Below the pieces are notes generated by a model. The model ran no database searches. It saw only the letters and a list, made by a program, of their open reading frames with translations, and had not been told where the DNA came from. A DNA stretch of 64,000 bases from NCBI GenBank assembly GCA_009192285.1, contig WBVU01000022.1:434001-498000 (forward strand), given 5' to 3'. Numbering within the stretch: the first letter of the stretch is position 1; the number at the start of each line of letters is the position of its first letter. Shown here piece after piece: positions 1-64,000 of the stretch. Origin of the DNA: Morchella semilibera. Its lineage: Eukaryota; Ascomycota; Pezizomycetes; Pezizales; Morchellaceae. Position numbers and translations under genes: made by a program.

Positions 1-1261
1 GGGTTTAGGTGGCTGCCCTGCCTGGCCAATAGGACTCTTACCATGCTTCTAGGGTACAATAATTTTCCCCATCGCTGTAGGCATCTCTGGTGTAAGGGGA
101 GTACAGTTAACATAAGGCGACGCTAATGTACTACCCTTTATCCAAAGATCACTTAGAAAATAACCGTTGAAAGTGCAATGATGTACATGCTTACAGGCAC
201 AGTTCCTAGCGAGTGATATCCCCTGATCAGTGGATCCTGTTGAGATACAATTCAAGTAAGAGGGCATCTAAATATTCGCGACAACATGACCGTGCTTTAC
301 CTAGCTAAACCAACAGTTCTTAATATTGCCGCATTGATATTAAAAGTCAAGATAGTGCCGGTGTCCTGTGCTAGGGAAACATGTCTACCAACATCGTGGC
401 TGAGAGTCATGAGATGCTTCTCTTTACTTCAAATAGGATGGGCCCTCTTTGTCCTTTTGCCCCCAACACCATCATGATACGTGTAAGAATGGATTCATTG
501 CTTTCTTTTTCCCTCCCAACTGAACCCTCTGGTCGGTATTTAGCGAGAAGTGGTCTCAGAACGCGTGGAGATTCTGAATCAAGAACCGCCTCTATGATCT
601 GAGGAGTTAACTAGTCGCCATGGCCCTGTCTTCAGCCACTTTTGTAGTAGTACTCTTGTGCAAACCATAGTTGATCATGGTGATTTACAAAGCAAAAGAT
701 TATGGTCGGAAGTAAGTGAATTGGGAAGCTTTAGAGGCGATACATTTACGGTTAGATTCACGAGGTCCGTGGGTGCTCTTGATTGTGGTATTTTGGGTTG
801 GGTAGATACGTCGACTTATGGGGCTCTTCGATGGTGAACTAGAAGGCTATATTAAAGCTCGTAGAGGATAATTGGTATCTACTCTACTTAATTCTTTGCT
901 GCCCCTCCCTGGATCTGCGTGTTTAAGGTAAGGCCGAGCGCTTGGACTTTGTTTCTAGTGAAAGGGTTTGATATTTATATTTGAATATGTATTCTCCTGC
1001 TACAGCATGTTTTAGTACTCATAACTGTGTATCATGATTATCTCAAGCGATGGTGTATCTGGCTTCATAAGAGTACATAATTACATGTATCCTTTACCCA
1101 AACAATAAAGGCCTAGACACAAAACTAGGCCTATCAGAGCCAAACCATTGAATTCTCTTGTGGCTCATTCACTCTTGACACCGCCATTCTTTTATGATAT
1201 ATTAGACAAGATACGTATGCTCGGCTTATGATAACGACTTGATAGACTCGACCCTCCTTCC
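1..1261. other. Intergenic stretch, no supported gene
   Basis: Only short open frames without family resemblance are present. One copy of the palindrome TACATGTA lies at 1082-1089. I see no RNA gene or intact repeat here. Confidence 0.6.
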
Positions 1262-2957
1262 CTAGTACTTGTACTTGTGCAAAGCCTCCGGCCTTGGGAG
1301 AGAGTTAGGTTTCAGGCCTTTACGCCCCTCGATCTGTTTCTGGTGGTGTTGTGTGATTCTGTCGATATATGCCGAGTGTCGCGCCTTGGGTGGGTTACTG
1401 TCGCCATTAAGTTTGCTGTCGGGAGAGAGATCACGCTTCCATTTTCCATTTGCTGAAGAGTGATCTTCCGGCTTCTTGAGAATCTCGCTGGCACTCGTGG
1501 ATAGCCCCCGCCCTCCATGGAGATTGTCCCACCTATGGATTCCGGTAGAAACAAGCTCCTGTGTTGAATGAAACGAACGAAGGTTCCTATCCCGCTCTGC
1601 GCTGGGAACTCTGTCCAAGAATAACTCATGCCCCCGGCCTTGTCCTTCAAGAACCCCAGGTCGAGGTAGCTTTTTGGGGATCTTGGCTTGGTGTAGTGTT
1701 CTAAAAAGGCCATTTCCCGTGCTTTTGCTACTTTCAATATCTAGGTCTTGCTTTGGATTTGCAAAGCACTTTCTGGCATCTTCGTTTATTCGTAAATGGG
1801 TGATCTCCGGTATATGAGCTGGGGCGGTTTCGGTTTTTTCGGGGGCCGTGGGTATTTGAGGCAGCAAAGCTTGTGTAGAGGAAGGCCGTTTTGGAGAAGG
1901 ATTCCCCCGGAACCTCGGACCGGTTACATTGACCATTTTTTCAGCTTTCCAGGAAACTATCGCGAGGCCGTATGCAAGAGGTTTCCCATTTTTGCTCCGA
2001 GTCGTTGCAACTGCTACCATGCAATCCCCAGGGTTTCCCGTCCTTTGACATGTTTTGCATGCTTTAAAAGTCCCCTTTCCTTCACCGTTTTTTCCTCTCC
2101 CTTGATCCAATCTAATCATCCGTTGCAGGTTGCAGCGATCTCCCTTTTTTCTCCCTTTAGCTAAAAGTATACAACAAATGCATCTAGACCTCGTTTGGTA
2201 AGCCTTCTGGAGGAATTGCTGCTCTGTTGTTGGGTCGCCGTTACCGCAGACGAAGCTGTAAGATTCGGCTAAAGTTTTGAGCTTGAGTCTTACCCTCGCT
2301 CCAGGGAGCCTATGCCAATTATATAGCTTAGTTTCTTGGTTATATTGAGCAATCTGGCACGGGATCCCACGACGTGCAGTGGTGATGCACATCTTGTTGG
2401 AGATTTGTGAGATGCATCCGCCGGAATGATCGGTCACTTGGCAATAAAAGCATTTCCAACTTCTGAAATGCCTTTCGAGATATACTTGCTTTGTTTGATC
2501 GTCTAAGGGTTCCCACTTGAGTTTCCACTCATTTAGGTACCGATTATAATGATCTGCACTGGTATAGCTTGGCTTATTACGGCGTTTGAAAGTCAAGATT
2601 GTGCTACCTAAAGTTGGGATTGTGTCTTCATCGACTTCGTTTGATGGGTGAGCAGACTCCCCGGTTTTTGGCTTTGAATTGAATCTTGGAGAATTTGCAC
2701 CATAACCACGGGGACGTACTTCACGCAAACGTGCTGAATCAGAGATCTCTAAATGTCTTTCATGGTGTAATTCCTTATTTTTACCCAATTTATCGCAAGG
2801 TTGCCCGGATTGACGAGTATTGGCCAGACCACTCTGAGCAGACTTTGGTCTGCTTTCCTCGGGATCACTTGAATCTCCCCAATGTGCAACATCCTGCATG
2901 GGGCTGTCCTCACCAGAGAAGGTTCCAGCGTCTTCATCAGAGCAACTTTCATCATCA

Positions 2958-3000
<43 letters not shown>

Positions 3001-3995
3001 AGTCGTAGTCGTCTTCAGAACTGCTGCCACTGTCAGGGATTTTGCCGCATTCATTGTCATTACATCTGCCTGACATATTATCTAGACTGCGGCGGCGAGG
3101 CGAGTTGTTGAATTGCTTTGCGATGCTATTTTGGAAGGGTTGTCGTCGGAGGTTAAATTCGTCAGAGCGATATTCCACAGAGTCCCGTGTTTGTGAGGAT
3201 AAGGTTGTCTCATCACTAAATTGGCTACATCGTAGAACCCTGCTCTTTACAAGCCTCGACTCTGATTGCGCCTGATGAATGGATGTAGTGGGACAGAGGG
3301 GGGCATGGGAATTCTTGATATAATCATTAGATTCCACCTCCACCGAGGATACTAATGAATTATATAAAAGTCAGTTTCTGTGCACATTTGCCCAAAGGGC
3401 CAAATCTCTGGATAATACAAACATCTTGATATAATTTTTAGGTCTTCGAATGCTATTGAATCATGTATTTCCGTCATCCCACACATGGGTGAGTGAATCA
3501 TACTGCTCCCATTTATTTGGATTCTGGGGAAATTCTCTTCATTTCCTACTAACTGTCAACTTGGATTGTTTAAATATTAAATCTCACTGCAAGAACTGCA
3601 CTCTTAGGTTACTTGCCTTGGTTAGAGCCCAACAAACACATATCAGCACCTATCTCTGGTTTAGAGCGGGGATCTTAGTTGATGTCAGTTACTTGATATT
3701 CCAACTATGTAGCACGACCAAGCAACATCCAGGGAATTTTATATATACCTATGTCATTGCCAATTAGGTCCGCCAGTTGTGCAAGTGTCTTCCTGTATTC
3801 TCTTATTCTTTGCTGGACCCCCTTCTTTAAAGTGGCATTATCCGAAGCGTTGTGTCCAGAGTTGTCTTGCTTGGTGATTTGACATCTCGCAGTCTCGATG
3901 CCCCACATAAACTCCATATTTCCCTTGCAGAGTTGTGTGATAACATCTTGAAAGTTACCGGCGATAACCTCCCTGGGCCGGTTGCGTGGATCCAT
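1262..3995 (-). CDS. Unknown protein with Asp run and Cys-rich region (two exons)
   Basis: Function not recognised. The long minus-strand frame (1262-3351) has no ATG at its upstream end, but it joins in phase to an upstream exon 3749-3995 beginning MDPRNRPREV, through a GTATAT...TTAG intron (3352-3748, 397 bp). The product would be 778 residues. A further possible intron just upstream (about 4001-4110, GTAAGC...TTAG) would lie in the 5' UTR. Visible parts are a polar N-terminal region, an acidic run of about nine Asp near residues 200-215 encoded by a GTC/GAC trinucleotide repeat, then a region with Cys pairs (CFYC near residue 383, then CICC and CKTC) among basic residues, and a polar Pro/Ser-rich tail. 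The Cys pairs suggest a metal-binding or nucleic-acid role, but the spacing matches no family I can name. The frame and splice fit are seen directly; a nuclear role is a guess. Confidence 0.5.
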
Positions 3996-5342
3996 GACTT
4001 CAACTAACATCAGAAGAGTTAGGAGGCATGGGCAAGGTAGTGTAGACACATATTCTGTCATTCCGGATGATAATATGTATAAAATTATAAAGGGTATATC
4101 GAGGCTTACCTTCTACGCCTTAGAAGGAGATATCTTGCTACTTTCCCTTTCTTTGTGCCGCCGGGTACTCCGTTCTCTCAAGAGAAGTCTTGGAGTGATA
4201 GTAAAGCCCACCTTGAGGGGCGGGGGCCTGGGCAGACTACTGAGTTAGTTTATGTCTATCATCAAGGTTCAAATGGCACAAACTTTCGGGGAAGCCATGA
4301 ACTTCAAGTTCATGCATCGGGGCGGGGGTTTAAGGATTGGAAGTGGTAGAGAGAAGGGGGTGAGCGGTTGAAAACTATGCAGAACGACAGGATGGAGGGT
4401 AGGGGCAGAGAAAAGTGTTACATACCCCACTGACGATGAAATCAGGTGCTCAAAGTGTTCTGATTCTCTACTAAGGCTGTAAAGGGCTTTTTTTTTAATG
4501 GGACCCGGGATGATAATACAGAGGGTCGATATTTTTAGAGGGTGTTGATAAATGAGATAGATGGTTGATGGGGAAGAGAGGTAGATGGGGAAGAGAGGTA
4601 GATGGTTAATGAATTTATAGGTGCTTTGGCGGGCACTGATAGAGGGGGGCTCTACCTGTCAGAAACTTCTAGTGCAAGTTAAGGGACACGAAACACATGT
4701 TCTCACTACATACATGTATACATATATGTATTATATCACCTCGCGCTACTGCCCCCCGTATGTAAAAAGGACCAACCATACATGTATGTACATTTTATTT
4801 ACTACACGAGTCTAGATAAAGACTACATGTACACACAAGTACATGTACTTACATGTACTGTACTTGGTTAATTCCCGCTAACATACATGTATAATCACAG
4901 TCAGTCACTCGCCAACTTCCCGTATACGCGCGTAGAAACTGCCTACACGCGTAGAAACTGCCTACACCACAACAAAATGGTTCCCCTCGCCTAATCTGCG
5001 GGAAATACTCGCTAGTATGTACATGTACCCACTAGTAGAATTTGAAAGTTAAGATCATGTATACTCGTCCATCTTTAGTCAACCAAATGGTCTCTTGTGC
5101 TCAGCGTTAGGGTGCAGAGTAGCGTAACTGCCCAGGAAGATACGGGCACAGGGTTAATTAAGCTTTCTGGCTCTCGCTTTGGATATTAGAAATTACATAC
5201 CTTACCCCACAAATAAAAGTTTAAAGGTACGGGTTTCATCTTCGACTACCTCAATACACCCCACTAAAAATATTCTCTCGGACATCCGCAATCTTGCCAA
5301 CTTATCAACTACACAACGACAAGACTTTCATCTTTCGAAGTC
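3996..5342. other. Intergenic region with TACATGTA cluster and short tandem repeats
   Basis: Seven TACATGTA palindromes lie within 4711-5027. Two short direct repeats are also present: a GGGAAGAGAGGTAGATG unit repeated near 4570-4605, and a GTAGAAACTGCCTAC unit repeated at about 4930-4965. No gene is supported. Confidence 0.6.
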
Positions 5343-6170
5343 ATGTCTCAATCAAAAGATGATTCTAGTGGCTTTGATAACCCTCTTGTGAATTCCGCCG
5401 AGGATGCAAAGAAAAGTCAAGAGGTTATTCTCCCGCTCCGACCAGTCACCTTGGGCAACAAGCAGTCTCTAGAAAAACGACCCTACTCGCCTACCTCCTA
5501 CAACAACCAAGGGCAGAGGTACCGTCATCTCGATTCCACCTCCGAAACCCTTACGGTCAAGAACCACAAAAGAATACCCAATTCCTCCAACTGCCTTCAC
5601 GTATTTTCTATCGCCACGAAAAATCCAGACACCCCGCCCCCTCGCAGGGGCCCGAGGTTTTACTTCACCAAAGAACAGCGCGAATGGCTTGCCGAATACT
5701 ACTATACTATGCCTGACTACACTGGTGATTCCTGGGAAAAGGCCTCAATTGATTATCGAACTGCGTGGGGGCACCTCCACGATGGCAGAGCTCTACAGGA
5801 GAAGTGCTTTAAGATGGGTTTGAGGACATTTGTGGGGGGATCAAGTGGAGGGTTGCTAGCGGTCGAGATGAATGCCAAAGAGTCAAGCAACGTAGACGCA
5901 ACCAAGTCCCACGAAACCCCAGTGGCGCGGGAGGCCGCTGAGGTGTATCAAATATTAACCTCGCCTTCCAGTCCACAGAATATCCGCAACGGAGAATTAT
6001 GGCTCAAAGATAATATTCACAAGTTTCGGAAGAGCAAGTTTGAGGTGGATTGGGAGTCACTGGCCGCCCTCTTCAACGACATTTTCGATATGAAGAAATC
6101 TCCGTCAGCGCTAGAAATAATGTGGGATAGGGCTGTTTTCAAGAACTGTGGGTTAATTCGCTCTGCGTGA
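5343..6170 (+). CDS. Unknown 275-residue protein, possible pair of HTH-like segments
   Basis: Single-exon frame from an ATG in MSQSKDD to TGA, 275 residues. The first 100 residues are polar and look disordered. From about residue 106 an ordered segment begins FTKEQREWLAEYYY and continues with spaced Trp/Tyr residues to about residue 165. A second segment in the last 80 residues (from AREAAEVYQ to the end, with WLKDNIHKFRKSKFEVDWESLA) has a similar aromatic and charged helical pattern. Both resemble Myb-like or SANT-like helical units in composition, but the diagnostic Trp spacing is not clear, so this is only a suggestion. There is no signal peptide or membrane segment. The frame is preceded by a C/A-rich leader consistent with a fungal 5' UTR. 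Confidence 0.55.
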   Translation: MSQSKDDSSGFDNPLVNSAEDAKKSQEVILPLRPVTLGNKQSLEKRPYSPTSYNNQGQRYRHLDSTSETLTVKNHKRIPNSSNCLHVFSIATKNPDTPPPRRGPRFYFTKEQREWLAEYYYTMPDYTGDSWEKASIDYRTAWGHLHDGRALQEKCFKMGLRTFVGGSSGGLLAVEMNAKESSNVDATKSHETPVAREAAEVYQILTSPSSPQNIRNGELWLKDNIHKFRKSKFEVDWESLAALFNDIFDMKKSPSALEIMWDRAVFKNCGLIRSA

Positions 6171-7377
6171 ATGCCTGGGGTTCAAGGAGGGACTATGTTT
6201 TACAATAGTATTAAGGGCTTAAAAGCCTTTGTTCGTAGTCGCTTGTAATCAATTCTTAGAACTTAAATCGTGGGCTATGCCATTATCAAAATTCCAAAGT
6301 GATTTGAGGAACAACTAACAATTTTTACCGGATCAAGGGCCTGGAGTGCACTTCCTTCATTAGCCAAAGCCACCTTTAATAAATTGTTTAGACTCATAAC
6401 CATTTAGATTCGGATAAGATTAAAACTGGAACGCACCTCGTAGAGGCGTAGATAGCTGTGGTAAACTCTAGCGACCTCACCATTTCATCTTCTAACCTTA
6501 GCTTGTATGTAAAGCCCTTACCCAAAATTTTTCGTGAAAGCCAATAAGCAGCTGAGTGGCGAAACCCATACAAATCTACCTAGAAATGGGTTCTCCACTA
6601 AAATATTTTATTACACATTAACCACTTCTTTTTACCAATTCAAAAATGTGCAAGGGGCTTCCCCCAAGGGTCAAAATATTTTATCTCTATTCATCGTTAT
6701 AATTAATTGTGTTGTGGTTCTACACTTTAAACCTAGGTCCACCTAGTTTAGGTGGTAATCGGGAACCTTTGGGTAGGGACTTTACCTAGTCGGTATTTGA
6801 GACTATTCTTCTATCTATCCCGAGTGACCCAACATGAAGATGAGGTTGACTTTGACTATCATATCACGTAAGCAAACCATAAACATGTGTGTGAACTATG
6901 TACTTGCGGTGAAATTAAGTATTGTCTCTCGCGCACGATAGCAACCGACCTCACCATGATAGTTTAAGTGTGATATAGTGAGTGATATAATCGTTTTTGG
7001 ATGAAGAAATGGTCGTGGCTTGACCCTAATACACTCGGATTGAGTTAATTCCTGTGATTTTGTAGGGCCTCAAGTCAGGTGGGGTTGAATGGTTGCCAGT
7101 GTAATTGGGGCAATAATTTCACCCCAAGTACACCGTCTTGTCAAACTCCGGTGAACCCCCGCTAATAGGAATATTGAGTATTGCTTTGAATCCTGAAGCG
7201 CGTGTAAACAATTGTTTCTATCCCTTGGCCCTCCCTGGCCTTGGCCCGCTTTCCCTGAGCTGCATATAATAGCTTAATACTTTGCTTCCTCCGAGTGATA
7301 TTACATGATTCACTCTTTCAAATTGGCCAAGCTCCAACTATATTAAGGTTTACTAGGGATAGACATTCACCCGTAGT
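6171..7377. other. Intergenic stretch with one dispersed-repeat copy
   Basis: AT-rich sequence without a supported gene. Positions 6900-6942 match one arm of the palindromic element at 19208-19293, listed separately. Confidence 0.55.
6900..6942 (+). repeat. Solo arm of dispersed palindromic repeat
   Basis: The stretch begins GTACTTGCGGTGAAATTAAG and continues through TATTGTCTCTCGCG to ATAGC. It matches the reverse complement of about 19255-19293, where an inverted partner arm is also present. No partner arm was found near this copy. Confidence 0.6.
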
Positions 7378-8387
7378 TCATTTAACCCTAACGCTATACT
7401 CACTGTCTACCTCATCGCTCATTATTGTCTCAAACACACCTACACCATGGCACCCGACTGCCGTCCCTACTCCAACGGCCACAGCGCCAACACTCAGCAT
7501 CCTCTCCCATGCCCCCTATCTGCTACTCCCCCAACTCCGATGACCGCAATACGCTTCAATTCCTCTTCTGCGTTCAGTAACTTCCTAATTGTCGCTACAT
7601 TTCCCAGACTCAACCAGTGGATGCATGATCCCCCGAGTCCCCCAACCCCAGTCCCCGATTCCGATGACAAGGTTGGCTGGTACACTGTCCGCCTCCCCAC
7701 GGCCAACGATGGCGGCGATGATAGGTGGAGTGAGGAACCAAGCGTATTCGTACTCGTTATGAACGATACTACCTCTGGGTACTGCTTCAACGCATCGATG
7801 AGCACGCGGTACTGATCATCGTGTGTGTATGGTGGAGTCTTCAGCCCAATAGGGATTGGCGCTGCAAGAGTAAGGGTTGAAAGGGATGAAAGGTATGATT
7901 GCAATCCATCGAGGTTGTAGGCAGGTGGTGGTTTGCCCGCTATATTAGGGCATGAAAGGTTTATCTCCACAAGAAGGTCATAGGAGTTTTCGCTCGCAAA
8001 GTCTGCAATTCTAGCCACTGCTGAATTTACCTCTGTAGGGTCACCCGTTATGGATACGATGAATGGCTTCAATTGTGGTATCTTGGAAGCTGTGATTATG
8101 TTCTTGATTGACGTCAGGTAATAATCAAGCGGGTGTGGAGAGTATCCGTATGTATTTAGAGACGCATCGGCAACTTTAGCATTTGTAGTTGAGAATAGGA
8201 TGGCCTGGTGTACGGTTTTATTCTCGGGGAAGCCTTGAACAGGCAGAGAGGTCCGGGTTGTAACAGCGCCTGTGTGTGGTGAGTGGTATAGCGCTGCCAA
8301 ATCTTCCTCAGAAGTAGCCCATGGGGTTGCAGAATTGAGCAGAGGCGGGGTGAAGATGAGCTGGGGCCTTGAGGGTTTTGTCGCCAT
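7378..8387 (-). pseudogene. URA1: Class 1A dihydroorotate dehydrogenase, broken by a one-base frameshift
   Basis: Class 1A (cytosolic, fumarate-type, FMN) dihydroorotate dehydrogenases oxidise dihydroorotate to orotate in pyrimidine synthesis. The frame starts at ATG 8387 (MATKPSRPQ); one codon further upstream is GTG and was not chosen. Family signatures are the active-site segment EINLSCPN with the catalytic Cys at residue 146, GLKTPPY, and the FMN-phosphate segment IGVGGVAD. Immediately after this, at about 7512-7516, the frame breaks in a run of five G (minus strand). The missing C-terminal part, including SVGAVAVGVGTAVG, continues in another frame to TGA at 7378-7380. One more G in the run would restore about 336 codons, the normal family length. 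This is either a real inactivating indel or a homopolymer read error. If it is an error, the gene is intact. Confidence 0.85.
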
Positions 8388-9100
8388 CACGTGGGAGGAG
8401 AGATTATAGATATGTTGTGGTGAGTGATGGGGAATATGTAGTTGTAGTAAGTACAGAAGTCGATGTTATGCTAGTAGGCACAGATATAAATGTGGTAATA
8501 TACCCAAACAGACTGCGTTCATCCTGAGGAGGGAGGTGGTGTTTATTTACATAAAGGACTAGGTACATTTTCTGATACGGTACCGACGGAAGATACATCA
8601 TCACTTCGTACGCCATGCCGATGCCAGGGAAAGCTGGGAGATAACATCGTGGAGCCGCTCATCGAGATTCCATGGTGATAATTGGCTCGGTTCACAAGCA
8701 AGCGACGGCTATCTATCAGACATTGTTCTTCCACGAGAATTGTGGGATCGGGATTTCACCGAGCTTGCTTGGGTGGTTGGTACTCGTAGTTTTCTAACGT
8801 TTCCGGACTGGTCTGCATACCACCAAAATACACCTATATGCAGCTGCGTCCAGTCGTTAGAAAACTACATGTACTCATTGCTTCCACAATAATCTTACCC
8901 ATAGCTGTAAGACTGTTTCGTGCGCTACCTAGACGGGATGTATGAGATGAGGAATGGGGGGGATCCGGGATAGAGGGAAGAGGGATTGGAAAAAAAAAAA
9001 AAAAAGGATGTGATGTGACGCGAAGAGTTAAGGATGGGTGGGTTGGGTATGTAGCTGTTTCACAGAGCAGTAGCATTGCTACATGACAGAGGAAAAGCAA

Positions 9101-9108
9101 TGACGTCA
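9101..9108. promoter_or_regulatory. CRE palindrome TGACGTCA
   Basis: An exact TGACGTCA, the consensus for ATF/CREB-type bZIP factors, lies about 0.7 kb upstream of the DHODH start. One exact 8-mer is suggestive only; occupancy is not shown. Confidence 0.35.
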
Positions 9109-10864
9109 AAATCTCCTTTCCTCGATAATAAAAAAAGTTTCATCTCATCACATTTTTTTTTTCTCTCTCTCTCCCCCGTACGTTCACCACCACCATTGCC
9201 GATAAGAACCGGACCCTGTTGCACCGGTCTAAGCCCGGACCGGGTTGGTGCAGGGTTACTGTGCGTGGTTGGCTCTGATTGGTTAAACGGAACGTCGACG
9301 ACTTTTCTCCGCACTTTTTCACTTGATTTTTGAACTGCTGCACGCAACGTTGGCCGTCGGGATTGGTGCCTCTTGAGGGTTTGAGTGGCTTGGTACATAC
9401 ATAGACTGCTCTATAGTGTGTCTATGCACATTTTACTAATATGCGCTTCTTTTTTCATGAAATTTTGTAGTCTGATTTAATTGTTGGGGTGTTTAGACAA
9501 AGAGAGCATACTGAGGGAGAAAAAGAATGAGAGGGGAAGTTGTGGGTTACGCATGGCAAATGTGAATGGGAATTCAGAACTTTACCTGACTTGTGACGTA
9601 CCATAGCTAAGAATTAACGTACTAGACCCTTGAACATGCGAGCGCACTCGAACCCTCTCATTCCCACCCCCTGCCCTAGCGTCTATCCCAAGCTGTCGGG
9701 ACGAAAACAAACATCCATCCACCCCTCTTCTCCCCCTCCCGCTGACACGTCGAGATTCTCAGTCACATCTGCCGCCGAACTTGACTACTCCATCCATGGC
9801 CAACGGATAGCTCAGTTCACACCCTCTTCTGATCTTTTGAGCCTGCCATATCTAGAGGGGGGGGGGTATGTACCTACTATATCGGCCTACTTCTCTACAT
9901 ACTTTATCGATATGCAGTGCTTACTTCGACTGGAGTTTAGATAAGTACCTCACTGGCTAGGAGATCTTCTAGAATGGCACACGTATGGGATGCAATTTTA
10001 ATGTAGAGTCCGTTATTGGGGGAGAGCGTAAGAAGTGTTGCAGAAAGCCACACACGAGATCAAAAAATTGAGACTCAGATCGTCGATTTTAACCCTCACC
10101 TTAGATAGGGACCGAGTCTTTTTTGCTACGCAGATTATAGTTTTTTTCCTCACGTTTTCCTTGATGTGCTGTATTCGCTTCCTGGTGATTCGTTGAAGGT
10201 GGAGGGAGGGAGGGAGGGGGGGGTTGGAGAGACTCGGCTTCCCGTTTCCAAGCAAAAAAAAAAAAGAGTAACAATGCTAGTATCCAGCGTCCAGCGTTTG
10301 CATCCCCCGGGCCAGCGTCCAGCTTTTTTCCCTTTTCAAGCCCCTCTCCCTCCATCTATCTTTGCCACCCCCAAGAAGGGAAGCGCGCACTCCTTCAACA
10401 CCTTACTTGCTCGCTGCTTCTTCGTTCTGGGGTATATCCTTACTGCAAATTTGACAAGCCGCAGCCCAACCTCTTCTACTCGTCTGCCTAGCTCGATAGC
10501 TACCTACACAAGGCAGTAACGTGAAAGCACAGGTGGTCACTTTACCAGGATAATCGTCGACATCTAAGACTGTTAGTAGGTATACTTGTTCCACTTGTCA
10601 CGTCACTCATTGCCCATTGCTCACCGTACCGCCCAACAAAATAAGCCCAACCCGTCTTGAAACATTTCAGCAACTGAGTGGGGCAGAAAAAAAGAGGGAT
10701 TAAGAAAGGAAGAGCAGTAATAAAAAAACCCTTCACACTGTTCCAGAAGCCCATAGAACAAGCCTTCTCCGTAAACATAGCCTTGCACAAGCAAAAAAAA
10801 TTAAAAAGCAGGCAAGCAAGATTCTCGGGAGTGCCCTGTCGAGGTACATACGTAGGTGGCTAGC

Positions 10865-10965
10865 CTACCCGCTTTCTCCTCCCTCATCGCCCCCCATTCC
10901 GGTGTCATTTTCCTCCTCCTCTTCCACCTCCTCCTCCTTTTTCCCTCCTTTCATTCACAATATAA
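10865..10965 (+). promoter_or_regulatory. Pyrimidine-rich promoter tract of the SDR-fusion gene
   Basis: About 100 bp of almost uninterrupted C/T on the plus strand (repeated CTCCTCCTC and CCCTCCTTTC blocks) ends roughly 180 bp before the ATG at 11149. CT-rich tracts near transcription starts are common in filamentous ascomycete promoters. Confidence 0.5.
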
Positions 10966-11148
10966 CACCTTCCTCTGCCATCAGCATCCTTTCTGCTCGC
11001 TATACATATAACTCACTCACAACTATATTTACTGCTACTTACACGCCCCTTCCTCGGTATAGGAAAGACATCTGATCTACTACGGACGAAACTCGCAACC
11101 GGAAGGAAAAAGTAAAGGAAAGAAGGGAACTCCAGATTTTCGAGAAAG

Positions 11149-13627
11149 ATGTCTATGGATCCCGTAACTGAGCTTCAGCACCTGAAGTTCACACCAAGGA
11201 CTTCAGCATGGAAGCACATGCAACAGTTTGAGAGATTGTGCGCGTTGGCATATCCACGAGCTTCTGATGCTGGGAAATGGTACGTTCATTTTTTGCCTAG
11301 TTCAAGCATATATTAGGATTTGTCTTGAGATCACTTCGAGAGAAAAGCCACTATTTGCTGTTATCTTATTTTTGGAGTGGGCTTATTTTCTAACTTGACT
11401 CGAATTTTGCTGCAGGAGCTTATTCGTGAAGACTATTGACACGACAAATGTGTGGGGCAGTGGGAGGGGGATGACGCCTGGAAGATGGCTTATGGAGTTG
11501 AGTAAGTAGACCCCTGCTAATGATCTGCCTACCCCATTCCCATTGGTTGCTTTTTTTTTCCTTTTCTTTTTTTCCTGTGGCCGGCGCCTAGTTGGCAACG
11601 ATACCCAACTCAGTGACCGGCCCACCCTAACTACTTATTCACCCTAACTACTTATTAAATATCCCCCCCCCATTCTAACATGTTCATAGGTGAGGACTGG
11701 CTACGGAAGAACCGACACTGCTCTGAACCAAACTGCAACGAGTGTAAGTTATTATCCTATCTTATCCCATCCTACCCCACCCTACATGTTCATTTAACCT
11801 GCCCTGCCCTATACCATTCTTCCCTTCTATTCTCTAATCCACTTTCCCTCTTCTTGTGCTCACATTACTTGTTCAGGCAAAAACGACACCATGTCTTTTG
11901 ATTATCTCAAGAATGCCTTCCTTGACCGTTGGGGTGCGCCGGCATCACCACACGGTAAGCTCCGCCAGCCTACTCGGTCCCACTCAATGCCCCCACCATC
12001 CGAGTCGGACGGTGACCCGGGCGAGATTTTGACCCCGTCTGATATTGTCTCCAATGCTCTTGTCCCAAGAGGGAGCCATTACCCACCTTCTGCTCCCACA
12101 CCTCCAAACGAACCTGTAAACGAGCGTGAGCGCCTCGTACAGGAGACAAAAACCTCTATTGCTATCAACCCTGCTCCCGGGAGTGGTGGTGGCCAAATTG
12201 TGTTGTCTATCTCAGACACCAACAAGCCCCGACGAAAGAAGAAGGATGGCAGCAGGAACATCGACTCCCGCAACTCACACCGTGGACACTACGGAAGTCA
12301 CGACATGGACCCCCCGTTAGACTCCCCTCATGACTGGGAGCGCGAGGAGCAAGAGCGCGAACGTGAACAACAGGAAGCAAGGGAGAGAGAAGAGTATGAG
12401 GAGATAGAGAGACAAAGAATAATGGAGCGGGAAATGCAGATGCAGCGCGAGCGAGAAATGCAGATACAACGTGAACGAGAGATCCAGATGCAGCGCGAGC
12501 GGGAGATGCGTGAGCGGGAGATGCGCGAACGTGAGATGCAGCGCGAGCGGGACATGCAGCGCGAGCGGGACATGCAGCGTGAACGGGAAGTTGACATGCA
12601 GCGACGAAGACGTGAGAAGGAGATTCATGTCGTCGAAGTCGAGCCCGCACCAATGGAGCTTGTTCGCCAGGGGTCTGTCTCCAGCGAAGGGTCTCACAAG
12701 AACAACGAGCAAGCCCTTGTTGAGATCCCCCCATCTGAGGTTGAGGAATCCACGATCGCTGGAAGTGAGACCGGTCTTGGAGGCGCCATGGCCGTGGCTC
12801 CTCCTTTGAGGCCCCGGTTGTTAGAAGGAAAGGTCTGCGCTATCACTGGGGCATCACGAGGTATCGGACGTGCTATCGCCCTCGGATTCGCCAAGGAGGG
12901 TGCCCACATTGTTGCACACTATTGGGGAACTAAAAGTGACCCTGCGAATGAGGAGATCGTTTCTCTCTGCGTTGAGATCCGTGGTATGGGCCAGGGCTGT
13001 ACTATCGTCTTTGGAGATATCTCGGACCCTAGAACCAGCGACAACATCATCAAGAGGGCTGTTGAGACCTACGGAAGGCTTGATGTAGCTGTCGGTAACG
13101 CTGGTATGTGTTGGTACCGTGACTTCCTTGACGTTACCCCTGAGCTGCTCCGTCGCCACGTCGACGTCAACCTCAACGGAAACTTCTACTTTGTCCAGGC
13201 CTGCGCGCGCCAATTCAAAGCCCAGTTCCACGAACTCCCCGTTGATCCCCGCCCTGATCCCATGCCTGATTATTCATTGATCTTCCTGTCTGCAGCCGGT
13301 GCCCACTCCGGAAATGGTCATCAATCCCACTACAACCCTACTGCTGCTGGGTTGGTCAGTTTGATGCAGTCTACTGCTGTATCATTGGGTCCTTATGGTG
13401 TTCGATGCAACGCCTTGTTGCCTGGTGTGATCCAGACCAAGATGAACAGGGAAGAGCTCACAGACATGGAGAAGAGAGGACGATTGGAGAAGAAAGTCCC
13501 CCTTGGAAGGTTGGGAGTTCCCAGCGATGTTGTGGGCCCGGCGGTATGGCTTGCTGGTGAGGGCGCGAAGTATGTCAGTGGCGCGCAGATTGTCGTTGAT
13601 GGTGGTGCGTTTGTTAACAACTACTAA
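11149..13627 (+). CDS. Fusion protein: unknown N-terminus, charged helix, SDR domain lacking catalytic Lys
   Basis: Four exons (11149-11279, 11416-11501, 11690-11743, 11877-13627) join in phase through canonical GT-AG introns of 136, 188 and 133 bp, giving 673 residues. Residues 1 to about 115 form a compact unknown region with a CSEPNCNEC cluster. A polar linker follows, then about residues 245-340 form a continuous Arg/Glu/Met/Gln repeat (REREMQ-type), likely a long helix or coiled coil. From about 405 to the end is a classical short-chain dehydrogenase: TGASRGIG nucleotide loop, VGNAG, LSAAGAHS with the catalytic Ser region, Tyr576, and the C-terminal SGAQIVVDGG. The YxxxK motif reads YNPTA: position 580, normally Lys, is Ala (codon 13343-13345). 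An NAD(P)-binding fold is likely; catalysis is doubtful. Pathway unknown. Confidence 0.85.
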
Positions 13628-16290
13628 GTGTAGTGGGTGGTGCATGTGATGTAATGTGATGTTTTTTTTCCTATTCATTTTCTATGTTTATCGTTGAGAA
13701 AGGTTAGGATGCGGACTTTCCTTATAGTTTGGGGCATTGTTTTGGACTCATTTTTGGGGCATCATTCCTTTTACATCTCTTTATATATATGGCATGGCAT
13801 CACGTTTTTCTTCTATAGGGGTTTACTTTTTTTTTATGTTGGTTGGGATGAGGGGGTTGGGTTAAATTAAAATCTTTATGAATAAATGTGATAAACGGCA
13901 ATAACGGGCTTCGATTATCTTTTTGTGAGGTCTCAAGCGGGACGAGTGAAAAACCGGAGTGACCAGGACATCTTCATGAGATCTCACCTCATGGTGGCTG
14001 CTTTAACCAATTGCAGCTAGTCATTGCGAGTGATTTCCTATGATTTCGGTTTGCCGTGGTTTTTTTTTTTTTTGTTTAATTGTTAATTGTATGCCTTCTG
14101 GCTATGACAATATCATACTACCCCAGAACTCCCTGCTTCCGCCGCCAGCATCAAGACAAAAGGAAAATGGTAAAGACAAAAGAAAACTAGTATAGTATCA
14201 TGCTCCACTCCACTTCTCCGTCTTACAGTCACTCTTTCTGGTTTGCCGTGATACCGTTGAGGGTGATGCTATCAGTTCTTCCAATATAGTTCCTCCTAAC
14301 CCGAGCAGTACAGTCATGACGGCCGATTTCCGTGCTGGGACTCTAATCGTTTTCTTAAAGTTGGCCACCGACAAGTGGCTACCCCGGCCTTCTAATTATA
14401 AAGGTGTAGGTTTGAGGGTTCCTAAACTACGCCATATATCGCTAAAACACACGGTAGATTGCTCCCCAAAGTATGATACCTTTGGCTCCACAAGGCCGTT
14501 AATCGAACTCTCACTTGTCCCTTTTCTTTCCATAGCTCAAAGCAGCGAGCTCTAAGTTTCAATTAATGGGCTTTGGGAGTGTTTTGATCTCAATCGGGGG
14601 GACTTCTAGCAACTCTGCTCCACCTAGGCCTTCATTCTCTAATCACACCCTATTCCATATTTAATTCAAGGTCTGGTTGAGAAAGCCTCTAGAGGGAGAT
14701 ATGATGTAACCGGTTGTTTGGGTTTTGGCGGTATATGAACTAGACGTTGTGATGACATAAGAGGAGCTATATTTAAAGGGACAGCGCCACCCCTTAGCCG
14801 AGCTTCTCACGCCAAGAACTAGTATAAGGTAAATACATGTAACTTAACCCTAATGTGCGAACCCTATCCCGAAACCGCGGAGTGGCAAACTCCTTGGAGG
14901 TGCTCACCACGGAAAACAAGGAGAGGCCGCAGGTTTATCGACCTGCCTCGACCTGCCTCAGCCCCCACTACCTCCTCTCCCCCTCCAGTGCAACTTCTTC
15001 CTTCCTCATGCTCTTCCAAAGGTCAGGTCACGTAATGTCACTCGGTATTCCCCCCTTCATTGTATGTGGGACTTCATTAATTTGACGTACTACGGGTGTA
15101 GGGGTAAGTCTAGCGACACTAGCCGTGGTTGCACTAGCTTTCACTATCAATAGACTTATCCCTACGCCTGTAGTACTTGAATATAGGAGAGATTTCCTAT
15201 ATATCCATGTGTATACCGGACATATACATGTAATCCCAGGCCATTGATTGCCTGTGCTTGGAAGCAACACACACTACAACATAAGCGAACTTCCCATGTT
15301 TGTTTAACGAGGCCCGTCTTGCAAATCAAGCACCCATATAACGTGTTTCACCGGGGGAGAGGTCGTCACCGGGAAAGCAATCAAGGGTGACAATGGGATG
15401 ACCTAAAGTTGCTGAAGAAAGTCGAGTTTATATACAGTTACAGTAACAAGCAGCCAGAAGTGTTATTTAGATGTCTCCCAACTACTTTTGACATAATTTA
15501 CCTCTATCTAGCAAAGATATGGCTTTAGAGGGGGCTCTGAATTGGTTTGGGAGCGTAAAATTGATCGACTTTACCAAATTTTGGCTTATATTCACTATAT
15601 AACCCCAGGATTCGGGAAGGCGCACTAGGTTCGCTTACTTTCCTAGTGATGATCGCTTTCCCGTTGTAATAGAAGAGTTTGTTGCGGGGTGCGCACTATT
15701 ACCTGTACTCACCAGTAGGTTAGATTGAGTTAGCTTTGTGAGAAAAGAAAGCATAAGTTCAACAAGTGAGGTGTTTCAGTATGGTTTGGGCAGCGAGATA
15801 GTCTAGATTTTACAGCTTATCGTCCGTAGCATAGCACTTCTTAATTTGTACTGTCTATCCACTTTATTCTGGCCCGTTTTTTTAGGAGGGGAATAGGATT
15901 TATGCCTGCTTTAGATCGTTATTGCGGGGATACATAATGCAGACTTCGCAGCAAATTCTTTTATTGGGATGGCGGTTGCCCAAAAAATCTATCAAGCCCA
16001 ATCAAAGACAACATGGCTAGTCTGTTCTACCCGCCACCTTATGGTTTATGATTAAGTCATTAATAGCACTTGCCACTTTTCAACACCGCGGCGACAATAA
16101 CCTTCATATTTCAAACACGTTGAATTCAGGAAACCAAAGCTCAAAGATGACGCTGATTTTATTCTACATGGAGTCTCTTCTCGTTGTTTTGTTTTTTTAC
16201 TTATACATACGCAATCTCCATAAGAACCCACTATTTTCGCTGTGTTGAGAAGACACCTATCTATAGTGCCTGTCCCCTCCTGCCGCCATC
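13628..16290. other. Intergenic region with one foldback element
   Basis: Begins with the T-rich 3' flank of the SDR gene. Two TACATGTA copies (14834, 15225) and a foldback at 15087-15176 are the only structures I can support. Short frames at 14.3, 14.9 and 16.0 kb lack family resemblance. Confidence 0.55.
15087..15176. repeat. Foldback element, 26-bp arms
   Basis: Arms 15087-15112 and 15151-15176 are reverse complements over 26 bp with three mismatches, all transitions (two G/A and one T/C). The 38-bp loop repeats CACTAGC. It resembles a small non-autonomous foldback or MITE remnant. Confidence 0.7.
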
Positions 16291-18387
16291 ATGTATAGGG
16301 ACCCAAACCTAAAACAAAATCCAAGTTTAGCCCATCACCCAAACGCAGGCCCCCCAAATCCGAGTTATATTCAATACCCCGGTTTCTCGCTCTATACTAT
16401 TCCAATGAAGTACACTGGCTGGTCACCCATCGATAGTGAAAGCTATAGCGCCCATGCATTCCATAAAATGCTTGATGAAATAACGAACACCCTATCGCCA
16501 TGGAATTGGAATTCGATCGAGCTGTTGAACGCAACCAAAGAAGACGATAGTTCAACCCCAGTTCTCCTCATCACCGTATTTCCCGAAGAAAAACCAAACC
16601 TCCAGCTGATTTATAAGGCGCTTCAAGGCTACCCTGACCTGCTCCAAGCTGAGTTGATGGTGAAAATTGGCCCCGGCCCAAAGAGACAGCATGGTCCAGT
16701 GGGATGCGGGTCGTCCCTGTCACTGTCTAAAAACCCCTTGGCCATCGGCTGCCTTGGAGGTTTCCTTAGACTTGGTGATAAGATCATTGGGACCACATGT
16801 TATCATTGTATTCATGGTGGACCTGTTGCCTCTACGGCTATTACAGATGTCCCGGATAAGCCGAAAACTGAAATTCTCAAGATCCCGGAAGATCGGAATG
16901 ACTTCAATATGGTGGACATTCTGAATTTTCATAGACGCATGCGTGAACAGAGACTCCAGGCTAACCGGAGGGCCACGGATAGCCCGAATAACTCGGGTCA
17001 CCAGAATATCTCAGACAAACAAAACACCCCGGATAATCCTGATACCCAGAATGTCCCAAATACCCAGAATGTCCCAAATACCCAGAATGTCCCGAATGGC
17101 CAGAGCGTCCTAAATGACCAGCAAGCCCCGAATAAGTTGATCCTCCCGACTAGGTCGGCCCTCCAGACGACCGGGGTTCCCCGAGTGGCCGGGTCCCGGG
17201 TACCCAGGTGCCAGATACCAGTATGCACTCAAATCAGTCGGATGCCAAGAAGGCCCCGACTATCCGGGGAAAGACTACTGCTGAGATATACCTTATGAAT
17301 CCGGCTATGGGAATTTACGAAAAACTGCTCTCAAAGATTTAGAGACAGCTAAGAAAGAAATGGAAGAATATAGACAGCATTGTTTAGAAAACGACCTGAT
17401 GCCAGAGGAACTCGAAAGGCTTGAGAACGAGGTAGAGCGCAACGAGGATATAGTGGCGAAAATACGTAGACGGAATCTACTCGGGAGGCTCCTACACGAT
17501 TGTGGAAGGGTACACATAACAGAGTGGAATGGTCGCAGAACGTGTGTCGATTGGGCTGTTTTCACTATTGACCGTAGGAGACAGATCGTACAGCCGATTA
17601 ATACTATTCGACTCTCTGACATCACTCCTTACCACGAAAACACTTGTACAGTAAAAGAGTTTCACAATTTTGGAGACCTCGCACAGCAGGGCGGATTGGA
17701 TGTCTGGAAATATGGGTTCAGACTCAAGAGCAGCACTAGAGGAAAAATCAACGGTGTTTGCAGTAGAATCTACTTGGGCCCGGTGGACTCTATACGGAGG
17801 CTACCACGCGTCAGTAAATCATATTCCGACGAGATATGTATCCTTGGAGATCAGGGACAGAAGTTCTCCATCAGTGGTGATAGTGGCGCTTGGGTAGTGG
17901 GGATCGAAAAACGAGGTGCTAGGCTACGTGTTAGCTGGTGTGGAGGATGAGGCTCCTTTTAGGTCTTATATGACGGATATACGCCTCTTGTTAAACGGAC
18001 TGCGGTCTGTTTCTGGGATTGTTGCTGAGATGCCTCTGTAACGCCACCCCACCCTGTGGGGTATTTGAGCTAACGTTTAACAGACCAACTGCAGAAAAGG
18101 TGGATCCGCCTCCACTACAGGACCCAACATACCGGATCCTTAGGTCCATGAGATATAATGTCAATTGCTATGGGGTCGAGAGAGCAGTACAATTGCCTGC
18201 AATGCATATCCGGCAGATTCAAGAGCAGCAGAGACAAGCCTTGCGGGCGAAACAGATACAGGAGTGGCAGGCGCAGAGGATGAATGTGGAAGAGAAGGAG
18301 ACACAAGAGAGGCAAGTTTTGGTGAAACAGGAGAATGGACAAGGGTATTGTGATATCTATTACTACCTTTTAGGTTACGAATGCTAA
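16291..18387 (+). pseudogene. Trypsin-like serine protease gene broken by several frame changes
   Basis: The chymotrypsin-fold triad is spread over different frames. Frame 1 (16291 to about 17160) carries the His region GTTCYHCIHGG, a linker with an 18-bp repeat coding NVPNTQ (17041-17100), and polar sequence. Coding-like sequence then continues in frame 3 (TTAEIYLMNPAMGIYEKL), moves to frame 2 near 17335 (EEYRQHCLEND, then DWAVFTI with the likely Asp, then SGDSGAWV with the likely Ser), and near 17895 returns to frame 3 for the end of the fold (EVLGYVLAGVEDEAPF) to TAA 18039-18041. A further coding-like stretch in frame 1 (RPTAEKVDPPPLQDP, then a Gln/Glu-rich helix) reaches 18387 and may be the original C-terminus. 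No intron of normal size explains the switches. Function if intact: peptidase. I call it a decayed gene; sequencing indels are the alternative. Confidence 0.65.
17041..17100 (+). repeat. 18-bp in-frame tandem repeat (NVPNTQ)
   Basis: The unit AATGTCCCAAATACCCAG repeats about three times with a diverged last copy. It codes NVPNTQ in the linker of the protease-like gene. Confidence 0.7.
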
Positions 18388-19207
18388 TGTTAGTTCCCCG
18401 AGTTCTGTTAGGCTAAAAAGGCCTCGAGAGCCTTAGTACTCAGAATGAGTGTACGGGGCGACTTCTAGTAAAGATGGGCTATGGAAAACTTGGTTATCGC
18501 TATTAAGTATCCGGTTTTACCGTGGCTTTTTGTTGAGCGGAACCTATTTGGAGTATAAAAGAGAGGAAGGGGGGGGGGGGGTAATCGTCCTACACACATA
18601 CCTAGGCTTTCAGCATGGAATTTTTGTAATGAGAATCAATCCTGATATCAGCTTGAAGCGAAATTGGGAGCATCAGACATAGGTTAGGTCTAGTAGGGCT
18701 TGTGGTAGCTCACTGTACCTTTTTGTTTAATTCATCAAATGCAGGTCTGAATGCTTCTTTGTCAGGATCACTTTATTTCTATATATACTCGGAGGGGAAG
18801 TATACGTAGTAGCGGGAAGAGTAGCGCCAAGCCACTCCACAAGTAATACTGGGCATCTTGGCACTAAGAATATCCATTTTCGAGTGAGAAACTGTGAAAA
18901 GGCACAAACGATCGCGATTGTATTCAAAGTATGGTAACATTTTAACTACATAAGATAAGCCTTACTTTGAGGTGCCATGAATTAGGCCGCCGGACTAGCG
19001 AATCATAACTAACGAATTTTACCTAGGACTCAGTCAATCTATCTTAAATTTTCTTTGTGGTGGTTTACCCATTTGGACACTGCCTACAATTAAAGTTGCC
19101 GTTACAGTATAGTACCTGATCACCTGAGAGCTCTTTAAATAAATAAGCGCACAAAATCTAGTAAAACCATTTTACGCTTGAATAATCTCCTCTTGCCCGA
19201 ACCAAGG

Positions 19208-19293
19208 TTCAAGTACTTGGGGTGAGATTAAGTATTGTCCCAACCACGCATGCTATCGCGAGAGACAACACTTAATTCCACCGCAAGTACATG
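19208..19293. repeat. Palindromic dispersed repeat
   Basis: Two inverted arms, about 19209-19240 and 19258-19293, share AGTACTTG.GGTG..ATTAAG and .TTGTC. The right arm in reverse complement is nearly identical to 6900-6942. A GCATGC centre separates the arms. Confidence 0.65.
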
Positions 19294-22200
19294 TATATAA
19301 GTATTTTCCGCACTTTTCACCTCCCGGACTACCATAACAGGTCGGGCCGAAAAGTCCGGCCCGCCGCGCCCCCCCCCCCCCCCAGGAAATCGGCAAACAT
19401 ATTTCCAGGGTAAGGCACGTGTGGCTGACGTGACGTCGTCCGTCCCACGTTTGGCGCTCGGCACTTCCGGATAAACGCCAGATCTACAGGACCGAAATTA
19501 AAAACCTGGTATCAATCCTTGAACGAAACTTATAAAACGCCAGATTTCTGATTGATTGCTGTTGAATATTCCAGAAAGGGGTAAGTAGCTGGCTGGCTGG
19601 CTTGCACGATTCACGGCTTGTCACTCGGTTATCTTTTCCGATACTTGTCTCGGCGACCGGCTGCACAAGCAGCCGAAGTTGCCTTTTGATTTTTATGGGA
19701 AGAGTGACAATGACCAAATAAGGAAATTTCAACGTCTTGTGTGACGAACCACTTGGGCTTATGAAGTATCGATCAATCAATCAACCACTTGGACTTTTGA
19801 GTCGTCCTAGATATCGATAACGAAATACAGAACGTTTCAGCTCTGGGGGTAACCATGTGCATAGAGTCATAACTCCAGAGAATTGTTTTCAAATGTGCTA
19901 TTTGCTAGTCCAAGATACAAGTGGCTGTCCATGTTCGTTTTGGAGGTCTATCTCCAGCCTCACTTATGGCTGGCAGGTCATCTGCGTAAACTCCCCAATG
20001 TCATGATGACCGAGGTACTAAGTTGATATTAATTAGCATTTGCATTATCGCTAGTTGAACAATCCTAACAGACCGCTGCCCATGGTCTTCCCTTTTCTCT
20101 AAAAGAATTACCTCGACCGAAAGCACTGCTCTCCGAAAACTCTATATCGACTGTGGATGTTAATGGAACGGGTTTCTTCCCTATAGTACCGGACTCCCCG
20201 GGAAATCTAGGGAAATAAAGAATTTACTATGTCACTCAGTATATCGTCCAGAAATTCCAATCCCAGCCCTTTCCACCACCATGTTAACTTACGCCCTTTC
20301 CCCCAATGAATAGTGGTACCCCATAGAACTGCCTTATTTTCTCTAGTACAATGTATATCAAGCATCTGTCCTATCAACCAGAGCAAACAAGTTATTGATA
20401 CCCGCCCCGCGAACGCGGGCACGACAGCATAAATGGCCCGAGCATCACCCCAAACTGACTGGCTGGATCCGGAAAATAGGGCCGGTTCTCTCTCCTCGAT
20501 CATGTTTATCCTCAACCCCACAGGGTGCTCAATCTTGGGCTGGCTGGCCACTACATGTACATATACGCGGTAAGCCGCATGAATCTCCGGCTGTGATACC
20601 ACTTGATACAAGATGTGTACCACCTAGTACAAAGATCTGCCCTGAAGGAATCAATTTGCTAAGAAACATACCTACCCTTCCGTCCCCAAGATCTGTCCGT
20701 AACCGGATACCGGATGGGTGATCGGTGCAAAGCTGGTACTACGTATATGATGACTGTGTTCTAGAATTTCAACCCCTCAAGTCCCCCACCTTTTCCCCAG
20801 AGTGACTACCATGATGGTCATGTGTTTGTCTAGAATACCACTCGCTGTAAAATTGCATTCTCGATTCATATACAAGATTTTTCGCAGGGCGAACTCGCAT
20901 TGACCAGCCACACACCCCACTTCTTGCTTGCCGTGGAGTACCTGCTTATTTTACCTTATGAATTCGTAAAAAATTATTCCCGCGGTAATAACCTGATGAT
21001 CATGTCTAGCTTCTACGATCTAAATACTCGCCCTCTCCGCCTGGTCCGGGCCGTACTCTTACTAGATGCTGTACCAAGGCACCTCTAATAGAAACAAGGT
21101 GTGTCTGATGTCCCTTCCAAAAAACACTTTGCAGGAGAGATGGTATAGTTTAAAAAACGATAGTCTAGAAGTCTTCCTCTTCCGACCTTGAGAAGTGTGC
21201 TGGACGGTCCGTCTGGCCCTCTAGTATACTGATCTACCATGTAAGGCCCTGTCTAAGAAAGAAAACTACAGCCTGTACTCCCAAACTGGGCTAATCCGAT
21301 GGTAGGCACACCACTGCAGCATATGTGGTTAATAGCAGGGGTAAATAATCTTCCGAGACGGCATGTATGTAGGTAAGGATATGGAAGAGAGGGTACTTAC
21401 GTATGCTCATGTAATGTAGGGTATAGCTAGTCACCCCTGCAGCTGTAGAAACAGGTACTTGGCAATTAGCTCTTTCAACCGTGCTTTATACAACCACATA
21501 TCTCAACAGCACTATTCCCCTATTTTTCTTTTTCTTTTCGGTATTGGCCCTGCCGACTGAGCTGGGGAGTAAGGGTATCCGGCGCGTGATTCCCCTATGA
21601 TCGGCAAGGTCCAGTACTTTCGGGGACCCTATGTTGCCTGATTCTGAGGATGCGGTCCGAGACCTGGCCTGAGGCTCGGGCTGGGTTTTACTTTACTTGC
21701 TTATGGCCCTTGAACCTCACAGGAGTGGACACATCGAGGCTACGCTTTCTCTTTGAGTACTAGGAATATACCAGCCAGGGCCTCGTAGAACCTTTCTGGT
21801 ATCTGGGTTAGCTGTCGGCTTTCGCAAAGCACATCCACGTCTACACGCTGGTAGCGTATATATTAAACAGTGCTGGTAAACAAACTGGGGAGACCAAGAA
21901 TTGAAACAGCTAGATATTAGGGCAGTAACCCGGAGGCAGCACCGTAGCGTTGGCCATGAGCTCTTATTTGAGACGTAAGCCTGCTTAGTTGGGCACCATA
22001 TATATGTGGGTATGGAATAAAGACTTTAAACCAGCTCATCCCTGCTCTGCCTCTTCCATTTTCGGTAGAAAAAAATGAAACTCATGTCGATCAAAGGGCC
22101 CAGTTTCAGACACACGGTCTTCCCTGTAAATTGGGATCGGCAGGCCAGAGGTCAACGTGACTTGCTCGAAGCCTAGCTACGAAAAGCCCCTGGTTTGTGG

Positions 22201-22454
22201 GGAAAGGTGCCCTAGAGGTAACATTTAGCGAAAGTTGGAAAAGAATTCAGTGGTTGAAACCATTGTGTAAGATTGCCCGAATTGAAGCTGGTCAGATACA
22301 GCAATGCTGTTAATGGATTCGGACATCATCGGACTCGGAAAAACTTCAACTCTCGTTAGTATTGAGCGGGATATTGCATACCGAAAGATAATACCCCCCT
22401 CCCCCTGGTAATCGTAGAACATACCTTTGTTCATTTAAAGATAGTATTGACAAG

Positions 22455-22499
22455 GCCCCGCATATATGCCCCGCAATGTGTTGCCTTACGATGCGGGGC
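22455..22499. repeat. Short hairpin, GCCCCGCAT arms
   Basis: GCCCCGCAT (22455-22463) and ATGCGGGGC (22491-22499) are perfect 9-bp inverted arms around a 27-bp loop. No neighbouring gene makes it an obvious terminator. Confidence 0.4.
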
Positions 22500-22947
22500 T
22501 AGTGTATTGAAAAGAGGGTAGGTACATCTGGGCGAGACCGTCGAGGAATAACCCCCGGGGAACTCGGGAAGTAACTTATGCCCTGAATATGAGTTGGGGA
22601 GATCATTACGGTTGTTGGAAGTGAGAGGAAGTCGATCTGATATGTTCTGAGAGAGTTCGTTGGCGTTTGGGTAGAGTAGATGTATGTATAGTACCTACAC
22701 AAGAAACATAAACGTTGGTCAAACAAGATCAATATATTGCCAGGGTGGTGGTGGTTGGTTACCCGACAAGATTTCTTCTAGAGTAGGGCAAGATCGGTCG
22801 TTTACCCCGGTATCACAAGATGATTTGGCTGAATTCGGTTCTAACCGAACCGGGATTGTGATTGGCCCCGAAGGGGGGGTAATAAATGTATGGGGCCGGG
22901 TGGCGCCCGGAGCTCGGCCCAAAGGCATAACATTGACAGGTTCCCCC

Positions 22948-23918
22948 TACATGTACGTACGGTACTCTCTACCAGGTTATGCAGCCGTCTTGGCTTACCG
23001 GGCTTCAAGCTACCAAGGTATGGTGAACAGTACTCTTTGAGTTCGATTTAAAGTATCAACGGTTTCAAAATCAAGTGACTGGCGTGGTAAATAAAAAATG
23101 TCATTCCCTAGTATGCCGAAATGTATCCGAGAAATCTTACGTTGTTGAATTCTTAGCAACGCAGTATATTGTTGAAAAACATATGTATTCTTTTACGATA
23201 TAGTCACTCACGTGCACATGGTGATGGAGAGAGGTAAGGAACTTTCATTGTATACATGTAGTGACAGTTGGTTTTCTGTAAGATATCCAATATGTACATG
23301 TAGTCAGGTGAGAGCCGCCGTTTCCTCAAGGCGTGGGTGCCTGGGTGATATGTAGAGTACATGTACATGTAGGTACATGTAGTTTAGAGTATATCATGGG
23401 TGCATGTAGATTAGACTCCTTGAATGTTCTTAAGCCGACCTGACCAAGATTCGTTCGCCTGTTCTTGCAACAGAGTTTAATCTACATGTACACAATTAAC
23501 TGCAAATACTTGCCGGAATACATGTACGTGTACACATATTCGTTCCTTTTTCTCAATCATTTTCTGATATCCAAAGGGGCGGGGAACAATGGGGTCAAGT
23601 ATTCGTGAGGACATTTCTATGTTTTTTATCGATATGCTTGTATCAAGAACGTTGTTGATATTTGGTGGTAAGAACTAGAATGCAGTCTTAGTGATGGAAG
23701 GCATGCCCTTGGCATAATTGGACCCTGGGGGTAGATTAAAAGTCGGCTCGGACAAACTTGATCATGGCAGCAGGGTTTCTCATTATATGTATTGCCGTTC
23801 TTCAATGTATTCACGGCTCCGTCGGCCGTCTATCCCGCTGGATCTGACCAGAGCTCTCAGTAAAAATGCTTTTCTTTTTTGCTTGGGTGCATGCATGTGG
23901 CTACTATCAGTACATGTA
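22948..23918. repeat. Cluster of nine TACATGTA palindromes
   Basis: Exact copies start at 22948, 23253, 23295, 23358, 23364 (overlapping the previous one), 23374, 23483, 23519 and 23911. The cluster ends about 370 bp upstream of the cellobiohydrolase ATG. Confidence 0.75.
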
Positions 23919-24170
23919 CATCTAGTACCTGCATATTGGATAGAAACATACCCTTGGCAGCAGCAGCTGCAGGTGCTTTGATATGTCCCATCTTCATACC
24001 CACACACATAGAGAGATCTATCTCAATACCAGATGAATACACGGATAATCGTTCCATCACATACTTACCCATGGAACTCTACTTCGATACAAGCATATTT
24101 GCGAGATTGGCTTGCGGAATTCGGTCCCTGAACCCGTGCTACCATCGAGATTCTGCCATGTTTCTTGAAG

Positions 24171-24178
24171 TATAAAGA
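24171..24178 (+). promoter_or_regulatory. Candidate TATA box of the GH7 gene
   Basis: TATAAAGA lies 116 bp before the ATG at 24287, a plausible TATA distance for a fungal gene. Assigned by position and sequence only. Confidence 0.4.
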
Positions 24179-24286
24179 GATTCAATACTTCTGCCCAAAG
24201 TCAAATCCATATCTCACCATCAGTCTCTTCATCAGCTCTACAGCATAGTCTAGTCTTTACTTTATATACATCGTCTATCATTCAAA

Positions 24287-25704
24287 ATGCTTCGCGCTCT
24301 CATCTCTCTTTCAGCTATTGCCCTTGTGCGCGGTCAACAGGCCGGTACTGTCACTGCGGAAACCCACCCTCAACTCACTTCTCAGAAGTGCACAACCAGC
24401 GGTGGATGCACAACTCTCTCTACTTCCGTCACCCTCGATGCGAATTGGCGTTGGTTGCACACCACTAGTGGCTACACCAACTGCTATACTGGTCAGACTT
24501 GGGACTCTTCCCTTTGCCCTGATGGAGCTACCTGCGCGGCAAACTGTGCCCTTGACGGTGCTGACTACCCTGGAACCTACGGTATCACCACCACCGGTAA
24601 TGCCCTTACCCTCAAGTTCGTCACCAGGGGTACCAACACCAATGTTGGATCCCGTGTGTACCTCATGGCCAGCGATACCGAGTACCAGATTTTCAACCCA
24701 AAGAACCAGGAGTTCACCTTCGACGTTGACGTCTCCCAGCTTCCTTGTGGTCTCAACGGTGCTCTCTACCTGTCTCAGATGGACGCGGATGGTGGTATGG
24801 CCAAGTACCCCACCAACAAGGCTGGTGCCAAGTACGGAACCGGTTACTGTGATGCTCAGTGCCCCCACGACATCAAGTTCATCAACGGAGAGGTAATAAT
24901 TTCCTCATCCTTTCCTCTTTTTGAGTTATTACTAATCGTTTCCCCGTTAATTAGGCCAACGTTGATGGCTGGACCGGCTCTGACAGCGATGTAAACTCCG
25001 GAACTGGAAAGTACGGATCTTGCTGTGACGAGATGGACATCTGGGAGGCAAACAGCATCTCTACTGCGTTCACTCCTCACCCTTGCTCCGAAGGCCAGGT
25101 CCGCTGCGAAGGCGATGACTGCGGTGACACCGACAGATACAGCAGTGTTTGCGACAAGGACGGTTGTGACTTCAACTCTTACCGCATGGGTGACACCACC
25201 TACTACGGTGAAGGCCTCACTGTTGACACCACCCAGCCCTTCACTGTCGTTACCCAGTTCTTCACTGCCGACAACACCACTACTGGTACCCTCTCTGAGA
25301 TCCGCCGTCTCTACGTCCAAAACGGCCAGGTCATTGTCAACTCTAAGGTTAACATTGCCGGTATGGACGCATACGACTCCATCACCGACGATTACTGTAC
25401 CGCCCAGAAGACTGCCTTCGGTGACACCAATGACTTCGCCGCCAAGGGTGGGCTCTCCAAGATGGGTGATGCCATGGATAAGGGAATGGTTCTCGCTCTT
25501 AGCATCTGGGATGATCATGCGGCTCAGATGTTGTGGCTCGACAGCAGCTACCCTCTCGACAAGGACCCATCAGCGCCTGGTGTTAAGCGTGGAACTTGCG
25601 CCACCACCTCCGGTGTCCCATCTGACGTTGAGACCAACAACGCAGATGCCCAGGTCACCTTCTCCAACATCAAGTTTGGTGATATTGGCTCAACTTATGC
25701 TTAG
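24287..25704 (+). CDS. cbh1: GH7 cellobiohydrolase, secreted, without CBM1
   Basis: GH7 cellobiohydrolases release cellobiose from cellulose chain ends outside the cell. Two exons, 24287-24892 and 24955-25704, join in phase across a 62-bp intron with a TACTAAT branch-like site, giving 451 residues. The signal peptide [16 protein letters not shown] is followed by [14 protein letters not shown], the usual Gln-started mature end. Family blocks include [49 protein letters not shown] and [12 protein letters not shown]. The catalytic segment EMDIWEAN carries the retaining nucleophile/acid pair (first and last Glu). [19 protein letters not shown] and the C-terminal [13 protein letters not shown] are intact. 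The protein ends at the catalytic core, so there is no linker or CBM1. Tunnel loops are of cellobiohydrolase rather than endoglucanase type by comparison with Cel7A from memory. Confidence 0.95.
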
Positions 25705-26921
25705 ATTGTTTAGACTCTTGGCCGGCGGCTCGATGTATAGTTCAATGTATACTGTATGAAAAAGTGTTTCTTTATATTTCTTTAGTTTTTATTTTTTTTT
25801 AGAATGTGGTACTATTACTGCATTGGGGTTTTAATGCGGTATTTGGCTGCACTCCAAAAGGACATGTCAGGCTACATGCAAAATATTTAAAAAAGAATGA
25901 AATTGGGTTTTGGATACAAGAGACATTTCACTTCCTGCCAAGCCCCGAGTGATCTTGTATGATCTCACGTGATGAGATGTGATAAATATTCAACCAGTCA
26001 ACACATGATATAAATAAGGCGCTAAGTATAGCCTTCTTATTTCTGATATCAGTTGCGCGCGCCATATACGCGAGCACCCAAAGAATATCGACGCTACTAC
26101 CAACCATCACCAGTCGTTATAGGCCCCGTTCTAATAACCCCCCCGACTTCTGACAGTTCCCATATTATCCACCAAGCACGCGTATGATTAATTCCTGTCC
26201 CAGTGCCGCATTGGCGCCGGAATGCCTGGGTGATTATTTGGTGGAGGACCGCGACTAGTGTATCCGAGCAGATTTGCTTTCCGGGGGCCTGTGGTGTCTA
26301 TGTACCCTAGACCAACAGACAGAGATATCCCTGCGAGATTAAGACACAAAGCAGTAATTGGATGGGTAACCATATATACCTAGTGCAACGGCCTCGTAGT
26401 AAGGATGATGGGATAAGAGGTGTCACGGAGAAGCCCAACTGGAACCATCGAGTATACGGAATACTGGGTAGCATACAAGAGGGGGGGGGTGTGATTTTTC
26501 AGATTGTCAAAGAGGACGCAAGGGAACAAGGAGGGACTGCCTTCGGGGGTTTTCTTTATTTTGTTTTATGTTTTTGCTTGTTTGTATATTTCTTTATGGC
26601 AGCCCAAGTATCTATGGGCTGCATATACTTTAACAAGGGCTTTGTATTAGGACAATATTCACAAAATATCACTCGGAGGTGTAGGCTCATACCTTGTTTC
26701 GTTTCGGAATTTAACCAGCCACAGTTTGGAAAAAAAAAACTATCCAAGTTTTGAACTTGAAAGCTAAATCTTCTCACATTCAAGATTTTTTTTTTTAATA
26801 TCTTTACGCTATAAGTAGCGTTCATAAGGATTAAATAACCTCGTAATCAAAAAAGCAAGGCATCCACAGAAACCAATAACAAGACATTACTACTAAAACC
26901 AACAAGTAAGACTAATTCATA
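25705..26921. other. Intergenic region between GH7 and small secreted protein
   Basis: T-rich 3' flank of GH7. The sequence CCGAGTGATCTTGTATGA at 25945-25962 recurs with one change at 29611-29628. No supported gene. Confidence 0.55.
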
Positions 26922-27197
26922 ATGCAGCCTACTACCCTCAAGACGCTTGCAGTTCTCACACTCCTCGCCGCGCCAGTCATAACCAGTGAAGTCGCCGGTG
27001 CCGACATTTTTGCGCCTGTGGCTCCGACTACACATATCGCTGGGAGATCGCCCAAGGGTGGTAGGGGGGGATCCGCGAGAAAAACCTCCAAAGCTGGTGG
27101 CTCAGGCGGAAACAATAGTGCAGCAGCGGCTCCGCTTGGGGTTGGATTGGCTGCGAGTCTGGTGGTTGTTGCTGGGGTTGCTAATGTTCTGTTGTAG
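26922..27197 (+). CDS. Small secreted, probably GPI-anchored protein
   Basis: Single exon, 91 residues, starting at an ATG in an A-rich context (CATAATG). An N-terminal signal peptide (MQPTTLKTLAVLTLLAAPVIT) is followed by a short Gly/Ser/Lys-rich middle (SPKGGRGGSARKTSKAGGSG). The C-terminus is a small-residue stretch (NNSAAAAPLG) followed by a hydrophobic tail ending VVVAGVANVLL with nothing after it. This is the layout expected of a GPI-attachment precursor, with the likely omega site in the NNSAA segment. There are no cysteines, so it is not a typical small cysteine-rich effector. A role at the cell surface or wall is inferred from the signals only. Confidence 0.65.
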   Translation: MQPTTLKTLAVLTLLAAPVITSEVAGADIFAPVAPTTHIAGRSPKGGRGGSARKTSKAGGSGGNNSAAAAPLGVGLAASLVVVAGVANVLL

Positions 27198-27670
27198 TTT
27201 GAGATTGAGAATTACTTAGGTGCAACTAGTTACTTACTTAAATTAAAGCATTAGACTAGCCAGAATCAAAGATCTATTACACAATAAGGGGGGGGGGAAA
27301 CATGACCCCCTATTTTCGAAGCCACCATATGAGTTATATTACATGTTCCACGCCACAGTAGATCCCCGAATACCCCCGATCACACCTCCTCACTCGTAAG
27401 TCAGGGTGAAATAATATTCGCATCCAAGTGTAAGATATGTTGGCCATAAGAGGAGGTCCAAACACCCGCTGGTTGGCCATGTTATATATATAGACGGTTT
27501 CTCCAGACACTCGAACACCCCCCTCCCCACTCGAACATTTAACACAAAAAGAAAGAAAGGGCCTTCGTTGTAGCCGGCTTCGACCTGCACCGCTAACTCA
27601 CCAAACATTATTGACTGCTCGAGTGAGGGCGGTGTCTAATTATTTAATAGCAAACCCGAAGTAAAACGCT

Positions 27671-27772
27671 ACCCCTACCCCCTCCGGAAAAAAGCACGAG
27701 ATGGTGGTTAATAGATCTCATTATATCTTTATAAATAACTGATCTCCCGTACAAGTTCTCACCCTCTATTAC
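27671..27772 (+). repeat. Repeat family copy A
   Basis: Shares, in order, GGAAAAAAGCA, TTAATAGATCT, TTATAT, GATCTCCC and CCCTCTATTA with copies B, C and D. Adjoins copy B head to tail. Confidence 0.6.
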
Positions 27773-27775
27773 CCT

Positions 27776-27915
27776 TTAGGTTGTCAGTAAATGCTGCCCC
27801 CCCCCCCCAGAAAAAAGCAAAAGTTGATAATAGATCTTATTATCTCTCTTATCAAATCCCATACTCAATTATAGGGGGGGGGGGGCAACAATTGACATCT
27901 TAAGGGATACTATAT
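27776..27915 (+). repeat. Repeat family copy B
   Basis: Starts TTTAGGTTGTCAG, followed by a C run, CAGAAAAAAGCAAAAGTTG, TAATAGATCTTATTAT, TCTTATCAAAT, TTATAG plus a G run, and TTGACATCTTAAGGG. It is shorter than copy C in the CCCATACAAATT part. Confidence 0.65.
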
Positions 27916-30900
27916 GCAGCTTTCCGTTGATGTACCAAACGCGAGAATACAATTGGGCTGAAACGTACGGGAACTTACGTTCGACACTTAAGGTAAAGTG
28001 CTGATAGACAAGACACTGGGGACGGAATTAACGGCTTGGCTGTGGGGGACTGAAACAGATGTATTTCTATAAGTGATCGAATACCAGAAATTTGCTGTTG
28101 GCAATGATGTGTTCCAACCTGTCGATCTCCAGCATATACGATTATCCCAAAATGATAGCACATGTGCGCATCTTTCGGTGACACGTGTGCTTCACTTTGC
28201 CTTGGTGGTGCCCTCTAGCTAGCTCTCTACAGCCGTATATGTCAATTTTTGCCAGTGGGACGTGCACAACCAACCATATCCAGTTTTTATAATGAATCTT
28301 TTGACATAAATCCTACGCTGTAAAATGCTTGTCATCTTAGATAGAAAAAAACCCTCTTGTTACTCGGTATCTCTGCTTAGTAAATCAACTGGAGATAGTA
28401 ATTAATCGGTCATATCCGAAATATATATTATCTTTCTATACATTTGAGATGTTTATGAGTGCATAATTATTTCAATGCCCGGAGAAACCTTCCGAATGAC
28501 CTATAAAACACCCCCTTTCAATACTGCGTACATATCTTAAGCCTGATATCTTATCTCTGGAAGTCATGATTGTACCACCGCCATCTGAGGTGGCTAGGAA
28601 TCAGACTTTCGAGCTTATGCGCCGGGTATTACCAACGGAAATTTGCGGTTGTTGAGTACATATTGCGCAAGCAAAACCATGTCTAAATTTGTCGTTAGTT
28701 CATACCCAGCTGGAGTAGTAATGTCTCAGATACCTCTTGGCAATACCTACCCACGGCCATACTTGCGTCACGGAATTCCCCATGATATGCACCAGGATCA
28801 AAGTACCGCGTTAGTTGGTCAAGGAAGACGTCAAAGTGCCATTTTGAGCCAGATTTTGGGGAGATTAGGGGAGCGTATTCAAGACGAATATCCAAATCAG
28901 GGAAATTTCAACGTCCTGTGTGTGACCAGCCACTGAGACGAATCCTTACGATATTTAAACGGAGAGGCCGAAACATCTAAAATCCGTTCACCGTATGTAT
29001 TATTAAAGAGTAGATATGGGCATGACAACCATTTCCACCGGGCCTCAGTCCTTTGAACTCAAGAGACCGATATCGCAAAACACCTACCCTGGCAAACCTC
29101 AACCCACTGTTGATTATACATTTGCGGCAGCACTAGCCTGTGGCTTGGATAGGTAGCTGCAGTGTAATTAATGTAACTTCCATAATTGGCCATCAAATTC
29201 AAACTAGGTAGAGTGATACCCTGTAGTTAGCTCTCATGGCTGTTTAAGTGGCAAAGAGCGCCTGTGCAAGCTTGGAGGAGCTTAAGAGGAGTTTGATATA
29301 GGCGTGAGACATTTCATCAGTGTTTGGTCAGCCAATGGTGCCTGCCAAGCGAAATGGCGCGCCCACAAAATTGGCATTTCTGTTCTAAAATGACTGCCGC
29401 CAGCGGGAGTTCAACCTTGCATTCGCCGAAGCCGAAGAACATTCACCGCTCGGCTACTCCTATCCCAAAAGTCCTGTTGGCAAAGAAGGAAAGGCCAACA
29501 ACAGATGATCATTTGAGGGGTAAGCAGCTGAGGCTACTTACATCATGTAAAGCGGTTGAGCTTAGTAATATAATAGCCATCCAAATTTGGTAAACTGCGG
29601 CCGTAACTTACCGAGTGATTTTGTATGAGTGCCTTCAGGAAGGGTGAACACCTACATAGACTCTACCGGTTCGTAGTCGCCGATGGTAAATAAAACCTAT
29701 CCAGTCAAAGGCCTTGGAGCCAAGAATCGGCGCGCATGCGCTTAGATGACCGTTGCGGCGAACCAACAATACCGTAATCATTAGGGAAAGGATAGACACA
29801 AATCAAAAGCAAAGAGTCATGTGATATGATCTTCAAAAATGTCCCAGATTTTGCGTTTTCAGCATAGCATGGCCCTCTCTGCATTCTTGGAATCATAGCA
29901 TGACCCGCTAAACTGAAAGGCATGCAGAAGAGAAGCTCTCTGATTCGCTAGATTTCGCATATTGGAATTTCCCGTAGAGCAGAGTGAAGTAGAATAACAC
30001 TCTTTCATGCTCACTATGCACCAGAGATAAAATCTTCCCGTCACTATTACACATGAATCACGAGACAAACTTAAGGCGCCCTAGCGCCAAGTGAGAGGAC
30101 ATTTCCCCCCCCTTGATATAGCCACACAACATCGATCCCCGATTGCTCGCCGATAACTTAAGCTCAACACGAGAGAAAAGCAAAGATATTTGGTTGATGA
30201 TGGAATGAAATACCTTTTTTTAAACCATATTTTTATGAAGCGGGGGTTGATCAATTAATGCTCTAGGCACCCTTGCGTCAGCTATTTCCAAACGTCGAAT
30301 TCAGTGAAATCTCACTGAAACAAGCAAGTCAAGACATTTCTGGTTCTGTTTCATAATTTCACTAGTCAGCAAGTACAATACCGTGGGAGTAAGGGAAGGT
30401 GTTATCTAATGATAGGTACATTCTTATTCGGATGTCAGTTTCAATCGCCGTTAATGCGACTTTGCTCGCCGAGAAAAAAGAAAACGGCAACGATAAGAAA
30501 TCAGACGTACCACACCGTAATCACGTTCCCGCTTTCATCCCGTCTCTGTGTTATCATCAAAGCCATTAGTTCAGTAATCAGCTGAAGGAAGGATAAGACT
30601 TTCCATTATAGTACTATTTGTAGTTAAATATGTCCCAAACCAGCTGACGGTCATATGCAAGATTATGTCACGACATTTCTGACAAACATTATGTATGTTT
30701 TTCAATTTTCAGGTTGCACCCTGGGAATCCCACCGCCACACTTTGTCAGCTTGGCATTGGTTGGATCAGAGCGGCAACAGCCATCCCTAGTACATTTCCT
30801 GTAGGTAGATACAGTGAGAGGAGAGTATTTGCACATACTTTGACTCAGGAAGATTCCAAATCGACCATGCAACACATCCTTTATTCTAACTCCTAGTGAG

Positions 30901-33129
30901 CTGGACTAACCAGTCTGTCGGACCAGGCTAGTTGTCGATCATGCCTACCACGGCTGTGTGCGCGATAGGTAAGGCAGGCTCCGGGGAATCAAAAATGATT
31001 CAGAGTCTCACCATCACTTCCGGTTTCAGTTTCAGTTGGGGGCGGTGAGTTAGACCTAGGACCTGAGACCTAAGACGTCCTGTCATTAGCGGTGGATGTA
31101 ACAAATAACCAACCTGGAGAGATGGGTTTCGTCCGAGCTCGCCGTGCAAGCCTGTAAACTGAATAAGTGGGGGGGGGGGGGACTTAGGACCTGCATGCAC
31201 AACCCAGGGCATTAAAATTGTTCCCGATGCCGAAAGGTTCGATGGAAGAAGTACTTGCGTTGCTAGGTTCAAGCCGCACAAGACTGATAGGGTAGTTCGC
31301 GAGCAGTAGATGGAGAAAGGCTAGGTGGTAGGGTCAGCCGCCATAATATGATATGTGGTTGGATCCGATGGATGCACATATATCTTGGTACTTTAATCCA
31401 CTTCCGTTCCGAGGACGCCGACAAAATGAAGATTAGGCATTGGGCTGTTTACCATATGTCTACTCGTCTTAACTAGTATTAATGAGGAAAGGTGGGGGTG
31501 AAAAACCCTATGAATTCACATCACCCCATTCTCGGATGTTGACCAGGATGCTTCTAGATGGTCACCACACCTTAGGTCCCCCTTACAAAGTGTGATTGAA
31601 TCTCAGCAAACTCAGAATATGTCTCACGATCTAGATATAATAACCCTGCGCACTGTCCCACAACCCGATAAAGGAGACTCCTACCGAATCTGAGACACAA
31701 TAATATGTAAGCTTTGAGGATTGACTTCATGTACGTATCGAAAACAGTGGTCCCCGGCGAAGATAATGCTTCCTCCCACATAGTCTCTAACACTCGTCCA
31801 CATTAGGTGGCTAAGATGATAGAGCGGAGTCTTTATGGCGAGCTGGCTCACTAGTTGGGAGTTTATTCCGATGAGACACCCGATCTGTCCTCTCACAGAT
31901 CTATCCCTCACGATCAATCTCTCCCCCTTGTCCAGGTTCTTCATACTTTCCCGCCACCAAATTCATCTCCAAATGAGTGGGAGAAGAAAAATAAAGAGCC
32001 AGGGTAGATAGTACGTACATGATCATGATGTCTCGTTCCGAACCATGGGGTGCGAAACTACCAATCACATGGAACACCCTTGGTAGATCTCTACCAGGAT
32101 ACAACTTAGGGCTGCAGAAGCTTTTTCTCCTTCTCTCTGGTTCAAATTCAAGTCACACAGGAGATTACAATTTAGTGATGGAGAAAGAAGGTAGCATGAC
32201 CCAACGAGACACGCTACGTCGTGATTTATGGGCAGTACATGCCACATAGCCGCATAACCTAAAGAACGGGAAAGGAAAGTGAGTGGGAAAAGCCCCACCA
32301 GCCAGTCCATGCGTACGGGCACATAATATGATATGAGCTCCTTCTTCATCACTTAGGAGCCCGAAGTCGCCGAAGAGAAGCACGGTGGAGACAACGAAGC
32401 GAAACGACGCTAGATGGATGGGGGATCAAACTATCTTTTTTTTTTTTCTCCCCTATTATGCACTCACAGCCTCTCAGAGGATGGTGCACCTGTTAGTGTG
32501 GGGAGAAAGACGAGTGATATGATTACTATATGTATCAGTTAGCCAATCACCACTGAATCCCACCCACCCTAAAACCTTCTATGAGAGGAGGTGCCGCGTC
32601 ATCTGTCGTCACTCGGCACGCGTTTGCTTCCAATTATATGCACCACCTCCTTCATCAATAGTTACACGGCCCAAGTCTCATCAACTGATCGAATATAGTA
32701 CCTTCGTGTCCAAGAAACTGGCAGGAACTAACCGAGTCACGTGCAGTAGCTGAACAATAACACATAAGGATTTTTGGAAGCTCAAGTTGATGTTAATAAT
32801 TCACGGGAGAAATAGTAGAAACCTTTAGATTCAACAGATTAAATTGAAATAGAACTTGACTCGTTCTCCGTTATTTATGCACTTTAAGCCCGAAACTTGC
32901 TTGTACCCAAACACCCCCCCCCAAAAAAAAAAAACCAATGAGATTCAAAAAGAAATATATATAACGAGAACGAGAAAGGGAAATGATGACTTCCAAATGA
33001 ATGCTCCGCGTAAAAATTAAGGCTAGCTTGAGAAATGAATGAAAACGATATGTAATAAATATGTTTTTGAAAGTAACGCCCCTAGGCAAAAAATAGGAAA
33101 ATAGGTGAAAAGTAGAGACCAGCCAGAGA

Positions 33130-36100
33130 TTAAGGAAGAACGTTCCACTCCCCGTTCCAGTCCAACTCTGGCATTCCGTGATAATCTGCTTCACCACCCA
33201 CAATCTCCAGTGTCCTCTCCTCGTCAATGTATCTGAACACTTCCTCCTCTGTGATGATCCCAGACCTCTGTGTTCCTGCTGGAGTTTGGAGACTAAACAC
33301 TTCCCTTGCGACACCCTTGACTTGCATGAGCACACAGTCTGCCACGCTCCACACCTCACCCAGAGTTTTCAGCGCCCCGACGCCAAGTCTGATGCGTTCC
33401 TTTGCGAGGAAACCCTCATCACCCGTCAAGAGCCATGAACATGCAGAGAGATGAACAATCGCAGCAAGTGTGATGACGCATGTAAAAAAAGGCGTATGCT
33501 TTATCAACGGAGCAGGGAGAGTAACAAGTTTTGCAATTGTATTTGCAGCGGTTATTGCTTTTGCGGTGTGCATTGCAATTGGTTTATTAGACGTTGACCA
33601 TGACTGCGCTGGTGTACACGACGTATCATCAGGCACCAGTGAGATAGCAAGGTGTGACTTTGGGCGGTGAAGATAGATGGTGGCCGCGTAGACAACCATA
33701 TGAGCCTGGAAAAGCATCTCGTCTACTCTTCGATCGTTTCCAACCAACTCTTTCTTGCAATCTGGTAGATGAAGACCCCAGTTAACAAGACTAGCATCGG
33801 CAGCATCAGCCCTGGGGTCATCCTGATCACTTGTTTGGCCAACAGCCAATACCTGACCAAGAATGCGGACGGCATCAACACGGTAGGCAAAAGAACTGAA
33901 GACCACAGTCTCGTGAGCAAAGTAACGTTCATCAAACTCTTGTAATGACCTTGGCTCCGGGATGCGCTGTCAAAATCGTTAGCACAAAAGTTGAAGAATA
34001 AAAGGGACGGTATAAAGCGTACTCCCGTAACATAATCTTTCTCCTCACAAGGTAGTGGAACGGTGCATGGTAGGCTCCAAAGCTTGAACGAGTCCTTTTG
34101 ATGAAACCCAGCCAGGAGACCATCAAGAAAGTAAAGCTCCCACCAGGTCCGTCTCCAGCTTTCAGCTAAGACCTTTCCCGCCGCTGTTCCGTTATATGAA
34201 CTCTCCGAGAAATCGCTCATGTTCATTCCTAGATCCAATGCCAATTCAATGGCTTTATCCTTAACTTCGGCAGACCTTTCTTGGTCGTTATCACTGTGCA
34301 GGGCAACGGCGAACAACAGAAGCGCTTGAACTGTGAATGCATTGCGTGGAGGATTGTTGAAGAGGGCGGCCTCGGCATCCTGTCTGAATGTATCTGTAGG
34401 TGCGTTTTGGGCAAAGAACGAAGCAACAAAACGAATCACTGGAAGCAAAACCATAAGTTGAGAAGCCGGTGTTGTGATGAGATGGCTTGGTGGCAGAATA
34501 AACGGATGTGCGGAATGGAAATAGGCATAGTAAATTTGCAATAGATTGGCAGTTGCTGGAGCAGGTGCGGGGAGCTCCTGTTGGGAGGGGAAGATGGTAC
34601 TATTCTTGTGATAGGCTCGGAGGGTATCAAGAGGACTTCTTGTAGCTGCTGGGGCGGCTGAGCTAGGCGTAGCATCGTTTGAAGGTGTGTTCGCCAGGGG
34701 AAGCGGATTTTTGCTGAATGTAGTGCACTTTCCATTGCTCTGCGGCGGTGTTGCCCGAGTTGGTGGAGATGCTAATGGTTTTGACCAGGTGTTAGAATTA
34801 TGTAGTGACCAACCCATCATTGTTTTTGCCATTTGTGAAAGCTTGTGGGAGAATGCTATAAGAAATAAAAGTGATCTTGAACTAGTATAAAAGGAAGGTG
34901 GATATATAATGAGCCTTTAGTGATAAGCAAGGGAAGGCTAACATGAAGGGGGAAGTACTATGTAATTATAGGAAAAGGGAAATATGGGGGGAGTGAGAAG
35001 ATGAAAAATAAAAATAGCGTTTCGCCCGTAGGGTCGAAACAAGTGACCGGGGCCCTTTTCTTCGGCGACGACACCGGCGGGCCGTATACAAGCAAGTGGC
35101 GATCTTCCCCGTAACTTTGCAGGATATATTTGAGACAAAAATTCCAGTGCAGGAGGGGAGGGAGCGTGTAGATCCCGAGAGTGAGATCTTAGCACGGCCA
35201 AGTGTCACCAGCCTCAAAGATTACCGAAGTTTGGCAACTGGAGGCAGGTAAGGTATCGAAGAGGAAAAAAGTAAACCAAAAAGGGCTCCCCCCCAACCAG
35301 TCTCAGTTTTGGCTCGTATCACCAAAATAAAAAAAATCCAGATGATGATGACCGCAGGAGAAAGACTGTGGCGATCGTGCAGACGGGGAGGTACATGTAC
35401 ACATATACCTGGAAATCGCCGTGGTAGAAGGGTGTATGTACCTACATATCTACTCGTAGCATACATATACCCGACGATAGTGGGTGGTGTAGGTAGTTGG
35501 TAATGTGGTTGTGACCAACGGTAAATGGCAGGGACGAGGACAAGCGGTGTCCCAGACATGGACGGTCTCGGTTTGTGTAGGAAGCTTGGACCGTCTTGAG
35601 GTCGCCGAAGCATCCCCAGGCGTCAGGGAAGAAGAATGGCGACCAGCCACATTCGTCGCTGTGCCAAGTCCCCACTCGCACACCACATCAAGATCCCCGC
35701 AGTCCCCGAGTCAAGTCCCCGAAGCCCCGGTTCTGATCGCCTAACCGAATAAAGCACCCGACGAAACGCCACGAAAACGTGCGCCCCAGCGCCTCGGTAC
35801 TTCCGGGGGAGAATCAAAATGCGAGGGGAAAAAAAAAAGAAAACACACAAACTGCAACCACAACCGTAAAAAAAAAAACGGCTTTAAAATTAAAGGAATT
35901 TTTCAAAATAATAAAATAAAATAAAATAAAACATGCCCACGCGTGTACACCCCAAAACAAAGAGATTTGAAACCATTGAAAATAAGACATCGTAAAAGTG
36001 GAACAAAGGCTCGCCGACGTATGGAAATGAATAAATACTGAAAATGGGGGCCTTACCTTCGTTATTTCCATTCCCCTGTTTCTCCTCGGCCTTCTTTACT

Positions 36101-37050
36101 TCTGCCGCTGATGAGGATCCGGGCTCGTCACCAGCAGGCTTCGATTCTTTTGAAGCTGCGGCCGCAGCAGCGGCTGCTGCCTTCTTTCTCCTAGTTCCTT
36201 TCCACCCACGACGTGATTTAATATAAGAACATTCTCTTCCATCGGTTTGGCAGCGGTTACAGGACGGAACACCTGCGTCGCATTTCAAATGACGGGCTCT
36301 ACACTCTGTGCATGCAAGGGCCACAGGAGGAGGACCAACGAATCGCGCGATACGCTGATATTGTTGCTGTTGGGCCTGCTGTTGTCTATTGGTTGGGGCA
36401 CCTGGAGGAAGAGCTGGCACCACTGGGGTGGCAGTAGCAGCTTGGACCTGAACAGGTGCCGGATGAAGAGGCTGCGAGACTGGCGGCACCATTGACGATG
36501 TGGGAGATTGCTGCTGTTGCTGCTGCTGCTGCTGCTGCATCATGTGCTGTTGCTGCTGTTGCTGTGGAGGAATTACTGCAGAGTATAATTGATCCGGGTG
36601 GTCATATGCCGGGTTAGGAACTTGTTGAAGAGGGGCTGCGTGATATTGAGGGTGTGGGGGATATGCACCGATAGTATGCTGATTATCACGATGCTGCTGT
36701 TGGAGAAGATGGGGGGGCAGGTTTTGGTTGCTAATTTGTTGTTCCTGATGCTGAAAATGCTGAGGAAGGCCCTGAGGAAGAGTATTCTGTGGCTGATGCT
36801 GCTGGTAAGCAGCATTAGGGTCATACGCATTGCCATTACTAGCAGAAGATGAGTAACCATCGCTTAATGTTCCAGTACTTGCACTTTCATGACCAGAGGA
36901 ATATCCCAATACATTGTTGGGCGGGGGATTGGCTGTGGCTGTGGTCGTGATAGAAACACCAGCTACGTCAGCCCCCACTCTTTCTCTTTCTGCTCCACCG
37001 TTGGGGGCGAGCTGGTAGGCGCTAGGGACGTTTGAAGGGGGGTATGACAT
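33130..37050 (-). CDS. Zn(II)2Cys6 fungal transcription factor
   Basis: Predicted nuclear activator or repressor, 887 residues from exons 36057-37050, 34023-34855 and 33130-33966. The first exon holds a Gln-rich region (36510-36570) and the zinc cluster, Cys 247, 250, 257, 264, 267 and 274 in perfect CX2CX6CX6CX2CX6C spacing, followed by basic KSRRGWKGTRRKK and an Ala run. Exons 2 and 3 encode a fungal-specific middle homology region (YYAYFHSAHPF, RRTWWELYFLDG, PEPRSLQEFDERYF, FSSFAYRVDAVRIL). The 56-bp intron 33967-34022 is clear. The first intron (34856-36056) would be 1,201 bp, unusually long for a fungus, but its GTAAGG donor and TTTCTTATAG acceptor fit phase 1 exactly. The alternative is two separate genes, though each would then be half a factor. 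Target genes unknown. Confidence 0.8.
34856..36056 (-). other. Putative 1.2 kb intron of the zinc-cluster gene
   Basis: Bounded by GTAAGG (36056-36051) and TTATAG (ending 34856). Contents look intergenic rather than coding: homopolymers, one TACATGTA at 35392-35399 and no in-phase conserved frame. If transcription starts inside it, the downstream exons could also make a form without the DNA-binding domain. Confidence 0.5.
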
Positions 37051-39303
37051 CTCGGCGACTTCGGGAAATATGTCAAAAATGCTTGGCTATGGGTGGTCGG
37101 GGAACTTGTGTGGCGCTTGATATAGATTGGATTGGAGGATGGGATGAAATGGTATGGGATGGGATGGAATGGTGTATGCGAGTAACTTGGGGGGGGGGGG
37201 TAAGTGAATAAGGCTGAAGAGTAAGGTATGGACGTATTTGTGCGTAAGTTACTTGTATTGCTTGTTGTAAGGAATGTGATCTAAGTGGTTGGAAAGTTGG
37301 ATGCTAAATGCTAGGTTGTATGCTATGCTACCGACCGAGTGAGATTGCGTGGATGTCAAATTTTGATCGCCGAGGAAGCCTGCAGCTTGTGGAAGGGGGG
37401 GGAAAACTTTATTTCCCCGGCGCCGTAGTTGCCGTCGATATCTTCTGCTGATGAGATAAGGGAGGGGGGAAGGGGGGGGTGGGGAGGGAAGGGGCTGGAT
37501 AAAAATAATAATAATATAAATCAAGGAGGTGGTGTGTACGACGATTATGACCTGATTTTATCGTATCGCAACTTTATTCAAAAAGCCTGGGACCTTCTTC
37601 CACAAGGTTTATCGCGTTGATTAGTCTGTCGCTTCGGGGATTTTCTATTTCTGCCTATTTCTTCCCACAGTCACAGACAGGGTAGAGTGGAGGAGTACAG
37701 GTCGCCGAGCTGAGATCTGACCTTCGTTTCCCGCTGAGAATATTCTGTACCTTGGTACTGGGTTCCTCCAGTCTCAGAATGTATAAACGGTGACTATGGG
37801 ATGGATGGGTGGATATCTGTTTTGTGTGTGTGTGAATCCCAACCGCCGCGGAAAGTGTAATTGCTATTGCTAGTACTGTTTGTACTGGTACAACCAAGCA
37901 AGAATATTTTCTGACCTCTCCCTTCACTTTGTCCTTCTAAAAAGATTTTGGACAGCAGATATTCCTATGTCCCCCTTGGCAATGCCGTGTGAAGGTTTGA
38001 TGGCAGTTCAGAGGATGGAGAGGGGAAGGAAAAAAGGAAAGAAAAAAAAGGGAAAAAAAAAGAAAAGGTTGCAAAGGTAAAGTATAAGATGAGTGATTCT
38101 ACCCCACGGTGATGTGTGGTGGGTTGGGTATGGTTAGTACTCGGCGTTCAGTTCTCTTCGGCGACCAGAAAATGCTCGTGTCCCCTGACTAAGTTAACCG
38201 AAATGTACTTTTCGCCCTCTATCTCGTGCACCGTCTCCCTGTCTGCACCAGCTTTCGCTTTCCACCCCACCAAAAAGATCGGCCACTGAAAGGGCTAGAA
38301 TTGACGATCAGTGGGTGAATATGATTATGCTGCTCAATCAAGGAAACTCCTTGACTCCTTGCTACAAGAGTTGATATTGTTGCTATATATCTCTCTCGCG
38401 CTTTTTCTTTCCCTCTCTCCCCTCAGATATTAATCTGTTGCCTTTTTTTCCTTTGGTGGATTGGTTAATCGATGGTATGGTAGGGCAAGTAAGTGGGAGT
38501 GGGCAGAATCAATTCAATGGCCGACAGGACGTGGCAGCAACAGCAGGAGCAGGTGCAACACAGCAGCAGCAAGAAACAGGAGGAGGAGGAGGAGGAGGAG
38601 AAGGAAAGGGAGGAGTAGAATGGGTAGATAGGCGATTGAAGTAAAGAGGCCAGGGAAACGAGGATGAAGATTAAGGAGGCAAAAGGGAGAACTATGGGGT
38701 TTGAGTACCTACATACCCTCATACACGTACTTTACCTTACATCTCGTCTTCTTCTTTACTTTTCTTCTCCCACATCCCTCCACCCCCCACCCCCAAAACC
38801 CCCTTTGCTTTCGCCCGTTGCATGGCTGGCTGGTTCTTTCTTGCATCGCAATATCATCCCTGCCATATTCACAAAATTTCTTATCTTTGCACCAGCACCG
38901 TTAATTGCTGTACGACCACCCTCCAGGGGTCCTGTCTAATTTCCCACCACGCGGCATAACGGCTGCGGGGGAAAAAGAAACTCACGATGCTTCTAGCTTG
39001 TGCATCCGCGGAAACTCTTGCCGCGAAACAGTAGGTGGAATATCATACACATGCTGCACATCGAACACACATCGTTATTCTAACGTTCATAGGTAAAACG
39101 GTCGAGGAGCCTGGTCACCAGTCAACATGTCGATCAACCAGTCAGTCGGTCAGTCGGTCAGTCAATTTTAATGAAACTCTCCCTACATTACATACACGTG
39201 TTGCCCACATACAAAAATGTTGTGCTTTACTCTCTAATCACACGCTTCTGAAATTCAATATTGCCGTTGTTTCTTCAATTACATTGAAATAAATACAAAT
39301 TAT
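37051..39303. other. Promoter region between divergent TF and small gene
   Basis: G-rich and purine-rich tracts, including a G run at 37191-37200 and a GGA repeat at 38580-38603. Frames over these repeats occur on both strands and are not supported as genes. Confidence 0.5.
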
Positions 39304-39815
39304 ATGGACTCTCCTACTCACAATCTTTTTCTTCAGTCTCCCCGAAAATCATCTAAAAGAGAAACACATTATTACCGCCAACTCACCGACCTTGATCAAC
39401 ACGATATGTACTCAACACTCGTACGTCTCCTTACATCCGCCTAGTCATGTTGTAACCCGTATAACATCGATCCATCCAAGCTCGCAGATTCCCGCAAGAA
39501 TTCTCGCCTCGCTTCGAGAGAAATTAACAACTCGATATGCGAACCCCTCGCGTCGTATCAACAAAGAAACATCTGCGCACGTCATGTCTGCTTACTCCTA
39601 TGAAAGTGTCCAGGTACGGTTAACCTCAGAGGCACATCACCTTCCTATCAAACCCCGTTGTTATGAGAAGCTTGCCTTAGCCTATTACCTGAAGACATGG
39701 GGAATGAGGGCATCCTGCTCCTAATCAGATTCTGTAACTGTAACGCCAGCAACTTCTCAAGATGGCATGGTCGCAAAGCCCTCTTGACCGATTCCCAGCT
39801 GAAAAGCCTCGGTGA
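39304..39815 (+). CDS. Small spliced gene of unknown function
   Basis: Exon 1 (39304-39420) encodes MDSPTHNLFLQSPRKSSKRE and continues to MYSTL. A 67-bp GTACGT...GCAG intron (39421-39487) joins in phase to IPARILASLREKLTTRYANPSRR and on to SAYSYESVQ. From there the frame may read through to TAA at 39722-39724 (117 residues). Alternatively it may splice at CAG/GTACGG (39614) to 39750 and end at TGA 39813-39815 (102 residues); the end given here follows the second model. The codon pattern and intron look real, and the sequence is basic and soluble with no signal peptide. I do not recognise the family. It could also be the 5' remnant of a longer decayed gene. Confidence 0.45.
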
Positions 39816-42164
39816 TACCCGGTAACTGGGGTTTTCATTCGTTCACGAAAACGAGCAAAAAAAAAGTTCAGCACCCCAGGTCAAACTAACCAACGGCATT
39901 CGAGCAGGAAACGACTCTTGCAGAAGATATTCGATGCGTTTCTTTTCTGTTGTCTTGCGCCTTTGGCCGCGATGCGCTTTTGTCAGCAATATTCCCCGCC
40001 CAACCAGTAGTTGTGAATCTATTCACAAGCACAGTCCTCGATGACCACTACTTGTAACTATTGATGGGAAAGATAAACCCCCCGCTTCCACTAGAAAACT
40101 TTCGAACCTCCGGATATGTTTGATCCGTGCCGTCTTTTGCAAAAGTCTGAGTACGTACGTAAATGCTGAATGATCATTGTACAAAGTGCGCGCTCCGGAG
40201 TTAAGAAACGAACGAATTAAGCTTTGCATCTGCGTAGCTGGTTTTCGTGATCGCTAGAACTCATAACCGATCACTCGTGTCCTCGCCTGGAACTGCAGCA
40301 TGATCTAGGGTACCTATTCTTTACTTTTTCTCCTGAGTAGTGGCTCCACATGAAACATCTAAGCCAGAGAAGGAAGCCCCAACATCAAGTCGAACACGGG
40401 CCCGGTTATTAGGAACACTGTACCCTGACTTCCAGTGCTTGCTTCACGCCCAGGAAACGGCTCACGGGTTGGAAAAGATTGGGGGGGGTACGCATGGACT
40501 GGTTTCACACCTTAATGTAACGTCCATCTATCACACACACACCATATATGCATTAGTATGTGCAGGACCCTGTGCTGCGTGCAAATGCCACCAAGAAGCA
40601 TCGTTATAGATCAACGCAGCGTCTTTACCACCGATGATGATAAGTGCCGACGATAACCAATTATTTTGACTTGTGATAAAGTCGTAGCGCCTTGGCCCCC
40701 ATAGGAATCGTAGAGACTTGGAGTCAGTACGCAGATGTGTCTACTTCTGGGTACTCTATCTAAAGCCTCGAGTATATGCTAATAAAGACTTACATGCGTC
40801 ACAAATACTAAAAACTTGCGATGTTTGCTCTGGTAATTACCACTCATATTTTAAAGGTTTGTGCACAACTACGTGTACCTACGTGTACCTACTGCTAACA
40901 ATTGAATGCAGACTATTTGACGATCAGGTGCAGTAGGTAGTGCGGTGCTCCATGCACATACGAACGGAAGTTTCCTTAGAAGTTAGAACCTCACCCGGGC
41001 TTAATTCTAGCCTAAAATTAGAACTGCACTTTTTATAAAAGAAACTACTTCCCTGTGTATATGCGGGTCGGAATTAGCCCATGAGGCCTTCGTGAGGGAG
41101 CACCAGCTTCAGAACATTCCGATATATCGTACCCAGAGTGTTCTATCCCCAAGCACTTATTACCTTGGGAGTTGCTTCGTTTATTAAACATAGCCAAAGG
41201 GTTATACGTTAGCTCAAAAGAATTTCCTGATGGCTCGCAGTAATATGCACCCTTGGATACGGCGCAGTTCGCAATGACGATTACAATCCAGTCACCTTAT
41301 GCACCGATTACCTATTATACAGTCTAACCAATTAACTATATGATCAATGACACCGCATCCTCAAAGAACTGCATAGCTAGCTTGACGTTGTCGATTTCGC
41401 CTCATACACACGGCTTCTTTCATGAATTCAATGGCACTGCTTTTCAGAATATGTGCCATGTTATGATTTTATAAAGTTAATGCTTGGGGGGGTTCTATGT
41501 TACAGAGCAGCGGTTGTGTACTGTTACTGGCGAGGTATCAAATGCTATCATGCAGATAACCTTGAGGGGAAATAGATTATAGTGACTGTGTGTATGTTCT
41601 GGTATTGGGGGGGAGGTACCAAGATCCTAACCGATTTAATAACTTGAACAGATATGTACCGGGTACCCACACTTTGATCTTTGTAATACTTTCTTATGAG
41701 AGCGGTCACCTCGCCGGAATCCTCACGGCAATAAGCCCCCCCAACCGCGGGACCAAGTAGATTTGGTTTGCAGGAAAATATTCATATTATGACCCTCTTC
41801 AAGAATTCTTAAATATCATCGTATAGTGCAGAGATTGCTCTTCCGATGGATGTTGCCTATGCTAAAAAAGATATTAAGGCCACCAGCGTGCTATAGTTTG
41901 ATATTCAGTACAGACGATCGAAGGGTATCTGCTCAATGTACTAGGGGTTAATATTAACGGCTGTTTATTAATGCAGACGCCCCTGCACTTATACCGCTGC
42001 TGATACCGGTACCCATCACTTTAAGGTCATTGGTGTAATCATAAACATACTTCAACTCTGAGAACACGCGTCGGCTTAAGTCATCCGGTGCCATACCCGA
42101 GCCTACATGATGCAGAGTCAATTGTCCTTTACCAGAATACCTAAATGTACTTATACATCTAAGT

Positions 42165-42275
42165 ATCAGGTAACAAGTACCCGAAAATGCAGCTGCACTG
42201 AACTGGTGTATTTCCCTCTTTTAATCCAATAAGAATTGCGTCTCAAGACTTGCATATTCGGGTACCTCTTAAAAA
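42165..42275 (+). mobile_element. MITE-like element, copy 1
   Basis: Terminal inverted parts around GTACCCGAA and TTCGGGTAC flank a core, GTATTTCCCTCTTTTAATCC followed by AATAAGAATTGCGTCTCAAG. The core is nearly identical, in reverse orientation, to 44544-44672. Confidence 0.7.
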
Positions 42276-42375
42276 AGGTTACAGCGGCAGGCTGCAGCTT
42301 CAATTGAAGCGCCCGTTTCGGGATATGCAGAACGATCTATGGTGAAAAAGAAGATCCCCTCGAAGACATTAATCA

Positions 42376-42545
42376 CCTTATCCCTTAGGTTTGTCAGCCC
42401 CCAGAAAAAAGCAAAAAAGTTGGTAATTAAGATCTTGTTAATATCTGATTCCTTATCAAATCGTTGATCCCCCATACAAATTTTTCCCTCTGTTATAGGG
42501 GGGGGGAAGCACCGTCAACCATTGACGGGAGTATCATGAGGAGCT
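42376..42545 (+). repeat. Repeat family copy C
   Basis: Shares TTAGGTTTGTCAG, CCCCCAGAAAAAAGCAAAA, AAGATCTTGTTAATATCT, CTTATCAAAT, TTGATCCCCCATACAAAT, CCCTCTGTTATAGGGGGGGG and ATTGACGGGAGTATCAT with copies A, B and D. Confidence 0.65.
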
Positions 42546-42651
42546 GTCGGGACCAAGGTTATTGTGGGAGAGAGGATGTAATCATCGATCATACTTGGGA
42601 TTTTGCATACAAGTAAAGATCTCTCCTAATAGGTTTTAATGGTCTGCTGAA

Positions 42652-42785
42652 GCTGCCAGTAAATGAAAGGTTTATGGATTTTGCTAATAGATTATGTTAT
42701 CTATCTTATCAAATAATTGATCTCCCATTCAAATTCAGACCTCTCTAATGGGGGCCAGCGTCGACAGTTTAAGGGTACAGGTAGC
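42652..42785 (+). repeat. Repeat family copy D
   Basis: The most diverged copy. Shares CCAGTAAATG, CTAATAGATTATGTTATCT, CTTATCAAATAATTGATCTC, CCATTCAAATT, CTCTCTAATGGGGG and GTTTAAGGGTAC with copies A-C. Confidence 0.55.
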
Positions 42786-43428
42786 TACATGTACTTGATG
42801 AGCTGTTCATATATGACGACTTCTGGACAAAAATGAATTCAGAGGGTGTTGTTGCAGATCAAGGCTGTTGATATTTGAGGCGGGTAGCCCAACGGCACCT
42901 TAGTCAGAGCTGTCTCCTTTCACTCCCCTCTCTCCGTGGTTTCTGTCTGCACAAGTCATCAATCACTTCCCGTACCATTTCATCAACATTGAAGTCCATT
43001 TTCAAAGTCGGTGCTGCTCCAGACGAACGACGAACGACATTGCCCGGGAACGCCTTCCCCGCAGACGCTTTTGACAGAAACGCTCTTGGGCACACTGAAG
43101 TGGCTATGGCTAATACCCACTCCCACAAATAACCAGACAGGATCTAGGAGCACAGGACCGACATAAGCAGTTTTCAACGGGAGCTATCAACAGCATCACC
43201 AACCCGAAACCGTCGTTAGGCCTTGGAAGACTTTTATTCTGCCCCCGGTCGCATACATGGACGTGTGCTCAACAGCAAGAGTTAGTGTGCCAAAGGAAAC
43301 ATACCAATCACTCCCCCTATTGGATGAATTAAACTACATTCTTCACGTATTCTCTTGTTAATGCTATACACTACTAAGCGTTCTCGTTCTAGTGATCGTT
43401 GGTTATAGGCAAATGTGACTAGGCTATT

Positions 43429-43532
43429 CTACCTGCTAAATTTTCAAGTTTAGGATGAGAATACAACTAGTACTAACAATTCCCGCTACCTTGGTTGTAT
43501 TCTCGTCCTAAACTTAAAAATCTGGCAAGTAG
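43429..43532. repeat. Foldback element, 39-bp arms
   Basis: Arms 43429-43467 and 43494-43532 are reverse complements over 39 bp, sharing AAGTTTAGGA and GAGAATACAAC. The five mismatches are all transitions. The loop is 26 bp. Confidence 0.75.
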
Positions 43533-44543
43533 GGGAAGAGGGATACAAAAAAGAGAGGAATGGGGGGTGAGGCGTCCAGCATTGTCCTACTCGACGAATG
43601 ATATAACAATGTCTACACAGATGATAAAAACACTCTTACCCCCAGAGATGTTGCTCCTCCTAAAGGACGCATCCTCAGTTCTTATTTAGAGCCCACATGT
43701 AGAGAGAGTAGCCTTGGAATTCATTATGACTAGTTTACTTAGGAAGAATGCCTTGTTTTTCGAGAGAGACGAGGCTACTTGAAATCACTTCGGACAATAT
43801 TCCGTGAATATCTTGAAGGCTTGCAGGTATCCAAAAGTAACATGCAGAGTGTTAATTATCCGCTTTTCATCCCCTTGCGACCTCCTCAACCCACAAAACG
43901 GAAAAAGTACATATATGTATATTGTATATATCAAAAAGGCCGGCACTCAACCAGCAAACCTGCCACGCCCAAGATCTTTCAATGGTCCGGTCCACCAAGG
44001 CTGAACACGTATACTCCCATAATAGCCACGGCAACCCGTTTCCGGGAGTCCCGAATGCTACATTCCGGGTCTGAGAAATAGAAAGATTCTATTCACCGGA
44101 TCTACTAGAACGGGGTATTAATGGTAAGTATCATGGATCCATATGCATCGGATTGAATGTGGTGATATGTTATGTATGCCAAACGCGTCGTTTCTCGCCA
44201 TGGCAGGCTAGTTTAGAGACTGGAGCTTACCAAAGCAACAACAACCTCCTGGCCTGGGGATCTTGGCCATAGACGCACTTCTGGGGGTACGCCTAACTCT
44301 TCGTAAATTTGAAAACCAAGTTCAACAAAACAATGCTCTCCATATTACCATCTGTTCTTAGGAACTTTGTTTGATTGATTCTATACCCCCAGGAGAATAC
44401 CCAACTCCTACACCCTGACGACCCCTAGAGTAAGCCCCCTCTATAGTACTTTAAACTGGGTTATAAAATTATTAGGCCCCGCCGCAACATGTGGCCAAGA
44501 CCTTACCATACCATCCTACCTGCATACATAGACAGCTCCCCCA

Positions 44544-44672
44544 CTACTCGCGGCAGGTAAGAGGCACCCGAATATGCAAGTCTTGAGATGCAATTCTTAT
44601 TGGATTAAAAGAGGGAAATACACAAATGTAGTTTAGCTGCATTTTCGGGCACTTGTTGCCTGTCGCGAGTAG
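44544..44672 (-). mobile_element. MITE-like element, copy 2
   Basis: Ends are perfect CTACTCGCG / CGCGAGTAG, and the terminal inverted repeat extends imperfectly for about 35 bp. The core matches copy 1 in reverse orientation. At 129 bp it has no coding capacity and no clear target-site duplication. Confidence 0.75.
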
Positions 44673-45738
44673 AACACACCCCCATTGGCACAGATATTGA
44701 TTGGTTAACAGGTAAAGAGGCCAGTTACAACGACGATATCCCCCTTCTTAGGTTTAGTTGTCCCGCTGAGGGGGTTTTCCGGTGGAGGGGGAAGGCGTCT
44801 ACCGTTATCCCATATCCCGCCCCGTTAAATCTTAATTCCGGGCACGGGGGGCGTGTGCACGACTCCGTGAAGTTTGATCTACAAACTCGCCTTGGTCCGC
44901 ATCCAAATACGGGGGATAGTGGACTAACGGTATGAGCATACCATTGGAGCCGTCGATATCAGCATCAATCACCTGGCGGGGGGGCTGAATTGCCTAACGC
45001 CTAAGATTACGCAGTAGAGCTCTTATTTCGCCCAATACCCTCCGTTTTCCACACCATCCAGACACATATACTGACTGGGTCTAAGTGGAAATTCTAAGGT
45101 TTACTCCCGCGGCTTCGAAACTCTCTAGTCTTACAATAGCGGTCTGGTATGAGAGCCTGAGATTGAGATCGAGTGATTTATTATGATCTTCTGCTCAATG
45201 TCCCTACCGCCGGACGTGATCACGTACGTCCCATGAAATATGTATTACAGCTCTAGCATTAAAAGTTCCACGGGCCAGAGCTCATGATCTCGACACCGCA
45301 TGGTAGTTTATTGGATCAGCAACGGGGATATCAAATCTCCCGATCAGGGATGGCTATGGTTGCCTAGAGTAACCCTGACCCTGGCCCTGCTAATCGAGAT
45401 GGTACATACTACCATAGATCCAATGGATGAATGGTAAAGGAAGGATATGCACGTGAGTGCTGTTTTGTAGTGAGGTTACTCTGCGGGAACACGTGCTAAA
45501 CACATTCACATCACGCTTAAAGTCAAGTGTTTACTTTTGTTCGTTATAGGTATGCCCGCTTGATTGTCAAAAGCTCCCATGATTTAAAACCCCACAACCC
45601 TATCCCGAAGAAAGCGCACCCAATCAGAAAAACATTAAATATTCGTTTTTTCGCCCGCTGCTCAAGACTCCTAGTCTGCAGGTAACAAAGATGACCCCAA
45701 CAAATCTCTATACAAGAAAAAAATAGAGAAGTAAAAAT

Positions 45739-46621
45739 TTACTCCTCCTTGGCGCCTCCGCGTCCGGCTCTCTCAGCCTCCTCAACAGCCTTCTTGTCCG
45801 ACTTGATGTCGCCGCCCTGCATTCCCTGCATGAAACCGGCCGCCTTCCATGGGCGCTTGAGGTCTCCGATAGCGGGCTTTCCAAAGACATGGATCTGGAC
45901 GAGCTTGGATTCGAATGCACCCTTAAGAGGGATAATGCCTAAAAGAACAGTCAACACCACGAGATATCAAATGGCGGGAACAGAAAACCTACTCTGGATC
46001 AAAAGAGGGTTTGTGTATTTGAAGTAAATGTGCATGACAGCCATCATTCCAACTCCCATCAAGACAGCCTTGTAGGCTGCGCGCAGTTGGGTTTGATCAT
46101 AAGCACCAATGGTGGTGGTGGTGAGCTTAGGCTCTTCGCCAGACATGGGCGGGGCAGGTTCAACATATTTCAGCGTGGTGTTGTCTATAAAGAAAAACTG
46201 TAAGTCAAAGGCTCGATAGTGATTTTAATAGATGAGTGGCAGTTTGAGCTGATCAAATGTCTTTGGGGGGGGGGGATGAATGAGGCTCAAATTTTTGAGC
46301 GCAGAAAAATACTGCGGTGCAACAACAAGGCTCGAGCTTTAGTTTTGACGGGGCGATAAACAAATCGAAAATACGAACCATTTTTCTTCTTGATAATCGT
46401 TCCAACATAGACATAAAGACCCAAAATGATTATGTTAGAGAGGAGGTACATCCCCCTAATACCGTTGAGCCATGTCGGGTCCTCAAAGGGAATCTTCTTT
46501 GACACCTGCATCATCCCCAGGATCACGACAAGATTGGTTCTACATTGCGACAAGGCTCTGGTTAGCAAGTGAAGGAAGGACACAACGCGCTGAAGATAGA
46601 ATCTCACATTTGTGGGTTCAT
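45739..46621 (-). CDS. PHO88: Pho88/Snd3, ER membrane targeting factor
   Basis: Pho88 (Snd3) is a small ER membrane protein of the SRP-independent targeting pathway in yeast, first linked to phosphate uptake. Four exons join in phase: 46608-46621 (14 bp, coding MNPQ plus two bases), 46379-46539, 45993-46184 and 45739-45938, with introns of 68, 194 and 54 bp. The product is 188 residues, the same length as the yeast protein as I remember it. Matching blocks are MNPQITNLVVILGMMQVSKK, FEDPTWL, a hydrophobic helix (MYLLSNIIILGLYVYVG), TTLKYVEP, MAVMHIYFKYTNPLLIQS, VQIHVFGKPAIGDLKRPWKA and the C-terminal KKAVEEAERAGRGGAKEE. The 14-bp first exon is easy for automated gene callers to miss. Confidence 0.93.
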
Positions 46622-48997
46622 ATTGAATGTATATGGTGATGCTTGGACTAGGTATCAATGATGGGATGGTGTGTGTGTGATGGAGAAGGTTGAGGATGGA
46701 GGGAAGAGATGACGGTTAGATGTAGGTAGTTGGCGATGCTGAGAAAAGGACACGAAGACGTGCGACCAATGCGTGGCGTAGCGCGGATCCCCGTAGTACT
46801 AGTACATGCACTGGTAGTAAGGGATGTGGCGCAGGGGAATCCTTTGGGGGAGGGTTTGCGGCAAAAACTCAACAAAAAGACAAAGGTGGCGTTGAGCAGA
46901 GATTTCTGACGCACATTAGTCGGCTCGGATAAAAATGCTTCCCAGTACTTCGAAGGAGTAGAACCTTCCATCGGTGTGGCTGATAAGGGGCAATTTTCCC
47001 TAGTAGTATTCAAAACTTACTACCTGGTATTCTATTCTCCGTAGAAAGCTGTAGACAATTAGAGTGCCCGTCTCTAGCACGTGATCCGGGAATTTTCTAC
47101 AGCCGGCATACACCAACTATCTCCGGTCCGATGCTCAAGTCCGGCTTGGCATACGTATACCTTCGGCTTATAATGTATCTAGGGTCCCTAAAAGTGATGC
47201 AACGGCTTGGGATTACACTAAGTGAGGCCTATGATTGATACACTGTTTACCATACATGTATATTGTTGCTTCATTAGGGTTACGGTTGGGTCGCATGTGG
47301 TTGAAATCGTGAGTGGTAAATCGAGTCCTTTCCGGTACTCCTGGGTACAAGATGTATTTTTCAGGTCTCTGCATAATTTGGATTTTGTATGCATATCCGA
47401 TGAGTTGGTGAGTACATGTATATACCTTTCTAAATGATGGAAACTAAGGAGCTCAAGAAAACAAAATTAAGAAAAAAACTTATTGTATCAGCCGACTGAG
47501 ACTCCTAACTACATGTACATAACCGTGAAGTCTGTTCGACATATTTGAACGTGATAGGTACTAGTACTTACATCAGGTACATGTATCTGCGTAAGTACAT
47601 TTTGTTTTACCATGATGGATGATCGGCTGCGAGCTTGGCGTGTTCGTATAAATACAAGATTGATCTAAACCCCTGTAAAGGTCAAGGTGTCCCTTTTCTT
47701 GGTCTTGGGAAATCTAGCTATCCCTTAATGCCTGTCAACAAAATTCTGCCCCTTCAAGAAAACGGATCTAGTGCGGCTTTACAGGTCCCGTCTTCACCCA
47801 ATGGAAGTTTGGTTCCTCTATTTAGTAATCGATAGATGAAGGGATAGGGTGAGATAGATAGTTGTTCGAAAGTGGCTTGCTCCTAAGCTTATAATGTAAG
47901 TTATTTTACTTGATGAGGGAAGGACCGACTTCGATAGGGAGAGGGATATCCCACTGTGGATTTTATTGTCCGCTAATACAGAGTGGACATGCCAATCCGT
48001 CGTCTATGTAATACCGTGGGGTGCATATATGAGTATGTCGGTTTGGGTTCCTAAGCGAAGAGCCACTCAAAACACATGTCGGTGTTATTTCCGGCGACTG
48101 TTTCAGGGCAACTTGCAAAGCAGGAATGTTGGTAAGCTCGAGAAGCTATGGGGACGTAACTAAAATCGGCGTTTCCACAGAAACCGGGGGATCTGCCCCC
48201 CCCCATAATAGTACTAGTGTCTAGATTAGCTGTGACACACTCGCTTCTTGCGCCAGATGCCGAGCCATGCTTTGACATTGAGACATGCCTAACCTCCCAC
48301 GTTCCCCAATGACAAGCAGAGTACATACCTACATGTAACCTTTACCCTCTTTAGTCGATAGGCCTTGCGCTCAGTACAGACCACCGCACACGTTCCCGGG
48401 AGGTTCTAGGTACCAGTAGAGAATGGATGTCGATCAGCTCAGCCCTATGTGTCTTGGAAGCTGACTCTTGGCGGTTTGATCCAGGATATTGGGTATTGAA
48501 CCCGCGCTATCTTGCCCACATTCAGGAACCGTTAGATTTCATTCCGCTCAAAACAACACATACTTGCATTCACATGTTATGACTTGCAAAGAAATTTTGG
48601 ATTAAAACGGAGTATATTGGGTTCGTGTGACTAATCAGGGGTACCGCCTTAAAGCAAGGTGGAAGAATGCAAGGACTCTCCAAATGGGGTAGGAATGTTC
48701 TTCACGAAAAGTAGAATGAAGAGGACGTTGGATGCCCTTAGTAAGAACACTACGCTTTTAGATCTTCCCCAAGAGTACAACTCGCAACCACTCCTCCCGA
48801 CCTTTACCCTACTCCTAACTTGTGCTCATTATTATTGCTAGCTCTTTCGGTCCCCCGAAGAAATATAACCCTAGGTATACATCAATCGTTCTAATATCTC
48901 AAAACTGTTACCCAATTTTAGAGCTATTTTTGTTGCAAACGCATTGCATATGCAGACAATGCGTACTCTATTTTGACATGTGCACAGGGCGGGAATA

Positions 48998-49141
48998 GAT
49001 ACCGTATTATCTGAATAAATTCGTTGCGAGACAGCAGGGTTATAGGCCAACCAGAGCCCACCTTTAGGCGTCGATCTGCAAGTTTTGGTGTAAATAATCC
49101 TTGCTGCAGCGCAACGAATTTATTCAGATTTTGCGGTACTT
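48998..49141. repeat. Foldback/MITE-like element with perfect 20-bp arms
   Basis: ATCTGAATAAATTCGTTGCG (49009-49028) and its exact reverse complement (49110-49129) are the core of longer imperfect arms: TACCG outside, CAGCA.GG.TTAT inside. No coding capacity. Confidence 0.75.
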
Positions 49142-50542
49142 CTAATGATTATTAATCTATCACTCTTCCGCGGGAACTTCATCACCTTATTAAACTTAGT
49201 CTTAAAGGCTCAGTCGGGAGATGGGTCAATGTACGAGACAATAAGACCACGATATGCTGTTTTAACGTAATGGAAATAGGGGGTAATACACTCGTCAAAT
49301 GATACGAAAAATAGGTACTAAAGACATCGAAGACAAAAACAACAGAACAGCTGTCCGTCGTGCTACTACCGCATCCCGGAGCGAAAGCAAACGGGCTCCG
49401 GCGAGCGTGTTGGTAGGCTATCCCATCATGCATCTAATACATTGTTTCAGAGGGTAATGATTGATTATAGCCCAAAATCCTCAGCATCGTTCATGCTAAC
49501 GTCGCGGGAACGAATTCACCCACTGGCTGGTGAAGGCCACTCACCAATGGGGGGGTACGGCAGCAATGTTACGGCAGAACTTAACAAAGAACCCTGGATT
49601 CTCGAGGTTGCCGACTTAGGTTATCAACTTAAAGTCCTTCTTTGGTTCCACGTATACTAAAACATATTTCATTGCTCAGAGTAAACTCCGTAAGCTATAG
49701 AGTGATCACACACACCACAGCTGGTTTCACAGACGCTCCTATACCCTGGCCAGAGTCATAAACTGAGCTCTTCAGATGTGGCATTTGGACGGGAATCACT
49801 TGCAGGCTGCGGTATTGATGGTGTTGCTTGATGGTGTTGCCTAAATAGGAAGGCCTTGCAAGGCCCCGGCCCCACTAACATACATCTCGAACGCTAAGTC
49901 TAAACTTGCCTAAGTATTTAAATGGGCTCTCTATGGTCGGCGGGGAACTAGTCGCCAGCGTATGGTAGTCTCAGGATTTAGATCTCGGAAATTGTAACGT
50001 GAACCTTATTTATAGCTTGTGCCTTTTCCGCGTTCGTAGACTTAATATTATTATGGTATCATATTTACTAATATTTTTACATTCAATTTAAACCTGATCT
50101 AACTCTATATATCTGTTCTTCTGGCCGTGGTATTGTGTAATTGCGTGGCTTATGTTCGACTCAACACAGGCGATATTTAGCTACATGCATAAATATACTA
50201 AGCCCGCCACTATGACTCTAATTTGCAGGCAATGTGATAAGACCCCCAGAATATCTAATATCAAAAGGGTGGCAGATAATCCCCGAGCTCCGACAGTTGT
50301 TTTATAATGTAAAGGATAAGTATTGAGAGACCTAGTAGCTGGTCTCAGGTCCGGGGGATCGGGGGTGCCCTTAGTAAGCCTAGAAATTAAAAATTGACAT
50401 TTTGCCGTATTGTGTATTAAATCCACCCATTCTTCACTAAGAGCTATATGTATTTTCATGTTATATAGGAAGGAGTTCTGGGTTCCTAAAACGGCCGAAG
50501 AACGGCTTTACCTAGTTTTTTGATTGTTTCTGTTCACAGCTT

Positions 50543-50615
50543 ATCACTCGATCATGCTGGATCACTCGGTTCATGAGTCATCACTCGGTTTTCCTTTTTC
50601 TTGTATCACTCGGTT
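50543..50615 (+). repeat. Irregular ATCACTCGG array
   Basis: ATCACTCG starts at 50543, 50561, 50580 and 50605; the last three continue GGTT. Spacing is 18-25 bp and the sequence between copies is not repeated. A fifth TCACTCGGTT lies at 19621. Confidence 0.6.
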
Positions 50616-50803
50616 ACAGTGTATCCTTTGATTTAAACTGAGTTTCCCCGGACTTATTTATAAATGAAATTGCCTGTAGGAGTCCCGCGATGAGGAGATT
50701 ACGCTAGCATCCGCTTCCGTGCTTATTATTTGTAGTTTCCATTTGTTGTTATTAAATCTATTTCACGGTATTTGTTTAGATCCCTTTATTTAGTAGCGTA
50801 GCT

Positions 50804-50831
50804 AAAAAAAAAAAAAAAAAGAAAAAAAAAA
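50804..50831. repeat. A-rich run
   Basis: About 28 bases, almost all A with a single G. It could be a retroposon tail, but no retroposon body is recognised upstream. Confidence 0.4.
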
Positions 50832-52051
50832 ACTAACTTGAGATGGAGGGGATTAAGGGCCTGATCGAATTTAATTTGTGAACAACAATATATCGATAGC
50901 TGCTTGGCTTTGGGGTGCTTGGTTGGGTCGGGCCAAGCTTGAGTTTCCGCTGACTGAAGATAATAGTAGTCTCATATTCCGCGCGGCCACTTCTTAGATG
51001 GTTATGTCCGGGACAAAACTAACATAGCTGTTGAGCACGTGCAATCAGGTCAGACTAGGCTGTTGTTGCATGCTGGTATATACTGTTAATTCATTCATTG
51101 TGTGGGGCTAGGGCTAGGCTGGATTAAGATTTCATGATTCTTGATAAGAGATATATATACATGGATCGGGGGGGTTCGGCTCAGCTTGCCCTGGACGGTC
51201 GGATTATCTGAACGGGCTGGACAAGCTGCCTCCTAAGGATATAGGCTGCTGCGGATTATATTATATTCTCCTAACTTGTATAATCCAGAATCTATGAAAC
51301 TGCCGGCGGTGGCTATATATATATAACGCGCGTCCCTATAGTTGAGTAAATATATGAAAATAGAAACCTGTTTTTACTTATGATATTAATTATAGCTAAA
51401 GATATTAATATTTTGAACGCGACTAAGTCTGCATACCAACCGAATACCGCATGAGGCATGGGGAGTAAATATATAGGTCGGTAATAATTTTACCAACGGA
51501 AGTAAATTTTTTTACCGTAGTGCACTGGTGAAAATAATACTAGTATTTCACCTTATAATGCTAGTTTTGTGGTGAGGCGTAGACTCCTTTGACAAAAGGG
51601 GTCATATAATGGCAATATATATGAACGCTTTCCACCAGTGGGAAACTTTCATAAGTTTTGGCATAGCATTGATCATATTGAGTGATAACTCATACTGCAT
51701 GCATGCAATAAGTTTTGACATTAATGATTGAACATAGTATAGCACAGCATAAAGACTAAAATTCAGTTCAGATAACGAGTAGCATAGTGCCCTATAGACC
51801 CTCACCCGGAGATACCCACTAGGCCGACCGCGCAGCTGTTTCTCAGCGCTTCCATATATATCATGACGTTTCATGCTTTTTCCCGTTAGCCTAATACTCA
51901 TGCTATTTGTCACATTAAATTGGACTGCCTTATAAGTAATAACAGCCTCCCTTGGAGGCCTACTACTCTGTTCTGTGGCATAGAAAACAATCTAATACCT
52001 ACTCATCAACCAGTTCCTTCGTGCAGCTCTATTACTACTATTCGAAAGTAA

Positions 52052-53948
52052 ATGTCTTTAAAATTAGAGAGCCCTACGTTATCACCCAATCGACAGAACG
52101 ACATTCCTAAAGAAGGCGAGATTGAGCCCACTTGGCATGACGATATCTCGGGGTTATTTAGCGCGCCCTATTGGCTTCCACACGACACCCGTGAGTTGGT
52201 AGGAACTGAATGGATTAACATGATGAAATTCTGGGGCCCAACAGATCTTTCAAGCTATGAAGATGTCAGGAAAACAGCCATATCAATTTACCAACACTGT
52301 CGGTCAAAGGCCATGCCGCTTACGAACGACCCCTCTCAATATTTTCCCGAAGAGGCTCTCGAGATGATTCGGCATTGGGTAAATCAAGGCTACAGGAAAA
52401 TATGCGCAGATCCTTTTGTCCGTGAGAATATTATTCCAGAATCTCAAGACCCGCCGCCAGCATTGTTGAGGATCCGAAAGGATATTAGGAATTTAACGCC
52501 AGAAGAATTGCAGACATACCGGGTTAAACTCGACGATATACTTGGTGTTGGCAACGTTAACTCTAAGTGGCAAGAATTGGGATTTCTGCGTAAGCTTTTC
52601 AACCAGAATAGTATTGATACCAGTCCACGGCCATGTGATAACATTCTGGATAGATGCAAATTGGTGCTTGCACTATCAAGAGGCCACCTTTCTATGGCAC
52701 AGGGCGTACCTTCGCTACGTTGAAGAACTAATTGACTTTGCTATTCCTTACTGGAACGGGCTTGCAGCGGAAGCTAAGGATCCGAACTCGGAATATTCCG
52801 GGCTGCCGAAGGAATTCTGCGACAAAAAATACGAACACCCAACGAAAGGGACGAGGCCAAATCCTCTAAGATATGCGTTGGCCCTGATTGATGACCTGGA
52901 TTCCGGAAACCACAGATTTATAGAAAGAGATCCTATACTGTATTCAAGAGAATCTGGTAAAGAGTGGAGTCGCAAAGTGAGGATGTTTGAGCTTTACCAG
53001 GAACAAATCGGGTTCTCTTTGCAACAAGATATATTCAGTCAACCCATGAATGTAATGGAAGGGCAAGGGTTTCCCTATGGAACCCCTTGGGCAAATATCC
53101 ACGAGTTTGGCGAGGAGCAACCAGACGAAGACTACCCTTATCGGGCAGACTTTGACGGACTGTTGGAACAGCCTCATGACAGCATTCACGGATGGGTCGG
53201 CCCTGATATGGTTAGTGATATTTTCATAGAAAAAGCAATCGACTAAGTCTTCCGAGTCATTAATTATAGATAGGCCAATAATTCCTTTAGCGGGTTCGAT
53301 CCTGTGTTTCTAAGCTTTCATGCAAATATTGACCGAATTATCGAAATATTTCTCCGGTCTCGGCGTGGGCTTACCTTCACATCAACCTTTCCCCTTCGCC
53401 CTTTTGTCAACCAAGCTCGCGAATTGAGGTACCCAGACCCACGCGAATATATCTATACGACCATTGGAGATATGGTCAAAGATACAAGAACTATTGAGTA
53501 TATTTTTGCCCCACCGGCCTCGCCCGACCAAGCCCATCTTTTACCATCTGTTAAGAATGATCGGGGGTCAAAAGAAACACCATACGTTATTTTCAGGAAT
53601 GTCCGATGCAATGATAGAGGCTTTCACGTTGACATTTTTACTCCCTCAGCGACATCACTTGAACCAGACCCAACGCAGAACCCCGACTATATTGGACGAG
53701 ACACCAGACTGGGCATGGGTCCCGGGAGTAGCGGGAAAGGGCCGGAAAATACGGATAGGTGTGTAAAGGAAGGTGTAACAAGAATTCTAGACGCTGCGAA
53801 ATTTAGGGAGGTATTGGAGAAAGATACTACAAATGGGACATGCTTAAAGCAGGTTGTTACCAGTTTGGGGACGGGTGGTGTAGTGCCTGAAGAGGTGTGG
53901 AAGTTGTGGGGCGGGTTTCAGGCAGAATTAGTATGGGGGAAACTTTGA
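52052..53948 (+). CDS. Tyrosinase (type-3 copper monooxygenase)
   Basis: Tyrosinases hydroxylate phenols and oxidise catechols to quinones for melanin and related pigments. Exons 52052-52589, 52654-53210 and 53274-53948 (introns 64 and 63 bp) join in phase to 589 residues. The copper A region reads HANWCLHYQ followed by FLWHRAYLRYVE: His186 and His195 with the expected 9-residue spacing, and Cys184 two before His186, the position that forms the Cys-His thioether in fungal tyrosinases. His180, whose codon is split by intron 1, is the best candidate for the first ligand. Copper B is HDSIHGWVG (His354, His358) and FDPVFLSFHANIDR (His381). A beta-rich C-terminal region (YVIFRNVRCNDRGFHVDIF) follows. 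No signal peptide is seen, so it is likely intracellular. The long N-terminal stretch before copper A is atypical. Confidence 0.9.
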
Positions 53949-54708
53949 CCAGTTGGGCGTTAATTGGTATATCCATACACTGCTGAATCCTTCATACTCT
54001 TTGGTTGGTTTATCCGTTTGAAAAATAAAGACGGAGATGGTATGCATATATGTTTTGGAACCGTCCGAAGTTCGGTGGTATGCTTTCCTGACCAAAGGTG
54101 AGTACTAGCGAATATAACTCTGGTTGATTATTTTTTTCTGTGGCTAAACCTGGCCGTCACTCATCCCCGAAGTGCTACCGAGATGAAGAGGGTGTGATAC
54201 ATATCGAAGCTAAATAAAAAAGGGGAGGAATTTGCAGCTCAATTGTACGCATGAGAGAGGAGAAATGCCAGTCGTTATATACGAGTTTTGAAAGTCCTAG
54301 GTTAAACATTTCATGAAATATTTCTGGACAAGCTACCTGTAAATATAACAGCTTAAATTGCTCGCTGAAATTATATTTATATCGGGCTCATGTAGAATTA
54401 GCGCATACAGAAGACCAACTCAGAGCATAGCACATGTCTTAATATAAGAGAAGATCAAACTCTTCACCAATGTAATTCGAGAAATAGCTTCGAAGTCAGG
54501 AGCATTAGGGCAGGCCTGCCACACCTGCCTTATCTACAAGAAGAGTATTCGGATGCCTTTGCCATAGGAGAAATGATCTAGCCGTGATCAGGAAATGTAT
54601 ATGAGAACGTCAACGATGATCATGAAGCGGGACGGAGGGGTCTAGAAAAATGAAATTACTTCCCAAAGTTACATGTTATTTTTTTGACTAGTCACTACAT
54701 GTACTTGG

Positions 54709-54783
54709 GCGTTTAGTAAAAGGTCGTGAAAACTGGTGTTGCAACGGGGCAATTTTTCACGACCTTTTACTGAATTAACGCCT
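54709..54783. repeat. Perfect 18-bp stem hairpin
   Basis: AGTAAAAGGTCGTGAAAA (54715-54732) pairs exactly with 54754-54771 around a 21-base loop. GCGTT / AACGC outside extends the pairing with a bulge. Confidence 0.75.
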
Positions 54784-56658
54784 AAGTAAATTACTCTAAT
54801 TATTTGAATGTCTTCTCGAGCCCATGATTCTTGTCTAGCATGACTATAGGACTTGAAGTATCGGGCAAAAGATATCGTGGTTAGTTATAAAGGAAGGTGC
54901 ATACATGTAGTATATAGGAAGAAAGATGATAGCGAGAACATTCCCGTTATTCACACGTGCACTGCAGACAAACAACTGCTTAATGAAATAATCTATCGGT
55001 CGATCAACGGGCAATAAATAATCTAGAATTGATTTCATGGCCATACCTCCACTCGATCACTCAACAACTTGCTCGAAAAACTTGTGGAAACACAGATTAT
55101 AGTACTCGGAATATTAATGGTATCCTGAGATTCAGCTAATCTAATCAGATCATGTTTCGAAATGACTAATCCCAATCCAAACCCAAACTAAAGACGGACA
55201 CTACATGTAGTAGCCGCACTCCCGCTGCAGGTGAATCTTAAAAACTGCACTTTGCTGATTGTTTCTCAAAAAGGTGCAGGAACAGCGTGATAGGACCGTG
55301 ACCGTGACCCTAGGTCATAGAGTCTGTATGTATGTATGAAGTAAGTGTACCAACAATGTACATCTTTGTGAGTTGTTCAAATATTTACATTTACGTACAC
55401 AGACAGGCCAAAGATCCGAGCCGTGTAAAGAAATATCTCCGAGCCGTACACATGTAACGCAGGGTACATCTAGACAAGTGGTTGCAACTTGCCATCACCT
55501 CGCCTCTTCCACCACTGGCCAGCGTGCATCGAAGCGAGGCCAAATGCGAAGATCGAAAACACATAATATCGCAGTATGGGAATTGGGAGTTTATATTATA
55601 CATCCAGGTGTTCTTTCTATTAATACTAGCTATAGTAGCTGAGTTGTTGTGGCTGCCTATCATTGGTAATGAGTAACATGTAGAAGAAAATAGATTTATT
55701 GCACTTCCTTCTGATCCTGGTGATGATCCACATAAATGAATGAATGTGAGAACAGGTAACGCATCTCGGGAGAGGGCCAGTGATTGTCGTCAATGTTGTC
55801 GAAATAAGCTTTTTCTAGCCAATATCCCGTTCAACTTTGTCGCATGTAGGCACACTAGAGGCCATGATTTGTGAATATGTATTTGGTGTAGAACACAATC
55901 GCTTAGAAATTGGGATATATTGAATTGATTGATACCTAAGGAAGTATGTATATAGCAGACCATTAGCAAGTTAGATCCATGATCGATATTGTCCGGGGAA
56001 ATTAACGTGGTCGTATATTTCATCCTGAGGTTAAGCGGGGTTCTTTCTCTAGCTCTCTTATCAATGTCCAACAAGCTGACCGTCCTCATATCTGACACCA
56101 GTCCGGGTACTGATACTGGGTTAGGGTTTTTTCAATAATGGTCTCTACATGTACTTACATACATGTAGTGTCGCACAGCTAGGGTATGATGTATGATATA
56201 CATGTATATGTGGACTAAGGCTTAAAGCTTGTTTCGACACCTACACTTATGTAGGGTACACAACCGTATGAGGCACTAAGATTATGAATGAAACGGTCTA
56301 CCCCGCCTCAACTCCATCCAACTCCTGAGGGTTTTGTTCTGACTACATATATCCATCAGAACTAACATCAACTTCACACCGCCCAACCATGATCTAAATC
56401 ACAAGAAGAGATTCCGCCTGAAATACATGTACAGTCCCGGGCTTGTACATCGGTGATAACGGGGTCTCCACTCATTATCGCACCAATTGCAACCCATTTT
56501 TAAGGAATTCCGCCTGGCTTGATGTAACGAGGAATCAAATATTCAACTGAGCTACATGCAGCGTACTGCTAACTATGTAGTAGTGAGTGACTTCTTTTCA
56601 ATACTCACCCATCATAATGATCAGCCGGGCCCCGGAGCTAAGCTTTTCTCCGTATTAT

Positions 56659-56797
56659 CCGCTTGATCATCAGCTCACACTTCCTGATCTAACATCGGAC
56701 AGTACAGCGACGGTTCTCTCCGCTTGATTGTGAGCCCACTCTACCACCAATTTCCTGATCAAACATCGGACAGTATGGCGAAGGTTTTCCCCACCAC
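56659..56797 (+). repeat. Imperfect tandem duplication, about 70 bp unit
   Basis: TTCCTGATC.AACATCGGACA (56681 and 56752) followed by GTA..GCGA.GGTT.TC.CC recurs at a 71-bp step. CCGCTTGAT also recurs. Confidence 0.65.
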
Positions 56798-57026
56798 CGA
56801 ATTACCACCGAAGATTTACCGAGTTCTTTCAAAAAACGGCGCTGTGGAGAAGTGCGGGGACCCGAGACATGCATACATCACTCGTCCCGTCCATAGAAAG
56901 GTTTAGCAGCTCAGGTTTCTAGTGTAATCGATTATCTCAGAATATGGAATGGTGTTTTGTGGTCTATGATTATTAACAATACGGATTAGGTTGGTAGCAC
57001 ACAGAAATCCACACATGGATCGAAAG

Positions 57027-57049
57027 TTGATTATCCGATGGATAATCAA
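57027..57049. repeat. Small palindrome
   Basis: TTGATTATCC, a 3-base centre, and GGATAATCAA form perfect 10-bp arms. Confidence 0.5.
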
Positions 57050-58270
57050 GATTTTGTAGGACTTGGGCTAGTAACTGCTATGTGTATCCCCTCTACTCTA
57101 TTGTGGAACCAGGAGGGGGTATATTCCGTCGATGATAGGGGGCGTGCATAACGAGAGAATATTAAATAAAGTTAGCCAGACGGTCAATATATTACCTCCA
57201 AGGTATTATAACTTCTATACACGCGTCTTGATTAATTCTCCGAATGGGCTGACCGATGGTAATATAGAGACGCCTATGCGGTTCTTGGCTTCGTGTGGCC
57301 ATATAGACATTCAGGCAAGAAAATAAAGTAAGGTACAGGTATTAATGCAGCGCAGGGACTAGAGGTGTAACTTGTATTTTTAGGAGCTGTCACTGCGCGT
57401 TTAGTTTTGACTTTGTGGGATACATGATGGTATATCCTCTAAGCTGTTTATTAGCACTAGAACATGAATGCGTACGTATATCGATGATTAGACTGTGATT
57501 ATATTATGTTGCTGAGAATTGAGTTCATAGATGCTATTCGTATCATAGGGCGGCATGCAAAATGAGGGAGAGTCGCTCATAACTAGTTGTAGGTATGTAA
57601 GTGTATACTATCTCATAGCTCGTACCACATTAATAACTAATTCAAATAGCCGCAACGCCTAATAAGCGCTAGCATATATCCCACCAGTTAGTAGTATGCG
57701 TATACTCTTGTGAATTCATTTACGCATCCTAAACGCTAATCCAAAGTCACCAATTGTAAGGTATACTCTACATCACAATATAAACAGCGGCGATTTGAAT
57801 GGGCTACTCTTACATTAATCCTCAAATGATTACCCCCCTCCCCCTCCCCCGAAATCACGTACGCGAGCTTCTTTAACTAGGAGCTAACTGGGTCTGCGTC
57901 AATAGGCTACTTAATGTTATGACCGATTAATTTCAATATTAATTGCGCTCTTTTCTATCCTTGTCCCTGCTCTAGGAAAATTGTCTAACCAATTCAAGTG
58001 GTACTATAAGACTACCCCGGAATCATTTCTCGGTACCTGCCTCAATTCTACTCTAAACACCCCAGATCCGCATATATGCGCGGGGTAAACGGGATATCAT
58101 ATCATTTCCAGATCTATAAACGGTAGAATAAACTCTGCAGGTTCTATGATAGAAACCCGCAGGTTCCATAGGCATAAACCATATCCCGGATAACTGCCGC
58201 ATTTTTCCGCCTTTGTCCACTCGTTTAGCCCCCCAAAATCGAACCTGGGTTTTGAGGACAGGAAATTTGG

Positions 58271-58278
58271 TATAAAAG
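58271..58278 (+). promoter_or_regulatory. TATA box of the GH27 gene
   Basis: TATAAAAG lies 84 bp upstream of the ATG at 58355, in a sequence otherwise free of similar boxes. Confidence 0.55.
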
Positions 58279-58354
58279 GATCACTATACCTCACCTCAAT
58301 TGCAATCAACTCTCTACTCTACCTTCCACCGCATAGTATTCACAGTATAGAACA

Positions 58355-60028
58355 ATGCGCTCTTCTACTATGAGATCCAGCACCCTCCTTGCCCTCACGG
58401 CGCATGTCCTCACTGCTGCAGCTCTTGTAAACAAGGATGGAAAGACTGGGAAGCTTCCAGCATTGGGATTCAACTCATGGAACGCCTTCCGCTGCGATAT
58501 CCATGAAGACAAGTTCCTTGTATGTTGTTTCCCACCCACCACATCTCCCTCCCTTCAACAGCTAATCCCATGTATACAGGTCGCAGCACAGGAGATCATA
58601 GATTTGGGTCTCAAAGAGGCCGGCTATGAGTACATCAACATCGACGATTGTTGGTCGCTCCTTTCCCGCGATAACGTCACAAAGCGCATCCAACCCGATC
58701 TCTCAAAGTTCCCCGATGGCATTAGCGGGACCGCCGATAAAGTCCACGCGCTCGGCCTCAAGTTCGGTATCTACTCTGATGCCGGAGATCTCACCTGTGC
58801 TGGGTACCCCGGGTCCCTTGGCTATGAGGAGATTGACGCCGAGACATGGGATGAATGGGGCATTGACTGTAAGTTGATTGTCTAGCTGATTGGTGTGCGT
58901 GCGCGAGTAAGCGCTAATGGTTATGGGCGGGAACAGATCTGAAATACGATAACTGTAACGTCCCTAAAAACTGGACAGATGAGTACCAGTACTGGCCCGA
59001 GTACTGGTACGGCGACCATGAGGACCAGGTCGGCGGCATTCCCGCCCCGGATGGTTACGACTGGTCGACTTCCAAGACGGCGGAGCGCTACAACCGCATG
59101 CGCGATGCATTGCTAGACCAATCGCGCACGTTTCTGTATTCACTGTGCAACTGGGGACACTCGCACGTTGAGCAATGGGGTAACCAGACGGGGCAGAGTT
59201 GGCGTATGTGGGGAGACATTATCCCTGTTTGGCAAGGAAGAGTTGATTATTCCTGGGGTTTTAGTAGGTTTCTCTTCTTGCCATGCAACTTGGAGCACAT
59301 AGAGGGTTTGGGTGGTCTTAAAACTAACTATCGAGGATAGTGCCCATTATTAACCATGGCATCTTCTTTTTGGAGTGGAGCGACTTTTGGGGTCATAATG
59401 ACCTTGACATGCTGGAAGTTGGGAACGGAAACCTGACGGCCGAGGAGACACGAAGCCACTTCGGTATCTGGGCAGCCCTCAAATCGCCGCTCCTCATCGG
59501 CACCCCAGTAAGCGTTCCTCCTCTACCAAGTCTACCACGAATACTAACCACCTACAGCTTGACGTTATCTCAGAAGAAGATCTCACTGTCCTGAAGAACT
59601 GGGAGATCCTCGCCTTCAACCAAGACGAGACCTGGGGAGCCCCCGCCCTCCCCTACAAGTGGGGAATCAATCCTGCATGGACATGGAACCAGACACACCC
59701 CGCTGAGTACTACAGCGGTGGCTCTGAGCGCGGTATCCATGTCTTTATGATGAACACTCTCAACCAGACCGTGACCAAGAGCGCCATCTGGGGCGAGATT
59801 CCCGGTCTCAAGGCAGGAAAGAAGTATGATGTGAGAGATATGTGGACACATAAGAAGCTCGGTAGCTTCCAGAAAAAGATTGACGTGAAGCTCGCCGCTC
59901 ATGATACGGCTGCATTGTTGATTACTGAGGTTGGCGGTAAGCACCCGCTCCCCAACCCGGCGGCGTTGCCAAAGCCGAAGATCTATGAGACGAAGCCGAA
60001 GAGGTGGTTGTCACCCGAGCTGCTTTAG
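58355..60028 (+). CDS. GH27 alpha-galactosidase, secreted
   Basis: GH27 alpha-galactosidases remove terminal alpha-galactose from galactomannan and raffinose-family sugars. Exons 58355-58519, 58580-58868, 58937-59263, 59341-59507 and 59558-60028 (introns 60, 68, 77 and 50 bp) join in phase to 472 residues. The first intron is a multiple of three and has no stop, so a naive frame reads through it. The signal peptide covers about residues 1-24. Family blocks are [56 protein letters not shown] (nucleophile Asp near residue 156), [43 protein letters not shown] and [15 protein letters not shown] (acid/base Asp near 283), then [10 protein letters not shown]. The C-terminal beta domain is complete. 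A second in-frame ATG at 58370 is an alternative start. Confidence 0.93.
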
Positions 60029-61505
60029 AGCCGTGAATCATGATCTGCTGGGGGGGGGGGGGGGTGTGACGCGGGCGAATGAGCAGTGATGGGAGAAATG
60101 ATAGGCATGTCTGTAATTAAGTATGTGCTATTGTGAAAAGTCCGAAATACTACAATATGATTGGGTTCGTTAGACCGTCTCTGGTCGATAGTCCGTTTTT
60201 TGTGTGCCGAGATGTCGCTACTCTCAGACCGGGTTTCTACTATTTTCCAGGTACTCTAGCGGCGGATTGAACGGTCCAGAGTTAGAGACTGACAGCGAAA
60301 ATATGAACTGTGAATCTGTAGGCCGCCCCTGATCCGCTCGATGTTCACTGGCGGAGGGGAGGGGGAAAACACTCATATGTAATACATCATAGGCCCCGGA
60401 ACCACTTGGGTCGTTCGTTGGGTGTTCCTGAGAGCACCAGGACTCGGAAGTGCATGTCTCGCCCGGGTCACGTCACGAATCAGCACTAGAGAGTATCACC
60501 ATTCACGGTGCCAGCCAACCATGTGGAGATATTTCCATCCATCCAATTGATGGACAGCTTCCCCCCTAGTGGTATGTATGGCCCATGGAGATGTAGAGTA
60601 GGAGCGGGAGTCAAGCACGCACTGAGTACGGTATGTAGGTACATACATTGATGTTATGCCATGTATCATCATCATCAGGGTTATCGAATACGGACTTGGC
60701 CCCGAGGGGGGGGGGGGGAGAGCTGAAATTTCGAATGTTGTTTCTGGGCATTTTATGTGCTTTATCCCAAACATACTGTATATAAGTATGTGTGTATATA
60801 GCCTACTCTACTTATCTTCATACATCTACATGTAGATACTCCAAGGAAGTATAGGCAGCTGGCGTTGTTAATAATACTCCAGACGAAAAGAAAACAGGGG
60901 AAATGTTTATCTCCCGCGCCATCATGCAGCGAATCGGATCGGCAACTTGTAATTTTAGGTCTGCATAAGAAAATAGGTTAAAAAATTAAAAAACAAAAGT
61001 GCATTTCCGGCTCCCACGCCAGCATTTCGAGAAAAAGGGAAAGAGTCCGCGAGCTCGGGCCCACACTTCATGATATGTGCACTTTGCGCGACACTGTTGC
61101 GTGTTATAGGGGAAATCGCTGTTTATTGGCTCCGGTTGCAGTTGGGGCTCTCGTGGATGTCATAGACGAGCCAATCGTGATTCAAGAGATCGTGATATTC
61201 ATTATTTTCGCTTTCATTGAAATCTAACGATTCGTACCTACATAGAGGATGTGTTTTTCTTCTTTTCCCTTTTTTTTTTCCTTCGTAACACACTATTACA
61301 ATTAAACAGACGCAATATTTGCTTTCCCTTTTTTTATTTCCTTTCTCCCCCCCTGCCAATATCATTTGTGGAGATATCCGCCCGACCCCACCACCACCAC
61401 TTCCGAAATTCGAGCCAGCCCAGCCAATTAACCAATAGCAAATAAAAGAAAATAAAAAAAGAGACAAGGAGGAATAAACGCCGTAGTACCCAGGGTTGGA
61501 ATCGT
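60029..61505. other. Convergent gap between GH27 and chitin deacetylase genes
   Basis: 3' flanks of both genes. G runs at 60050-60063 and 60707-60718, and one TACATGTA at 60827. No supported gene. Confidence 0.55.
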
Positions 61506-62863
61506 TTACGACCTGTACCAGTTGCCGGCTGGGTCACCCAAACACTCGCCAAGGGTTACCACTAAATTGTCACACCTGTCAACTAATGCCCTGAAACAAC
61601 AGAAGATAGATAGCAAGAAACTTACTCTTGTAACCCGCCTCTGCAAACCTCCTGATCATATATGGCGCAAGATCCAAGCTGGTCTGAGGGTGAACATCAT
61701 GCGCAATTGTCAAGAAATTCTTTGAATTCGGGTTGGTTCCTGCCAAAGCTCTGTTGACATTATCCTTGCTGTTCTGGATGTTTCCAAGCTGGTTGTAGTC
61801 GTCCGTGTCCAGATCAAAGTAGATGATATGGTACCCAAGATCGGCCATTGTCGCCTGACATGCGCCAGTGCAAGACGAGTACGGCGGCCTCATGTAGGTT
61901 GGGAAACGGCCAATGATTTTGACAAGAGCGGCTTCAAGATGGTACATCTCGTTCCTGCGGGCCTCTTCTGAGATAGCAGAGAGATCCTGGTGCGACCAAG
62001 TGTGCGAGGCGACCTGGTGCCCGTTGTTGTACATGCGTTGAATCACTTTGTCCCAGCCCTTTGACGGGTCGTCGATGTTGCCCTTGTCAAGGTTGCTTCC
62101 ACTATTTTCCTTCATCAGATACCAACCGGGGTAAGAGAGAAGGTAGGAATCGACTTACGTGACGAAGAACGTCGCTTTTGCGCCAGCGGTTGCTAGAGAG
62201 TCGAGGAGACTGTTGGTATATCTATTTCAGAGATAATGAATTAGCAAGGGTTAGGGTTAGCAGTACGTTTGGGAGGGGGCTTATATACTTATATGGTCCA
62301 TCATCAAACGTCAAGGCAACTGTTCCGGGGGTTGCACAATGATACACGCCGCCGCCGCCTGGAAATGTTAGCGTGTTGTTAAATCGAGTGGGAAGGATAT
62401 AAAATTTGGGGATATACCATAAAGGACATTGCCACCCTGTGATCTAGCAGTGCTTGACGTGCTACCACCCGAGGTACCACTGTTGGGGGCGTCGCAACGC
62501 TGCGGTAGGTTTATATATTAGCAGCACATACATGTGAAAATACCCAGCATCGATCAAGAAGAACTTACACCGAACTGAGGCTGACAGCCAGTACCACAGT
62601 ATGCTGGGGTGTCACCACACCATCTGCGATCGAATTCTAAGTATTTCTCTTGGCCACAATGGTATCATACATTTCACTTACCCATTCTGAGAGCAACAAG
62701 AACCGCCGATACTACCTGAATTGCAGGTTTGGCCTTTGTTAACACCAGCGCCTACATTCCCGCAAGTACCATCCGAAGAACCGCGACTTTGGAGGTTCAT
62801 GAATGATGGGGTTGCTAGCGCAAGGGCCGGTGAGAGAGCGAGGAGGAGGGTGGAGAGATGCAT
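61506..62863 (-). CDS. Chitin deacetylase-like CE4 enzyme with N-terminal CBM18
   Basis: CE4 chitin deacetylases convert chitin to chitosan at the wall or outside the cell. Seven exons (62682-62863, 62569-62623, 62418-62499, 62289-62358, 62159-62221, 61626-62101, 61506-61561) join in phase across six introns of 57-69 bp to 327 residues. A signal peptide (MHLSTLLLALSPALALA) precedes a CBM18 chitin-binding module with eight Cys (TCGNVGAGVNKGQTC, SCCSQNGWCGDTPAYCG, GCQPQFGRC) and a short Ser/Thr/Gly linker. The NodB domain shows all motifs: TFDDGP (metal-binding Asp), SHTWSHQD (metal-binding His pair), RPPYSS, DLDTDDYN and TIAHDVH. The last exon gives the family ending MVTLGECLGDPAGNWYRS. I chose the final acceptor (CAATTTAG) because it gives this ending; a nearer CAG would insert about nine residues. 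Confidence 0.92.
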
Positions 62864-64000
62864 TATGGGCGTCTATGTAGGTGAGTATTAGAAGTACTAG
62901 GAACGAGTATTAAGGAGAATATTGAGCGTGATGGAGAATCTTGGGAAGGGAGGAAGGTCAATGGGAGGGGGGGTTTATATGGTAGGACTTGTAGAATACC
63001 AAGAGAATGAGAAGGGCCGAGTTAACTGGATTCTATTATAGAAGAGGAAATATCGAACGAGGAATCACAAAAAAGAAAGGAAGATGAAGGGAAAAGCACA
63101 TAACAAAGACAGCACAGCAGGAGTAGGGCAACACAGTTCAGATGAATGCACCAAGATTAGGTTGGGTCTAGTTCGGGTCAATAGTGTGTGAATCCACCCC
63201 AATTGCAAATACTCAAACTACATATCATGTCACGGATTAATGTCTTGAATATTTCTGATTCGTAGAAGCGGCTGTTCAAACAAACCTTGCAGATGGCCAA
63301 GTCAGCCAGTGTTCAGAAGGTAAATACCTGCCGCTCTATTTCCGCATCAATGAGAGAGAAGGTTGTTATATTTTTAGTGACGGGTTCGCCTTCTTTCAGG
63401 GGGCCGGGGAGAGGTGATGTCTCGGCGGTCTCGGCGTGTCTCGGCGGAGAGAATCGATTGGGTGATGATGCACTGTAGTTGGACTTTTTTTTTTTTATTT
63501 TATTTATCTGACCGACCGACCACTTGATTAATTCCGAAAGAACTGATCTGGTAATATGTACTTGTAGAAGTAGAGTAGATATATGCATTTACCCTCTAAT
63601 TAGAAGATGCGTGCAATGTTCCGTGGAATGACGTGGTAGTACCTATATTATCTCCAGCTCTGGAGCTTTTTCTCTAGCAAGAGAGTAGATCAGTACTTCT
63701 ATCAGTACCAAGGTCTTAAGGCCCTGTAAATAGGGTGAATCATTTCTTGTAGGAGTAGTACCAGCCCTGGAGAGTGTAGGACATTCAAACGATACCAAGT
63801 TACCAACTGGGTGAATGCATGCGTGAGCGCGATGGAGAGACGTAAAGTTAGAGTAGATTAGGGTGAATAGGCAGGCAGCCACTGCAGTACTGGCCAACAA
63901 GTCAACAAACCCATCCAGCCAGATAGCGATAATCAGATACATAGAAGAAAAAAAGTGCAATAAGCAATGCACCTTTAGAGTAGAATTCTCAACCTAACCA
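62864..64000. other. Upstream region of chitin deacetylase gene, no other gene seen
   Basis: Purine-rich leader and promoter of the CE4 gene followed by AT-rich sequence to the window end. Short frames on both strands lack recognisable domains. Confidence 0.5.
62974..62979 (-). promoter_or_regulatory. Candidate TATA box of the chitin deacetylase gene
   Basis: TATAAA on the minus strand, 111 bp upstream of the ATG at 62863. Assigned by position and sequence only. Confidence 0.4.

Follow-up and report, generated by a model that had tools for sequence, protein, structure and literature searches.

The palindrome TACATGTA is abundant and concentrated upstream of genes in Morchella semilibera and is a putative core site for a dimeric promoter-binding protein

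The 8-bp palindrome TACATGTA occurs in the genome of Morchella semilibera at a mean density of ~1 copy per 2.6 kb and is found preferentially upstream of genes. We propose, with a probability of roughly 0.6, that it is the core of a binding site for an abundant, sequence-specific dimeric protein that acts at gene promoters.

Results

The window, i.e., the whole 64,000-nt stretch of DNA that was analyzed, contains 37 exact copies of TACATGTA, at the following positions:

1082..1089, unstranded, single copy, exact match
4711..5027, unstranded, cluster of 7 copies starting at 4711, 4779, 4824, 4840, 4850, 4884 and 5020; pair 4840/4850 at 10-bp spacing; divergent gap between predicted genes 1262-4061 (-) and 5343-6170 (+)
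8866..8873, unstranded, single copy upstream of predicted DHO_dh-domain gene 7494-8387 (-)
14834..14841, unstranded, single copy, exact match
15225..15232, unstranded, single copy ~50-75 bp from a terminal-repeat-like stretch of a small TA-flanked element
19288..19295, unstranded, single copy, exact match
20552..20559, unstranded, single copy, exact match
22948..23918, unstranded, cluster of 9 copies starting at 22948, 23253, 23295, 23358, 23364, 23374, 23483, 23519 and 23911; 23358/23364 overlapping, 23364/23374 a pair at 10-bp spacing; GH7 gene 24287-25704 (+) lies 0.4-1.3 kb downstream
35392..35399, unstranded, single copy between Zn2Cys6 ORF 35890-37050 (-) and Fungal_trans ORF 33750-34817 (-)
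42786..42793, unstranded, single copy, exact match
47253..48337, unstranded, cluster of 5 copies starting at 47253, 47413, 47510, 47578 and 48330; divergent gap 46146-52312
54696..56431, unstranded, cluster of 7 copies starting at 54696, 54902, 55202, 56146, 56160, 56199 and 56424; between a tyrosinase-domain gene (end 53948) and predicted gene 58370-60028 (+)
60827..60834, unstranded, single copy, exact match

An earlier note, made by eye from the letters of the window, had given this count, the four clusters of 7, 9, 5 and 7 copies and the preceding bases (A 12, C 12, G 11, T 2), and all are exact. Its expectation of one or two copies per window agrees with 100 dinucleotide shuffles, which gave a mean of 1.01 and a largest value of 4. 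The comparison that it had proposed, with palindromes of equal A+T content, was made in a 304-kb sample and upholds the excess: TACATGTA is present 155 times, each of the other 63 palindromes at most 22 times, and the median of the 64 is 6 copies. The order-2 Markov expectation is 6.3, and the z-score of TACATGTA is the highest among the 8-mers listed. Most one-base relatives are near background in the sample; only three of the four transition pairs and TACCTGTA/TACAGGTA exceed it. The excess is also genome-wide, with 22,206 copies in 56.8 Mb, ~25 times the scaled expectation, a total inflated to some degree by contigs that look duplicated; ATGTACAT, by comparison, has 3,723. The contig pairs C9/C10, C12/C13 and C21/C22 show matches at near-equal coordinates, and C9 and C10 do not differ across two compared stretches, 1,502 bases together. 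Rfam and tRNA scans of the 64-kb window, the latter with ARAGORN on the bacterial code, gave no match.

Positions relative to genes were assigned with ab initio gene models made in this analysis, and loci that had been fetched by motif or by gene (L001-L008 and L027) were omitted from density counts. In the 304-kb sample, 107 copies are upstream of genes, 45 downstream, 1 in an intron, and 2 touch coding sequence. The upstream density is 1.20/kb and the downstream density 0.48/kb, a ratio of 2.5 (bootstrap over 13 blocks: 1.7-3.7), and the upstream excess is seen in 11 of the 13 blocks. The 63 control palindromes have no such bias (153 upstream, 189 downstream; Fisher p 1e-7 for the contrast with TACATGTA, clustering being ignored), and neither do the one-mismatch relatives (transitions 47 upstream and 51 downstream; transversions 41 and 43). 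Density is highest in divergent gaps (1.35/kb), intermediate in tandem gaps (0.91/kb) and lowest in convergent gaps (0.35/kb; permutation p 0.01). Since similar proportions of divergent (9/16) and convergent (7/13) gaps hold any copy, this difference in density is driven by cluster size; intergenic gaps hold from 0 to 11 copies each, with a dispersion index of 3.6. Copies in tandem gaps lean only weakly toward the promoter half (40 vs 25, p 0.08); gap by gap the result is 10 vs 9, with 2 ties. Upstream density is 1.73/kb at 200-500 bp and 0.51/kb at 0-200 bp from the gene, and the distance to the start codon has no sharply preferred value in the 304-kb sample. A copy lies within 2 kb upstream of 38 of 74 genes: 1 of the 18 with short upstream regions (<900 bp; a block edge truncates two of them) and 37 of the 56 with longer ones.

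In the window, 26 copies are on the upstream side of genes and 11 on the downstream side, and the ab initio models place none in coding exons or introns. The observation that the palindrome never occurs in coding exons therefore stands for the window, but elsewhere in the sample one copy is in predicted coding sequence and one lies over a predicted start codon. Synonymous shuffling predicts 0.58 coding copies vs 1 seen; TACATGTA is thus unenriched in coding DNA but not eliminated from it. The copy at 35392 had been placed in an intron of a putative transcription factor gene; it sits in a 1.07-kb gap between the minus-strand Zn2Cys6 and Fungal_trans ORFs, which may belong to a single transcription factor gene split by a long intron, or to two genes, and which our gene models keep separate. 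Introns of the sample hold 1 copy in 12.5 kb, where the downstream density would give ~6 (Poisson p 0.017). Dispersed repeats outside genes show no depletion: their 3.9 kb hold 2 copies against ~3 expected.

The consensus of the 155 exact copies in the 304-kb sample is a strict inverted repeat, and conservation in the logo extends symmetrically before fading ~5 bp outside the core. A T before or an A after the core is present in just 27 of 310 flanks, and TTACATGTAA, a disfavored context, accounts for 387 of the 22,206 genome copies. Among the 117 of 155 copies that are isolated (no other within 26 bp), TA is found two bases outside the core 47 times on the left and 35 times on the right, against a background frequency of 0.064. 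Genome-wide, TANNTACATGTANNTA accounts for 3,317 of the 22,206.

Copies also have a preferred spacing: of 2,666 pairs separated by 0-30 bp, 606 have exactly 2 bp between them (10-bp spacing). The intervening dinucleotides are varied. In 9 sampled pairs the dinucleotide was repeated after the second copy in only 2, and before the first in none, and tandem duplication was therefore rejected as the source of the spacing. In the backwards control palindrome, 37 of the 129 close pairs are likewise 10 bp apart, and this palindrome may be nested within the same 10-bp lattice. Longer 10-bp arrays were not retained as a feature, as the 13 triples roughly match the 16.5 estimated from independent pairing (606 x 606 / 22,206). 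Overlapping copies at 6-bp spacing number 501 genome-wide.

We searched the genome for homeodomain proteins that could read the palindrome. Profile matches comprise one Homeobox_KN (TALE) protein with Ile at position 50 (SNWFINARRRRLP) and five PF00046 matches, in which C9 and C10 probably count a single locus twice; WFQNR is present in the two loci that were read through helix 3. TALE proteins with Ile50 bind TGACA, and Irx proteins have Ala at this position. None of the homeodomain matches read is of Iroquois type, and such a protein was not adopted as the reader.

Discussion

The earlier note had offered a dimeric DNA-binding protein, a chromatin or replication signal, DNA modification or micro-repeat debris as explanations. 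The first of these is favored by the promoter bias, the symmetric wider site, the 10-bp pairing and the few intron copies. Each half-site, TACA read inward, would be contacted by one subunit, and the preferred site would be wider, roughly TA-N-V-TACATGTA-B-N-TA, with the protein, or an adjacent second subunit, also sensing the TA step 2 bp beyond the core. Two dimers may often be placed one helical turn (10 bp) apart, which fits cooperative binding on the same helix face, and some promoters would carry clusters of 5-9 sites. Binding could then regulate transcription of the adjacent genes. Several observations weigh against a regulator: no binding protein was identified among the homeodomain matches read, the preference for the promoter half of tandem gaps is weak, cluster size drives the difference between gap classes, the backwards control palindrome shares the 10-bp pairing, dispersed repeats are not depleted, copies overlapping at 6-bp spacing are unable to be bound simultaneously, and the sole copy with a readable origin, inside a dispersed element, arose through a 10-bp insertion rather than by point mutation.

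The debris proposed earlier thus persists as the main rival, in the form of short TA-directed insertions or transposon footprints, which we judge unlikely. Excision of a Tc1/mariner-type element with 5'-CA...TG-3' ends would leave TA-CA-TG-TA; alternatively, a 10-bp unit NNTACATGTA would be inserted at TA. Thousands of events of either type in accessible promoter DNA would generate the copies, the outer TA, the 501 overlaps and the 10-bp pairs without any binding protein. A search of homologous loci for 6-bp TA/TACATGTA indels found C9 and C10 identical where compared. As this haplotype comparison was uninformative, the birth of TACATGTA was instead followed among the copies of a dispersed element. 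In L013, one of these copies, a TA is followed by the 10-bp insert CCTACATGTA, which is absent from two others (L023 and L057), a fourth (L058) being too changed at the site to judge. The palindrome so formed lies inside the element, away from its edge. At least one TACATGTA was thus born by a short insertion, and an insert of this type yields TA-NN-TACATGTA, the same context as the logo. In C. elegans, Tc1 rarely leaves the footprint taCATGta, according to the available text of PMC3520976. Possible parents are present: the genome has 69 DDE_3 matches and a Tc1/mariner-like element of ~109 bp with CAGCG...CGCTG, i.e., CA...TG, ends and a TA duplication. All 18 copies examined of this one family are in the context G-TA...TA-C, so its footprints would be GTACATGTAC, which represents 8 of 155 copies, under the ~12 expected from single-flank frequencies; on these flanks, which do not fit most copies, the resident element was rejected as the source. 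Five of the 18 abut TACATGTA, and there the palindrome is probably older. The observed insert is 10 bp, whereas a Tc1 footprint is 6 bp. The words TACAGTA (26) and TACTGTA (23) are unremarkable in 304 kb, and TACATA and TATGTA are 1.8-fold over the order-2 expectation, as is TACCTA, with TATATA at 1.7-fold. Introns, taken as neutral sites, are poor in copies (1 in 12.5 kb vs ~6 expected, p 0.017), and the 2.5-fold upstream density also argues against insertion, although a preference for open promoters could explain part of it.

The two processes might be combined, which we consider quite unlikely: TA-directed NNTACATGTA inserts would enter open promoter DNA, and well-placed ones would be kept as sites of a dimeric regulator. 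The outer TA, 10-bp pairs, overlaps and upstream bias would then come from one process, in an ascomycete that has its palindrome in common with the distant oomycetes.

Distinctly improbable, in our assessment, is a general chromatin organizer without its own regulon, such as a Reb1/Abf1-like nucleosome-excluding factor, an insulator or a replication-origin factor. The very high copy number (~1 site per 2.6 kb) and the 10-bp lattice formed by TA, CA and TG steps would suit it, but copies are unevenly spread (from 0 to 11 in a gap; dispersion index 3.6), their distance to start codons is not sharply fixed, and just 38 of 74 genes carry one in the 2 kb upstream, with the disparity between 1/18 (<900 bp upstream) and 37/56. 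A mutation or slippage artifact, i.e., a microsatellite of the type (TACATG)n or (TACATGTANN)n, or else a mutation hot spot, is very improbable: TACATACA- and ACATACAT-like words are raised too and overlapping TACATGTACATGTA is common, but 117 of 155 copies are isolated, the logo ends ~5 bp out, the bases within 10-bp pairs are diverse (dinucleotide repeated in 2 of 9 sampled), and introns and coding DNA have no excess.

Such a frequency implies that a regulator reaches a large share of the transcriptome, or else that insertions have marked thousands of promoters. Our literature searches found no report of TACATGTA as a motif in a fungus and no known reader, in agreement with the earlier statement that it has no described role in fungi; it is, however, a published promoter motif in the oomycete Phytophthora. 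In the available text, the Magnaporthe oryzae Isw2 palindromes are given without CATG (PMC11481914), the TACATGTA letters in yeast (PMC3445587) and powdery mildew (PMC7793764) papers are just PCR primers, and PMC551538 gives only AACATGTG. For a second motif, nothing relevant was found among the literature matches listed. TACATGTA could be used as bait for finding the DNA-binding protein in a fungus, and is a handle on whether fungi and oomycetes reached one promoter code independently.

The available portions of the Phytophthora papers describe an abundant promoter motif with the inverted-repeat consensus TACATGTA, termed motif-1 (PMC3520976; 12,070 genes) or M93 (PMC3597505; 4,150 occurrences in promoters of P. 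infestans). It is upstream of genes including glycosyl hydrolases and was proposed to be the site of a homodimeric factor (PMC3520976, PMC3597505). The Morchella palindrome is the same, strict and abundant upstream (107 upstream and 45 downstream here; 22,206 genome-wide). The hosts differ, oomycete vs fungus, and a correlation between motif and expression is described on the Phytophthora side. We found no mention of 10-bp pairing or an outer TA in the portions available. The TALE homeodomain protein Irx is reported to prefer TACATGTA in the available text of PMC3520976, citing its reference 70, whereas the single Homeobox_KN match in this genome carries Ile50. The BEN domain of human NACC1 prefers CATG-containing DNA and was crystallized with a palindrome containing TTACATGTAA, according to the text available (PMC11472053); TTACATGTAA is the disfavored context here.

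The Tc1 excision footprint has the identical eight letters, but the flanks of the resident CA-ended element do not fit, intron copies are few, and the insert observed is 10 bp rather than 6. The HIP1-type palindromes of cyanobacteria are 8 bp, hugely over-represented and frequent within genes. TACATGTA shares with HIP1 its 8-bp length and huge genome excess, and differs in being concentrated upstream of genes.

Abundance of the palindrome

The earlier note had counted 37 copies of the 8-bp palindrome TACATGTA in the window, and our count at the same places is also 37, compared with a mean of 1.01 and a maximum of 4 in dinucleotide shuffles of the window. The whole genome (56.76 Mb, 23 contigs) contains 22,206 copies, against ~900 expected when the shuffle mean is scaled up. 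The analysis sample of 304 kb consists of the window and of 24 stretches of 10 kb from 12 contigs. Two of these contigs, C9 and C10, are apparent duplicates and were sampled at different positions. In this sample there are 155 copies of TACATGTA versus Markov expectations of 6.3 (order 2) and 9.2 (order 3), and no other 8-mer listed, not even a homopolymer, has a higher z-score. It leads the 64 palindromes with two G/C, among which the next two occur 22 times each in the sample and the median is 6. The excess would have been unremarkable if AT-matched palindromes were as common; since none of the 63 others of equal composition exceeds 22, and the letter-reversed palindrome ATGTACAT has 3,723 copies genome-wide, the claimed excess stands, in the 304-kb sample and against the one palindrome counted genome-wide.

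The contig pairs C9/C10, C12/C13, and C21/C22 match at near-equal coordinates, C9/C10 being identical across both stretches compared, and appear to be duplicated or haplotype contigs of the assembly.

Core, flanks, and spacing

The core of TACATGTA is strict. Among its one-base relatives in the 304 kb, transitions are elevated (49 vs 17 for C to T or its mirror), as are TACCTGTA/TACAGGTA (21 vs 11), and the remaining transversion relatives are close to or under background. No upstream bias was found in the one-base relatives (transitions, 47 up and 51 down; transversions, 41 up and 43 down). The flanks are symmetric: T before the core, equivalent to A after it on the other strand, occurs in 27 of 310 flanks, and TTACATGTAA represents 387 of the 22,206 genomic copies. 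At isolated copies, TA is found two bases outside the core on the left in 47/117, on the right in 35/117, and on both sides in 15 (background 0.064); genome-wide, TANNTACATGTANNTA represents 3,317 of the 22,206. The flanks show no conservation past ~5 bp, and most copies therefore do not mark the end of a single longer repeat. Comparing flanks gave 65 non-overlapping pair matches; the 20 listed are mostly 20-36 bp, and the longest of these (75-92 bp) come from one small element.

Genome-wide, 2,666 pairs lie 0-30 bp apart, 606 of them with exactly 2 bp between the copies (10 bp start-to-start). Among 100 listed pairs, the 10-bp spacing occurs 19 times and every other spacing at most seven. A single decamer repeat as the source of these pairs is ruled out by the enclosed dinucleotide, which is varied and was repeated in only 2/9 sampled pairs. 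The backwards control palindrome also has 37 of its 129 close pairs at 10-bp spacing, and may be nested within the TACATGTA 10-bp lattice. Triples (13) are not above the independent-pairing expectation. A simple two-dimer model does not account for the 501 overlapping copies (6 bp) in the genome, which agree with slippage or TA reuse.

A second, bipartite motif, TCAYNNNNNATCACTCG, has 6,041 genomic sites (3,044 + 2,997) versus 7 for its backwards control, with 36 in the 304 kb; those in the window are at 7292, 14027, 25946, 26659, 29612, 40261, 45170, 50534, 50552, and 50571. A half-unit resembling ATCAY is repeated at a 10-bp interval. Upstream bias of the motif's ATCACTCG half was not seen (24 upstream, 25 downstream, 2 intronic, 1 coding), and the motif looks like a general DNA-binding-protein site.

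Position relative to predicted genes

Genes were modeled with our own compact self-training finder, which uses a codon-context model and short introns; TACATGTA was masked to keep the palindrome from steering the models. The 304 kb gave 74 predicted genes, with 108 kb coding in total. The nearest gene boundary is a start for 107 copies (1.20/kb) and an end for 45 (0.48/kb), an up/down density ratio of 2.5 (bootstrap over 13 blocks 1.7-3.7; 11/13 blocks agree), and the 63 same-composition control palindromes total 153 up versus 189 down. Density is 0.51/kb at <200 bp from the start codon and reaches 1.73/kb at 200-500 bp. One copy is in a predicted intron (0.08/kb) and two touch coding sequence, one within a predicted exon and the other overlapping a predicted start codon; synonymous codon shuffling predicts 0.58 coding copies versus 1 observed. 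Runs of at least 8 G or C (CCCCCCCC) are strongly over-represented, with 217 start positions on both strands of the 304 kb versus 26.5 expected, 20 of them inside predicted introns.

Divergent gaps have 1.35 copies per kb, tandem gaps 0.91, and convergent gaps 0.35 (divergent minus convergent, permutation p 0.01). Two results count against an upstream preference: the promoter half of tandem gaps is no more than mildly preferred (40 vs 25 copies; by gap 10 vs 9, with 2 ties), and gaps with at least one copy are similarly frequent across classes (divergent 9/16, convergent 7/13). Much of the gap-class difference is driven by clusters of TACATGTA, the dispersion index per gap being 3.6.

At least one copy lies within 2 kb upstream of 38/74 genes.

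Highest counts of TACATGTA beside predicted genes
9, upstream of an ankyrin-repeat gene
9, upstream of the GH7 gene of the window
8, upstream of a gene without Pfam match
7, gap common to isopropylmalate-synthase-like and S-adenosylmethionine-synthetase genes
7, window 4711-5027, gap common to two genes
6, upstream of another gene without Pfam match
5, upstream of a Sec7 gene
5, upstream of an Exo_endo_phos2 gene

Where upstream space is <900 bp, 1/18 genes has a copy, versus 37/56 where it is longer. Domains were sought in ten of the genes with no upstream copy and at most 741 bp of upstream space; among these ten are an eIF3 subunit, an RNase PH-type subunit, Sec1, and an ATP_bind_1 protein. 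Gaps <500 bp are not poorer in copies per kb (3 copies over 3.2 kb, all from a single gap). The gene pattern is a tendency among the 74 genes, not a tested enrichment. Two minus-strand ORFs at window 33130-37050, with 1.07 kb between them, carry a Zn2Cys6 and a Fungal_trans domain respectively; they are either parts of a single gene whose intron is unusually long or two separate genes.

Binding site or insertion

We consider TACATGTA a putative binding site of a dimeric regulator, with a probability of roughly 60%. The strict symmetric core, softer symmetric context, helical-turn pair spacing, homotypic clusters, and upstream bias all resemble what is seen at binding sites of such regulators, and the inference reaches no further than that a protein binds. 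The homeodomains read in the genome are one TALE with Ile50 and two canonical WFQNR proteins, classes that bind other cores.

Origin of the copies from short insertions or transposon footprints is unlikely. TA-CA-TG-TA is a possible residue of Tc1-type excision, and the genome has a ~109-bp element with TA duplications and, in most copies, CAGCG...CGCTG ends. However, all 18 copies examined (17 listed and one from the sample) are in the context G-TA...TA-C, the footprints of which would be GTACATGTAC, matching 8/155 copies of TACATGTA. The element adjoins TACATGTA in 5/18 copies, versus 83/799 intergenic GTACs, so its insertions occasionally hit a palindrome already present. Another small element, with inverted repeats, was compared in four copies, two from the sample and two fetched, and this comparison favors insertion.

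Small elements in fetched stretches (L-numbers) of the genome
~109-bp TA-flanked element: L023 about 2885-2991 and L034-L050, many contigs
~100-bp inverted-repeat element: joined block L013L014 10450-10561, joined block L023L024 3587-3686, L057, L058

In one of the four copies of the second element, an interior TACATGTA lies within a 10-bp insert, CCTACATGTA, after TA; the insert is absent from two other copies, and in the fourth this region is gone. The resulting TA-CC-TACATGTA reproduces the common outer-TA context exactly, and this one palindrome was born by insertion. Our low estimate for insertion reflects that this is a single case, and that its 10 bp differ from the 6 bp that a Tc1 footprint would have. 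Insertion would not conflict with a binding protein making use of the inserted sites afterward, a combination we think more improbable still. One edge of the second element reads TACATG/TA in 3/4 copies and CACATG/TA in the fourth (slash, element edge), so the element may favor TACATGTA as a landing site.

Comparison with known systems

TACATGTA is known to be a protein-readable site: Irx homeodomains are cited as reading it (PMC3520976), and the human NACC1 BEN domain was crystallized on a palindrome containing it (PMC11472053). Among the full-text matches listed from the open-licence literature, it was found as a promoter motif only in Phytophthora (PMC3520976, PMC3597505, PMC6165875). An abundant promoter palindrome is known from oomycetes; here, in a genome that its Zn2Cys6 and Fungal_trans domains, GH7 gene, and short introns mark as that of an ascomycete, the same TACATGTA occurs with a wider symmetric site and 10-bp pairing.
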